Source of the DNA: Diphasiastrum complanatum
Lineage: Eukaryota > Streptophyta > Lycopodiopsida > Lycopodiales > Lycopodiaceae
Assembly: GCA_029204225.1 (NCBI GenBank)
Contig: CM055098.1
Coordinates: 3,955,607 to 4,019,606, forward strand
Direction of reading: 5' to 3'
Length of the DNA: 64,000 bases
This document shows, in pieces, positions 1-64,000 of this stretch. A program made the translations under genes and the position numbers. The notes beneath the pieces are model-generated. The model was not told the DNA's origin. It saw only the letters and a program-made list of their open reading frames with translations, and did not search any database. Position 1 is the stretch's first letter, and each line of letters starts with the position of its first letter.

Positions 1-119
1 TGCAGAATCTATCATAAGAGGGAAAGGAGTGCCATCACTGTACTTTCCAATCACAGAACGAGTTACTGCAAACAAGGCTGTGGCAGCACCTTGACTGAAG
101 CCTCCAACTGCAAGCTTTA
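1..119 (-). CDS. Acyl-protein thioesterase / carboxylesterase, exon with nucleophile serine (partial)
   Basis: Seen: read on the minus strand, a 3' splice site (AG at 120-121) is followed by an uninterrupted 39-codon frame to the window edge. It contains KLAVGGFSQGAATALF, the nucleophile elbow GxSxG of alpha/beta hydrolases; the serine codon is at 94-96. The first two bases (TA) complete an isoleucine codon begun by the last base (A) of the exon at 16242-16346, giving I-K-L-x-V-G-G-F-S as in plant acyl-protein thioesterases. Known: this family hydrolyses thioester-linked acyl groups from cysteines of cytosolic or membrane-associated proteins, or small carboxyl esters, using a Ser-Asp-His triad. 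The Asp and His would lie in exons left of the window. I am confident of family and exon edge; the exact substrate cannot be told. Confidence 0.93.
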
Positions 120-121
120 CT

Positions 122-1245
122 GTTTGTTCAGACAAATGTATACTCAGCCAGACGACATATGCAATAATGTTGTGTTCCAGGCATTAGCCCCTATAGTGAG
201 TTTTGATCAACACATTACTGCATGAATGTTTCCACTTGATAAGCAAACCATCTCTTTCAAACAAAACTAATGAGTCAAAAGCTTTTTGTAGAAGCTTCAC
301 CATGTATACTTTCACATCAGCAACAAGAAAAAAAAGAACAAGCTTTTTTACTAAAGAATAGGAAACAGATCACATCATGAATTTCCCCACCTGTTCCGCC
401 CAACCATATTCTCAAAAAATTACTCGGCCAAAAGCTTTTCATTGCATTAAACTATTCAGAACTAGAACATATCTCTTACTCAGAATGTGTAGCTACTGAG
501 TTCTTTTGGGTTTTGGGACTTTGATGTTCAAACATGAGTGCAATCAGGTGGATGCGCCATCTTTTCCATAGCTGACCAGCAATGTTTGACTGAAATGCAT
601 TTCATTCAATGAAATTCCGTTTCGAAAAAGTACGCTTCAAATGGACCGTTCGAAATGGATTTTAAAATTAGAGAAAAAAAAGAAAAAACGTCATGTGTGT
701 GAGAAAGTTTCATAAAACTTTAGTTAAAACTCAATAAGGAATAGTAGAATTATAAATACCTGGTGCATGTGCATTGTGTGACGTATCTTAATGTCTCATT
801 GAGTCCCCAGTCATCTAAGTGTGTTGATTACTGATTATTATATTGTCATAGTATAGAGCTATAATCACTATCTAGACACTTTAACAACACTTGGTTTTCC
901 TTTAGGAATAAACCAAGAAAAAACAAAAACCCTAAAAACATTTTCTCGACAGAGCCAATTCTTCTTTTCAAACACGTTGCGAAAAGGTTTTTCCTCAAGA
1001 CATGGGGACAAGTTCACAATAAGCTTTGTTAGATAATTTTTTATGCAGGATAACTTCATTTCTTTCAAGTTAGCCAAGAAATAGGAGTTGGATCTTTTGA
1101 AGATCATGTGCTTGAAGCTCAGGTGCTTTTGCAGATGGTAATGCTAAAATCTATCCTATAATTGGTATACTTGCCCATTGAATCCATCGTAGCACCATTA
1201 CAAGAAATAGATGTAACTCTAGGCATACCATAGCACAAACTGCAT
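122..1245. other. Intron sequence without recognisable genes
   Basis: AT-rich sequence without a convincing coding frame. The 79-codon minus frame at 868-1107 has no recognisable motif and I treat it as chance. Confidence 0.6.
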
Positions 1246-1400
1246 AATCCACTTGTTAATGACAACAAGCACTTGATAACTTGGAAGCATCAAGGCAAAT
1301 CCATAAGTGTGCATGTAGAACATAGTGGGAAAACTATCCCTATAGTTACTCATATTCAAATGGCTAAAGTACTAAAGCATTTCATATCTTTTCTTACTTC

Positions 1401-1975
1401 TTGTTTGTACAAAATATGGATGATGATGACGTGAATGTGAATGCAAATTCTCCTTTGAATACCCATAGGAAAGACTTCCTATTACAATACTCTTCATGTC
1501 TTTTTGATGAACTTCAATATTCCTTACCTCCCAAAAGACCGGAAGATCATAAGATAGACATCATTCCTGGAAGTTCCATACCCAATAGACCACCCTATAG
1601 AGTAAGCCTCTCCCAACAAGAAGAAATTTCTGAACAAATTAACGATTTGTTGGAGGAGGGCCTTATAAGACCAAGTAGTTCCCCCTATTACTCTCACGTA
1701 CTATTGGGACAAAAGAAAGATGGGAGCTTTAGAATGTATGGACTACTGTGCATTAAATAAGCTGCCAACGAAAAACCGATTCTCTATTCCAAGAATAGAT
1801 GATGTTATGGATAGGCTTAATGATGTGTCTTTAGTAAGATAGATCTAACTAGTGGATATCAACAAATCCAAATAGTGCTTGAAGATGTCCATATAACAGC
1901 CTTCAAGACTAACTCTAATCTTTATGAATTTCTATTGGTCCCATTCGGTCTTACCAAGGCTCCTATTGGTCCCAT
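1401..1975 (+). pseudogene. gypsy A reverse transcriptase, N-terminal part
   Basis: The frame from 1401 contains the typical gypsy RT entry: a short basic/proline segment (PNRPPYRVS), then EGLIRPSSSPYYSHVLL and KKDGSFRMY, the lead-in to the first catalytic region. A frameshift follows near 1740. The sequence resumes with [23 protein letters not shown] (RT motif before the YxDD box, 1890-1960), then breaks off. The YxDD catalytic box is absent, so this copy cannot code for an active polymerase. A 16-base phrase (tattggtcccattc) occurs at both 1933 and 1964, right at the break, and may have mediated the deletion. Confidence 0.75.
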
Positions 1976-1989
1976 TCATTCTGACCAAT

Positions 1990-3095
1990 GCTCCAAGCCT
2001 GGTAAAAGTAACACTGCTGCTGATGCTTTGTCTCGTTTACCTGCTCTTACTTACAGTCTTGTTACGTCTCCCCACTCTTGGTATGATGATCTTCCTCAGG
2101 CTTATGCCACATGTCCAGACTTTCGTGATGTTATGTCGTCTGCCTCTCATCCTTCCTCTCACCCTCACCAGGTTTATTCCATTGTTAATCATCGTTTGTT
2201 TCACTATGGTTCGTTATGTATTCCCAGCACTCTTGACATACGTCCACAACTCCTTCTTGATGCCCATTCCTCTCCTGTTGGTGGCCATTTTGGTTTTCAG
2301 AAGTCCTTGTTCCGTTTGAAAGAACATTTTTATTGGCCTTCCATGAAGCGTGAGCTTTCCCACCTTATTCATACTTGTGATTTTTGCCTTCGTAACAAGT
2401 ATTCCCATGAAAAACCTGGCGGTCTCCTTCAAAGTTGGCCTATTCCTTCCCGCCAATGGACTAATATATCTATGGACTTCATTTTAGGTCTTCCCCATAC
2501 TCAGCGTGGTCATGACTCTTGTTTGGTGGTAGTTGATAGGTTTTCTAAACAAGCTCATTTCATACCAGTCAGACGTACTATTACAGCAGAGCAGTGTGGT
2601 CGTATATTTATTTCTGAGATTTTCCGCTTACATGGTCTCCCACGATCTATACTTAGTGATCGGGATACCAAGTTTACATCAGGTTTTTGGACAGAGCTTA
2701 TGCGTATCTTGGATGTTAGGATACTTATGGGCACTGCTTATCATTCTTCTGCGAATGGTCAGTCTGAGGTTATTAACCGGGTATTGGAGGATTATTTACG
2801 ACATTATGTTTCTCCTTCTGGTCGTGATTGGGATCAGCATTTATGTTTGGCTGAGTATAGTTATAACAGTTCTGTTAATTCCAGCACATGTGTTTCTCCT
2901 TTCCTGCTCGCTCATGGATACTCACCAGTTCTACCCGGTATACCTACTCCTCCAGATGATGCACCTGTTACTATTTCATCTTATCTTTCGAGTGCTCGGG
3001 AGATTATTACTAGAGCTGCTACTCATTTACAGCATATTCAGCAGCGGTACAATGGCAACTACATGTTCAAATTTCCGCCTTCAAGACTATCAGGA
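1990..3095 (+). pseudogene. gypsy A RNase H end and integrase
   Basis: Starts with the tail of RNase H ([11 protein letters not shown]), then an H-H-C-C zinc region ([13 protein letters not shown]), then the DDE integrase core: D in [13 protein letters not shown] in [13 protein letters not shown] in [13 protein letters not shown]. The frame is open from 1875 to 3392, but its last part runs into unrelated sequence after about 3090. Integrase would insert the element's DNA copy. The product here would be a chimera without polymerase, so I class it as a pseudogene. Confidence 0.85.
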
Positions 3096-3350
3096 ATGGA
3101 GGGAATGCATAGATTTTATGACTGCCACAATTGGGTTCGATACACTACCTCTACCATGCAGTGTTTTCCAGGTGTAGTGCGTGTGTCTTCTTGTGCAGGA
3201 TCGTTTGAATGTCAAAATAACAACTGCAATTACTGGCAATCATTCAAGAAGAAAAATTCACAATATCTTAATGGGACAGTGAGAACAAGGTGTTCGATTG
3301 GCCTAGTTCCAACTGGAATGGGAAGTTTGAGATTTCACCATTGTAATCAT
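3095..3350 (+). other. Cysteine-rich foreign insert inside gypsy A
   Basis: About 255 bp sit between the integrase C-terminal linker and its SH3-like tether, where related elements are continuous. The insert stays open in the integrase frame and encodes many Cys/Asn residues ([11 protein letters not shown] and others). I do not recognise its source; a zinc-finger-like piece is possible. Confidence 0.45.
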
Positions 3351-3351
3351 C

Positions 3352-3813
3352 TTGTTTGCTCATCGTTTTGTACAGGGTCTTGCTTCTACTGAGAAGCTTG
3401 CGCCGCGCTATTATGGGCCTTTTCAGATTCTTGAGCGCCTCAGTCCAGTTACATATCATCTTGACTTACCTGCTGCTACTCGAGCTTGTGATATCTTTCA
3501 TGTCAATTTATTACGTGCTGCTATTGAGGATGATGCTCCTCGAGATTCCTCATTTCCTACAGATCCAAAGCTTTTTCCATTCCTGCCAGCTGCTATTTTA
3601 CAGGTGCGCTTATTGCATAGTCGTCGCCATCGGCAGGTTCAGTTTTTGGTCCAGTGGGATGGTCGTCCTATTGAGGAGGCTACTTGGGATCCCATTGATG
3701 TTTTTTATCATACCCCTATCCTGGCTGGTCAGGCTCGATCACTTGCAGCTACCATTGCTTCTTGGGATGCTCCGACTTCTCTTGATGTTCCTTTCTCAGA
3801 TGGGATATCTTGA
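3352..3813 (+). pseudogene. gypsy A integrase tether and chromodomain
   Basis: Contains the conserved LAPRYYGPFQILERLSPVTY (SH3-like integrase C-terminus) and FHVNLLR, then a chromodomain: ILQVRLLHSRRHRQVQFLVQWDG, EEATWDPID. Chromodomains of this kind steer chromoviral gypsy integration to modified histones. The C-terminal part shares long matches with the minus-strand copy at 44728-45084, so the two belong to one family. The frame is intact from 3352 to the stop at 3813 but is cut off from the rest of pol by the insert. Confidence 0.85.
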
Positions 3814-3892
3814 TGCAGTATTTTTCTCTGGCACTGGTTCTTATCTTATTTTGCCTACATTGGGGGCAATGTTCTTTATAGCCAGGGAGGGT

Positions 3893-4345
3893 TACAGACT
3901 ACAGGATACAGGACTACTGGAATACTCTGCATATATTCCACATGCCTCTTTACATTTACTCTTGGTTATGTATATTTCTGGTTACGCATTTTATATTAGT
4001 CATGTACAGGCCCCAGAGCCTTTTTATATGCTTATGAGCACTGTGTCCTTTTTTATGACATTGACTGGCCTTGGGCCCTTATTATATGGTTATATGTGGA
4101 GTGGGGGCCCGTAGGAGGGCGCACTATTTTCCCTCCACATTTTGCCTCCCTTTACTTTTGAATTCCTATTTTAGGGTTCATTGGTAGGGTATTTATAGGG
4201 GCATTTGTACACTCATTTTTCAGATTATTGATTGGTATTGCTTGGGCTCTTCGTGGGAGAACCTATTGTCTTGTCTATTGCTTGTAGGGCTTTAGTCTAT
4301 TGCTGTCTTTTATGCTTCATTGATTCAACACCTGAGATTTTGATC
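3893..4345 (+). repeat. Probable 3' LTR of gypsy A
   Basis: Follows a purine tract (AGGGAGGG) and begins TTACAGACT, matching TTATGGACT after GGGGAGAG in the related copy near 44.66 kb. Both carry a TATA-like segment (TATTTATAGGG here, GGCTATAAGTAGGG there). The right end is inferred from where the next gypsy begins. Confidence 0.5.
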
Positions 4346-4369
4346 ATAACTGTGCCGCTATTTGATAGG

Positions 4370-5160
4370 AAGTTGGCACAATGGCAGTTCATCTCTGGAC
4401 TGCCAACCGATTATCCAAACGAGTGTAAACGGAATATCCTCCATTCATTGGAAGATGCTATCTGTGTGGCCAAGGCCTATAATAGCACCGTTGTTGCCTC
4501 GCGAAAAAGCGCGCACGACCAAACAGCCCCGAAACCCAAAATAAAAAAGTCAACAAATAAGCGGAAAAAGCAGTTTTTGACAAGCTGGAAGAAGAGGCGT
4601 ACCAACAATCTAAGAAGAAAAAGAACAAGAAGAAGCTGGTGGTAAAAGACAAGGCACGGTTAACTGCACTTGAGCAGAATTTGTGTTTTCCCTGCAATAA
4701 ACCCGGGCACCGTGCTAAGCAGTGCCCCGAATGGAAAACTAAGTCGTCAAGGTTCATGGCGGTAGATTTACCGACAAGTAAATTGGAAGTCAATTTATTG
4801 AATAATTGTAAATGTACTTGTAATTTTAGTACACTTTCTTTTAAGCCTAATCAGTTGTTTTGTGTAAGAGGCAATATATTAGGAAAAGACGTAAATGTAC
4901 TACTAGATTCTGGAAGTACTCACAATTTTTTGAAGCTGGACTTGTGCAGAAGCTCCGAGTGCCCACCATGGCCAGTGATCATCGTTATGTGGTCCATCTT
5001 GCCTCGGGGTCGGATACAGAAGTTTGGGATGTAAAAGTTTCAAATTTAGAGCTTCAAATACAGGATCATGTTGAGCCGCTCGACTTCCATGTCATGAATC
5101 TAGACAGGACTGATGTGATCTTGGGTTATGAATGGTTTTTCGATAAATCTAATTCATTAG
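4370..5160 (+). pseudogene. gypsy B gag C-terminus and protease
   Basis: The first part reads as gag (a Trp/Pro-containing capsid stretch, then a Lys-rich segment), then a retroviral-type zinc knuckle CFPCNKPGHRAKQC (CX2CX4HX4C), which binds element RNA. The aspartic protease follows with LLDSGSTHNF (catalytic DSG). The frame changes between 4645 and 4860, so gag, knuckle and protease are no longer in one frame. The later motif LDRTDVILGYEWF is the usual protease C-terminal block of this group. Confidence 0.8.
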
Positions 5161-5830
5161 CAATAGATTTCAAAAACCATACTTTAGTATTTAAAAATAA
5201 GTTTGATCAAATAGTCTCTATTTCTAGAGAGACTGATGTTACGGTTAATGAACTTAAGTCATTCTTAGGTTTCACTGTGTTTTTCCATAGATTTGCAGAG
5301 GAGTACTCAAAGATTGTTGCGCCTCTCAACAATATGTTGAAAGGAGTGAAAAGTCGCAAAGGTAGGCCAAGTCCTCCTATAAGGTGGAACAAGAAGTTAG
5401 ATGAGAGTTTTCGGAAACTCAAGCTTCTAATTGCCTCATCTCCAGTCTTGAGGATAGCGGATCCAGATTTGTCGTTCGTCATTAACACTGACGCTAGTGA
5501 TACGGCTATTGGAGCTGTTCTCTTACAGGAGGGTCAGCCCGTTGCCTTTGAGAGTAAAAAACTAACCGATGCACAGGTCAGGTATACCATGCAGGAAAAG
5601 GAGCTTTTTGCGGTGCTTTGAAATCATGGAGACATTACCTGTATGGTAATAAGTTCATGGTTAACACGGATCACCAACCTTTAAAGTAGTTTTGTAATCA
5701 AAATGATTTGAGAGGTCGTAAGGTCAGATGGCCAGAACTCATGCAAGAATTTGACTTTGAAGTGTGGTATATCAAAGGCACCTCTAATCAGGTGGCTGAT
5801 GCACTTAGTTGAATTGGTGAAGTGAACGAA
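5160..5830 (+). pseudogene. gypsy B RT remnant and RNase H
   Basis: After the protease the frame jumps into the RT connection region (ELKSFLGFTVFFHRF, about 5250) and RNase H (INTDASDTAIGAVLLQEGQPVAF, first catalytic Asp present). The RT palm and fingers, including YxDD, are deleted. A stop at 5619-5621 and another near 5810 (in the ADALS motif) break the frame. Confidence 0.8.
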
Positions 5831-6089
5831 CTTTCCTTCACTCGGATCAGTACAGACTTTTATCTCTCCCTGAGAGGTCTTTATGAGAAAGACCCACATT
5901 TTGGACCAATCTGGAATAGAGTTCTAACAGTTACATCAAGCGAGACTGATGTTCATGGTGATTAGTCTGGGGGAAAGGATAAAAAGGTGTTGATGACTTC
6001 TCTATCCGTAATGGACTTTTGTTCAGGAAAGGGAAAGTTTGTGTGCCTGATGTGGATGTTATTAAAAATAAAATTCTTTATGAATGTCA

Positions 6090-7308
6090 TAACTGACCAT
6101 GCGCAGGACATCCCGGCATACATCGTACATTAGATTTGGTACAAAGGGACTTTTATTGGCCAAAACTCAAGCCCTTTGTAGAATCTTATGTGGTCAAGTG
6201 TGACCAATGCCAGTTGAATAAAGCTGAACGCCATAAGGCTGGCGGATTGTTGCATCCATTTGAATATCCCGGATAAGAGATGGGATAGTATTTCCATGGA
6301 TTTTGTGGTTGGATTACCACCCGTAGACGAATAAACATCATGATGCAATTTGGGTTGTGGTCGATCGTCTTACCAAATTGGCTACGTTTATTCCGGTAAA
6401 GACCACCGCGAAGGCTTCTGATTTAGCTCAGACATTTGTAGAGCGTATGTTTAGACTTTATGGATTACCAAGTGATATTGTGAGCGATCGCGATCCGAAG
6501 TTCACCGGTCACTTTTGGTCGGCCGTGTTTGCTAAACTAGAGACGACTCTGAGCTTGGGTTCTTCTGATCATCCTGAGACGGATAGGAAGAACAAATCAT
6601 ACGATGGAACAAATGCTTAGAGCATATGTTTCTCGACGGCAATCTGATTGGGAGAAGTATCTTCCATTGATCGAGTTTGCCTATCACAATAGTAAGCATT
6701 CGGCTACCGGTTATAGCCCGTTTATGCTTATGTACGGTTTTGAGCCTAGGTCACCTATTGCAGTAGAGACTCAGACGATCAAGTTTCAGAAGGTAGCAGA
6801 TTTCCTACATGATATGTAGGAAATGCTACGGATTGCATGTGAAAATGTCCAGTGTGCCCAGGATAGGGACCGGCATTATGCAAATCTGAAAAGATCACCG
6901 AGAGACTTTCAAGTGGGGGATTGGGTATATTTGAAAATCCCGAAGGATTATAAATTGTCCCCTACATATAGAGGACCGTATTAGATCTTGAAAAGGATCG
7001 GATCCTTAGCTTACCAGTTGGAACTCCCGAAAGGATCTCAAGTGCATCCGGTATTTCATGTAAGCCAACTCAAGAATAGTCTACGTGAAGGAGAGCATCT
7101 TGGATTTGGAGATCAATTGGACCTGTTGCGTGAATCATCGGGTGTGTCTCGACTTGAACCCGAAAAGATCTTGGATACAAGAATTAAACGATTGAGGAAT
7201 CGTATAGTTACCGAGCATCTGGTTCGATGGAAGGGATGCACAGACGATGATGATTCCTGGGAGCAGGAAGGAAGCTTAAGGAGGAACTTTCCCAATTTTA
7301 AGTTCTGA
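6090..7308 (+). pseudogene. gypsy B integrase and chromodomain
   Basis: Pieces in changing frames show the integrase zinc region (about 6090-6230), the core D (VVDRLTKLATFIP, 6357 on), D (SDRDPKFTGHFW), the conserved E region (about 6604-6640), the [19 protein letters not shown] block, and the tether plus chromodomain (LPKGSQVHPVFHVSQL, HLVRWKGCTDDDDSWE). At least two frameshifts (about 6350 and 6600) and in-frame stops (6817-6819, about 6982) make it inactive. The family resembles gypsy C (21053-27143) but is much more diverged. Confidence 0.82.
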
Positions 7309-7539
7309 GGACAAAACTTGAATAAGGGGGGAAGAATGTCATGCCCACGACTGGTCTCGGATAGCGTGTCCACGCTAGGGATCAGTAGACCAACAACCCG
7401 TAAGGGTATTCTCAGGCTGGATTTCTAGCAGAACGAGACATAGTGCCCACAGACCGAGACATAGTGCGAGACATAGTGGTCACAAGTCCTAGCAGCAGCA
7501 GCATCACTCATCACGCTCAAAGCATTCCACAAGTTTGAT

Positions 7540-7772
7540 TACGTCCTACTTTACAGCACTAGTCGGGTCTTGAGGCTTGACTTTGTTTCATGATATTTGA
7601 GCTCCTTTTCTATTTGTTTAGTGCAGCGACATGTATCAGATTTATTTTTGTTGATCTAGTTTTACTTAGTATGTTTTCTTTTACAAAGACGTTTTTTATA
7701 TGTTCCTCATTGAGATATACATATTTGGTCTTTTGTACCCTCGGGTACTTACAAGACATTAATAAAGATCGA
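7540..7772 (+). mobile_element. LINE 3' end (severely 5'-truncated copy)
   Basis: Only the 3' untranslated end is present. It shares TTACAAAGACGTTT with the LINE ending at 62.88 kb and has the family's terminal stem-loop, then ACATTAATAAAG and a (TC)n tract. The left boundary against the gypsy B LTR is approximate. Confidence 0.75.
7728..7757 (+). other. LINE 3' terminal stem-loop, copy 1
   Basis: Outer stem GTCTT/AAGAC (7728-7732 with 7753-7757), inner stem GTACC/GGTAC, loop CTCG. Equivalent structures are at 15992-16020, 62846-62873 and (minus) 54622-54651. Confidence 0.8.
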
Positions 7773-7780
7773 TCTCTCTC

Positions 7781-7821
<41 letters not shown>
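7773..7821 (+). repeat. (TC)n tract joining two LINE copies
   Basis: Tail of the LINE 3' end on its left and the direct 5' boundary of the LINE fragment on its right. Confidence 0.95.
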
Positions 7822-7822
<1 letters not shown>

Positions 7823-9160
7823 GGTGTACTATTCACCGGCCCATTAGTCACTTTTCGCTCTACTGCTCTAACTCGCCCGCGTAAGGGGCATGCTGCCTTG
7901 GTACATATGGAGAGAGTGTGTACTACTTACCATATTCATGATCCTGCTTCTAGGGACCACCTTTTCTCTACAGTGGTCTCACCAGTGGCTATGTACTCGG
8001 CGGAGGTTTGGTACCCAGGGATATCTCAGGGTACTTGGAGAGACATCACTCGCTTGCAGATCACCATGTTAGGGAGGATGATTCGTGCGAAGCCATCAGT
8101 TCCTCATGAAATTCTTTTAGCGGAGTTCGCCTCACTCCCCATGGTGGTAGAGGCTTTGTTTCAGATTGTTACCTTTCTACATCGACTTGAGACCATGGAT
8201 ACTCACAAATACGTGATGGCAGCGCTTACTTCTTCTCAGGCTATAGCTGGACAGCAGGCTAGATCTTCTTGGTATGGTGATGTGGTGGCTTTCTTTCAAT
8301 CATGGGGCTTCTCGATGTTGAATCTCCCATAGGGAACTCATGCATTTATCAGACAGCAGTTGTATCGTAGATATTGTCACATAGTATGGGATCGCCCTGA
8401 TCACGACAGGGTCAAGCTTCCCTTTTATGGCGCACATATCTTACACAGAGACAGTTTGGGACTTCCTGTTAGACCTTTATATCTATCTCTTCCTCTTTCT
8501 TTTGGGCTCCGATATAGGTTGGGAAAGTTACGAGTCTCTTCGCATCAGCTTGCTATCGAGACAGGCAGATATTCAGGCATTTCGAGAGAGCATCGGATAT
8601 GTCAAGTATGCACATTGGGTGTAGTGGAGGATGAGTTCCATTTTATCTTCACATGTCGTGCATACTATGAGATACGTGGTCAATATCATTGTTTGTATCG
8701 GGACACCCCCATTACCCTCGGTACCTTTTTGGAGTATCAAGATCCCAAATGTGTCGGCCTTTTACTACGAGAGATGCTTATGCTCTTTGATACCTTCGGA
8801 GGGTACTAATGATGGCCAACATCTTATTACTACATTCTTTCAAAAACGTGAGCGTGATGACCTATCAAATGATGAGGCAGTCATACCGGTGAGGGTGAAG
8901 GCCCGGGGCGTGCTCAGCCACCACCTCCTGCTAGATCTACCCAAGCCTCTAGAGCTACCAGAGCTCCTCGACACCAACCACAGATCACAGCTTCTATGGG
9001 TATCAGACGTTTTTTCCGAGATTGATATTTTATTCTTCCTTTTTACTTTCATCAGCAGAGCAGGTGGTTAAGCTCTGGCACCTGTACCCTCTTCAGAGCT
9101 GGAGGTTAAGCTCTTTTATGTTTTTTATGATTCTATGTTCAATATGTCTTCTGACTAGCT
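7822..9160 (+). mobile_element. LINE fragment, truncated at both ends
   Basis: Begins directly after (TC)n and is collinear with 14612-15900 of the full-length LINE. The match starts at the 'aggtgtacttt' region of ORF2 and continues into the 3' UTR phrase GAGCAGGTGGTTAAGCTC (9057 on). It lacks the terminal stem-loop and tail, so its 3' end has been lost near 9.16 kb. Confidence 0.82.
7860..9070 (+). pseudogene. LINE ORF2 C-terminal region
   Basis: The frames at 7898-8332 and 8360-8809 correspond to the region after the RT palm (VHMERVCTTYHI, TVVSPVAMYSAEVW) and to the C-terminal zinc-binding segment RICQVCTLGVVEDEFHFIF (C-x2-C-x9-H-x4-C). A stop at 8330-8332 interrupts the frame, and another shift is near 8800. 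In LINEs this tail helps hold RNA during target-primed reverse transcription. Endonuclease and RT are absent here. Confidence 0.82.
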
Positions 9161-9420
9161 AGAGAGAATCGGATCACCACCCACTAACTATTTGCATGAA
9201 TGCATCCCTGGAAAGAAACGAAGACAATTCTAAATTTTTTTGTAGAAAATTCAAATATGTGCATCTGTTTTAGGTCATTTGAAGAGCAATCTTGAGGATA
9301 ACCATGGGGGCACTTGCATTTCTAGCAAATATGAGAGTTTCTATAAGTCCCTTATCAAGAGTCTAGAATAATCATTCAGACCCAACAAAAGTTAAACAGA
9401 GAAAAAAAAGTTAATTTCGT
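9161..9420. other. Sequence between LINE fragments, no gene seen
   Basis: AT-rich, no coding signal; probably old intron sequence or unrecognised TE remnant. Confidence 0.5.
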
Positions 9421-10628
9421 AATTACTCATGGTTTGAAAAAGAAGATAGGAGGTCCTCTTTTGCTATATGATGAGGAACATGTGGAAGTATCTAAAGAGT
9501 ACAAATACCTTGGGATAGAGATATCACATAAATTGAGATGCGACTCTTGTGTGGACAAAAGACTTGTAAGTGGCTGGAAATTATTCAACAAAATGAAAAC
9601 TACTTGCAAAAAGCTAGAACTTTGGAGATGAGAAAAAGAAAACAGATTGCCACCCATGCCTGTTTGTTTAGGGGAGGGAATAATGCCATGATAAAAGGTA
9701 TCATGGAATCCGAACTTAAGATCTTATATAGGCCAGACACAAAAGGAGTTTAAAGCTTTGCCCAACTTCAAAGAGAGGCATGAAAGGGCTATACGAGTAG
9801 TTCATGCCTTACAGAAAACCGAGTTTGATCTAAGAAACATAGCGGACACCATTTACAAACTTTACAAGCATGAGGGGGGGCCAAGAAGTGGGAAGGAAAG
9901 AGCCTATGACACGTTGGTGGCTCCAGTTTTGTTATATGTATGTGAAGTATGAGAGGCCAGCATTGCTGCACCAAGTGGGCAATCGAAAGAATACAAATCC
10001 TATCTTGTTGGCTGAAATGAATATCCTTCCATTGGAAGCTTTGGCGATTATTAAGATGGTCAACTACACCGAAAGAGTAGAAGAATTGGAAGATGTTAAG
10101 TTATATCCTATGCATTGTTGCATACTCCCTCAAAGGCTAAAAAGTGGATGGTAGCTGGATGGTTTTCCTTTCTGAAAACTTAGCACAAAGAATGGATTAA
10201 TAAGGAGCTGAGATCTTTTGTACATACTAAGTTCAATGATGGATTATGAAAGCTTCCTTTGATTCGCAAAATGGAATACTATAAAGAATGTTTCAACCCT
10301 ATAATAGGAGCTCCTACTCAACATCACCTCATTGAAAATATATCTATGAAGAAACCAGAGTATTGAGAAAAACTTCATCACCTATTGGATTGTGGCAGCC
10401 TTGAAGCTCTTCGAAAAGACTTTCTTAAGCATTTCGAGGAACCTATAGTGACATTACTTACTTTATTGATAAAGCTGATATTAGTATGCAAAAAACTCAT
10501 AATTTGAGTAAAATTACTTTAGACCAATACAAGATCTTGTAATAAATTTTGCATTATTATATGGGAATTTTTGTACTTGATTTTGGTCCCATAAGCCATA
10601 TTGCCTTCCATGGACGTGAATAAAAATG

Positions 10629-10632
<4 letters not shown>
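9421..10632 (+). mobile_element. LINE fragment of a second family
   Basis: Coding remnants differ from the main LINE family: EYKYLGIEISHKLRC (RT end, 9497 on), TLVAPVLLYVCEV (9911-9950) and ILPLEALAIIKMVNY (10020-10070), the usual order in the C-terminal half of plant LINE ORF2. Between 9632 and 9885 about 255 bp of unrelated sequence splits the 'KKLELW' and 'YDTLVAP' motifs. The 3' UTR ends GTGAATAAAAATGATAT before (TC)n. Confidence 0.68.
9434..10154 (+). pseudogene. Second-family LINE ORF2 C-terminal remnant
   Basis: Three short frames (9434-9631, 9758-9952, 9870-10154) carry the motifs in proper order but are separated by stops, a frameshift and the 255-bp insert. No endonuclease and no YADD box remain. 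Confidence 0.65.

Positions 10633-10689
<57 letters not shown>
10633..10689 (+). repeat. (TC)n tract between two LINEs
   Basis: Tail of the second-family LINE and immediate left flank of the full-length LINE that starts at 10690. Confidence 0.95.
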
Positions 10690-10692
<3 letters not shown>

Positions 10693-11330
10693 GGAGTCGT
10701 GGGTTTGCAGGTGCACTTCCAGGGAAATAGATTGCATGCTCGGGAGCGCCTCCAGGGAAAGCAGGTTGTATGCTTCGTTGATTAGAGGTTGCAGGTCTGG
10801 TGAGCACTAATCTCTTTGAGGTAGCGCTGCCTCTACTGGGCTTCATAGCTGCGTCCAGGAAGATGATGAACACCTCCTGCTAAAATCGCACTTGAGACAG
10901 TGAAGAACCACCGTTTTCTGAGGAAGAATAACTACTTCCAATCGCATCTGAGAGAGCTATAGAATCAACACATTCCAGAGGCAGAAGCTCCTTTGCTGTC
11001 AGAGCGCTGCTAGAGGAGGCAGAATTTACCTACATTCCATCGCTGCCAGAGGAAGCAAAAAGTTACTCATTTCCATCGCTGACAGAGGGTTGAAAGAATG
11101 GGCATTCTGTTTCTGCCATCCATCGCATTTTGGACTAAATGGTTTGTCAATAATCAGAGGCAGAACACCTGTCTGTCTGCCATTGCATTTTAGGAGGCTC
11201 GCTCCTTCTGTCGCACTTCAAAGAAGGAGAGGCTTGCTCCTTCTGCTTCATCGCACTCCAAAGAAGGTTGCTTTTCTTGGAAGAGCCATCGCAATCAGGG
11301 CTATAAGCCAATTCTACCTTGGGAAGCTCC
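10690..11330 (+). other. LINE 5' UTR with repeated phrases
   Basis: Presumed internal-promoter region. Words such as TCGCACT(T/C)CAAAGAAGG (11212 and 11252) and CCATCGCTG(C/A)CAGAGG (11038 and 11075) recur. No TATA-like element is evident, as is usual for LINEs. Confidence 0.5.
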
Positions 11331-12311
11331 ATGGCTCCCAAGAAAAAAGGGGGTGCCCCTACCCCCCCCCCTCTATCCACCTCTTCTCCTCCTCCATCAT
11401 CTGAGATGGAAGGGGATGCTATTTCACCTACAACAATCCCACCGCTGGCTGCAGTAGAAGGCATCACTGGTGCACCCTCTATTTTCACTGACAATCCACT
11501 TGCTATCACAGAAATGCATCATCAGTCCACAGTCGATTACAGTCCTTCCAAGCCTATTGAGAGTCTTTATGCCTATGATATCCGTTTCATCCGAAATGAA
11601 ATCCTCGGCCTTAAGAAACAACTACACTTTCTTGAGGTTATGGATCTCGTGGGTGTCAAAGAACGGGTGGAGCAGCTTGAGCAAGAAAATGTATATCTTA
11701 AGCAACGGATTGCAGAACATGTACCTCCTTCCGACGAAACTTCCAACAAAATATCTTGCTTGGAAAAACAAGTCGAAGAGACAAAAACATGGGCAGCAAT
11801 CTTCAAACGGGTTGATATGGGCAGCAAACTCTCATCACTTGCAAAACAGGTTGAAGAAACGACATCGATCCTCAAACAACGTAATCACCCCCATATCTCA
11901 GCCTCTATGATGGATAACAATTTGGAGACAGTTTTGGATGAACAAGCTAGAAGAGCTAAAAAGGCTCTTAATATTAGAGTAAGAGGCATTGCCAATGGCA
12001 GTAAACCAATAGACGAAGTTACAGATTTACTCGTTTCCAAGTTATCTCATGTTGTTGATGGTTTTGATACGGCATGGCGTAGTAAATTTCATGACAACGT
12101 TCTTTTTATCAAATTTCGCTCTCTTCAACACCGCAATGCAGCCTTTCGGCTTAGAACAAAACTCAAAGGCACTTTCATTTATATGGATGATGATTTGACA
12201 AATACCCAATGGTTAGCAAGGAAAAACATTATTCACGAAGCAAAAGAAAAAGGGAAAAGGGTCATTTTTATTGACGGCAAACCGCGATATTTTGACCTCC
12301 TCTCACACTAG
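11331..12311 (+). CDS. LINE ORF1 RNA-binding protein
   Basis: Intact 326-codon frame from ATG at 11331, the first ATG in frame. The N-terminus is basic then proline/serine-rich (MAPKKKGG, then Pro runs). The middle third is heptad-like and charged (KERVEQLEQENVYLKQRI), a likely coiled coil for trimer formation. The C-terminal third has ALNIRVRGI and, further on, FIYMDDDLT and a WLARKNIIHEAKEKGKRVIF segment, resembling the RRM-like core and C-terminal domain of L1-type ORF1. Known: such proteins coat LINE RNA and act as nucleic-acid chaperones. Homologous ORF1s are at 38092-38838, 39064-40001 (minus) and 63252-64000. Confidence 0.85.
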   Translation: MAPKKKGGAPTPPPLSTSSPPPSSEMEGDAISPTTIPPLAAVEGITGAPSIFTDNPLAITEMHHQSTVDYSPSKPIESLYAYDIRFIRNEILGLKKQLHFLEVMDLVGVKERVEQLEQENVYLKQRIAEHVPPSDETSNKISCLEKQVEETKTWAAIFKRVDMGSKLSSLAKQVEETTSILKQRNHPHISASMMDNNLETVLDEQARRAKKALNIRVRGIANGSKPIDEVTDLLVSKLSHVVDGFDTAWRSKFHDNVLFIKFRSLQHRNAAFRLRTKLKGTFIYMDDDLTNTQWLARKNIIHEAKEKGKRVIFIDGKPRYFDLLSH

Positions 12312-12359
12312 GAACTTGGGGCTCCCGGGTTTAGGAGTTGCCCGAGATCCCCTACCATT

Positions 12360-15300
12360 TTGAGACTTGGCTTCTGGAATTGCAATGTTTTTTTATCATC
12401 ATCATCGATAGGAGATTTTATTGATTTTATTAGCAAATGTGACATTTTGTTGTTGGCTGAAACCCATGAGTCTTTATATCATCCTCTTCCACATACACAG
12501 AATTACTCTTGGCATTCTGTTTTTCGCCCATTTGTGAGAGGAAAAACCTGTCGTGGATCTGGCGGAGTAGCTTGTTTATAAAGAGCCACCTCAATTACGA
12601 TGGTTAAGCAAGATCCATATGCTCAATATATATGGCTACATACTATTGGTTCATTATTGGGATTACCTCAGGACATTTATATGGCTGTATGTTACTTTGC
12701 TCCACAGACTTCGGCGTTTGCTGAATTTGGTGGGGACCCATTTCAGGCACTCTCAGATGATACTGCTGTTTTTTCTCAGCAGGGCTACATTCTATTAGCA
12801 GGAGATTTCAACGCCCGTACTAGCTCCAAACAGACAGAATTTCATGCAGATACTGACTTTCTCCGGCTTCATCCTCTAGATATGGGACTTGATAGAGTAT
12901 CACAGGATGCACACACTTCAGTTACATCTTTTGGAGAGCAGTTGATTACTCTTGCGGAGACACATTCTCTTGCCATCCTGAACGGCCTCACACACAGTGG
13001 CCTTCCTCATCAACGTTTACATGTTATCCTCATGGTGGAGGACATAGTGTAGTTGACTACTTCCTGCTTTGACATATCTGATTTCTCCATTACACCTCCT
13101 ACCATCTCCGATCACTCACTCCTACGCCTCTCACTTGGTCACATAACCCCGTCTTCCAAAGTTCCACGCTCCTCTTCTACTCAAACGTGTTCCTTTTACT
13201 CATTCTGGACTCACAAACTACACTACAACCATGTCCCAACTACTTACTATCTCCCTTTCACAGCATCAGTTGAGCAACAAGCCACTTTTTTCTCTGAATC
13301 CCTCTTATCTGCGGCATCCTCATCTTTCCCCACCAAGACGATATCATCTCATAGACGCGTTCACAACCGCTAGTATGATGCCGAATGTCGCTCTCTTCAC
13401 AAAAATGTGTTATATGCCAGATTACACTCCCCTACAACACTCAAACAACACTAGAAAAAGTATCATAAAGCCACCAGAACAAAGAAGATAACATACCTAC
13501 GCTCACTCTGCCAACGGTTGATCGACTCTTTAGATTCCCCTTCCTCCTTTTTCTGGAAACATTTCACTAGATCCTCTTCGACTTTGGCCCCCATAGCAAC
13601 CGAATCTTGGGTGGAATATGCCACAAAACTTTATACCCTAGACTCCCCTCCTACCTTACTCTCACCACGGCCTGCCCGCTGCACGCTTTTTACTCCACAC
13701 ATGGTTGAAAATGCAATTAACCATGCCAAACTTCATAAGGCCACTGACTATGATTCTCTAAACATGGATTTCCTAAAACCTGTAGCACATCTTATCTCGC
13801 CGTTTATTGCTCACGCTTTTAACACTGCTGTGACCTCTGGTTTTCCTACCGCATGGTGTACTAATATCCTTCATCCCATCCTCAAGGCAGGTGATCCCAT
13901 GAATGTAGAAAACTACCGTACTATTATGATTGGTCACACTTTGTCTAAGATTTATGGTTCCATTTTACAGACGGTTACTGGATCTTTTGCTGAGACTGAG
14001 GATTTACAGGCTGGGTTCAGACCAGGATACTCTATCTCATATCAGATTTTCATTGAGATGCATCATTGAGGAGGCACGACATCAGAGACAGAGAGTTTAT
14101 TGTTGCTTTGTGGACTTCCGCAAAGCTTTTGACTCAGTTCCGAGACATCTCCTTTTCCAGAGATTATCTTCACTTGGCTTCACAGACGAGACTATTGCCG
14201 CGATCATTACTTTATATGAGCGAGTTTGGGCGTGGTTCAGGGACGGTAGTGGTTGGTCTCCGCTGATCCACTCTACCATGGGAGTGAAGCAGGGCTGCCC
14301 CTTATCTCCTACTCTCTTTGCACTATATATTGATGACCTCGAGCGGCTTATTCGAGAGGAAGGTGGAAAGGGCTGTCCCTTAGTAGATATTATTATCCCC
14401 ATTCTCCTATATGCTGATGATGTGGTTCTTCTCTCATCCTCTACAGCTGGCTTACAGAGATACCTTTCTGCTTTGCATCACTTCTGTCAGCTTTAATACT
14501 GAGAAGACCAAGATTATGGTGTTCAACACCAATAGACAGCATATGAGAGATGTGACCTTCTATTATGATGAATTGCCGATTGAGATTGTGACCTCTTACA
14601 CTTATTTGGGAGTACTTTTCTCTGGTCCACTACACACATTCCGACCGGCAGCCCTCACCAAACTCCGTAAGGGGCATACTTCTCTTGTTCATATGGAGAG
14701 ATTTTGTTCCACATATTATGTACAGGACCCTGCTACCAGATGCTTATTATTCTCTACCATTGTCTCCCCGGTTGTTTTATACTCTGCTGAGACTTGGTGT
14801 CCGGATTTATCACATGATACTTGGAGGGATATTACTCGTATCCAGATTCTCATGCTTAGCAGGATGATTAGGGCTAAGCCCTCGATGCCACATGATATCA
14901 TATTAGCGGAGTTTGCTTCCCCTCCCTTGGTTATCGGTGCTATGTTTCAGATCATAACCTTTCTTCATAGGATATCAGAGTTAGACACTTCCAGATATAT
15001 TGTTGCTGCTCTCACTTCATCACGCACCATTGCTGGACAGGGGGCCAAGCATTCTTGGTTTGGCAGTGTCTCAGCCCTTCTTCAGACTTGGGGCTTATCT
15101 GAACTTGATCTTCCGAGCGGGACCCATGCGTATATCAGACAACATATTTATCGGAGCTACATACGTACTATATGGTCACAGCCGGACCCTAATAAGGTCA
15201 AGATACATTTCTATGGCACACATTTACTACGGTTGGATATTACGGGCACTCCTATCCTTCCAGCATATCTTACACAGCCATTATCTTTTGGTCTGAGGTA

Positions 15301-15820
15301 CCATATGGGACAGCTTCGAGTCTCTTCTCATCAGCTGGCTATCGAGGCGGGTAGATACACGGACACTCTGAGATTGCAGCGGATATGTCAGCTTTGTTCT
15401 CTTCATGAGGTGGAGGATGAATTCCATTTCATCTTTCGCTGTCCAGTATATTATGAGATCAGGGGGCGATACCACTGTTTATACAGAGATACCCCTCTCA
15501 CGTTGCGATCCTTCCTCGAGTATCCAGACTCCAGATGTGTAGGTCTTCTTTTGAGAGAGATGTATACTCTACGAGCTTCACTTCTACCTACCACAGATAT
15601 GGATCACAGCCAGACTCATATTACCCAGTTTTTCCATAAGCGAGACAGAGAGGATATTTCAATTGTGGATTTTGAAGTCCCCATTCGGAGATCGAAGACA
15701 CAGAGAGTCTCACATACTTTTGCTAGATCCAGGACCACCAGATCTTCACGGGCTTCCCGCCAGTCTACAGCACGCTCCACTACTACTATCACTCATTATT
15801 TCCAGCTTGCTCGTAGCTAG
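12360..15820 (+). pseudogene. LINE ORF2: endonuclease, reverse transcriptase, zinc C-terminus
   Basis: Endonuclease: LLLAETHESL (12450 on), GSGGVACL, then LAGDFNARTSS (catalytic Asp/Asn, about 12800). RT: GDPMNVENYRTIMIGH (13890 on), CCFVDFRKAFDSVP (14104 on, palm Asp), MGVKQGCPLSPTLF, LLYADDVVLLSS (YADD, 14405 on). Post-RT: YTYLGVLFSGP, ETW, and C-terminal ICQLCSLHEVEDEFHFIFRC. The breaks I see are a stop near 12580, shifts near 13020, 13500, 14060 and 14490, and open sequence from 14411 to 15820. The motifs are well preserved, so the copy is young or recently disabled. The enzyme nicks target DNA and primes reverse transcription there. Confidence 0.85.
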
Positions 15821-15991
15821 TCTCCTCCACAGAGCAGGTGGTTAAGCTCTTGCATTGTATCCTCGCAAGCTGGTGGTCAAGCTTTGATACTTATTCTTGA
15901 GATAGAGAGATAGATATGCTAGTTTCTATTCTTTTTACTAGTAAATAAGTCCATATGCGGACAATGCTCCTCACTTTTTGTACTCTCTTTT

Positions 15992-16020
15992 GTCTTATGT
16001 ACCTTTGGGTACCAAAAGAC
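15992..16020 (+). other. LINE 3' terminal stem-loop, copy 2
   Basis: Outer stem GTCTT/AAGAC, inner stem GTACC/GGTAC, loop TTTG, followed by GTTAATAATAATAA and the (TC)n tail. Confidence 0.85.
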
Positions 16021-16044
16021 GTTAATAATAATAATTCTGATTCT

Positions 16045-16047
<3 letters not shown>

Positions 16048-16127
<80 letters not shown>
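16048..16127 (+). repeat. (TC)n tail of full-length LINE
   Basis: About 40 TC units. Host intron sequence (AACAAGGATCTC) follows. Confidence 0.95.
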
Positions 16128-16130
<3 letters not shown>

Positions 16131-16241
16131 AAGGATCTCAAAGCATTACACACCCTTGCTAGAAATCATGTTCTTGTACAAGCATTCTCCAATAATCAAT
16201 AATGTCCTTATCAAAACCAAACAAAAAGGGCAATTCCTTAC

Positions 16242-16346
16242 TCTCTGGAGGTTCCTTGGATAGAAGATTAGCTACAAAAGCTGTAGAAAGGTCAAGTCCT
16301 TTAAGGTCATCCGGTCCATCTTCTGAAAGATCAGCAACATCAAACC
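16242..16346 (-). CDS. Acyl-protein thioesterase / carboxylesterase, middle exon
   Basis: A 105-bp minus-strand exon with TTAG acceptor (ending at 16347) and GTAAG donor (16237-16241). It encodes FDVADLSEDGPDDLKGLD, STAFVANLLSKEPPE. The DLSEDGPDD...LD...VANLLS pattern is characteristic of plant acyl-protein thioesterases, just before the nucleophile elbow. The first two bases (GG) complete a TGG Trp codon opened by the T that ends exon 55615-55684 (giving T-A-W-F-D-V), and the last A joins the next exon. No stop or frameshift. Codon use is ordinary, unlike the decayed TE frames around it. A spurious in-frame ATG upstream makes it look like a 64-residue ORF, but the acceptor defines the true start. 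Confidence 0.95.
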
Positions 16347-16359
16347 CTAACATGGTACC

Positions 16360-16790
16360 GTGAAAAGAAAATGAGACTCAAAAGCTGAAAGTACAATAAC
16401 ATCCTACATCAAAGGCATATGAGGTAACTTAATATAGCCAAATTCCATCTTTATGATATTTCAAAAAACAACAAATCACTCATTTGACTTTAATATTATC
16501 TCAAAATATGTCAAACACATATTTTGAGATAATATCTAATCACTTGTAACATATAATTACACAAATTTTCAGCAATCGTATTCACTGTATTATCTTATAG
16601 TATAGTCAGTAAAATTAAAGTTTTTAGCATGTTCTTACATCTATTTCAATGTCTTTTAGATGCTTTTTTATGGCTATTTTTCTTTTCTAAGACATCTAAA
16701 AAATTTTACAAAAACCGAAAGAAAAAAGTTTCAAAACGGAATGATCCAAAATTTTTAGAATGAGCATTCCAGAACATGATCAGAACGCAA
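16360..16790. other. Intron sequence with one perfect hairpin
   Basis: AT-rich, no gene. Contains the palindrome listed separately. Confidence 0.6.
16493..16535. repeat. Perfect 19-bp inverted repeat, 5-nt loop
   Basis: Arms 16493-16511 and 16517-16535 are exact reverse complements (arm begins ATATTATCTCAAAATATG), loop CAAAC. Confidence 0.9.
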
Positions 16791-16792
16791 TG

Positions 16793-17281
16793 TGTTAGAG
16801 CTTAATTATGGCTCTATCATGATCTCAGCATGGCCGGTAACCAAAGGGCCTAAGGACTAGTATCGGCAAGGGTCGGTGACCGACGAGGACATCTGTCCCA
16901 AGTTGGGACTGGTGCGTCACGCGCAGTGATCCGGTGTGGCCGCCTGACAAGCTATCAGAGATGCGGTGTGTCTTGACCGTCAGGACCCTAGTCGTCAGTG
17001 ACGAGATGCTAGCCGGCAAGTAGTCGAGGTGATCAACAGGGTCACAGGTCTTTGGTGGGGCACAGGGGTGGTACCCTATGAGTCACTCAGTATTCACAGG
17101 TCACAGGGGCCAGGCATGCCAAGTGGACTGATCACCCACAGGTGGATGCCATGTGCCAGTTGATGGGAATAGCAGGTAGAAGGATTCAAGGAGGGGGTGC
17201 CTATGGTTGGGAGTTTCATTCTACACACCACCGGCCTTCTAGGATTCACGAGCTTGGAGAGACTTGCTTGTGACACAACGC
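16793..17281 (+). repeat. Solo LTR-like gypsy sequence
   Basis: Starts TGTTAGAGC and shares, in the same order, long stretches with the LTR at 57305-57503 read on the minus strand (GACATCTGTCCCAAGTTGGG, TGTGGCCGCCTGACAAGCTA, GATGCGGTG). No internal gypsy coding sequence adjoins it. The hexamer AACGCA flanks it loosely on both sides (about 16786 and 17276), possibly an old target duplication. The right end is approximate. Confidence 0.6.
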
Positions 17282-17314
17282 ATCTATGAGTAGAATATAT
17301 GGGATTGCCTTGAT

Positions 17315-17543
17315 TTATTTAGACCAGACATGAGGGTCTAGGCCAGACGTGGCCTTTTCGCGTCTGCGTCCGGACGTGTCCAACCCCCAGACACAGGATC
17401 GGACGCGTCCTATTTTTTATTTATTTATATATATATATATTTAGACCAGACATGAGGGTCTAGGCCGGACGCGGCCTTTTCGCATCCGCGTCCAGACGTG
17501 TTCGACCCCTGGACACAGGGTCGGACGCGTTCTATTTTTTATT

Positions 17544-17550
<7 letters not shown>
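17315..17550. repeat. GC-rich tandem duplication (about 120-bp unit, two copies)
   Basis: Unit begins TTTAGACCAGACATGAGGGT (17318 and 17440) and ends near GGACGCGT(C/T)CTATTTTTTATTTA. Copies differ by scattered transitions, suggesting decayed methylated CpG. Confidence 0.85.

Positions 17551-17593
<43 letters not shown>
17546..17593. repeat. (TA)n tract
   Basis: Simple repeat at the boundary of the dispersed element at 17594-17905. Confidence 0.9.
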
Positions 17594-17596
<3 letters not shown>

Positions 17597-17905
17597 AAGC
17601 GGGCCTTGGGCACGGATGCACGTCCGGACGCGGACGCCACAGGGGTGCATCTGGGTTTGGACGCGTCCGGCATTTTTTAATTTTTTTTCATTTTGAAAAA
17701 AAAATACAGGCCCCTCACCTCACTGTCCCACATCCCCAAAATGAAATAAAAATAATTTTCCTCCCTCTACCCCCCCCCCCCCCCCCCCCCGGGCTTAATT
17801 ATCAGAGGATGTCTGGCACCCACCTGCCCCCTCCTGTTAAAATAAAAAACAAAAAGGTACCTAAAAAAATTTGCAACAAACCCAACCACTGCCCATGACT
17901 GTCTC
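17594..17905 (+). repeat. Dispersed repeat, copy 1 (inverted copy at 42880-43165)
   Basis: Matches the reverse complement of 42880-43165 in order: AGGAAGCGGG, GACGC-rich block, CCGGCATTTTTTAA, AGGCCCCTC, TCCCACATCCCCAAAATGAA, a poly-C run, TCAGAG..GTCTGGCA, ACCTGCCCCCTC, AAAAAGGTACCTAAAA, AACCACTGCCCATG. Non-coding, origin unknown; both copies sit next to TA repeats. Confidence 0.8.
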
Positions 17906-18031
17906 GAAGAAGTGAATGCTCACCAGAGGATTTGGGAGAGGTGAACGCTCACCAGAAGAGTGACAAGCTCTCAGGACCACGAGTTTTTGGGAGAAATGAA
18001 TGCTCACCAGAAGGCAGACAAGCTCTCAAGG

Positions 18032-18124
18032 CAGGGAACCACAAGACCTACACATTACTATGTCTTATATGATGAGATTGGTTTTCCCCCGGATAAACTT
18101 CAACAGCTTACTAATTACTTATGC
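18032..18124 (+). pseudogene. Argonaute PIWI-domain fragment
   Basis: Open frame 17960-18367 includes RPTHYYVLYDEIGFPPDKLQ followed by QLTNYLC, which is the C-terminal PIWI segment of plant Argonautes (pattern R-P-x-H-Y-x-V-L-x-D-E...L-Q-x-L...L-C). The conserved continuation (YTY.RCT..VS) is missing. The frame runs into unrecognised sequence, so this is a single-exon-sized relic, not a gene. Known: PIWI is the RNA-guided slicer fold; this His belongs to its conserved C-terminal motif. Just downstream (18160-18182) the codons for RPTHYY recur in another frame. Confidence 0.62.
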
Positions 18125-18513
18125 AAAATTGTGTCATTCACTACAGGGAGGCCCCGAGACCTACACACTACTATGCCCATTTCGTTAGACCCAATCGCGT
18201 TTCGCACCCTGCGACGGGCCATTTTGACCGAACGATACCCGAATCGTGCCAGGCACGATCCCTTGGGTTTGTATCGGGACCATGAACCTGTGGACTGTAT
18301 TCCTGGCATTATACACGAGTTCAAGTGGATGCTACACAAGTGTGATTTGTTAGGGATTGTTGTTTAGGGTGTAGGGTTAACTATGCTGTTTGTTAGGGTG
18401 TGGGGTTTACTGTTTAGGGTTCAATGATTGGACATGATGCATATGATCTTACAGACATAAATTGCGCTTGTGTAAAACAATAGCTCAAGCATTTACAGTT
18501 TCCATACTACGTC

Positions 18514-18522
18514 TGCTCTCTC

Positions 18523-18614
<92 letters not shown>
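18514..18614 (+). repeat. (TC)n tract, 100 bp
   Basis: Long TC microsatellite with one interruption near its left end. No recognisable LINE end adjoins it on the left. Confidence 0.95.
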
Positions 18615-18619
<5 letters not shown>

Positions 18620-18749
18620 GCACAGAGCAAGCCATTTCTAGCCAACCATAAAAATTGCGTAATTCAAACCATTTCTAACTAGCCATTCAAATTTCACATA
18701 CCTAACTATTTCTAACCAACCACGATAAATTAGCCATGACACGAATAGA

Positions 18750-19404
18750 CTATAAAAAATATATATACATCTCATCTGATGCCAATGTACATGATGCTAA
18801 AATGTGTATCAGTATTTCCAAGTCTGTGCTAAAAAAATCATCCCTCTGCGTGCCGGATGCATCTGCAGGGGTGTCAAATACAAAGTCTGGCTGGGAGTCT
18901 GGAGGCATCTGGGACTCCTCCAAGTCTGGGCCAACGCCTGCCAAGAGACAACTAGAAAAATCATCGATGCATCCCCTCTTGGCTGGCCTGCCTCTGGGTC
19001 TGCCGGAAGGAACCCTCTGTGGGACACTCCTGCCTAGGGGTCTCCCTCTGCCACGAGGGGATCTCTGAGAAGAACCGACTGGCTGTGATGCTCTGAGTCA
19101 TCTCTGCGTGAGCTGTCTCTAGGCGGCAGCCTCTGTCTCCCTCGCAAACCCTGACCAGCCATCATCTGAAAGGAGGCGTGAAGCGGGAGTACTGGGTGGG
19201 GCACGTGGACCATCCCCTACAAGGTCGACCGTCTCGTCTGAATCATATGTGGGCTCATCAGAGGAGGAGGGCAATGGAACGTCAGCCTTGGTGTCAGCAT
19301 CATCCTCGGGATCACCCCACAGAACACGCCGAGCGGCATCGTCTGGATCAACCTCTGGCTCTGCCTCATGATCGGCCGCTGCAACTAGGCAATCATCGGG
19401 ATTG
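18750..19404 (-). pseudogene. hAT-like protein C-terminal acidic tail and AT-hooks
   Basis: After an AG acceptor near 19405 the frame encodes an acidic, Asp/Glu-rich stretch (EAEPEVDPDDAARRV, DSDETVDLVGDG) to a stop at 19119. A second frame just downstream (about 19070-18750) has two AT-hook-like motifs, GRGRPLG and GRPRGRPAKRG, then an acidic end. AT-hooks bind the minor groove of A/T DNA. Whether this belongs to the same protein depends on an unseen splice or a frameshift. Confidence 0.5.
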
Positions 19405-19459
19405 ACCTGCACAAGTCAATCATTCGTGAGAATAGCCGAAGCAACCGTGAGGACATTAA

Positions 19460-19916
19460 ATTGAATGTCTTAAACTATTATGAAAGCAAACGATAGAGCA
19501 TAGACATATAGCTGCAACAGTAGGAAGCCTACGCCTCCTGCTCTCATGTTGTCTGTGATGCGTCGAACCACCCTGGTGTTGGTGTTACAGTACACCAAGT
19601 CATTGCATTGCTCAGTCGTCAAACGGTTTCGCCTGTTCGTGTGAACAAGGCTGAACGCTGACCAGTTCCGCTCGCACACGCAAGCAAAACAATCCTGCAT
19701 TAATTGGCGACCACTCGAGTGAGTACTGACCTTGTAGAGACAATGCGGAAACTGGTTGGATGAATGAGATTAGATAACATACCTGTGAAAGGACTCGGAA
19801 CGCAAGCGTCCTCAGGTCTGGCTGTCCAGCGCCGTAGCTCTCCCACCATGATACAGGCAAGAGCATGTTCTCTCGGACACGTGCAAGGTCCTCGCCGAAC
19901 AGCCCCAGACAGTGCC
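19460..19916 (-). pseudogene. hAT dimerisation domain, two exons
   Basis: First exon (about 19916-19785; TTTTAG acceptor, GTATGT donor): LPVSWWESYGAGQPDLRTLA and FRVLSQ. Second exon (from about 19694, TGCAG acceptor): CERNWSAFSLVHTNRRNRLT and CNDLVYC. This is the W-W...L...A..VLSQ...SE/CERNWS..H...RNRL signature of the hAT C-terminal dimerisation region, open across the splice. An alternative is a host gene derived from a hAT transposase. Confidence 0.8.
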
Positions 19917-20015
19917 TAAAATTGAGCAACGATGTGCGTGAGTACACTTGAGCCCGCGCAGGGAAATTGAGCGAACAAAAGCAAACGACAGAGCAAGAGT
20001 TTACTTGTAACTGAG

Positions 20016-20690
20016 CCTCTGCTCCTCAAGCCTACTGCGGATACCAATGTCGCTGCTGAGGAGGCAGATGTATGAGAACTAGTCCTCCCATCCAAAATAG
20101 CACTCGGCAATCTATTGCACAAGGAATTGGCACACAACAAAGCCTGATCCCAAAAGATGCGAAATGATGCCATGATAAAGGGGAGGTTCAAGTCATAGAA
20201 CAACTGTGCTATGGTCCTGGTGGCCTCTCTGTGCTGCCCCTCTCTGAAAGATCTCCGCATGGGCGTAGGTGCAGCAGTGGAGGCTGTGGATCCATGGGGA
20301 GTACTGGCGGAGGGGGTGGAGGTGGTTGTGGCGGAGGCGGTGCGGGTGCGAATGCGACGGCGGGGGTGGGGGCAGTGGCGGTGGGTGTACCAGTGGCAGG
20401 GGCGGTGGCAATGGGTGCACCAATGGAAACAGAGTTCGCGGTATCTGTGGACTGCTGGCCGGCCTCAGCAACTGGCTCAGCATATGCCTCGAGAATGCGG
20501 GCCCTCTCCGCAGAGGGGATGACCATACAAACGCCGATCCCGTAGCATCCCCCCGTGGGTCGGACTCGCAACCCCCCAAATGTGCCCGAACCCGAGAGGC
20601 GTTCCATGTGAACTGCTTTCGACAAAAAGGGCAGCGCCACTTTTTGTCGGGCATCAACTCCACCTCATCCCAAATGGGACGAGCGGCCAT
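20016..20690 (-). pseudogene. hAT-like protein: BED finger, Pro-rich linker, N-terminal region
   Basis: ATG at 20688-20690. Residues 1-45 carry WRCPFCRKQFTWNASRVRAH and a following GGC (C-x2-C ... H-x3-C), a BED-type DNA-binding finger. A Gly/Ala/Pro-rich stretch (20260-20500) changes frame relative to the finger. TIAQLFYDLNLPFIMASFRI (20195-20136) matches the conserved block after the BED finger of plant hAT proteins. A donor (GTAAAC) lies at about 20010. Two frame changes within this exon make it doubtful that the gene is functional. Confidence 0.62.
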
Positions 20691-20811
20691 CTCTCTCTCT
20701 CTCAAACACACACACAAGCACGCAAATCTAATATCTCTCTCTCCTAAACCCCAAACCCAAGCACGCAGACCATAAACCCTAAACTCACACACACATCATG
20801 TCTCGTACACG

Positions 20812-20839
20812 CACACACACACACACACACACACATACA

Positions 20840-20929
<90 letters not shown>

Positions 20930-21015
20930 TACAAATCACCACACACAGATGCATACACAAATCAACTAACCCACACACACACACACACACATAAATCATC
21001 ACACACACACACACG
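20812..21015. repeat. (CA)n-(CT)n-(CA)n compound microsatellite
   Basis: CA at 20812-20834, CT at 20844-20914, then CA runs to about 21014. Adjacent to the left target duplication of gypsy C. Confidence 0.95.
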
Positions 21016-21052
21016 ATAACCCACCCAAATGCACACACTCTCTCTCCCTCAC

Positions 21053-21410
21053 TGTAATAGATCCTAACACCACAGTAGGGCAAACACTAACTTATCCACC
21101 CAACCTTGCCTACTCCCTGATATAGAGTAAGCCCCTCCTAGCCCAGTGTGAGAACTGGTAGCATGCAACTGCCAACTGTCGGCCACGTGGCACTGACGTG
21201 GTCGACTGCACCTCGGGACCCAACTGGGGGCCCTATCCTGCTGACAGGGTCCCTAGGCTGTGTTAGGCCCGCCATGGCTATGGACCGTGCTGGGGCACAC
21301 TACTCACACTGTCTTGCCCTGTTGGTCATGTACACTGGACACGACCCTGACTGTGGTATCTGACCTATCTGTGTTCGCTAGGGTTCGGCACTGGTTACGA
21401 GCTCGTAACA
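21053..21410 (-). repeat. 3' LTR of gypsy C
   Basis: 358 bp; plus-strand start TGTAATAGATCC, end GAGCTCGTAACA. A TATA-like CTATATCA reads on the minus strand near 21120-21130. Confidence 0.97.
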
Positions 21411-21426
21411 CTCCCTCCCCCTTAAG
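21411..21426 (-). other. Polypurine tract of gypsy C
   Basis: Minus strand CTTAAGGGGGAGGGAG immediately before the 3' LTR; primes plus-strand DNA synthesis. Confidence 0.9.
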
Positions 21427-21802
21427 AACCGTCTTGGTCCTCTAAGACAAAGTCTGGAAAAATCTTGCGAAGGACGCTGCCTCTTTCCCAAGTGGCATTC
21501 TCAACAGGCTGATCATTCCACTTAACCAGATATTCTCGGTATAGAGTATCACGAGTCTGCGTCTCTCTACTATCAAGAATCTCCTCTGGTTCATGTGGAG
21601 GTTGTTGAGGATCCAATGGGAGAACTAGAACACTGTCCCCTACCAGATTATCTGATCTGGTTAAGGCTTTTCGTAACTGACTTACATGACAGACTGGAAA
21701 AACCTTACTGCTGTGTGGGAGTTCTAGTTCATAGGTGACCTCGCCTAGTCTCCTATTGATGGTAAAGGGACCACAATACCTTGGAGACAACTTAGCACAC
21801 AC
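21422..21802 (-). pseudogene. gypsy C integrase tether and chromodomain
   Basis: Continues pol in another frame: [33 protein letters not shown], then chromodomain features YREYLVKWNDQPVENATWE. It overlaps the previous frame at 21745-21802, so one indel separates them. It ends next to the polypurine tract. The chromodomain supports placement among chromoviruses, which target heterochromatin. Confidence 0.9.
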
Positions 21803-23445
21803 TCCTGATTTGAGGGTTTAGAGTCAACTGGGACTCTCAAGTAGACTTTCTCACCAGTGGAGAACTGCACATCCCGTCTGTGTGGATCTGCATAATGCCT
21901 GGCTCGATCCTGGGATTGTCTAATGCCACGCTTAGCATGTTCTATCATCTGGTTTAGGTCTTCTAAAAAGTTTCTGGCTGCTTCAACTTTTTCTTGTTTA
22001 AACCCTACAGCTGTGGGTGAGCGTGGCTGAAAACCGTACATCAGCATAAATGGGCTGTATCCCGTAGCTGAATGTTTGGTAGTGTTGTAAGCAAACTCTA
22101 ATATCGAGAGATACTCCTCCCAATTAGTCTGCTTCTTGCTGACGTATGCACGAAGCATATCCTCCAGCACTTGATTTACCCTTTCTGTTTGACCGTCCGT
22201 CTGTGGATGGTCGATGGTACTCATATTAAGTTTAGTATGGAGATGATGGAATACTGCCCTCCAAAAATTTCCAGTAAACTTACTGTCCCGGTCGCTGACT
22301 ATGCCGGAAGGTAGACCGTACGATTTAAATAGCCCGTCTACAAACAACCTCACTAACTCTGGAGCTCTAACGGTTGTTTTGGTCGGAATGAAATGAGCCA
22401 TTTTGGTCAGACGGTCAACTGTGACCCATATAGCGTCATTACCCTTTTGGGTTTTAGGCAGGCCTACTATAAAATCCATGGAGATACTCTCCCATTTACC
22501 AGCTGGTATTTCTAAGGGATGCAACAACCCTCCTGCCTTTAAACGCTCTACATTATTTACTTGACATTTCTGGCAACTGGTTAAATACTGGTGGACGTCC
22601 TTTTTCATACTGGGCCAGAAAAATTGCCTACGAAGAAGCTCATAGGTCTTCTGTATGCCTGGGTGTCCCGCGCTAGGATTGTCATGACATTCATATAGGA
22701 CCTGCTGCCTATAATCCTCTGAATTGGGGACACATACTCTATCTCTATAGAGCAAGTACTCATCCTGAATGGAATACTGTTTCCATTTGAATCCTTGAGT
22801 CAACTGACCCTCAACCACAGGGGTTTGCTTGGGTAATACAGGCTCAGAATCCTCAACGTCATCTGACGACGTATATCCGGACTCATCATCATCCTCAACG
22901 GAAGCTGCCGTATTCTTGGATGAACTGGCACGCCTATATCTGATAAACATGTCAAACTCTTGCATCAACTCTGCCCAACGAGCTTTCCGACCTCTAAGCT
23001 CACGTTGATTGCAAAGGTATCTAAGACTCTCATGGTCTGTCAGGACCTCAAAGTTGGCACCATACAAATAATGCCTCCAAGTCTTAAGGGCATGGACTAT
23101 AGAAAAGAGTTCCTTTTCATAGGCACTGTACCTAGTCTGAGCTGGCTCGAGTTTTTTACTCTCGAACGCAACTGGTCGTCCACCCTGAGTTAGCACAGCG
23201 CCTACTGCAAAGTCGCTAGCATCTGTTTCGACCACAAATGGCTGATTGGGGTCGACGACTTTTAAGAATGGTGCTGTAGCTAAGGTTGTTTTGAGAGCAT
23301 CAAAGCTCTCCTGTTGTGCGGACTCCCAAATGAACTCCTTTCCCTTCCCCTTAAGAAGATTTGTCATAGGGACTGCTATCTGAGCATATTCCTTGACAAA
23401 TCGTCTGTAATATCCTGCCAGACCAAGAAAGATTTGAAGTTCCAA
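21745..23445 (-). pseudogene. gypsy C RNase H and integrase
   Basis: 566-codon frame starting in the RT connection ([18 protein letters not shown]). RNase [20 protein letters not shown], then [13 protein letters not shown] and [22 protein letters not shown]. Integrase: HHCC zinc region ending SCQKCQ, core D in [13 protein letters not shown] in [14 protein letters not shown] in [13 protein letters not shown], then [21 protein letters not shown]. All three DDE residues are present. The reading frame is lost near 21800, in the integrase C-terminal tether. Confidence 0.92.
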
Positions 23446-23459
23446 AATATTCTGAGGTC

Positions 23460-24713
23460 TCAGCCAACTGAGTATGGCTTTAACCTTATTGCGTCCATTT
23501 TAATCCCATCTGAAGAGATAATGTGACCCAAATATGCTACTTCTTCAACGAAGAATTCACACTTGGATTGTTTAGCATAAAGCTTATGCTTTCTGAGCAG
23601 TCGAAACACCTTTCTGAGGTGTTTTAGATGCTCCTTCCTCGTTTTGCTGTAGACGAGGATGCCATCTAAAAATACGACTACAAACTTACCCAAGTATGGT
23701 CTGAGGACACTGTTCATCAAGGTCATAAAGGTAGCTGGAGCATTTGTGAGCCCAAATGGCATCACCCTAAACTCATAATGACCGTGACGAGTCCTAAAAG
23801 CTGTTTTCGAGACATCTTCCGATTTTATACGGACTTGATGATACCCCGATCTGAGGTCTATTTTGCTGAAAAACTTAGCCCCGTCGAGTTGATCAAACAA
23901 CTCGTCTGCCCGAGGCATAGGGTATTTATTCTTAATTGTGACTTTATTGAGGGCTCTGTAATCTACGCAAAGACGCATAGACCCCTCCTTCTTTTTCACC
24001 AATAGGACTGGTGAGGCCCATGGTGAACTACTGGTCTGAATTTGGCCTTTCCCAAGATAGTCTGTTAACTGCCTAGTTATTTCTTCATCCTCTGTTCGGC
24101 TGACCCGATACGGAGGTTTAGAAACAGGTGCTGTACCTGGTACTAGGTTTATTACATGATCTACCTCTCTGCTAGGTGGTAAACCATGTGGCAAATCTTC
24201 AGGAAAAACATCTTTAAATTTAGACAATAAAGTTTCTAATTTACTGATTTTCTGCTGAATACAACTGGAAATAGAAACTTCAGGAATAAACTGAAAGTCA
24301 CATAAGAATACCTGATGGTCCTCGTCTCTGATTAGCTGACAGAGCTCTGAACTGCAGACCATAGGGCTGTTGGGAACATCATGCTCCCCATGCAACTGGA
24401 TCTCTCGGCCTTTATGCTGAAAGCTGAGGGTGTTCTCCTGATAGTTTCTGTGGAGGGAAGGTCCTAAACTGTAGAGCCAATCTCTCCCGAGAACAATGTC
24501 TGTTCGATCCAAGTGCATTATCTGAAAGTTTATTTCATCTTGGTACCCCTGAATACCAAGATTTAACTTACTTACCATAGTTTCCCATATTTTTTTATCT
24601 TCACCCTTAGCTAATGAAACTATGTACCTATGCTGACTAGGTACCTCTGGTAGTTTAAGCTTTTTAACCAGGGTGTGGTTGATGAAATTATGGGTTGCCC
24701 CATCATCAACCAT
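23460..24713 (-). pseudogene. gypsy C protease and reverse transcriptase
   Basis: 418-codon frame. The protease site reads VDDGATHNF, where the family has D-S/T-G. RT begins with [13 protein letters not shown], then [35 protein letters not shown] (first palm Asp present), [15 protein letters not shown]. The catalytic box reads [11 protein letters not shown] instead of the usual F-x-D-D, so the second Asp is Gly. The frame ends in a stop just past the RT connection (about 23460-23490), where a single-base change would restore continuity with the next frame. Expected activity: none for this copy. Confidence 0.9.
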
Positions 24714-24718
24714 GACTC

Positions 24719-26014
24719 TTACTGACTGGTTACCAACTTTCCATGCATACGTACTAGGTCATGTGGCCCAAAGCTGAAGGGTCTCGCTAGCATTGCAGAG
24801 GTCAGCTGGCAACAGTGTTCATGATCTTCATGACACACTTTGATCTCGGAAGCTGCCGAGTCACTGGGGAAACATACAGTCTGAACAAGATGAACTTGTT
24901 TTTTATCTTTTTTATCTTTTTTAGTGAAAGGCCCCTTGGGACACTGTCTGACTGTGTGTCCCTTGCCCATACACACAAAGCACAAACGTTCTTGTTTGGC
25001 TTTCTCAAAATCATCTGGTTTTAAGGGCTGTATGAGTGAAGGGCGTTTCTGAGGAGCTTCACCTTTAAATTTATCTTCTTTCTTTCTTTTTAAAAATTTC
25101 TTTTTAAATTGAAAGTCTTTCTGAGGAAGCTGCTCAGAAAGTGGTTGCTGTCTCGCTCTCTTCCTACCCACTGAATCATCATAGATTTGAGCATATCTGA
25201 GAGCTTGCTCAAGGGTAGTAGGCGAGTTTCTCTGGACCTCTACTTTATATTCATCTTTGAGGCCACGGACAAATCCCCTGATTTTCTGATAGTCATCCAT
25301 ATTTTTAATCTTTAAAATTGCCTCTGGATACTGCGAGATATATTGGATGAGGGATTTATCCATTACTTTTCTTTCCCAGGCTTCCCAGGCTCTATCCAGT
25401 TCATTTTCTGGTAGAAATTCTCTTAGGAAAGCTTCTTCAAAAGCTTTCCATGACCGGGGAGTCTGCCCAGTCTCCTGGAGATTTAACCACCACTTATAGG
25501 CCATAGGCCCTAAGGAAAGACTGGCCTCAATTGCTTGCAAATGGTCAGGGGTCTGTTTAAGAGCATGAATGTTCTTCCATTTGCTGAGGAAGGTTTGTAG
25601 AATATCTGCATTTCTATCCTTCTCTTCCCCATTAAAAGTAGGAGGCTTTAAATCTTTAAAAACACTGGGGTGAGACCGTAAAGTCTCACCCGAAACTGAT
25701 GGAAGTGGAGAAGGGGATAACTGAGAAGTGGAGGGAAGGCTTCCTTTCGCGGAGCTCAAAATCAAGTTTTTGAGTTCAGCGAACGAGTCGTCCACCCTGG
25801 ACTTGAAATTGGCTAATGCCAGCTTCAGTTCATCCACTTCTGTTACCAATTGGAGGAACTGCTCCTTGGTAACCAGTTCGTCGAGTTCTTCGGCGAACTG
25901 TTCCTGTTCTTCTACTTCCATGGGTTCCTTCCCTTTTATATAAGCCAAGGCTTCTGTTTCAAGTTCGTCGAAGCCTCTCTCCGGGGGTTGATCAGGTCCC
26001 TGAGGAGTGGTCAT
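24719..26014 (-). CDS. gypsy C gag (capsid/nucleocapsid)
   Basis: Intact 431-codon frame from ATG (26012-26014). Residues 40-95 form a charged, heptad-like region; the middle holds the retrotransposon gag core ([17 protein letters not shown], then [16 protein letters not shown]). The C-terminal third is Lys-rich with one zinc knuckle, [14 protein letters not shown] (CX2CX4HX4C). Gag forms the virus-like particle in the cytoplasm and packages element RNA. It ends 5 bp before the first ATG of the protease frame. The pol frame is offset from gag and is open upstream of that ATG across the overlap, so pol may be made by frameshifting or the offset may be a mutation. Confidence 0.93.
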
Positions 26015-26770
26015 CTTCGGAACTGAAAGAGAGCTACCTTAACTTCTGAAGGAAAAAAAGTCTAAAAGACTAATTTACAACTTTACAAGGGAAAGGAAAC
26101 TTAGCTCTTTCTGAGAACTATACTTCCACAGAGAGAATACAAAAAAGCCCTTCTCAGCTTCTTTCTCAATCTGATTTGAGGTTGGAAAATGTGCAACAAG
26201 ATCTGAAACTTTTGCTATCCCCCCTCGCTGGTCTGACAGCATCTCAATTTGTCCACATTTAGACTCAAAAATCCGCTTGAATCTCTGATTTGACCTCAGC
26301 TGGTAGGTCGCTGGTCTGTGACAAGCAAGTCTGAAGCTCAAACTTCTAGAAAACCTTTGAAATGCAAGGATAAATTCTAAAATTTATCCCCTACTGTCCA
26401 GCGCTGGACCTGCTGTAGAAATCCACTTCAAATCTTGCTCAATTTGTCACTGATTTCCACTCAAAACTCAAGGAAGGAGGCTGATCTGACAGCGCTGGTC
26501 TGCATCAAACTTCCTGACTTGAAAACGCTCCAAAATCCAGAATTTCCACTCTAAAATCGAAGTTTAAACCCTGATTGGCAGTGCTGGACCTGTCCTAGAA
26601 AGCTGATCCAAATTTTACTGTAAAAACAAGTAATCCTACGGAGATGTCCACCATAGATAGCTGGTTCTCCAGCGCTGACCCTGCTCTATCTATCTTTGCA
26701 TATTAACCATAGTTGCTATGCACTCTGATGGATTTCTCCCCTGCTGAAACTGAGCTCCCATAGAAGGAGA
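26015..26770 (-). other. gypsy C leader with repeated CCAGCGCTGG palindromes
   Basis: Non-coding leader between PBS and gag. The palindrome CCAGCGCTGG or a near match recurs at about 26398, 26489, 26576 and 26669, spaced about 90 bp, each inside a phrase like GCTGG(A)CCTG(C/T). A role in RNA dimerisation or packaging is possible. Confidence 0.7.
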
Positions 26771-26771
26771 T

Positions 26772-26784
26772 GGCTCTGATACCA
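26772..26784 (-). other. Primer binding site of gypsy C (tRNA-iMet)
   Basis: Minus strand TGGTATCAGAGCC, one base inside the 5' LTR; the standard plant initiator-Met primer site. Confidence 0.95.
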
Positions 26785-26785
26785 G

Positions 26786-27143
26786 TGTAATAGATCCTAA
26801 CACCACAGTAGGGCAAACACTAACTTATCCACCCAACCTTGCCTACTCCCTGATATAGAGTAAGCCCCTCCTAGCCCAGTGTGAGAACTGGTAGCATGCA
26901 ACTGCCAAGTGTCGGCCACGTGGCACTGACGTGGTCGACTGCACCTCGGGACCCAACTGGGGGCCCTATCCTGCTGACAGGGTCCCTAGGCTGTGTTAGG
27001 CCCGCCATGGCTATGGACCGTGCTGGGGCACACTACTCACACTGTCTTGCCCTGTTGGTCATGTACACTGGACACGACCCTGACTGTGGTATCTGACCTA
27101 TCTGTGTTCCCTAGGGTTCGGCACTGGTTACGAGCTCGTAACA
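26786..27143 (-). repeat. 5' LTR of gypsy C
   Basis: 358 bp, matching 21053-21410 except C/G differences such as CCAACTGTC versus CCAAGTGTC and GTTCGCTAG versus GTTCCCTAG. Confidence 0.97.
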
Positions 27144-27340
27144 CTCACTCATCATAGCTCTCTCTCCCGCCCTCTTTCTCTCCTCTCTCGCTGTCTCTCA
27201 GGCTTCTGCGGACTGTATCGCTGCCCGCGCGCGCCCTTCTGTTTTTTTATTTTTTATTTTTGTACGTCCAACACTGGATATAATGTATAGAATGGTCTGA
27301 AAGATATCAAACTTCTAAAAATAAAATAACAGAGCCACAA

Positions 27341-27964
27341 TCAATGCTCTGGCTCTGACTCAGACGAATGCTCCGAAGACAACTCAAGGCCCCGAGCTGA
27401 TTCTCGAACTAGCATGGGCTGTGTATCCGAGGACTCGTCATCCACATCCTCCCAATCTGCCTCCGCATCAGCACCCAAGCAAGCCAAACCAACTAGACCT
27501 ACGCCAGCAAGCTATGATAGTGCACCTCTAGCTGTACCTGGAGCCTTGCGAGGTCGTCCTCTCTTCCCTAGCTGTTTCTGTGCTCTGCCTTTCTTGTTCG
27601 GTGCACCCTTAGGCCCTCCTCTCTTGCGGACGAGGGGAGCTGTCAATGCCTCATCACCGCCATGCAAATCACCTAGCTGGCTAGACTGGGCCCAAGCTGA
27701 GGCCCTCTGAGAGCCAAAGAGGGGTATCCCAGTGCAGCTGAGCGGGGAGGATGAGCCCGTGGAGTGTGTGCCCGTGGGGCTACTGCAGGTGGAGGAACTG
27801 GCTGTGGAGGGGCCGTCCTTGTAGGAGGCAAGTACAGGCAAGTACAGCGGCGATATGTACTGAAAGGGGCACTGTGGTGGCCGGTACTGGTACATCTTGG
27901 GTGCTGCCAAAGCAGGAGGATGTGAAGTGGGTGTTGCCACTGGAGGAGCCACTCGAGGAGCCAC
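27341..27964 (-). CDS. AT-hook protein with acidic C-terminus, interrupted by one TAG
   Basis: The minus frame from 27964 encodes Pro/Ala/Ser-rich sequence, then VRKRGGPKGAPNKKGRA and KRGRPRKAPG, the latter a classical AT-hook. It meets TAG at 27512-27514. The same frame continues open for 56 more codons, strongly acidic (EADWEDVDDESSD, LSSEHSSESEPEH), to TGA at 27341-27343. This AT-hook-plus-acidic-tail plan resembles the C-terminus of the hAT-like gene at 18750-19404. That gene lies just left of the gypsy C insertion, so the two may once have been neighbours or one unit. Family not recognised; the start is uncertain. Confidence 0.45.
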
Positions 27965-28032
27965 TGTGGATGTGGGCGCTCACAATTGCTCCAACCAGCA
28001 CATCTATATTTTTCTTGCTTTGAAACTTTCAA

Positions 28033-28915
28033 GTTAGATTTGATTTCTATTTTTCTTACTTTGAAGCTGTCAAAGTAGATTTGATTTTTGGGGCTTCATA
28101 TCAAGATCATCTTGTTTGGCCTTTCAACTCGCTTTAAACATCTGTGACATATTGATTCCAATTCAAATGCATGAAGCTGGCCTAAGGAAATCATTCCACT
28201 TCTACTGTTGTTGTGATTTGTGAGGCACGTTGCTACAGAGATTCAATTTCTCAAACCATGTCCATGCCCACAGTTCAACAGCAATAGCAGCAGCCTCAGT
28301 TGCCAATTTCCACTAGAAAAGACTAATCGATCTTCATCTCCAATGCTTTACGAAATATCATATGCTTTTCTAAAAAAATGGAGTAAAGATGGGTTTAGAA
28401 TTTAAAGAGCAGGAAGGACGAGGGGGGCTAATTCTTTCAATATGATCTAACCGAACAATCCTCCGATAAAAAGGCTCACAAGCCCAACTACACTATTGTC
28501 CATCCAGGCCATCCGAACAAAATCTCTGATGTAGTGATATTGAAGCCCTATGTGAAATCCACTATTCTTAGAAAGAAAAATTCAGCCTTGATTATGAACA
28601 ATCTTAATGTGCATTGTGCAGATAGGTATTTGTACTCTAATCCTTAAACCCCCTTGGATTTACTTCTTAGTGTCATTACAATTCAATAGTGGTTTAGTTT
28701 GATTATTCGTTGATCATATTCTGAGTTGAGTTCTACGGCCTACCATGTTGAGAAGGGTGAAATAAGCCCTAAATTCAAATTTAATTCATTTTAGACAATC
28801 TAGATTAAAGTAAGAGGTCTTAGAACTTGAGAAGTAATAAAGATAGACTCAGTGAGGTAGTAATTAGGTCAGGCTATAGTGGCTCATAAAGCATTGACTC
28901 ATTCACGATAATGGT
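28033..28915. other. No gene recognised
   Basis: AT-rich sequence. Short frames (28220-28405) show no motif. Confidence 0.5.
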
Positions 28916-28917
28916 AA

Positions 28918-29080
28918 AGTAATGGCGGCACCACCGGTACCATAATGGCGGCACCATCGGTACCATAATGGGCGGTACCATTGACCCTATGGTACGCCAT
29001 TATGGTACCGCCGGTACCATAATGGTGGTGCCGCCATTATGGTGCCGCCCTGGAAAATGCGGTACCAGGGCGACACCATA
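28918..29080. repeat. GGTACC/ATAATGGCGGCACC direct and inverted repeat cluster
   Basis: The phrase GGTACCATAATGG and its complement CCATTATGGTACC recur several times within 160 bp (28937-28956, 28957-28974, 29003-29016, 29016-29040), together with GGCGGCACCA. The block can fold on itself. Non-coding. Confidence 0.75.
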
Positions 29081-29298
29081 TTTAATATTTTCTGTAATTT
29101 TTTTTTAAATTTTTCCTGATAAAAAAATGCTTTAGGGTGCCCAAAAAAAGCCAAAAAAAATGCAAAAAAAAGGGGAAAGCACAAGGGGCGGGTACAGCAG
29201 CACATGGGCATAATGGGGGAGCAAACTATGGGGCCAATGGGAGAGCAACCCATGGGGGCAGGTACAGCAGCACATGGCGGGATCATCAGCAGCTGCAC

Positions 29299-29546
29299 AG
29301 TTAAAATAGCAATGATCGACTTATACAGTGCTTTCTTATTTCGACGGCACCACGTGTGCTTAGTTCTAGAGTTATCGGGCCATCTTTCTTTTACGAGCCC
29401 TTTGAGTGCTTTTAAGTAACTTATCTTTGTACTTACTTATCAGTTGAATATACAGTTTGAGGAGAGCAATTATGTGGTCTTGTTGCACTTGACGTTGTGT
29501 TGTGGTGATTGATCCAGTCGGGTGTTTAAACTGTGTTTTCTTAACT
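29299..29546 (+). repeat. 5' LTR of copia 1
   Basis: 248 bp, AGTTAA...TTAACT; directly followed by the tRNA-iMet primer site (29547-29559). Confidence 0.95.
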
Positions 29547-29559
29547 TGGTATCAGAGCC
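29547..29559 (+). other. Primer binding site of copia 1
   Basis: TGGTATCAGAGCC, complementary to the 3' end of initiator tRNA-Met, abutting the LTR. Confidence 0.95.
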
Positions 29560-30794
29560 CTTGGTGGCTTGAATCACCAGACAAGAACAGAGAGCTGCGA
29601 ATTCACGACGGTTTGTTGGCTAGGAAGCACAAAACCAAGTCTGTGGAGATTCGTGGAACGGCTCAAAACTGTAAAAAGGATTCAGAGACAGGGAATTGTC
29701 AGTTGAATCAGAAAGCAAGCAAAGATTGAAGCTGAAAATTCTTCTGGAGGGTTGCTTGGCGTTTGTGATTTCACCGTTTGAAGAGCGGTTTGGTGCAAAA
29801 GATTGCTTGTTGTTAAGCGACCTCAGAGGAATAGGTAGCTGCTCAAAGAAATTCTCAAACAGATCAGATAAAGTCCAAAGACTAGCTATTCTTCACTCAG
29901 CTAGGGTTTTGAGCTAAACAATGGTGAATCTCTCCAGTTTCTGAACCTTGTTTGGATCTGTAACCATCAACAGAGAGGCGCCCAGCTAGTGCGACCTGGC
30001 TATTAAGCAGCCGGTGGGCCGTGGATCTAGGAGAGAATAAGAAGGCGGCCATAGCTGAAACTGTGGCTAGAATCCATAGCCAAGAAACGAGGTGGAGGAG
30101 GAAGGAGGTGCTCGGGACAGCACCGCGGGGCCAATGCGAGCAGGAAGACATCGGCCACAGGAGGCCAGCGAACGCAGGGAGGCGGTATAGCGCGCAATTC
30201 CGATGAGGTTCGTTGGATTGACTAGAAAATCAATCTATGGTAGAGATTGACCATGGAAAATTAACTATAGGCCATCGGATTGAAACTAATCGTGGAGATG
30301 GGCTTTGAAAGGGCCCTGAAGAACTGAAAGGGAAAATAGGCCTTCCTTTCATTGAAAATTTTCAATTTGAAATAAGAGTTGGGTCCTGACTTTTGTGAAG
30401 AGTAAAGTCTTTTCAAGGTGAAAAGACAGTTCAAAAACTCAAAGTGCCCTTATTTTCACCCCCTTTAGCCTATTTTGGCCAAACGAAAGGCTATAGCCTC
30501 CAAACGAAGGGCACCCTGACTGTACCTGCATGTACGGTACACCAAAACAGAGTGATTGTCGTGGAGAAAGTGTTTGAAGCGCGCCAGAAGTGATTTCACC
30601 ATTCCACTGGGCAGGAAGCTGGGAGTTGGTGACGAGAAGCATTTCGGAAAGCGACGCCAGTTTGGCTTTCAATTTGGCGAAAGAGCGGCGGGTGGCTTGG
30701 TAAGCCAAAAATTGCAGGTCATTATTATTGATTTCTGACATCACGGTTGGCTCCAGCATACACTTTATAGCCTATAGGTGAAGTTTCAACCAGT
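29560..30794 (+). other. copia 1 leader, 1.2 kb
   Basis: Long untranslated leader before gag with no recognisable protein. Longer than usual for copia elements, so it may include an insertion. Confidence 0.6.
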
Positions 30795-30800
30795 TTGGAG

Positions 30801-31826
30801 ATGGCAAACACCAATGAGGCAATTTTGGGCGATGCAAGCAAACTTGATGGGGCTTCTAACTACAACATCTGGAAATTCAAAATGAAGAGCATTTTGATGG
30901 AGAAAGAGTTGTGGGAGATCGTGGCAGGTATTGAAGTCCGGCCAAATACCACTCCAAGTGACATAAGGGCCTTTGATAAAAAGGCGCAGAGAGCATTGTC
31001 CTTGATCAATCTTTCAGTAACAGACCATGTGATCACTCATATAAGTGATGCCACGACGGCTAGGGGAGCTTGGGAAGCTCTTAGAATGCAATTTCAAACT
31101 TGCAATCCAGCTCGGGCCATGTTCTTGAAGTCGAGATTGAACGCAGTAAGGATGGAAGAAAGTGAATCAGTGGGATCTTTCTTCACCAGGATAAAGGAGC
31201 TGAGAGATCAACTTGTGGCGATTGGAGAACCAATCAGGGATATTGAATTGGTACATACCACAATGAGTGGTGTCTCGGAAGGGCTACAGATGTTTGTGAG
31301 CGGCATTGCTTCGAGGGAGAGGTTGCCTACTTTTGAAGACTTCCACGGAATCATGTTGCAAAAAGAGCAGCGTCGCGAAGTGGTGAAGTCAAGGCAAACC
31401 CCACAGGAGGATCAAGCCTTGCTTGCTAAAGGCAAGCAAAAAGGATGGAAAAGGATTCCTAAGAAATCCAAGGATGATGATGACGAGGGAGAGTCGACAT
31501 CAAAAGGGAAAAAGAAGAAGAAAGGCAAATGTTACTATTGCCACAAACCGGGTCATTGGGCACGCGAGTGTTATAAGAAGAAAGCGGACATAAAGGCAAG
31601 AAAAGTGACTCAACAAGGAAACATTGCCGAAGATGATGGAGAAGATGACGAGACAAGTGTCTTCTCATCGACATTGGCATCCCAAGTTGATGATGGCGCC
31701 AAATGGTTCATAGATTCAGGCACCACAAGGCATATGACCGGGAAAAGTGATTGGTTTGAAAAATTCTCACCAATCCATGATGGGGATAAGATCACTCAAG
31801 CCAATGGAGAGGAATGCCAGATATAG
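30801..31826 (+). pseudogene. copia 1 gag and protease start
   Basis: From ATG 30801: SKLDGASNYNIWKFKMKSIL and MEKELWEIVAG, the copia gag N-terminus (UBN2-type). A Lys-rich tract and zinc knuckle CYYCHKPGHWAREC follow, then the protease active site WFIDSGTTRHMTG (D-S-G). The frame ends at TAG 31824-31826. The next segment (31830-32126) is in the same frame and continues the protein, so this is a point nonsense mutation. The gag is related to that of copia 2 (51517-51954). Confidence 0.9.
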
Positions 31827-31829
31827 GGT

Positions 31830-33440
31830 GTGGGCAATGTACCTGTGCAGTTTCCTGATGGTAAAATCAAGAACATCCCTAATGTACTTTATGTTCCTGG
31901 ACTCAAAAAGAGTTTGCTTTCTGTTGGTGTAATGGCAAATCAACATCTTAAAGTTGAATTTGTCAAGGATGGATGCCTTATGAAGGATATGAACCACAAC
32001 CATAAAGTAGTGGCGAAGGGTTATAGAGATAGTAACTGTGGCCTTTATAAATTGGATGCTGCAAATCCAGGTGAATATCAACAGCATCTCAATCTGAGTT
32101 GTGGCACAGAAGACTTGGTCATTTGAACTATGGGAGCTTGAGATTGATGGCGAAGCTGAAGATGGTAATAGGGTTACCGGCATTGCAGGATGATTATCAT
32201 GCAATATGTGAAGGATGCATCATGGGAAAGCATCACAGGGAGACATTCAAGAAAGGTGGAGCTGCAAGAGCTAAGAAACCGCTGGAACTCATTCACAGCG
32301 ACCTGTGCGGCCCAATGAAGACCATGTCGTTGGGGAAAGCGTATTATTTTATGACTTTCATAGATGAGTACTCTAGGAGGACATGGATTTATTTCTTGAA
32401 GAAGAAATCTGACGCTTTTGCTCGCTTCAAGGAGTTCAAGACTTTGGTAGAGAACCAACTGGATGCACGCATCAAAGTGCTAAGATCTGATAGAGGGGGC
32501 GAATACCAATCTGATGATTTTGAGGACTTTTGCAAAGAACACGGCATCAAAAGACAATTCACACAGTCACACACGCCGCATAGTAATGGTGTAGCTGAAA
32601 GGAAAAACAGGACTATTATGGAGAGTGCACGCTCCATGATGAAGCAGATGGGCTTGACCGATTCACTTTGGTCGGAAGCGTGCAGTGCGGCAACGTTCTT
32701 GCAAAACAGGAGCCCTACAGTTGCGGTTCCAAATGTGACTCCTGAAGAAGCATTTACTGGAATAAGCCAAAAATCGACAAGTTTCGTGTCATTGGATGTA
32801 AGGCCTATGTACATGTGCCAAAGGAGGAGCGAAAGAAACTTGATGCCAAAGCAATCAAGTGTATCTTCGTCGGTTATGATGAAAGGACGAAAGCTTACGC
32901 TTACAGGTGTTTTGATCCTGTAATGAATAAGATTCACATTAGCAAAGATGTGATCTTTGATGAAACGCATAGGTATGAAGATGAAGACCATGCAAGTGGT
33001 GAAAGCATCAAAAGACTTCTCACAATTTTGGAGGAAGAAGATGAAGAAGATGCTCCACAAGATGATGCACGTGAAGACGAGAGTCGAGAGGGCGAGTATG
33101 AAAAGACCACCTGTTCAAGAGCCTAGGGGGAGGTACTTGCCAATAGGAGCAATAAAGGAGAAACAGGTTGGAAGTAAGAGACATTACTTAGACACTCCTT
33201 GGGATACATACTCTCCACGTAGTGTATTACCTGAATCTAAGATACCAAAATGGTATGAAAAGATCATGAAGGACGCAAAGCTAAATCAACCAGGATCTAG
33301 CACACAAGCTGAAGTGAGAAGATCAACTCGGGAAAGGAAGTCTCCCGATCGTTATCATGTGAACTATGCCCTAATGACTGACATTTTGAAGTGTCGAGAG
33401 CCATCAACCTTTTATGAGGCAAAAGATCACAAAGAGTGAC
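31830..33440 (+). pseudogene. copia 1 integrase
   Basis: PNVLYVPGLKKSLLSVG, then after a frameshift (about 32100) the zinc motif WHRRLGHLNYGSL...CEGCIMGKHHR, then core D (HSDLCGPMKT), D (LRSDRGGEY), E (GVAERKNRTIMESARSM). Another shift lies near 32800; the GKE-type linker and the RSTRERKSPDRYHVNYAL block follow. Stops at 32124 and 33437 also break it. All three DDE residues survive. Confidence 0.88.
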
Positions 33441-33448
33441 AAAGGGCA

Positions 33449-34930
33449 ATGGAAGAGGAAATAGAATCCATCCACAGGCATGATACATGGGAGTTGGTTG
33501 ATCTACCACTTGGAAAGAAACCCACTGACAACAAATGGGTGCTTAGAACAAAGTTTCATGCGGGTGGCACAATAGCAAAGTATAAGGCACGCCTAGTAGT
33601 GAAGGGTTATGAGCAAAGCAAAGGAATTGACTATGAAGAGACATTTGCTCCAGTGGCTAAGTGGACTACGCTACGCCTTATCATTGCCTTAGCATCTCAT
33701 TTTGGGTGGAAGATCCATCAAATGGATGTGAAGTCTCCATTTTTGAATGGTGACTTAGAGGAAGAAGTTTACATGGTCCAACCGCAGGGCTTCATGGCAA
33801 AAGGGCAAGAATAGAAGGTATGTAAACTACACAAAGCACTTTATGGCCTTAAGCAAGCGCCACGCGCATGGTATGGACGCATTGACAGTTACTTTCTTTC
33901 TCATGGGTTTGTAAGAACAAATTCAAATCCAAACCTTTATGGTCTTATAAATGATGACAGCATTTGCTTGATTGTACTTTACGTTGATGATATCATTATC
34001 ACGGGCAATGATGAGAACCTCACTCGTTCTATCAAAGCCAACTTATGCAAGCAGTTTGAGATGGCAGATTTAGATCTTATGCATTATTGCTTGGGTGTCG
34101 AAGTATGGCAAACTAGCGGTGATATCAGGTTATGTCAAAACAAGTATGTGGGCGAGATATTGGAGAGATTTCACATGACAGAGTGCAAACCTTCCATCAC
34201 CCCTTGCGAAGCTGGTAAGAAATTATCTCGTATTGATGATAGTGCACATGTTGATGCTACACTATTTCGTTAGCTAGTTGAGAGTTTAATATATCTTACG
34301 ACTACATGTCCTGATATCTGCTATGCTGTAAGTTTAATTAGCCAATTCATGTCATCGCCCACTATGGACCATTGGAAAGCTGCAAAAAGGATTTTGAGGT
34401 ATGTGAAAGGTACACCTAACCTTGGTCTAATCTACAAAAGACAAAGTGTTTTACCTAAGTTGCAAGGTTATGTTGACGCTGATTGGGCAGGAAGTATAGA
34501 TGATAGAAAGTCAACAACAAGTTATGCCTTCAATTTTAATAGCGGTTGTTTTTCATGGTCTAGCAAGAAGCAAGATACTATTTCTCTTTCTTCCACAGAA
34601 GCCGAATATAAAGCGTTGAGTTCTGTTACCCAAGAAGCTGTTTGGCTACGTAAGTTGTTATGTGAGATTGGCATGAAGCAGGTAAATCCCACTGTTATTT
34701 TCTGTGACAGTCAAAGTGGAATACAATTGGCTAAAAAGCTTATCTTTCACGCAAGGACAAAACATATTGAAGTAAAATATCACTTTGTGCGTGAAAAGTT
34801 ACAATCTGAAGATATAAGTATTGTACATTGTTCTACGTTATTACAAGTTGCTGATATATTTACGAAAGCTTTAAGTAAAGAAAAGTTTGAGACTTTTAGA
34901 GCCAAACTTGGCTTAGATCTGGTTATGTAA
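33449..34930 (+). pseudogene. copia 1 reverse transcriptase and RNase H
   Basis: HDTWELVDLPLGKKP, YKARLVVKGYEQSKGIDYEE, HQMDVKSPFLNGDLEEEVYM (palm Asp), then VLYVDDIIITGND with the YVDD box (33975 on). RNase H: YVDADWAGSIDDRKSTTSYA, SLSSTEAEYKAL, and a final ADIFTKALSKEKF. Stops at 33812-33814 and 34272-34274 divide the frame. It ends 91 bp before the 3' LTR. Confidence 0.9.
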
Positions 34931-35010
34931 AAAGCCTTTACTTGTAATACTATCATGGAGGTATGTTCCATGAATAGAGTAAACTCTAAAATAAAAAGAG
35001 ACGTTGATCA

Positions 35011-35021
35011 TTGAGGGAGAG
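35011..35021 (+). other. Polypurine tract of copia 1
   Basis: TTGAGGGAGAG directly before the 3' LTR. Copia 2 has the same tract (minus strand, 47932-47942). Confidence 0.9.
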
Positions 35022-35269
35022 AGTTAAAATAGCAATAATCGACTTATACAGTGCTTTCTTATTTCGACGGCACCACATGTGCTTAGTTCTAGAGTTATCG
35101 GGCCATCTTTTTTTTATGAGCCCTTTGAGTGCTTTTAAGCAACTTATCTTTGTACTTACTTATCAGTTGAATATACAGTTTGAGGAGAGCAATTCTGTGG
35201 TCTTGTTGCACTTGATGTTGTGTTGTGGTGATTGATCCGGTCGGGTGTTTAAACTGTGTTTTCTTAACT
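35022..35269 (+). repeat. 3' LTR of copia 1
   Basis: 248 bp; differs from the 5' LTR at about eight sites (for example GATCGAC/AATCGAC, CACGTGTG/CACATGTG), roughly 3 percent. Confidence 0.95.
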
Positions 35270-35274
35270 TGCAC

Positions 35275-35497
35275 ATGGGCAAACAGCTTGCGGAGATAAA
35301 TAGGCAATGTGAGTGCAATTGTGAGACGCATTGTGAGAGGCATTCTGAGAGACATTTTCAGAGGCTGTGAGAGAGCCTGTGAGAGGCTGTGAGAGCCAGG
35401 GTACTATGAGAGAAAAGTCGGTCGAGATGGCAGGGTGCAGACCAGCTGACGTGAGAGAGAGGGAGGGAGGGAGAGAGAGAGAGAGATATGGTTTAGG

Positions 35498-35573
<76 letters not shown>

Positions 35574-35627
35574 TGCTTTAGGGAAAGAGAGAGATAGACA
35601 GAGGGAGAGAGAGCGGGATATGCTTTC

Positions 35628-35673
<46 letters not shown>
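35275..35673. repeat. GTGAGAG-rich block and (GA)n tracts
   Basis: 35300-35400 repeats forms of TGTGAGAGGC. (GA)n runs lie at 35500-35570 and 35633-35673, separated by units resembling GATATGCTTTAGGG (35481, 35570, 35617). On the minus strand this is (TC)n broken by CCCTAAAGCATATC phrases. Confidence 0.85.
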
Positions 35674-35677
<4 letters not shown>

Positions 35678-37121
35678 TGCCCATCAAAGATGAGTTCCTG
35701 GCGCTGCATAAAAGCTCTCGATGTGTTGAAAATCATACCTTTGGTTTTCAATATGTTAACCCCCAATCCCCATCTACTGCAGAAGGCATGAAGACTGTCT
35801 AGCTGCCGCTGTAATCCCTCTCTAGAAGAAGATAGGAGGACCACGTCATTTGCATATAAAAGTATAGCAATCAAGATGCTCCCAAGCCTGCAACCTGTTC
35901 CACCACATCCCTTAATAACTCTCTCAAGCTCGTCAATATATAGTCCAAACAGGGTTGGGGATAGAGAACAACCCTGTTTCATGCCAATAGTGCTCCAAAT
36001 GTGGTCTGAGATGCCGGTGTCACTCCGAAAACAGCCAAGGACTCTCTCATATAGTGCCATCACTGCCAAGATCGTGTCAAAAAACCAAGATCACATAGAC
36101 GCTGAATGAGAAGGGATCATGGAACAGAGTCGAAGGCTTTCCTGAAGTCAACAAAACAATAGTAGACCCACTCTCTTCTGTGTCTAGCCTCCTCAATAAT
36201 GGCCCAAAGGGTGAAGATATGATCTGTGGTGGAGTAGTGTGCTATGACACCTGCCTGGCCCAATGCATGTAATCTCCTAGACTTTGCCTCAGAACTGACT
36301 GCTGACTGGAGGATGGTGCCATATAACTTAGCAATGATATGTCCAATCATAATGGTGCGATAATTACCAGGGTCCATGGGGTCACCAGTTTTATGAATGG
36401 GGTGGATGATGTTGGTACACCAGGAGGAAGGGAAGCCGGAGACAACTGCTCGATTAAGCAAAGTGGCTAGGGTCGGTGAAAGTGTATCTGTAGCATGGAT
36501 TAATAGTTCGGATTCAAGGTCGTCAATATCACGGGTGCGACGGGTTTTCAGTCTTTTGATGGCAGTCAGGACCATGTTCGGGGTGAAGAAAGTGAAAGTA
36601 GTCGGTCGGGGAGAAATGGAGATGGGTGTGTCCGTGGGTGCAATATATAAGGTAGTGGCGTATGTAGTCCAGGTATGAAGGTCAGTGAGAGGAGGAGGTG
36701 GGGTACAGGGGATGAATTCTCTCCAGAAGGCACCGGAGGAGGAACTGCAAAGGGAATCGACTAAGCTTTTCCCTTTTTGAGTTTCATACATCCGTTTCTT
36801 CTGTCGGAGGGCATGATGGAAAGATCGACGAGCTGCAGGAAGAAGGTGTGTATTATGCAATCTAGCTTGGGTGACTTGGAGATGGAGGATATGACACTCG
36901 GCGTCAAACCAGGGAGGTCGGATAGGGTGTGACGAAGTGGGTGGGCACCGATGTGGTTTGGAGGGAAAGGAAAATGATGCAGTGGTATGTAGTGAAGTGG
37001 TAAGGAAGATAGCTTGTGTTTCCAACGGCGTGTGGTGGGGAAAATGACAAGAAATGAGCTGACAGCCTCCTGGTATGTCTTGTCTTGATGTGAGAGCGAT
37101 CAAAAGTGTACTTGGGTGCAC
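35674..37121 (-). pseudogene. LINE A reverse transcriptase
   Basis: Motifs: TGDPMDPGNYRTIMIGHIIA, CFVDFRKAFDSVP (palm Asp), MKQGCSLSPTLFGLYIDELE, ILLYANDVVLLSSS. The catalytic box is YAND instead of YADD. A stop and frameshift lie near 36115-36070. It ends at FDGQP, where (TC)n begins, so the thumb and zinc C-terminus are absent. Confidence 0.85.
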
Positions 37122-37360
37122 GAGAGATGGATGGAATAGTGGGTGGTTGGGAAGTCGGGATGGAGCCCATACTGAAAGACAGGAAGGCGTGATCGGAAAG
37201 GGTAGTGGGAGGAATCTGGAAACCAGACATAAGTGGGATAAAACCTGGTGACCCTATGAGATAGTCGACAACACTGTGTCCTCCGCTATGTGGATGGCAA
37301 GTGAATCTGCTAGAATGTGGCCAGCAAGCCAGGCCATTGTAAATGGCCAACTCGTGAGCC

Positions 37361-37933
37361 TCACCCATCTGTAGATTCTAGAAGGTACTCTCCATAACTC
37401 GTGATAGGGCCCATCATATCCTCTGAGGTCCTGGTGATGCCAACGTCCTCGCAATCAATAGCTCGTGTACGTAATATGTCATCAGTGTCGTGGAAATCCA
37501 CCTGTCTGGTAGCAGTCCTGGCATAAAAGTCGCCAATGAGAAGGACATAACCCTGATTAGTAAATCTGACAATGTCTACAGAGAGATCAGTATAAGGAGA
37601 GCCTGATCCGTCTGCAAAGGAGGACTCTAGAGAGAAGTAGCAGGCGGCAATGAAGAGATCCCTATCCAAACCGATAGCTCGCCCAGTGATATGAGCCCAT
37701 ATGTATCGTGCCTGGGCATCATGTCGGAGAAACTCTATAGCTGACTGTAGTGACTCTCGATAAAGGCACGCAACTCCACCCGAACCTCTGCCACTCGCTG
37801 ATCGAGTCTTTGTCCTATAAACTGAATCCCATCTGTAACCTGTAAATGTGGGTAGTCCTCTCTCTGGGCTCTCGTGTGTCTCCATAAAAAATAGTATATC
37901 TTTGTCTGTGAAGTTGGTAAGATCTCCAGTCAT
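37361..37933 (-). pseudogene. LINE A endonuclease
   Basis: Apurinic-type endonuclease signature: ILFFMETHESPERG (catalytic Glu), GRGSGGVACLYRES, LLIGDFYARTATRQVDF (the usual G-D-F-N-A-R has Tyr for Asn, expected to damage catalysis). It is continued after a frameshift by HSVVDYLIGSPGFIPL and SDHAFLSFS (37260-37170), which supplies the terminal Asp-His pair. Confidence 0.83.
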
Positions 37934-38091
37934 GGATGATGAGTGTATGCCATTACAGTTCCATATTCCAAGATGTAGGTAGTGTGGAGGGGGTCCCGGG
38001 ATGCTCCCATGCCCGGGGACCCAATTTCCTATAGGCTGTTTCTGGATGCAGTACCATCGAGGTACCGAACAACTCCATCACGATAGATCAC

Positions 38092-38838
38092 TCATCTTCT
38101 GGTAGCTTTGGCGGTTTGGAGTGCTTGGTGTCTCTCTTCAACTTGGATATAGGTAAGGTCATCATCCATGAAAATTTTGGTGTCTTTCAGTTTGGTTCTT
38201 TTCCGCAAGGTTGCCTTACGATATGTATGTGACGTGAAGCGGAGGATCAAGGTAGCGGTGTCTTTTTTTAGTACGCCATGCTGTATCCAAACCATCTGCA
38301 TTGTGTCCTAGGGTGGTGCATAAAAATCTTTTTGCTTCGGTGGCGTTTTGGGTGTCATGCCTCGTACCCTAATATTGAGAGCCTTGGAATCTCGAAGTTT
38401 CTCTGCCATGAGAGTAGCGGAAATGAATGATGAAAAGGGGGGAGACTTACTTCCGCCATCGGCTGTCCAAGGTGGGCTGGTAGCTTTGTTCTTGGTGATG
38501 ATAGAAGCCCATGTTTTGGTCGACTCTTTGTGCTGGCTCAGTTGCTGTTCCAGATCTTGAATCTTCATCTTTGTCTCTTCTTGTGGCTCGGAGGCATATT
38601 TATTTTCCATTTCTGTCCAGAGCTGTTGGTTCTCTGTGCGTAGGTGGATGATTTCCAGTTTCAGAGTTTGCACATCTGCCTTCAATTCTTTCAATTGGTA
38701 GGCTAGGAAATTCTTGAAGGATTTGGAGGTGGTGTAGTCGGCATGAGACAAGAAGGGGGTGTCTGGAGCAGCACTGGTAGAGATGGGAGTCGAAGGGACA
38801 TGGGGTGAGAGAGGGCTCGAGTGGGATTGTTGTTGCAC
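38092..38838 (-). pseudogene. LINE A ORF1
   Basis: Ser/Pro-rich N-terminus, then a coiled-coil-like stretch (ELKADVQTLKLEIIHLRTEN), then SKALNIRVRGM, the start of the RNA-binding core shared with other ORF1s in the window. A stop near 38310 breaks it; the homologous remainder (KDTKIFMDDDLTYIQVEER) continues in another frame to 38092. Confidence 0.8.
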
Positions 38839-38862
38839 AGCAGTGGGGGCAGGTGTCTACTA

Positions 38863-40010
38863 ATGCGTACCCGCCGGTAGATCCGTAATGTGAATACTCC
38901 ATGAGGAGAGGAGACGACAGGCTTGGGAATACCACGAAAAGGAGTGTCCCACATAATGTAGGTGCTCGGATGATGACAAAGCTGCTGCAGCATAGTGTGT
39001 TTCTCTACCCTGAAGACCCTCCAGGCGTTGTATGAATGTGACAATATGGAACAATGCCTCTAGCTGAATAGGCCCCAAAGCTTTTGCCTCACCGAATGCC
39101 CTTTCCGATCTGCAACCTGCATGGGAGTGAGATCATCATCCATAAATATAAGTGTACACAGTTTGAGGGTTTCCCATCTCTCTTCCAAATTCGTGAAGCG
39201 AACTATGAGTGTAGAAGGGTCTCTCTTGGTTCTCCAAGCTCTATCCAACCCTTCGGAGTGGTGGGAGAGTGTGCTTGAAAAAAAGCTGGTTGCTTCAATC
39301 TTTGGATCATTGGTGTCTTCAACTCCGCGGACCCTTATATTCAGGGTTTTGTACTCACGCATTCGCTCTTCGGATATGGTGGCTGAAATGACTTGGTTGA
39401 AGGAGGGTGTACCTTCCTTAACATCTTCCTTGAAAAGAGAAGCCCACGCTTTCGTCTCAGCCTTATGTTGCTCTATTTTCTCTTACAATTCTTGAATCTT
39501 TGTAGGTTCTCCTTGATTACTTATTGCCGCCTCCAAAGAAGTAATCCGGGTTAACATGATTTTTCGCTCAGCAGACATAGATTGAATGATCACTTGAAGC
39601 TGTCCCATTTCCTTTTGCAGATAGGTGGATTCGTGTTTGATCTGCTCGATGTAAGAGAGAATGTATTGTTCAAATGACTTGGCAGGTGTATAGATCTCGG
39701 GTATCACGAAAGATGAGTGAGCAAGTGGCGGGCAGGGAGTGTGGACTAGATTTGTAGGCAACGCTGACTCAATCTTCACCTTACGTAAGACTTCATCTGT
39801 ATCAGCAGTACCATCATTATGGTTCCGAGCAACATCGGAAACCATTGCGAAAGAAGTGGAAACAACGGTGATGGGTTCTGGAGCGCTGGTGGACAGCGAG
39901 AAAGGAACTTTTTCCATGAGGGAATCTGCAGTGCTGATGGACAGAGGGGAGGCTGCAGCACTGGTGGATGAATCTATAACATTGGTAGAAGATGCTTGCA
40001 ATTGTTTTCC
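38863..40010 (-). mobile_element. LINE B, internally deleted (ORF1 joined to ORF2 tail)
   Basis: Minus strand: ORF1 (40001-39064) joins at about 39062 to a piece of ORF2 C-terminal region (39060-38863: LEALFHIVTFIQRLEGL, LLSSWSIHITDLPAGTH), skipping endonuclease and RT, about 3 kb in the full-length copy. Its own 3' end is missing. Confidence 0.72.
39064..40001 (-). pseudogene. LINE B ORF1
   Basis: Ser/Ala-rich N-terminus, coiled-coil-like middle (EQIKHESTYLQKEMGQLQ, RKIMLTRITSLEAAI), stop near 39483, then TLNIRVRGVEDTNDP and LIFMDDDLTPMQVADRK, matching the conserved C-terminal part of the family's ORF1. Separate family member from LINE A. Confidence 0.78.
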
Positions 40011-40084
40011 TCGAGCTATGGAATCAGGCAGATATGTGAAAGGAATACAAATGACTGTGCCAAATTGGAGTGTTAGCTAATACA

Positions 40085-42570
40085 ACTCAATTCTTAACAT
40101 CTCCAAAAACAGCCAAAAGAAGGATATCAAATATAATGTTGAGCAAGATTCTGATAATGATGAAGAGTACAAGCCTCCAGGTAGTCAGGAAGAAAGTTCG
40201 AGCTCTTCCATAAGTCTGAAGTGTGATAGAAATTAGGAAGAAAGTTCGAGCTCTTCCATGAGTCTGAAGTGTTTGCCTATCTCCAGGAGCTCTGTATCCA
40301 GCACCTTTCTGAAAGCTCTTCAGCATCCTTGAACACACTACGTTGGGTCTCAACATATTTCTCAGCGTCAAGCCATTCTGCAGAGTCTAGCTCCGCTTTT
40401 TCTTGGTACTCCAAGACCTTCACTTCCTCGGCAGGAAAATCCACTGATTGGAAACCAGTGGGTGTTGTCTTTGAAAGCTCACCAAAAACGTTTGACATGG
40501 ATTTGAAGGAGCTATTAATGACACCTCAAAATCCGGGAGTACATAAAGACACAACCACTCCTATCATCTGCATGCACTGGAAGGACCTTTTTGACCATTG
40601 CTTTTTTGCAAAGCTTCCTGGCCAAATATCCAAATGAAAGGAATGTTGCTTCCTTGGGTGTCCGAGTTCAGGAAATGGGCAGTGAAGCCAAACCCCAAAC
40701 CCTAAACTAGTATGAAGCCCATACAACTGCCTTTCAAACTGTGTTCTATTTGCAAAACATGCTCAAACTGACTTTCACTTACACCGTCCCTGTCATATAC
40801 CAAGCAGCTTCAGTACATGTGCATAATCAAGCACATGTACTAAGAAAAATTCTGTCACTTATATTACACAACTCAATTCTTAACATCTCCGAAAACAGCC
40901 AAAAGAAGGATATCAAATATACTGTTCAGCAAGATTCTGATGATGACGAAGAGTACAAGCCTTCAGGTAGACAAGAAGAAAGTTCGAGCTCTTCCATAAG
41001 TCTAAAGTGTGATAGAAATTAGTAAGCACCTTGGGTTTGCACCCTCATAATTTGCGGTGTAATTGATAGATTTCACCAACTATTTTCAGTGCTACACTTT
41101 CCAGACATAGCAATCGATCTCATCCAGGGAGAAATCGATCTCATCCTATATGACATAACAGTGTGTAGGTTTAGGGTTTAGGGTTTAGAGTTTAGAGTTT
41201 GGAGCATAAGTGATTCATAAGCTGTTGAAGTTCATCCGGGGAGAAACCGATCTCATCCTATAAGACATAGTAGTGTGTAGGTTTAGGGTTTAGGCTTAGA
41301 GAGGCAGGATAGTAAACATCACTGGAAAAATTTATCCAAGAAAATTATCTTGAAGTTTGATTTTGTAGTTTGCACAGCTCCAGGAGCTCTGTATCCAGCA
41401 CCTTTCTGAAAGCTCTTCAGCATCCTTGAACACACTACGTTGGGTCTCAACATATTTCTCAGCTTCAAGCCATTCTGCATAGTCTAGCTCCGCTTTTTCT
41501 TGGTACTCCAAGACCTTCACTTCCTCGGCAGGAAAATCCACTGATTGGAAATCAGTGGGTGTTGTCTCTGAAATCACCCTAAAAACGTTTGACGTGGATT
41601 TGAAGGAGGAGCAATTAATGACTTTCCAAATAAAATTTGCAGAGTCTGTGTTGTTGTAATGAGCAGATCTTTCACTAATCAGAAAGAAAAATAGCTCACT
41701 TGTGTATGTACCTTTTTCATGGAGAAGTAAAACTGCAATTCTCAAGAAAGCTTCAGCAGTAGAACATTTTTGTTTGCATGTTCTTATGCAGTTCTGGAAG
41801 TGGAGTCACAACTGGTCCTTCTTGAGATGCTGAGCATTCACTTCACCCAAAAATCTTCTGATCTTGAGCTTGATCCTGCATGCAGTTTACGTAGTTGTGC
41901 CAAATACCCGATTTCGCACCCTAGATTTCCCCAGGCACTGGAAAGACCTTTTTGACCATTGCTTTCTTACAAATCTTCCTGGCCAAATATTCAGGTGAAA
42001 TGGGTATTGATCACTGCCCCCAGAAGGCAAAAAATGTGAATCTGGTTGACCTGCACCTTGGATAACGAACTATACAAAATGACAATCCCCTAACCCTAAA
42101 CCTTGGATAACGGACCTTGGACAAAGGAGGCTTTGTTAGCTAGGATAAAGGAGAAGTTCTAGAAAACTTGCCTGGTATTTGTGACTTCACAATTTTTTTT
42201 AAAACTTATGCCCGGACAGCAGAAGGCACTTAGATTACCCAATAAGACGTGTACAAATAATAGAATGAAGCTAGAGGCCTCATTGACAGGGATATGTATT
42301 GATCCATGTCTGTCCTTAGATTGGTTTGTCGTCTGAGGAAAGTAAATTTAAAGGATTCTTGTTGTGGCACGACATGCAATTTCCAGAGCATTCAGAATTG
42401 GTCAAAAGCACAAGGTCTTTGTTTATCACCTTGTGGCAGAAATAAATGCAGAGAAAAATATTGAGAAGGCTTCAACTCACAAAGAGTGGCTCTCAAAATT
42501 CTCATCCTGCGATCCGATCATCCCATTATGTTTAGCTTCATGTTTCCTTTTAGTGTTGTTGTTGGAGTTC
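40085..42570 (+). pseudogene. Duplicated fragments of an SNF2-type chromatin remodeller gene
   Basis: Two copies of an SNF2 motif I-Ia region: 40571-40680 reads TGRTFLTIAFLQSFLAKYP, then in another frame LLPWVSEFRKWAVKP; 41924-41995 reads GTGKTFLTIAFLQIFLAKY. A helicase motif VI region lies at 42367-42500: RHAISRAFRIGQKHKVF, VYHLVAE, HKEWLSK. The pattern fits the Rad54/ATRX-like branch that includes plant CLASSY proteins (Pol IV recruitment in RNA-directed DNA methylation), but the subfamily call is an inference. Also duplicated: an acidic/serine segment (DSDDDEEYKPS, 40150 and 40950) and a 225-bp block (40276-40500, 41375-41600) that is open on the minus strand. No continuous frame, so non-functional. 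Confidence 0.68.
41168..41296 (+). repeat. Short interstitial telomere-like runs
   Basis: GGTTTAGGGTTTAGGGTTTAG at 41168-41188 and a shorter run at 41280-41293: the Arabidopsis-type plant telomere unit. Confidence 0.75.
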
Positions 42571-42703
42571 ATCCCAAAACCCTAAACCGATCTCATCAGA
42601 TAAGACATAGTACTGTGTAGGTCTTGTAGTTCCCTGTGGTGAATAACACTGTTTTGCTTAGCAATTAGTAAGTTGTTGAAGGTCATCTGGGGAGCGCATC
42701 GTT

Positions 42704-42704
<1 letters not shown>

Positions 42705-42759
<55 letters not shown>
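42705..42759. repeat. (TA)n tract
   Basis: About 27 TA units, near the second copy of the dispersed repeat. Confidence 0.95.
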
Positions 42760-42761
<2 letters not shown>

Positions 42762-42879
42762 TAGATCCGCCAAAGAGAGAGAGATAGCGAGAGCATGAGA
42801 TAGAGTTCTTCAGTCAGATATATAAATAGTTGGCTCTTTCATGCCCGATTCTGTGGTGTCTCAGTTATGGGAGGCATGG

Positions 42880-43165
42880 GCAGTGGTTAGGTTTGTTGCA
42901 AAAAATTTTAGGTACCTTTTTCCTTTTTTTTAACAAGAGGGGGCAGGTATGTGCCAGACACTCTGATAATTAATCGTGTTTGGGGGGGGGGGGGTGATAG
43001 GGGGAGGAAAATGTTTTCATTTCATTTTGGGGATGTGGGACCGTTAAGGGAGGGGCCTGTATTTGTTTTTTTTTTTGAAAAAGAAAATTTTAAAAATGCC
43101 GGACGCGGCCGCGTGTCCAGACCCGCGTTCGCGTCTGGGTCCCGCTTCCTTAGATATATATATAT
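42880..43165 (-). repeat. Dispersed repeat, copy 2 (inverse of 17594-17905)
   Basis: Reverse complement matches copy 1 from the TGCCCATG end to CCCGCTTCCT; here poly-G 42983-42993 corresponds to the poly-C of copy 1. A TA run (43153-43171) borders it as in copy 1. Confidence 0.8.
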
Positions 43166-43519
43166 ATATATCATAGATGTAGCCTGAATGCGTTTCGAGG
43201 GGTGGGCGTTCTGGAACGCAAAAAAAATTTGCTTCAATTTTCCAATTTTTTTTCATTTGGGCCGTGGTTCTTGGAAGAGAAAAAGTGGAGCAAATTTTTT
43301 TATGCACATCCAATTGCGATGATTGAACATACTACTACGAGCATCTATCCGACGAGGGTGACGTAGTGGGCATGACGCCAGGCACGAGAAACGAGCGTGT
43401 AGCCTCATCATCAAAGAGAGGGTTCTTGTATCATACTAGCACAAAGTTAGATGACTTTGACTGCCAATCAAAGGAGACATTGTCTAGATGATTTTGTATA
43501 TATACTGTTATCATATCAT

Positions 43520-44275
43520 TGTACTGGACCCGTTTGTTGCCTTGTGGCGCAGATCTCTGTCTCTGAGCGTACGGTCAGTGTCATCTCTGCTGCGGTGAAG
43601 CTGTAGGCTGTGGCCTGTGGGTTGGTTGTCTCTCTGGTTGTCTACACTGTCTTTGTTGTCTATGTATGGAAGCATCCAGAATTTTAGCCTCTCCATCAGA
43701 ATCGGTACTCTCCTGTCTCTGTCTCCGACGGGATAAACACTCCTGTATGCTCAGCTGTATCAAGGGGGAGGTGTCAGCGTCTAGCCTCGCCATATACGCA
43801 GGTCTGACATCTCTCGGATCATCAGTGGAACACATCTAGGGTCCTCATACGAAATCAAGGTAGAAAGTGTGAATGGATGATCTCGAAACAGGCAATAGTA
43901 TCTCCCTCGGATCTCATAGAGAAAATGAAACTCCTCCTCTACATCGTGCGTATCACACATACTACAAGTCCGAGCATCTCTCGGGGTGCCACTGTATCTG
44001 CCAGTCTCAATGCCTAGCTGGTGAGAGGAAACCCGAAACTGACCCATCACTATCCGCAGTTTGTGTGAGATACTATCCACCAGCTATCCGGGTACTATAG
44101 GATACCCAGCGAGATCCCGGGATAGAAAATGTGCCCGATAAAACTCCGTCTTCACCCTAGATGAACCCTGGCAAGTGCTCTGAACATATGCCCTATACAA
44201 GTGTCCTCGAACATACTGATGAGTACCAACTGGTAGACCCGTAATATGAATACTCAATGTGGAGAGGAGACAGTT
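43520..44275 (-). mobile_element. LINE fragment F (ORF2 C-terminus)
   Basis: Minus strand. Matches the ORF2 tail: VSSHQLGIETGRYSGTPRDA, TCSMCDTHDVEEEFHF, YEIRGRYYCLFRDHP, PRCVPLMIREM. The region to 44275 continues with upstream ORF2 homology (GTHQYVRG-like, 44230-44200). A stop near 44065 and a deletion within the zinc segment (the second Cys is missing: FLYEIR) show decay. No terminal stem-loop found; the 3' boundary is unclear. Confidence 0.72.
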
Positions 44276-44279
44276 ACGA

Positions 44280-45020
44280 ATGAAGCCACAATTGATCTAG
44301 AGCTAAGCTATGAAAGCATCACATAAGCAAGACTTAACCCTAGAAAGCAGGAAAGAGAGAGATTAAGGAGATTGAAAAGAGAGATCAATATAATCAGCTG
44401 AGTAACAAATGACACAGATTCCCTACTTATAGCCTAGAGGAAGCCCTAAAAGGAAGCTTCCAGTGGTAGGGCCCAATTGGGGGAGATAATAGTGCACCCT
44501 CAAAGAAGGCCCCCACTCTCCAGTACTATGTCCAAATGCCCCAATGATGAATAATAAGGCCCAAGGCCAACCATATAGTCGAAGTGTCAATAATGAATAA
44601 AATAGGGCCTAAGGCCTGCTTATGCATAAAGTAAAGTACATGTAAATGGACGTCACGAATGTAATGAGCCGAGTCCATAACTCTCCCCGACACAAAAAAA
44701 AGACCCAACTGCCGAAAAGAAACTGGATCAAACAGCAGCAAGACTTGGTGCATCAACAACTAGAGCAACATCTGATGTAGAGGAATCAACAAGCGCAGCA
44801 AGAGCACGAGCCTGATCTGCAAGTGACGGTGTATGATAAAAGACATCAATAGGCTCCCATGTGGCCTCCTCAACAGGACAACCATCACACTGGACCAAAA
44901 ACTGAATCTGCCGGTAGCGTTGACTATGGTGAAGGCGAACCTGGTGAATGGCGGCTGGTAAGAAAGGGAACAGCTCAGGATCCACATCGTGGCGACAAAG
45001 GGAACATCTCGGCTGCCTCA
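44280..45020 (-). mobile_element. gypsy D remnant: chromodomain and LTR
   Basis: Minus strand: chromodomain (45010-44740; FPFLPAAIHQVRLHHSQRYR, QIQFLVQCDG, EEATWEPIDVFYHTP), purine tract GGGGAGAG, then an LTR-like end from about 44675 leftward with TATA (GGCTATAAGTAGGG). Same family as gypsy A. The upstream part of pol is replaced by the repeat field at 45020-47340. The LTR end lies against LINE F at 44275-44280. Confidence 0.72.
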
Positions 45021-47340
45021 TCTGAAACCAAGCAATATGAAACAACCAGGAATGCCAAGGAACCAAATGAAGATCAAGCAGCAACTAGGAATGCCAAGGT
45101 ATTCGTAATGCCCAAGATAGTAGAGGAGCAGCCCAAAAGGTAAGGACATCATACCAAGGTATCCAAAAATCCCGAGAAGGTAGAACTGCATCAGCAACGG
45201 GAAGCCAACAAGGAAACTAGAAAAGAGATGGACACTCATCGCGAATAGCCGCATCATACACGTAACCATCAACCATATGTGCAAACTCAATGATATAGGT
45301 GCCCCAAGAAACGATAGCAGCATAGGAAGACCAGCACTAAGGAGTAGGAACATAAGCAGGATGACAGGCACGCTGTAATAGCATGGAAAACCAAGCAATA
45401 TGCGAGGAAACATGGAGCATAAAGAGATCATCCTGACAAAGGATAGCTAGAATGGAGAAATGTGCACCAGCATGGTCAAAATCCCAAGGTATCCATAAGG
45501 CCCATGAATGAGAAGTAGCAATGGCACACGGTACCCTCAAGGCCCATATCACGAAAAGAGCAGCATGCCAAAAGCTCCAGAAGGTCCAAGAAATCAATGC
45601 ATCATCTAAAAAGACATGATGCATGAAAACAATAGTAACAAATCTAGAAATAGTAGAGGCCCCAACTGAAAAACTGTAGCCGAAATACTCATCCAGAAAG
45701 ACCTCATATGGACATACCAATCCATCATAGGATGCAGCAAAAACGGATGGAGAATCGGATGACACATCGGAACTGGCCGCAAGTGTAATCCCAAAGTACA
45801 CAGCAGGCGCACAAGTGAGGAATAGAAATGCACCAGAACGAGGAACAGGATGCGCAGCATCAGTAGCAAGAATCGGAGCAATTTCCACATGATGTAGGTG
45901 GGAATGAGTATCAAAGCACATATCAGCAACACTGAAGTATATGGTGGCAACATCCCCAAAAACTATCCAAGAGAGGAGAAGGAACTCTCTCAAGGTACTC
46001 TGATGGTCTCAGAACACCAGAACAAAGTGGCAAGTCAGCATCGGAGACCAAGCGATATGGAGCAACACGAAATGACTGGGAACCTAAAGATCACCCGGAC
46101 AAACAGTAGCTAGAACAAAGGCCATAACCCAAGCCATCAGGATATGCCAAGCCTGACAATGAGCAACAATCCAAGGAACAGATAGAGAGCCACATGCATA
46201 ATCATAGAGATATTCACACGATAGGCGAGCAGTAATATGGAAAGACCGGCACCAATCAACAAGTCCAAATGAAAACCAAGCTATACGTAATAACCAGGAA
46301 TGGCATATATCCATAGCTGAAAATGAAGCAGTAGTATGAGCAACAGGTCCAAATGAAATCCAAGCAATATGTAATAACCAGGAATACCATATATCAAGAG
46401 GTAAAAAGATATCAGTCGCATGAAAAACCTCTAATGCATAAAAAGCCCAAAAGTGTATACCATCGCCATTGACTGCAGCAAACCTATATGTAGAAACACA
46501 AGGAGACTAAAGATCCCCGTATACTCATCCAGAAAGATCCCAGCATATAAATACCCTAGATAAGTGATAGTGACCATCTGGCAAATATCCTCGGATGGAA
46601 AATGTGTAACGGTAAGGGTCAAAGGCGCATGAATCATGTAAAGAATCGTAGAAATATCATGAGGCAGGTTACAAACCTCAAGCAGAGATCCATGGAGTAA
46701 AGCGAAAGAAGATACAACCTGATCACCAAGAGCGAAGAAACCATCAACCGTGGACCCGTGAAGAACCCCTGAGAAATCGCAGGAACATCGGCCATAACGG
46801 ACTCAAGAGATGGAGATATAGAGACCAATGGAGAAGATACTGCACCATCCACCGAACCAAGAGGGCTATCTGAGGTATGCGCAGAAGCAATAGTAGAATA
46901 CCACCAAGGTATACGGCCTCAATATCAATGAAACCAGGAATGACCACTGAATACGATATCTATGAATCAAGGCATATAGGCGCAAGGCACGCAGCAACAA
47001 CCTATAAATCTAGAGCAGCATCAACCTAAGGAAGAGGACCAACGGATGGTGAAAGTGAAGCAGCAACTGATGTACTCTGAATGGAAAGAAGAGCTGCACC
47101 CTGAGCCTCTGGCAGGCTACGCATAAACTCCTTCCCGGTAACAAACTGATAGTCACCCTGGGAATCAATACCAGCAAGTAAATGATGTTGATTAGCATGA
47201 GTAAAGGAAAGTGCGAAACTATGTGCCCTTGTGTTTTATCTATATACACATGCCAAACAACTAAAGGTGCATGTCTATCATCTATAGATTCAGGAGTAGA
47301 ATTCAAAAAATTAGACTTAACCAGTCTACCCATTGGCAAA
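45020..47340 (-). repeat. Degenerate repeat field of unknown origin
   Basis: Phrases like ACCAAGCAATATG (45028, 45390, 46048, 46275, 46360), AATAACCAGGAATG/ACCA, CCAAGGTATCC (45157, 45484, 46908) and TACTCATCCAGAAAGA (45677, 46518) recur without regular period. On the minus strand several copies translate to Trp/His-rich peptides with I-A-W-F (WHSWLFHIAWF, CHSWLLRIAWF, SSHIAWF). No known domain. Could be an old satellite or a rapidly diverging gypsy 3' region. Confidence 0.6.
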
Positions 47341-47352
47341 AAAGGGATCTAA

Positions 47353-47740
47353 ATGTTGGTGGTAACTTGCTATAACTCTTTGAGGTCTGTCATTGATCCA
47401 GGTAATTTCTTCTTCGAGGTGAGCCTACTCATAGTGCATCATTCACTGCAGATCCAAATGAGCAAAAGAGGTGAATTTAATGTCTGCCATCGAAGCCCTT
47501 CAAAGTGGGATCTCCAACATCAACAACAAGCCACGCTAGATACAACGCTGAACTCTCTTGTCATCGAAATACAGCACCAAGCACCAAAGCCCTAACAAGA
47601 GGGCGAAAGCAAATAGTTCATGAGGGCACAATGATAGCAAATTGCTTCAATATTGGTTTGAACTTTGTGTTAACAATCAGAAATGCAACATCAAGCATTC
47701 ACCATAAGTAATCACCAAGTAGGGGGACGGAAGAAGAACA
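47353..47740. other. No gene recognised
   Basis: Sequence between the repeat field and the copia 2 LTR; short frames lack motifs. Confidence 0.45.
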
Positions 47741-47925
47741 CGCAATATCACTCTATCACACTAACTCATACTGAATGTAAAATGTACATATAAACCCTGA
47801 ACCCTGATAGAGAGAGAAAACCCAAGAGTAGGCTACTAGACTAGCCTACGGCTAGTCACAGCTAGTAATAAAGTACATCGTAAACAGTAACTAAGAAGTG
47901 TAACAATGAAGTTTATCATTGATTT

Positions 47926-50900
47926 CTAACACTCTCCCTCAATGATAAAATTACATTCTTCTATTCCTAGTAGAGTACGAAACTTTTCAAATTTACATCT
48001 ACCTAATGACTTAGTAAAAATATCTGCCACTTGATCTTCAAATTTACAGAAAACAAGATCAATGGCTCCATCAAGAATTTTCTCTCGAACAAAATGATAA
48101 TGTATTTCGATGTGCTTGGTTCGAGCATGTAAAACTGGATTTTTGGCAAGGTGAATGTAGCTTTGATTGTCGCAAGATATAGTAGTTGCATCCACCTGTG
48201 GTTGACCTAAATCCACAAGCAATCTTCGTAACCATACCGCTTCTTGTGCAGCATTGTTGAGTGCTCGATATTCAGCTTCCGTCGAGGATAAGGCTACTGT
48301 AGGTTGCTTTTTGCTGCTCCATGAAACTGCAATCGTACCGTAACTGAATGTATGACCACTGGTAGACCTTCTGTCATCAATATTACCTGCCCAATCAGCA
48401 TCTGTATATCCTATCAATATTGGCGCTTCAGGCTGATCATACTTCAAACCAAAATTCAATGTCCCTCGAATGTATCTGAGAATACGTTTAGCAGACTTCC
48501 AGTGTGTTTGACTAGGATCTTGCATAAATTGACTAACAACACCAACAGCATAAGAAATATCAGGTCGTGTGTGTGTCAAATAAATCAAACTACCCACCAG
48601 CTGTCTATACAAATAAGCATCCACTTTCTCAGATTCATCATATGCAGTAAGCTTCGTATTGACATCCATAGGTGTACTCACAGGCTTACAATCCTGCATA
48701 TTAAACTTATAAAGCAAATCTCGTGCATATTTGCTTTGTGTAAGAAAGACCACGTTTTCCTTTTGCCATACTTCAATGCCAAGACAATAGTGCATCAATC
48801 CTAGATCGCTCATGTCAAAAGCATTGGAAAGATCTGATTTGATTTCATCAATTAAGCTCTCATTACTTCCTGTAATAATCAAATCATCCACGTACAACAC
48901 AATGAACACTATATCTGAATCTTGCCTTAGAATGTAAAGATTAGGATCAGCATCACTCTTTACCATTCCCCTTCGCTTAAAGTGTTCATCAATGCAAGAG
49001 TACCACGCCCGTGGTGCTTGCTTCAATCCATAAATAGCTTTGTTACAAACAAGGTGCTCTCTCCCTGGTTCAATAAATCCTTGAGGTTGTACTAAGTACA
49101 CCTCTTCATCCAGCACTCCATTAAGAAAAGCAGATTTAACATCCATTTGCTGGATCTTCCAACCATAGAAAGCAGAAATAGCAATAACAGAACGTATAGT
49201 TACCATCATAGCTACGGGTGCGAAGGTTTCCTCAAAATCAATACCTTCCTGCTGCTCAAATCCTCTCGCAACCAACCATGCTTTGTATTTGTTGAGTTGC
49301 CCATCAGCTCCATATTTGATCTTGTATATCCATTTGCAAGTGATAGGCGTCTTACCATCAGGTAGCTCAACCTTGAGCACAGAACCCATTAGCGCTAGAT
49401 TCATCTTCAATCTTGCAGGAGGTTTTCGATTTCTACTTGATCTTCTAAGCTCTCCCTGCTCACTAGATTCGGGAGTATCTCCCTTCTTTGCACCATCTGT
49501 GACTGATAAGTACCATTTAGGTACTCTCTTGGAAATTTCAGCATCAGGCTTGCCTTTGTCCAATGGATTTTCTGTATCAAAATCCACTTCCTTCTTGACC
49601 TGTACTTTTGCTCCCTCATCAAAAGGTTCAGTGATTACTTCAGATTGTTCACCTCGGCCCATCTCGTCAAATGTAGCATCCCTAGAAATTACAAGCTTCT
49701 GTGCATTTGTGTCATACATCCTGTATGCCTTGGCCTTCTCATCATATCCAAGGAAAATACACTTGATAGCTTTTGCATCCAATTTCCTTCGTTTCTCATC
49801 AAGAATATGAGCATAAGCATCACAACCAAATACTCTCAAATGAGAAATATTAGGTTTCTTTCCAATAATAGCTTCATGAGGTGTCTTACCTTCCACGGAT
49901 TTTGTAGGACACCGATTCAGGATGTGCGTAGCTGTGGTACAAGCTTCTGCCCAAAAGATGTTTGGCAAACCCTTGCTTTTGAGCATCGCCCTGGCCATCT
50001 CAACAATAGCTCTGTTCTTTCGTTCTGCAACTCCATTTTGTTGTGGTGAATAAGGTGTTGTAGTCTGCCTCTTGATCCCTTGATCTTTGCATAAATCAAT
50101 AAATTCTGTCGAAAAATACTCACCACCTCCATCAGATCTCAAAGTTTTGATGCAACATCCTGTTTGCTTTTCAACTAATGCCTTGAATTCCCTGAACTTA
50201 GCAAAAGCATCTGATTTCTTGCTTATGAAATAAACCCAAATGCATTTGCTATAATCATCAATAAAGGTGATAAAGTAATAGCAGCCACTAAGAGATCTAG
50301 TCTGCATAGGTCCACATAGATCACTGTGGACAAGATCTAGGATGCCACTGGCTCTCCTTGCTCCACTTTTGGGAAACCTCTCTCTGTGTTGTTTTCCCAA
50401 AATGCAACCTTCACAAATTTTTCCTTCAAAAGAAATATCAGGCAATCCTATAACTAGATTACCTCTTTTGAGAATCTGTAAACTTTGAGCACTAATATGA
50501 CCGAATCGTTGATGCCAAAGATCACTTCGACTATCAACCGTGCTTACCATATCTTGAGCAAAAGATCTCGCATTCAATTTGTAGAGTCGATTCCCGTTGA
50601 CTCTAGCTCCTGTAGCAATCACTTTGTAGTGATTCTTGATGTCTTTGACAAGACATTTGTCGCTGTCAAACTCAACCTTGAGTTGTTGATCAGCCATCGT
50701 CCCAACAGATAGTAGATTGTTAGCTAAGCCAGGTACATATTGCACATTGCTTATCCGCTTTATCTTCCCGCTGGCTAACTTCACTGGTACCACTCCAACT
50801 CCTTTAACAGATAGCAATTTGCCATCGGCTTGTCCAACTTCATCACCATTGTGAGTTTCCTTGAGTTCTGAAAACCACTCTTTCCTTGAAGTCATGTGCT

Positions 50901-51162
50901 TGGACGCACCACTATCAATGTACCAGGTATCCTTGGCTCCATCACTTGTCATTAATGCTGTAATGAACAAGTTTGAACTCTTACCTGTATCATCTTGATA
51001 TTGATCATCATCGTATTGATGTTGATCAGCATAATTGTCTTCATAATAATCATCATCAAATTGATGTTGATCAGCATAATTGCCCGCTTGCCATTTGCCT
51101 TTTCTTTGTTCTATCTCCTTCTGTTTCTTGAAGCATTCACGCTCCCAATGGCCAGGTTTGTT
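47926..51162 (-). CDS. copia 2 pol polyprotein, long open frame
   Basis: Open for over 1,050 codons after TGA at 51163-51165. Linker with a duplicated NYADQHQ(F/Y)DDD segment; protease WYIDSGASKHMTS (D-S-G); zinc/pre-integrase WHQRFGHISAQSL...CEGCILGKQHR; integrase D (VHSDLCGPMQT), D (LRSDGGGEYF), E (GVAERKNRAIVEMARAM); RT QMDVKSAFLNGVLDEEVY and VLYVDDLIITGSN (YVDD); RNase H YTDADWAGNIDDRRSTSG, ALSSTEAEYRALNNA, ADIFTKSLGRCKF. All catalytic residues are present, so loss of coding is recent or limited to the gag end. The zinc knuckle before it (GNCRY, stop, NKPGHWEREC) contains the TGA. Confidence 0.93.
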   Translation of the reverse strand, partial: NKPGHWERECFKKQKEIEQRKGKWQAGNYADQHQFDDDYYEDNYADQHQYDDDQYQDDTGKSSNLFITALMTSDGAKDTWYIDSGASKHMTSRKEWFSELKETHNGDEVGQADGKLLSVKGVGVVPVKLASGKIKRISNVQYVPGLANNLLSVGTMADQQLKVEFDSDKCLVKDIKNHYKVIATGARVNGNRLYKLNARSFAQDMVSTVDSRSDLWHQRFGHISAQSLQILKRGNLVIGLPDISFEGKICEGCILGKQHRERFPKSGARRASGILDLVHSDLCGPMQTRSLSGCYYFITFIDDYSKCIWVYFISKKSDAFAKFREFKALVEKQTGCCIKTLRSDGGGEYFSTEFIDLCKDQGIKRQTTTPYSPQQNGVAERKNRAIVEMARAMLKSKGLPNIFWAEACTTATHILNRCPTKSVEGKTPHEAIIGKKPNISHLRVFGCDAYAHILDEKRRKLDAKAIKCIFLGYDEKAKAYRMYDTNAQKLVISRDATFDEMGRGEQSEVITEPFDEGAKVQVKKEVDFDTENPLDKGKPDAEISKRVPKWYLSVTDGAKKGDTPESSEQGELRRSSRNRKPPARLKMNLALMGSVLKVELPDGKTPITCKWIYKIKYGADGQLNKYKAWLVARGFEQQEGIDFEETFAPVAMMVTIRSVIAISAFYGWKIQQMDVKSAFLNGVLDEEVYLVQPQGFIEPGREHLVCNKAIYGLKQAPRAWYSCIDEHFKRRGMVKSDADPNLYILRQDSDIVFIVLYVDDLIITGSNESLIDEIKSDLSNAFDMSDLGLMHYCLGIEVWQKENVVFLTQSKYARDLLYKFNMQDCKPVSTPMDVNTKLTAYDESEKVDAYLYRQLVGSLIYLTHTRPDISYAVGVVSQFMQDPSQTHWKSAKRILRYIRGTLNFGLKYDQPEAPILIGYTDADWAGNIDDRRSTSGHTFSYGTIAVSWSSKKQPTVALSSTEAEYRALNNAAQEAVWLRRLLVDLGQPQVDATTISCDNQSYIHLAKNPVLHARTKHIEIHYHFVREKILDGAIDLVFCKFEDQVADIFTKSLGRCKFEKFRTLLGIEECNFIIEGEC

Positions 51163-51516
51163 TCAATACCTACAATTTCCAGGTTTATTTTGCTTGGAAT
51201 AGCCACGTCCTTGACCTCGGCCTTGATTCCAATTGCCTCGATTTGGGCCATTATTGGATTGTTCTTAAAATTGTTGGAACGATCCATGATATGAGTTTTC
51301 AACTCTTGATTGGTGTCTTCCACGACCAAATCTGCCAACACGTCCTCTCACTGCAAGAGCTTGATCAAATCCCCTGTTGCGATGACTCAAGTTCTCTTGA
51401 CGTTGTTCTTCCTACAAAAGCAATCCACCTAACTCTTCATAGGTTGGAAGATTTTCTCGTGTGGCTATACTTGTCACAAAAATTTGATGTGACTCACTCA
51501 AACTATTCAATGTCAA

Positions 51517-51954
51517 CTACACGATCTCACGATCCTGTACTTGCTCTCCAACTGCTGCTAATTGGTCACGAATCTCTTTGATCTTCAGTAGGTGATCATC
51601 AATAGTTGCACCATCATCCATCCGCAATGTGTGCAACTTCGTCTTCAGGAATAGCACTCGAGATGTGTTTGTGGTCTCAAACAATGCCTTCAACGTATCC
51701 CATGCTTCTTTTGGTCCTTCTAAATCCGAAATGTAGGGAATAATTGCATCTCTAACTGATAAGTTGATGACATTTTGTGCTTTCCGTTTTCTCCTGTCTT
51801 CTTCAATCACTGGCCTTGTCTCTTCACCTGTCACGATCTCCCATAGCTCCTTTTCCATCAAAATGTTTTTCAGTTTGAATTTCCAAACTGCATAGTTGTC
51901 GGCTCCTTCCAATTTGCTTGACTCATTGAGGACACTCTCGCTTAGAGTTGCCAT
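51517..51954 (-). pseudogene. copia 2 gag, N-terminal part
   Basis: From ATG 51952-51954: SSKLEGADNYAVWKFKLKNI and MEKELWEIVTGEE, a copia gag closely related in pattern to that of copia 1. It ends at a stop (51517-51519) that is in the same frame as pol, so gag and pol were once one reading frame. The region 51166-51516 contains further gag sequence (Arg/Gly/Asn-rich, GRGQGRGYSKQNKPG-like) with disruptions. Confidence 0.87.
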
Positions 51955-52024
51955 TACTGAACAGATGAGTCCGGATCAAGTAATTTATCACACCACAGAA
52001 CTGTATATTTTTCTGGTTATACAC

Positions 52025-52262
52025 CTGATATCGGAATGGAGCGCCAAAGTACGGCTGCTTAGGATCCTCTTTAACTTGTGCACGTGGATCCGATATTGGA
52101 GCATGCGATATCGGACTGGAGCGCGGATGTACAACTGCTCGGAATTTTCTTTAGCTCGTGCGCTTGGATCCGATATCGGTACGGACAATATCGGACTGGA
52201 GCGCGGATGTATGACTGCTCGGGTTTCTCTTCAGCTAGCTTGGATCCGATATTGGTACAGAA
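52025..52262 (-). repeat. Three tandem copies of an ~80-bp GATATCGG repeat
   Basis: Unit pattern: GATATCGGACTGGAGCGCGG, ATGTA..ACTGCTCGG, then CTT(T/C)AGCT...CTTGGATCCGATAT. Starts at about 52031, 52109 and 52188. Lies just upstream of copia 2 gag, where a 5' LTR would be expected, but is absent from its 3' LTR. Confidence 0.8.
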
Positions 52263-52339
52263 AAAGAGAGAATATAAGAACTTTCAGAGGGAATATTCCA
52301 AATTCCCTACTTCGGCGCGGCGGCTACGCCGCCTCCTCT

Positions 52340-53590
52340 TTGCTTAGATAGAAAACGAGTGATCGTTCAAACAGACAGATATCAGTAATGTGAAAGGTAT
52401 GAAGCCACAAAGCTCTAAATGGCAGTACTAGACACTCTCTGGTGTGATTTGCAGTACCCCAAACAAACAAATGAGAGATTTCTTGGCACAACTCTCTGAC
52501 AAATGACACTTTTCACAAAGACAAAAAAAAATATTGCAAAACTTTTCCCACTTAACAGATTTTCAATCTGTCTGATGCTACCCTGGCCTTTTTGGGGCCT
52601 CCGGGACTGTGTCTTCGTTCCCACTAATAACTGTGAGCTCCAAAACCTGCAAAGTACATCAAGAAGGATTTCTTCCAGCCGTTTTTATCTCTCCAAGCTT
52701 TCACCTCCTGTGAAAGACTTTTTCACTTACTGTCATGATCAACACATGTGGCATTTTGACAAATCAAATGAGAAAACCTCCCCTTTTAAAGATCTAAGTG
52801 GAGCTTAGATATCAAAAATAGCAACAATGGTAAAACTCCAAAGAAATCTGGTAAATTTCCAAAACAGCAGAAAACTTGCACTTTTATGGATCTCAATGAA
52901 CCTTGATGGACCTTAGACAACTAGAACATCATAGAAATAGATGGATCCTAGAAATGATAACATGCATGCCACTTGCATACACTCAACATTACACACATGT
53001 ATCAATCTTCCCTTCTACCTGCCATACAATCTTGATTTCGTCATAAAACAAGACATATACTTTTAGATCATAAAAAAATTCAGGTGACATCCTCCTTGTA
53101 GTCAAACCCCTTCTTAAGATGGTGTGCTTCAAGAAAATGATGATCCGACTATAAATGGCACCCCACCTTAATTGATCAAAAACAAGTAAATAGATGTCCT
53201 TTTGCTTCCTCAAACTGCCTCAATCAAAAAAAAATTGCTTGCAGGAATTTTCGGTTTTGGCACCTAGGAGCCATAAAACTCGTTAGAATTCAACGTAGAA
53301 TGGCCAACAACTCGATGTCAATCTAATCCAAAACCATTTGTAGCGTGAGATAAATAGTATAAAATTATTTTAGAGAGAGAATATGTGAGGTGTCGTAAAA
53401 AATGTCACACTTTTGTCGGCAAAAATGTCACGCTTTGCCGGCAAAAAATGTTACCCATTTGCAAAAGGAAAAGCTAAATAGGTTTTAAGAAAATGGTAAA
53501 AAACAACACAGCCTCCAAAAATATATAAAAACTTTTTGTGGGTAAGTGCCCATTGCCCGTCATCGACGGGCACAAGTAACTAGTATATAT
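52340..53590. other. Intron sequence, no gene recognised
   Basis: Short frames only. A GC palindrome (GGCGGCTACGCCGCC) at 52320-52334 precedes it. Confidence 0.5.
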
Positions 53591-53593
53591 ATC

Positions 53594-53624
53594 TGTGTGT
53601 GTGTGTGTGTGTGTGTGTGTGAGT

Positions 53625-53666
<42 letters not shown>
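53594..53666 (+). repeat. (GT)n tract
   Basis: GT microsatellite with one GAGTGG interruption. Confidence 0.95.
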
Positions 53667-53667
<1 letters not shown>

Positions 53668-53669
53668 GT

Positions 53670-54588
53670 ACTGCGTTTCTGAAAACGAGTTCAAAAACGC
53701 ATTTCTGAAATGGGGGAGCGTTTTTTTTTTCTTTTGTGGGTAATATGGGTATCAAATTAAAGCATTTACTAAGGGCGGTTCATTTATGTAGGTTGCCGAA
53801 AGTTTTGGGTACAATGTGGTCCAATTTGGGTGCAACAATGCTTGTTGGATTCTGTCAATGTTAAAAGCTAAACTGGCTTGTCATGTTACTTTTGATATCT
53901 TTTTTGTCAATTCATTTAGAGCTACTATTGGGTCCAATGAGGCCTATGATGCCAATTGGCTTAAACTTCCAGAAAGCTCTCATTCCTACTAGTTACCATT
54001 CTCAGGTTCAACTACAACACAATTGACCTGGACATGAAGTTCAAAATTTAGCTCATTGGAAGCTAGACCTATAATGACAAGACCATAAGGGAGAAGGCCC
54101 ATTGATGTGATTGCTCATCAACCTTTATTGTAGGATCGTCGTCAAAAACACTTGATGTGACTATTCAATCACAAGCTGTCATGACTCAATCAAATGTTGA
54201 CAACATTGATTGTGTTAAATAGGGAAGAGCTAGGATGTCTCGTAAGGCTTTATTGGCTTTTTCAATTGTTTTGGCAGTTAGGGCCTTATTTAGCTGCATT
54301 TGGAACCTCAAAAATATGTGATGCATGTTGTGGTTCAAGTTGATATACATGACACAGCCATTTCTACAAAGGAGACCTTAAGTCGTGGGACGGGAGGCTG
54401 GAAACTTTTATTGGAGACTGTGAATACCATTGATGCGTAGCTTTTATTGATAGAGATATGAGTTTCTTTGAGGGAGAACTAAGAAAGGCACAATTTAGTA
54501 TAACCTGCAAAGCAATGCAATATCATGAATTTCTGTTTTTTTTTCCCTTCTTGGCAACATTTTTGCCTAGAAACGCGATTCTTGGCAA
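53670..54588. other. Intron sequence, no gene recognised
   Basis: AT-rich, no supported feature. Confidence 0.5.
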
Positions 54589-54621
54589 GAGAAAGAAAGA
54601 AAGAAAGAAAGCTTTATTAAT

Positions 54622-54651
54622 GTCTTTTCCATGCCAAAAGGCATATAAGAC
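54622..54651 (-). other. LINE 3' terminal stem-loop, copy 4
   Basis: Minus strand: outer stem GTCTT/AAGAC, inner stem ATGCC/GGCAT, loop TTTT. Confidence 0.85.
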
Positions 54652-54829
54652 TAGTAAATGTACATGTCAAGTATGTGGTAACCATAGGAGCGTATGAAAC
54701 ATCTCCAAAACAGTAACAAAAGTAGCAATCTAGAGCTAAAGCTATAAACTGAAATAGATGTGACGCTATTAGAAACATGTGGGAGCATGTATACTGCTAA
54801 CAGTCATGAGTGAGATATGACGCTATCAT

Positions 54830-55320
54830 CTAGTCCTGTCCAGCTGGTGCTGATGATATAGAAGGATGTAATACGGCCTGTGGCATGAAGGGCCACTGGT
54901 GGTCTCTGCGTCGTCTGAGAGGATGAAGAGGTCTCCTCGTGATAGGTCGAGTAGCTCGTGCTGCAACATGGGTATGTGTGGGACGCTGTCTCTGGTCTCT
55001 GTGGGCAAGTAGGTCATCATCATCATCGTCACCGTCATCAAAACGTCCTCTTCTCCTGGAGAAGAAAGAAGTGATCTGAGGCTGAGAAACCTGACTCGGC
55101 TGGGCTGTCTGATACAAATTTTGTCGTAGTATAAACATCTCTCGTATCATGAGTGCCGCGCATCGAGAATCCTCATAAGCTATGAGCGATCGTAAGGTGA
55201 CAGGTGTGTCTCGGAACAAACAGTGGTATCTCCCTCTGATCTCGTAATATACCGGGCACCTAAAGATAAAGTGCTCCTCTGACTCCACCTCCTCTAAAGA
55301 GCATAACTAGCAAATCCGCT
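54830..55320 (-). pseudogene. LINE E ORF2 C-terminal end
   Basis: Reads RIC, a stop, then LCSLEEVESEEHFIFRC, VYYEIRGRYHCLFRDTP, and a basic tail with an Asp run, ending APAGQD. The zinc-binding pattern of the family is kept except for the stop between the first two Cys. Confidence 0.8.
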
Positions 55321-55327
55321 CCTCTCT

Positions 55328-55328
<1 letters not shown>

Positions 55329-55397
<69 letters not shown>
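55329..55397. repeat. (GA)n tract at LINE E 5' junction
   Basis: About 34 GA units; (TC)n when read in the LINE direction. Confidence 0.95.
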
Positions 55398-55399
<2 letters not shown>

Positions 55400-55614
55400 C
55401 AAACTTTTTTAAGTCAAAGAAGTAAAACAAAAATTGACGTTGATGTATTGTACATCCGAAACATAACGTTCCAAACCTTTGAACGTATGAAATGGAACCT
55501 TCCAAACCAAAAGGCTTGAAATGGGTATCTATGTTGAAATGCATTGACAAAAGAAGATAGCAAACACCATCTCTAGTCACCTTAAACTTGACAACATATG
55601 CACAAGCAACTTAC

Positions 55615-55684
55615 ATGCTGTGCAAGGAAAGCCACCATTGATAGCTACAGGACGAACCGGAGCTGTAGGAACAATCCACCTAAC
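55615..55684 (-). CDS. Acyl-protein thioesterase / carboxylesterase, upstream exon
   Basis: A 70-bp minus-strand exon: acceptor TTATTGTAG (ending at 55685), donor GTAAG (55610-55614). Encodes VRWIVPTAPVRPVAINGGFP then CTA plus the first base of a Trp codon. The (I/V)(K/R)WI.PTAP..PV...GG.P.TAW.D pattern is the family's conserved block preceding the D-x-x-E-D-G-P-D-D segment in exon 16242-16346. No disruption. The earlier exons, with the expected V-V-W-L-H-G-L-G-D oxyanion region, are not found rightward to 64000, so the next intron is at least 8.3 kb. Confidence 0.94.
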
Positions 55685-57300
55685 CTACAATAAATAAAGA
55701 TTGTCACATGGCAAGATTACTACATTGAAATGGAACAAAAAGTTTACTACTCAAATTCAACACTAAAAGCATCAGTCCACCATTGAAATTGATAATGCTT
55801 GATTAGCACGTACATGAAGAGATTTATGAAATGTCACATTAGACATTTTATAAACAACATTCACTTTATGCATGATACAATAGTAATCTCCTTATCACAA
55901 TCCACCTTATGAGGCATTTTTATGTACAATGTAGCAAAGATCTCAATGAGTTTGATAATCATCTTGAATTAGTTATGAATGCTTTCATTAAGAATCATGC
56001 AATAGCAAAATAATAGATCAACAACTTGTCAATTACTTTGAATCTACAACTTAGATATTAAAAAAACCAATCGTGCACTAGTTTTAAGGCCCCCTACGAA
56101 GGAGCTCTTCATCAAGATTCTCAAAGATGCTTGAAATTTGAAGTATCACTAAAAAGATAAAATTGTCCGCGTATTTTCTCTGAAGACTAGTAGCCTATGT
56201 TAAGATAGTTGTAGCACACATTCACGCTTGATCTTGCAACACAAGCATAGAAGTCAAAAGATCAATTGGCTCTCAAGTGGCTTAATCATGGGACGACCCT
56301 CTTGTTGGGACCATAGTTCCCAAAAATGGAACGGTTTCTTATCGTCCCTTAGGTTTTTGTTAATTTAACAACCTTCTAGACTCCTATTATACCCTGACTT
56401 TACAAGGGTGTAAAAACCGGGTTATAAAAATGATTGGAAAATGGTTTTTGAGGTTCCTGAAAAAAGTGGCTTTCTACAGAAAAAAAAGGTTTTTCGTCAT
56501 ATTCCTATTCTTGTTCCTAGGTTGGGTCTTGTTCCTATTCCTAAGTTCTTAGGTTCTTTTTCTTATTCCTAAGCTTCTAAACTTCTGTTCCTATTCCAAA
56601 GTCCCTCAATTCGTGCATAAAACAAGGGTTTTTGTTCATGCTCCTATTCTTGTTCATGTTCTTATTCCTAAGTTCGTGCATAAAGAAGGGTTTATGTTCC
56701 TATTCATTTGCAGAGACACTTGCACGCCCTCCCAACTAACTTCTACCCATCTGCCCTAGTGACTCCTAGCAAATGGGATTCACCCTAGTTAGGTTTTCTG
56801 CCTCTCCTCTCCACAATTCCGACAATGCCACCATCTAGCTCTTGTGTCAGTACACAACCATCCCTCAACCATGTCTACCCCCCCCCAAAACAAAAAAACA
56901 CTCAAAAAACAAGCCAACCTTACTTCGCAAACTACTCTATCCAAACGAAATAAAATAACAAACTGCCACTATATTGTACTGTCCCACATCATGTTCTAGA
57001 TAGTAACATGCAACTATTTTAGCCCCTAAAACCTAAAAACCCCAAAAAACAAGCACATCCAAAAAATCAAGAAAAAAGGTGGCTGAAAACAAAAAAAATG
57101 TAGATAAATTAAGTTGATCTACACGCAATTGGAAACACTCCCATCGATCCAATAGCGTCGAGTAGATGCGATTTGATACCAAACATGCTCACTACCATAA
57201 ACCCCAAATAAATCTAAGCTAGCTCTATTCCTTGTTGCTATGATGTTTTCTCTCCCTAAAACCATCAAGTAGCAATGTATTAACCCTTTTTTTTTTTAAG
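55685..57300. other. Upstream intron, no gene recognised
   Basis: AT-rich. A stretch at 56500-56710 repeats TTCCTATTC/TTGTTC(C/A)T phrases (low complexity). Confidence 0.55.
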
Positions 57301-57304
57301 AAAC

Positions 57305-58325
57305 GGTTTGACGGCTAGGATCCCAACGGTCACAATTCACCGCATCTCAGATAGTTTGTCAGGTGGTCACACCGGGTCACTGCTTGTGACGCACTTGTCC
57401 CAACTTGGGATAGATGTCCACTCCACTCACCGACCATCGCCAATACTTGACGTCAAGTTCTCTAATAACCGGCCATGCCTAGTGCCAAGACTGGGCTCTA
57501 ACAATCCTTCCCTCTTCTAGCAAGTCGTCAATGACAATCCTCGATGACAAACTCTAGGTAAGACTTATGCAAACATTGTTGCGTCTCCCAAGTAGCATCT
57601 GAAAATGGATGCCCTTTCCAAGTCATTAGATACTCTTGGAGGAGACTACAATCGTCGCTCCTCCGATCTACTTCTTTCTCTGGCCCATAACCCTTAGTGT
57701 CTTTCTCTTCTAGAGACACAAGACCAACTGTACAAGGTTCTCGCCATCATGCAAACATCGATTGAGTTTGCTAACATGAAACATTGGATGCACCCTACAT
57801 CCCAAGGGTAGCTGTAGCTTGTAGGCTACCTGACTATCTTAACGATTAGCAATGGTCCACAATACCTAGGAGATTTCTTAGCACACTTTCCTGTGCATAG
57901 CACCTTTGACTTGCAAGGGATTAGTGAATATACCCAATCTCCTATCTCAAATTCCCGATAGGTGTGGTTCTCACGAGAGTAGCTTCTTGCCCTAGCCACT
58001 GCCTTAGATAGGTTAGCTTGTGTCGTCTCTAACCTCTGCTACATCTGGGTTAAAAACTTTGCAACACTAGCTAGGCACCTTCCGCAAAATCCCTATGGTA
58101 GCTAGGCTAGCTAGCCTATAACCATAATTGAGCTCAAAAAGGCTCAATCCTATGGATGAATGTCTCTTATCGTTATACGCAAACTCTACTAATGGTAAGT
58201 GTTTCACCCACTCTGTCTGCATACCACTACCATATGCACGAAGCATGTCTTCAAAGATCTGACTAACCCTCTCTGTCTGGCCATCCGTCGAAGAATGCTC
58301 ATAACTACTCATCCGCAACTATGTT
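57305..58325 (-). mobile_element. gypsy E remnant: LTR, chromodomain, integrase tail
   Basis: Minus strand: integrase core end (58318-58070; [35 protein letters not shown]), decayed tether, chromodomain (57719-57528; LQEYLMTWKGHPFSDATWE), purine tract, and an LTR from 57503 leftward (TGTTAGAGCCC). Truncated near 58325. The LTR is related to 16793-17281. Confidence 0.8.
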
Positions 58326-58329
58326 CCCA

Positions 58330-60068
58330 GGTAGATGAAGATGAAGCAGCCAGGCGAAAAGAAATAGACAAACAACTTGAGAGAGAGGACTTTTGTCGTC
58401 ACCCCGACTTATTATAAATTCAAGCACCAAAAACATGACTAATATGGACTGCCAAAAGATGGTAACAATGCTATAAAAATGGAGCAGCTAAGAAGATATA
58501 AAAGCAAAAAACAAATAAAAGCAAAAAACGGTATAAGGTAAAGAAGTAAGAACTATCGTAAATGATATATAACAATACTGGAAAAATACCTCCAAACTTA
58601 TGGAGAAATCTCAAATATCGTCATGCCCAGTCAAGCCTCCAACGATAACTCCAGTGCATGGGAGTGGGTCGGTAGTGACCCTACGGATGGGTGGTTACGA
58701 TGCATTGTCACTTGTATGGGGTGTACGGCAACCTTCAAAGCTATCGGAGATCTATGGGAGTTGTAACAGTTGGTACTTGTTTATCCATGTCCTCGCTTTT
58801 TCTCATCACGCACGTGTACCAGCTTTACTTTCATACAAAACAGATCTATGTCACTTCTAGCACCACAATTTTCCACTCATTATTCTAGGGTTTCAGCTCA
58901 CTTGGAGGTAGCACTAATAATACTCACTCCAACCATCACCAATCAAGGACATATAGCTCTCCCATCCCTCACACATTCTCTCCAATCCTTTGTTCAATTC
59001 GGTCGTCTCAAGTGCAGCAACTTCTCTCTTATTGCATAGTAGATATGAACATAAGGGTTGATCTTTCCAATGCAATTCACCACCTCATTATATGTATTTG
59101 TCCTACTGTTTCCACGAACCTCAGTTCATTGGCGAACGAACCACGATTTGTCAAAGAATTGATCGGGTTCAAATCGAAAAGAATCGGACCAAGAAAAGAA
59201 AAAAGAAAAAAACAACGGTTCTTTGATTGTGGCATTAATGATTCTTTGTTTTGGCTTTCCAATGTTCTGATTTGCATTCAAATGTTTACCTAGTATATTG
59301 TGTGATGAATGTTTGATGATGGATCATGAATAATCATAAATTACAATGGTAAGTGGAAGTTGGAGCATGCAATCTAGTTTGTGAAGTTTGAAATGTGTCC
59401 AATCAACTTTGTCATGTGCACTTGTGATTTTGTGAACACTGAATTGTAATATGATTTTAGGCTTCAGCTTTCTACAAGCAACAGTGAACTTTGAAATGTA
59501 TGTTTCTAATAGCAATCTAACATCATATAAGATGCTAGACACATTGTAGACATTATATATATTACAATAGATAATTTTTAGCATTATATCTAAAAATGCA
59601 AAAAGAAAATGTCGATTGTTTCTGATTCTTTTGGAAGGGACCAGGTTCAGAACCACGATTCATGCCGATTCATCTGATTCTGAAGGTTGATTCTAAACCG
59701 GGTGGAAACACTAATTTGTCCAAGCTACATTAAAAGGACTCACAAAACGATAATAGAATCGTGCAATAATTGCATCTAATTTTGCCGCTAGCTATGGGTC
59801 TCAGGCATTTTACTCTGACATGAAACAGTCAAAAAGACTCTTTGGGTACATCATTTATTGTATTGAGCTTTTTAGTACTAGAAATTTCTTTTCACTACAT
59901 GACTTTCATATGCTAAAAGTAAGTTTTACAGTTTGAGTTATTTACTCTACTTTATTAATCACCACCTTAGCTTTAGTTTCAGGAGATACTTACACAATTG
60001 TTGCTCCATACAACTTGAAATGTACTCATTAGTCTTACAGTAGCTTAAGGTATTCTAAAGACATGGAT

Positions 60069-60070
<2 letters not shown>
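58330..60070. other. No gene recognised
   Basis: AT-rich sequence; the frames at 58600-59293 have no motif. Confidence 0.5.

Positions 60071-60072
<2 letters not shown>

Positions 60073-60137
<65 letters not shown>
60073..60137 (+). repeat. (TC)n tract at LINE G 5' junction
   Basis: About 32 TC units directly preceding ORF1-derived LINE sequence. Confidence 0.95.
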
Positions 60138-60141
<4 letters not shown>

Positions 60142-60355
60142 GGCAGCAAAGCTCTCAATATTCAGGTACGTGGTATATTGGATACCCGAAACGCCATTGA
60201 CGAAGCAAAACGGTTTCTTGCAACCACATTAGACCACCATTATGAAGGGCTTGATACGGCATGGCGGACAAAACGAGATAATTCTACCCTGATTATTCAT
60301 TTTACCTCACCCATTACCCGTAGAGATGCCCTTAAGAGCATCTATGAGTGGTAGA
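60138..60355 (+). pseudogene. LINE G ORF1 C-terminal part
   Basis: The frame reads KALNIQVRGILDTRN, EGLDTAWRTKRDNSTLI and ITRRDALKSIYEW, matching the RNA-binding core of the other ORF1s. It stops where the deletion joins it to the endonuclease. Confidence 0.8.
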
Positions 60356-62510
60356 GGTTCAGGCGGGGTTGTATGTTTATACAGGGAGTCCTTGCACCCC
60401 ATTATAGAGTTTATCAGACACGACAATTACGCACGCTATATAGGGGTCCATCTCATTGGACGTGATATCGGACTGGCCAGAGATCTCTTCATTGTTGCAT
60501 ACTACTTTCACCCGGAGTCCTCCTCTTACGTAGAGGGCATTGGCTCTCCCTTAACTGATCTCTCCACAAAAACTATCAGATTCTCAGATCGTGGCTCTAT
60601 TCTTCTTACTGGTGATTTTAACGCCAGAACAACTGAGCGACAGGTAAAATTCCATGACGTTGATGACCACCTACGCACACGGGCCATTGATTGTCCCGGT
60701 CCAATTACTACTTACAGTGAGTATCTGTTGCAGCTTGGAGAAGCTCACGAGCTAGCCAATTACAATGGCCTAGCTTGTTGGCCTGATTCTGGCAGCTACA
60801 CATGCTATCCTCATAGTGGCGAACATAGTGTTGTTGATTACCTCATGGGGTCACCATCCCTCATTCCACTGATATCACACTTCAACTTTATGATGCTATA
60901 CTTTAGTTAGCGATCAATTCTGAGGCTGAGACCAGGAGACTACATGCATTGGGCCACGCTGGATTTCGAGCTCACCATTCCATCACATATCATGTCTTCA
61001 CCCTTCGAGCTATCATTGAGGAAGCCAGGCATAGAAGACAGAGGGTTCCAGCGACTACGTGATCTTGGCTTCTCTACTAACACAGTTCTAGCTATGATGG
61101 CACTGTATGAGCGAGCTCTTGGATGTTTTCATGGTGACACTGGCCTCTCAGAGCACATATGGAGTACCATCGGGGTGAAACAGGGTTGCTCCCTTTCACC
61201 TACACTATTCGGACTATATATTGACGAGCTTGAGAGGATCATTGAACAGAGCGGTGGTACAGGTTGCCAACTTGGGGATGATTGCCATTCTCCTATATGC
61301 AGATGATATTGCTTTAGTCTCCTCGACTAGAGAGGGACTACAAAGACAGCTGGACAGTCTTCATGGTTTCTGTACTAGATGGGGTTTGCGGGTCAACACT
61401 GAGAAGACCAAAATTATGGTCTTCAACACATCCAGGGCTTTCATGCAGCGACGAGCTTTTTCAAGATGGACAGCCATTGGAGATTGTGTCATCCTACACC
61501 TATCTCGGGGTTCTTTTCGCTGGTCCTATATTTGGTATGAGACATGCAGCTACAGCCAGACTTGGGAAGGGACATGCCTCCTTGGGCCAGCTTGAGTGTG
61601 TCTTCTTCCAGAGATCTGTTCGGGATGCCCCGAGTAAGTGTCGGCTATTTGATACTTTTGTCTCCCCTATTGCACTGTATGCGGCAGAGACATGGTGCCC
61701 AGAACTCACCTCTGCTGATTGGGCCAGTATCTCACGCCTCCAGGTCCTTATGTTATCACAGATGATACAAACTAAGCACTTTGTCCCACACCAGATTCTC
61801 CTAGCAAAGTTTGCAGTTCCACCTTTACAGCTTGACGCCATCTTCCGTCTCATCACATATATACAGCGCCTCCGGCTGCCTCCCACCGATGCACAGAGAT
61901 ATCCACAGGCGGCACTCATATCATCTTAGCACCTCCACAGTTTGGGTTATCACTTATCATGATTCTCACAGGCAGCACATCTATTGGATACATTTGACAT
62001 ATCTATCACGGACCTCCTAGCGGGTACACATGCTTATAGCATACCTTCGCCGCACATGGCAGGGTCACGTAGGAAGGTTAAACTTGACTATTACATGACT
62101 CATTTCTTGGAGATGGACGTCGTGGGGATTCCAGTTCGACCACGATATTTTGATTTTGGACTATCCCATGGCCTAAGATTCACATTAGGTCAGCTACGTA
62201 TCACCACATCAGCTTGAGATTGAGATTGGACGTTTCCATGGTATCCCACGGGCGGATCTTCCAATTATGCTCATTGTCTGAGGTGGAGTTAGAGGAGCAC
62301 TTTTTGTTCAGATGCCCAGTCTACTACGAGATCAGAGGGAGATACCACTGCCTCTTCAGAGAGAATCCTATCACACTGCGGTCTCTTATAGCATATGATG
62401 ACCCGAAATGTGTTGCACTTATGATCAGAGAGATGTTTTTACTGCGACAGGACCTACACCAGCCATCTGTTCACATCGTACTTTTTCCGCCGGAGATCAC
62501 GGATGGATGA
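60345..62510 (+). pseudogene. LINE G ORF2 remnants
   Basis: Endonuclease from GRGSGGVVCLYRESL, with LLTGDFNARTTERQVKF (catalytic motif intact) and HSVVDYLMGSPSLIPL; break; RT with VKQGCSLSPTLFGLYIDELE and LLYADDIALVSS (YADD, 61288 on) and VNTEKTKIMVFNTSRA; C-terminus with SPIALYAAETW and LCSLSEVELEEHFLFRC. The N-terminal RT motif (FVDFRKAFD) is deleted. Frame breaks near 60908, 61300, 61450, 61928 and 62215. Confidence 0.83.
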
Positions 62511-62845
62511 TGATAGTGGGAACGACAGTGAATCTCTATTACACAGAGACCATAGACGACGCACTACTCATGTTGCCCGTAGAGCCACTACTCAAAGACG
62601 ACCTTCTTGGCGACATCAACAGCATCTATCGAGACCGCCTCCAGGCGTTATACCCATCTTTCTTTCACAGCAGTGATACTTGATGGCACAGGGTTATAAC
62701 ATTATCCTATTGGAAGTATTAGACCTTTGCTTTTTAGACCTACTTCATGTTCGTAGTATAGTATATTGGCATTTCATTTCTTTTCTGTTACAAAGACGTT
62801 TCACACGCTCCTACTGTACCACACACTTGACATGTACTTTTTTCA

Positions 62846-62873
62846 TCTTCTATGCCTATTGGCATGGAAAAGA
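62846..62873 (+). other. LINE 3' terminal stem-loop, copy 3
   Basis: Outer stem TCTT/AAGA, inner stem ATGCC/GGCAT, loop TATT, followed by CATTAATACAA and the (TC)n tail. Confidence 0.85.
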
Positions 62874-62878
62874 CATTA

Positions 62879-62884
<6 letters not shown>

Positions 62885-62945
<61 letters not shown>
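62885..62945 (+). repeat. (TC)n tract joining LINE G to LINE D
   Basis: Tail of LINE G and direct left border of LINE D. Confidence 0.95.
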
Positions 62946-62947
<2 letters not shown>

Positions 62948-64000
62948 GATGGCCCTGATGACGCACATCCATGGCTGATCCATTTGCGCCCTGCTTGATA
63001 GATCAGGATCTGAGCAGTCTGATCAAGTATACTGCCTCTGATCTAGCGCTCACCTGGCAGGATAGGGGCGCACCTTTTTCTTGAATACAGCAGGGTTCCA
63101 CACGTTATTATAGTTCATTTCTCTCTCTCCATCGCTACATATCTAGGGGCATTTAACTGACTACCAATGCTGAAGTAGACTCAAGTACAGCTAGTTGTTG
63201 GCATAAGATTTTTCTAGAAACCGGCTGTAGGAGCAGCGAGGGAAGTTCTAGATGCCCTCACTCCCTATCACACCCTCAGCTCTGCCTCCTCCTAATCCTT
63301 CTACTCCTCCTCAGTTTACGCTATCTAACGCCTCACCTATCACTATACATCGTTCTATTCTACCAGAAGACATCCACTATCATGTAGGGCACTTGTATGC
63401 ATTATTTTCAGAAGTGCAAGGTGAAAATGCGGCGCTAAAATTGGAGGTCCAAAGATTGCGGGATGAGCTCATCCATAACCCTGTTACCATCGTTTACTAC
63501 GGATCTTGCAAAAACTTCTAACAAGATTTCCAGCCTTGAGAAGCAAGTGGAAGAGACGAAATCATGGGCAGCACTGTTCAAGAAAGATAAGGGTATGGTT
63601 GATTTGCCTACGAATGTTTCAATTGAATCAAGATTAGAAAGCATGTTTTCAAAGCAAGAAAAAAGAGCCAAAAAAACTCTTAATGTTAGAGTGAGAGGCA
63701 TTCCAAATGCTGGAAAACCGCTAGAAGAGGCCAGGGATTTGATTGTAGATAAACTTTCACAATCGATTGAAGGGTTTGACACCGCTTGGAGAGGCAAATA
63801 TGATGAGAATGTAGTATTTATTAAAATCCGATCTATGCACATCATAACGCCATCTTGAAACTTAGAACCAAATTGAAAGGATCTTTTATTTTCATGGATG
63901 ACAATCTAACTCACACCCAATGGCTAGCAAGGAAAAAGATTATACAAGAGGCTACAGCGGGTGGTATTTATTGACGGCAAACCACGATTTTATGACCGTT
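62946..64000 (+). mobile_element. LINE D, 5' part (continues beyond window)
   Basis: Starts immediately after the (TC)n tail of LINE G with about 300 bp of 5' UTR, then ORF1 (63252 on). Head-to-tail with LINE G. Confidence 0.82.
63252..64000 (+). pseudogene. LINE D ORF1 (partial)
   Basis: ATG 63252; Pro/Ser-rich start, heptad-like stretch (GENAALKLEVQRLRDELI), then a frameshift near 63475 into the frame with SNKISSLEKQVEETKSWAAL and LNVRVRGIPNAGKPLEEA, EGFDTAWRGKYDENVVF. This region is close to ORF1 of the full-length LINE (11331-12311). Another frame change follows near 63850 (HNAILKLRTKLKG-like, then FMDDNLTHTQWLARKK). Confidence 0.82.

Follow-up and report, generated by a model that had tools for sequence, protein, structure and literature searches.

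Our results show LINE copies, drawn from different sublineages, that begin immediately after the (TC)n tail of an earlier copy and share its orientation; some of them start in the 5' UTR and others are truncated. The window (the whole stretch of DNA analysed, 64,000 nt, probably from a clubmoss of the Lycopodiaceae) holds 10 recognisable copies of a main LINE family and one remnant of a second family, S2 (Table 1). On balance, we lean slightly towards a model in which founders insert at mostly ordinary sites and later copies on pyrimidine tails, the preference being chiefly for LINE tails and not absolute.

The main LINE family

The main family is a non-LTR retrotransposon with an ORF1 and an ORF2 that carries an APE-type endonuclease, a reverse transcriptase (RT) and a CCHC motif; its 3' end bears a hairpin, a common end motif and, as tail, a short pyrimidine repeat that is mostly (TC)n. 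The endonuclease domain of ORF2 has an APE-type fold and the RT is of the non-LTR type (RVT_1 match, 4.2e-20), with R2 and LINE-1 as its best PDB matches (profile scores of 127.5 and 122.8 bits, respectively). Unnamed LINE proteins of Diphasiastrum share 67% identity with ORF1 and 58% with part of ORF2, and relatives of ORF2 are found among unnamed proteins of the ferns Ceratopteris and Adiantum; all of these belong to the same protein family and were compared as proteins. A search of genome contigs gave one relative contig (L001), while scans of viral contigs found no relatives of the family; a 3'-end pattern match in viral contigs was rejected, as it proved to be a single sequence, present twice, that lacks LINE features. 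Rfam gave zero matches within the 64-kb window.

Table 1. Positions of LINE copies, (TC)n tracts and associated features in the window.
Feature	Position	Strand	Remarks
Candidate target-site duplication CTCAAAGCATT	7516..7526; 16137..16147	+	weak; second copy 9 nt past the tail of B
Copy G	7523..7772	+	5'-truncated main-family 3' end; 5' flank (~7522) non-TC; boundary approximate; carries end motif
(TC)n tail of G	7773..7821	+	pure 39 bp from 7783; immediately 5' of copy A
Copy A	7822..9126	+	5'-truncated main-family copy; homology to B ends at ~9126; own 3' end absent
S2	9393..10632	+	second LINE family remnant, read by eye from reading frames; non-TC 5' flank; start approximate; 3' end then (TC)n
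(TC)n tail of S2	10633..10689	+	immediately 5' of copy B
Copy B	10690..16047	+	long main-family copy; 5' UTR, ORF1 of 330 codons (11319-12311), broken ORF2
(TC)n tail of B	16048..16127	+	no LINE after tail
(TC)n tract	35633..35673	-	F1 cut inside RT region against it
Copy F1	35674..38858	-	ORF1 to RT; 5' end (~38858) fused to internal ORF2 of F0
Copy F0	38858..40075	-	ORF1 joined to internal ORF2; non-TC 5' flank; 5' boundary (~40075) approximate
Copy H	43796..44290	-	internal ORF2 fragment; non-TC 5' flank; boundary approximate
Copy E	54612..55329	-	5'-truncated main-family copy; 3' tail (CTTT)n then CTC
(TC)n tract directly 5' of copy E	55330..55397	-	no recognisable LINE upstream
Acyl-protein thioesterase 2 match	55610..55684	-	~210 bp upstream of E's TC tract; 8.1e-7, 23/25 residues
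Copy I	59895..60072	+	main-family 3' end; non-TC 5' flank; start approximate; same end motif
(TC)n tail of I	60073..60137	+	immediately 5' of copy C
Copy C	60138..62884	+	main-family copy truncated within ORF1; 3' end complete
(TC)n tail of C	62885..62945	+	immediately 5' of copy D
Copy D	62946..64000	+	begins in 5' UTR; runs off window end
3' hairpin and end motif	62852..62878 (copy C)	+	also G 7735 (+), B 15999 (+), I 60040 (+), E 54644 (-)

TC tracts at the 5' junctions

Half of the main copies (A-E, 5/10) begin immediately behind a sense (TC)n tract that is pure or nearly so and 39-80 bp long; no such tract precedes F0, F1, G, H, I or S2. The initial annotation had reported these five junctions (7822, 10690, 60138, 62946 and, on the minus strand, 55329), both at 5' UTR starts (B and D) and at internal truncation points (A, C and E), and all of them were seen again; the non-TC 5' flanks of H, F0, F1, G, I and S2 were absent from it. 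For a point picked at random, the probability of a sense TC stretch of 20 bp or longer that ends no more than 3 bp to its 5' side is 0.0037, which gives binomial P values of 1.8e-10 for 5/10 main copies and 3.2e-10 for 5/11 copies when S2 is included; these junction counts cover one 64-kb window, the outside copy being a single fern-like one, and some boundaries (F0, G, H, I, S2) are approximate. The relative contig L001 is likewise without a TC 5' flank.

Of the five tracts 5' of A-E, four represent the tail of an older LINE that points the same way (G to A, S2 to B, I to C and C to D). Counted by tails, four of the five TC tails have a co-oriented LINE immediately after them, against an expectation of 0.0017 (P about 4e-13). 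Three such tail-to-head junctions had been described before; all three hold, but the tract at 60073 is the tail of copy I, which had been overlooked, and therefore the real total is four. Copy I matches the 3' end of copy E over ~177 bp (score 29.9 and z 10, the highest of 100 shuffled scores being 18.4). Copy G is also similar to that end (z 12.8), and the 3' end of S2 shows weak similarity to B (z 3.8). On the flank and tail-to-head statistics, random insertion with slippage-grown tails was rejected for the 5' side, as the initial annotation had argued; 0.37% of random points have such a TC flank. The joins at A, B and D all follow a T, in too few cases to count.

Two other readings of the junctions were rejected. 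Simple tandem duplication is contradicted by the divergence of the copies: A and B lie in the same array and share 67.6% identity, G and B share 75.2% over 105 bp, and I and C have a weak 3'-end match, the C-D pair being outside this comparison. Because A and B differ by a third and S2 belongs to another family, the array members are not duplicates. If the element brought a TC tract along at its 5' end, B and D might be accounted for, but not the truncated A, C and E, which start at three different points within the ORFs. Relatives that can be aligned near these truncation points have no TC tract there (E vs B and C; C vs F1; A vs B from 7880).

Only for copy E does the preceding TC tract lack a recognisable LINE on its upstream side. 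A LINE origin of this tract was rejected, as a comparison of its upstream flank with seven 3' ends gave z values no higher than 0.4, and the tract could be a post-insertion expansion. The acyl-protein thioesterase 2-like stretch beyond it is probably an exon; a motif scan did not find its neighbouring exons. If any (TC)n microsatellite were a strict target, as for the animal microsatellite-specific LINEs, both the five TC 5' flanks and the tract of E, which is no recognisable LINE tail, would follow; nevertheless, we consider this unlikely, since 5/10 main copies have other 5' flanks, 4/5 of the tracts are LINE tails, non-TC tails exist, and no LINE sits at two long TC tracts (18526 and 20844). 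Of the initial annotation's proposal, head-to-tail stacking on earlier tails is strongly supported; a preference of the endonuclease for (TC)n microsatellites in general has copy E as its sole case.

Recombination or deletion between TC tracts after insertion could also have united LINE pieces and tails. The fused and internally deleted F0/F1, with F1 cut against a TC tract, agrees with this, and therefore rearrangement does occur in the window. Yet close to where A, C and E are truncated, the aligned relatives offer no TC tract to recombine with, and B and D begin in the 5' UTR, which makes this explanation slightly less probable again than a strict microsatellite target.

3' ends and target duplications

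Among the six 3' ends inspected, five run into TC and one into CTTT, with poly(A) in 0/6. The earlier description of LINE 3' ends running into (TC)n stands at 7773, 10633, 16048 and 62885, but not at 35674, where F1 is cut inside the RT region and has no 3' end. Tails are not always TC: that of E is (CTTT)n, and a fern-like relative has the same 3' architecture as the main family with a pyrimidine tail of (TTTC)n. Because its tail is CTTT, copy E is no clean TC insertion. The 3' hairpin, whose structure was chosen by eye, covaries, with 96.7% of cells paired vs 27-40% in slid controls and compensatory changes on both sides in 3/5 pairs. A hairpin of comparable size alone occurs at 10.8% of random sites. 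As a pattern in the aligned ends, the covariation suggests that the hairpin takes part in template recognition.

The search for target duplications gave nothing above chance for E, S2 plus B, and A; over the whole upstream stretch of E, the longest match was 10 bp, which is also the median length that random trials over 13 kb gave. For F, matches were 8-9 bp only, and for H there was none of at least 9 bp. An 11-bp candidate duplication lies at both ends of the G..B array, as one of four pairs tried, and if real it would put the founder of this array in an ordinary non-TC site.

The candidate duplication would also fit a single composite insertion, as expected from template jumping, in which the RT leaves a first RNA, complete or not, and resumes on the TC tail of a second one; a single event would then produce the array, with no preference for TC DNA. 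Such jumping would place copies head to tail and leave a tail between them, and the A/S2 junction, which lacks the tail of A and is not explained by simple tail insertion, resembles an internal switch. LINE template switching is reported in Magnaporthe and mammals (PMC2104539), and end-to-end jumping of R2 is the subject of a title cited in PMC2881922. However, template jumping gives no account of E, with its TC tract and no recognisable LINE upstream, and it requires the RT to switch from positions inside the template at A and C and between families at S2/B. We regard it as the main rival, though a doubtful one.

Proposed array growth and known LINE systems

Insertion on tails would begin with a founder landing at a mostly ordinary site, whose tail would supply the tract. 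Once nicked, the purine strand of the tract may base-pair with (UC)n at the end of the next RNA; this pairing would prime reverse transcription, and the cDNA would then be linked to the TC that is left. Since every insertion would leave a pyrimidine tract behind or renew one, arrays could grow. The TC 5' flanks, the tail-to-head contacts, the differing truncation points, copy E and the covarying hairpin count for tail targeting, as do the pyrimidine tail of the fern-like relative and the APE-type endonuclease fold, while the non-TC 5' flanks of F0, F1, G, H, I, S2 and L001 count against it.

More tentatively, these elements may belong to a LINE lineage of clubmosses and ferns whose RNAs end in a hairpin and a pyrimidine repeat and which uses its own and other LINE tails as targets, forming self-growing arrays in a land-plant genome. 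If so, tail sequence, 3' hairpin and target choice would be tied together in one land-plant LINE system, and simple repeats and LINE arrays would build each other up in the large genomes of clubmosses and ferns, in partial parallel to the animal LINEs that target microsatellites and to the self-nesting Zepp of algae. A full-text literature search gave no title on a TC-associated LINE of clubmosses or ferns among the matches listed, with subscription journals outside its coverage, and is thus no proof of absence.

The animal LINEs Kibi and Koshi, of the Tx1 group, have been described as (TC)n-specific. Both elements are named in PMC2684134, and PMC4640811 describes Togen, an animal LINE with a TG target, and an APE-type endonuclease in the Tx1 and R1 groups. 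Insertion beside dinucleotide repeats and the APE-type endonuclease are shared with our family. Unlike in Kibi and Koshi, half of the copies here lie off TC and 4/5 of the TC tracts are LINE tails; TC on both sides is not the rule, being found 5' of 5/10 main copies, and E has TC at its 5' side but CTTT at its 3' end.

The initial statement that there is no well-described plant counterpart needs qualifying, since, according to PMC8226300, Zepp and Zepp-like LINEs of the green algae Coccomyxa and Chlamydomonas form tandem arrays by nested insertion into existing copies, often 5'-truncated; Zepp clusters in green algae are also treated in PMC3446292. The likeness lies in the tail-to-head arrays, for which a nested-insertion origin is a candidate here. 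However, Zepp is an L1 element with one cluster per chromosome, probably centromeric, whereas the LINE tails in the window are mostly TC. The L1 LINEs of flowering plants, as described in PMC3747384, have in common with our family two ORFs with an APE-type endonuclease and RT and, in one maize lineage, a 3' hairpin, but almost all of them end in poly(A), in contrast to the TC, CTTT or TTTC ends found here.

TC-flanked 5' ends and tail-to-head junctions

Protein and nucleotide comparison identified 10 copies of the main LINE family in the window (table). The junctions of (TC)n with LINE 5' ends reported in the initial annotation are real and far from chance. A (TC)n tract read in the LINE direction lies directly 5' of copies A, B, C, D and E, which is 5/10 of the main copies (P = 1.8e-10), or 5/11 when S2, a remnant of a second LINE family, is counted (P = 3.2e-10); a sense TC stretch of 20 bp or more ends within 3 bp of 0.37% of points in the window. 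Sense (TC)n was absent directly 5' of F0, F1, G, H, I and S2, several of these boundaries being approximate. Copies A, C and E begin at three unrelated truncation points, near which the aligned relatives have coding sequence and no TC.

Five LINE tails, the pyrimidine repeats at the 3' ends, are made of TC. Directly after 4/5 of them (G, S2, I and C) lies the 5' end of a further LINE with the same orientation; the TC tail of copy B has no LINE directly after it. These four tail-to-head contacts (G to A, S2 to B, I to C and C to D) compare with 0.0017 expected by chance. The three junctions originally claimed were confirmed, but their count has to be raised to four, since a LINE 3' end at 60072 (copy I) lies just before the tract preceding C. 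This end matches the 3' end of E over about 177 bp (z 10.0; 29.9 versus a maximum of 18.4 in 100 shuffles) and copy C weakly (z 2.5). An end-motif scan of the window found 7 sites, with a pyrimidine repeat within 30 bp after 6/7, the exception being the site at 58791 (minus); because the motif was derived from these same ends, the scan is informative only for the site at 60060 and for the low background. The earlier interpretation is thus partly right. Stacking of LINEs on pyrimidine tails is its supported core; a general TC specificity would depend on a single copy, E.

Origin of the arrays

Later LINE copies would insert repeatedly into the tails of earlier ones. Template jumping within one insertion would account for the tail-to-head junctions as well, and the A/S2 junction, where the 3' end and tail of A are missing, speaks in its favor; homology between A and B ends at 9126. 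Repeated insertion is the more likely of the two, with moderate confidence; in its favor are copy E, truncation at internal points, and the mixed sublineages and families (A and B are 67.6% identical). The left end of G shares 11 bp, CTCAAAGCATT, with the right flank of B, at a P of 0.0019 when a single pair of short sequences is considered. This match comes from one of four pairs tried and sits 9 nt beyond the tail; matches as long turned up in 22% of random trials spanning 13 kb, and a second one lies at 7031. A duplication of this kind would be consistent with a founder that inserted at a non-TC site, or with a single composite insertion.

Copy E is the copy bearing most on targeting. Its own tail is (CTTT)n, and upstream of its TC tract no LINE was recognisable, z never exceeding 0.4 in comparisons with seven 3' ends. 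The tract may have been a TC or mixed pyrimidine repeat into which E inserted, or it may have expanded later. The acyl-protein thioesterase 2 match upstream is an exon-like stretch, possibly of a host gene beside E, and thus E may sit in an intron; a motif scan found no neighbouring exons.

Kibi and Koshi are animal LINEs specific for TC microsatellites. The window LINE is partly like such microsatellite-specific elements, among which Togen, an animal LINE, is TG-specific according to a passage of PMC4640811; Kibi and Koshi are named in a passage of PMC2684134. The mode of action of the window LINE would also match that of Zepp, a green-algal LINE in which arrays come from nested insertion into existing copies (PMC8226300 and PMC3446292). 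The window LINE is unlike flowering-plant L1s, almost all of which end in poly(A) (PMC3747384).

Coding content, relatives and the 3' hairpin

The longest copy is B, whose ORF1 has 330 codons and whose ORF2 is broken. ORF2 matches RT (4.2e-20) and, just short of the Pfam cut-off, an APE-type endonuclease (5.7e-5), and ORF1 had no Pfam match at a threshold of 0.001. For the endonuclease piece of F1, in which the end of the domain is missing, the predicted fold matched LINE-1, TRAS1 and cellular AP endonucleases to a similar degree. A C-x2-C, H, C motif in ORF2 is invariant in 8/8 sequences of one alignment, and ORF2 is 1142-1229 residues long in 9/12 proteins of one alignment. L1 and Tx1 are both candidate clades for the element; profile scores were nearly equal for R2 (127.5 bits) and LINE-1 (122.8 bits).

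Three of four ORF1 matches come from Diphasiastrum complanatum itself, a clubmoss of the Lycopodiaceae (67% identity), as does an ORF2 relative (58% identity over half of the query), the sole species-labelled match among 20; these relatives agree with an origin of the window in this family. The wider protein search gave at least 443 matches, with the ferns Ceratopteris and Adiantum and one Taxus among the 120 matches listed. A protein labelled Enterobacter cloacae complex (P0068) is also a member of this LINE family (47% identity across half the query), a label that is probably contamination or an error.

The 3' ends of G, B, C, E, I and the relative on contig L001, six in all, have a 5-bp hairpin ahead of the end motif. 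Pairing holds in 96.7% of cells, versus 27-40% with the partner slid, and 3/5 pairs are changed on both sides, in a hairpin picked by eye from these same sequences, which favours it. Its covariation score was reached in 1/500 shuffles, the number of both-side-changed pairs in 36/500 and that of further pair types in 372/500; 10.8% of random sites have a hairpin of the same size. The 4.8-kb contig L001, filed with an uncultured cyanobacterial genome (Trichormus), encodes a relative 37% identical, a plant LINE at 1330-3470, and is probably eukaryotic contamination; the cyanobacterium's name led us to guess at the fern Azolla as its source. Its 3' end shows this same arrangement with TTTC as the tail, and its 5' side has no TC.

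Rearranged copies and surrounding repeats

Positions of LINE copies and neighbouring features in the window
Feature	Position	Strand	Observation
Main-family copies G, A, B, C, D, I		plus	
Main-family copies E, F0, F1, H		minus	
S2, second LINE remnant, between A and B	about 9393-10632		reading frames, by eye; no database match
Stretch between last homology of A and S2	9126-9393		about 270 bp; resembles nothing else in window
Direct repeats flanking Ty3-type gag, protease, RT and integrase frames	21050-21417, 26783-27150	minus (frames)	98.9% identical
Direct repeats flanking copia-type gag region	29299-29548, 35022-35271		96.8% identical
Degenerate TC region	35453-35673		F1 cut inside RT against it
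F0 and F1	35674-40075	minus	fused head-to-tail without TC tract
Several direct repeats	40082-42000		88-94% identical; telomere-like CCCTAAA stretches close by
Acyl-protein thioesterase 2 match	55610-55684	minus	8.1e-7; about 210 bp upstream of TC tract of E

Copy F0 skips from ORF1 to internal ORF2 and is followed by the ORF1 of F1. Ty3- and copia-type elements surround the LINEs; the repeats flanking the copia-type gag region are probably the LTRs of one element, and those flanking the Ty3-type frames mark a young LTR element.
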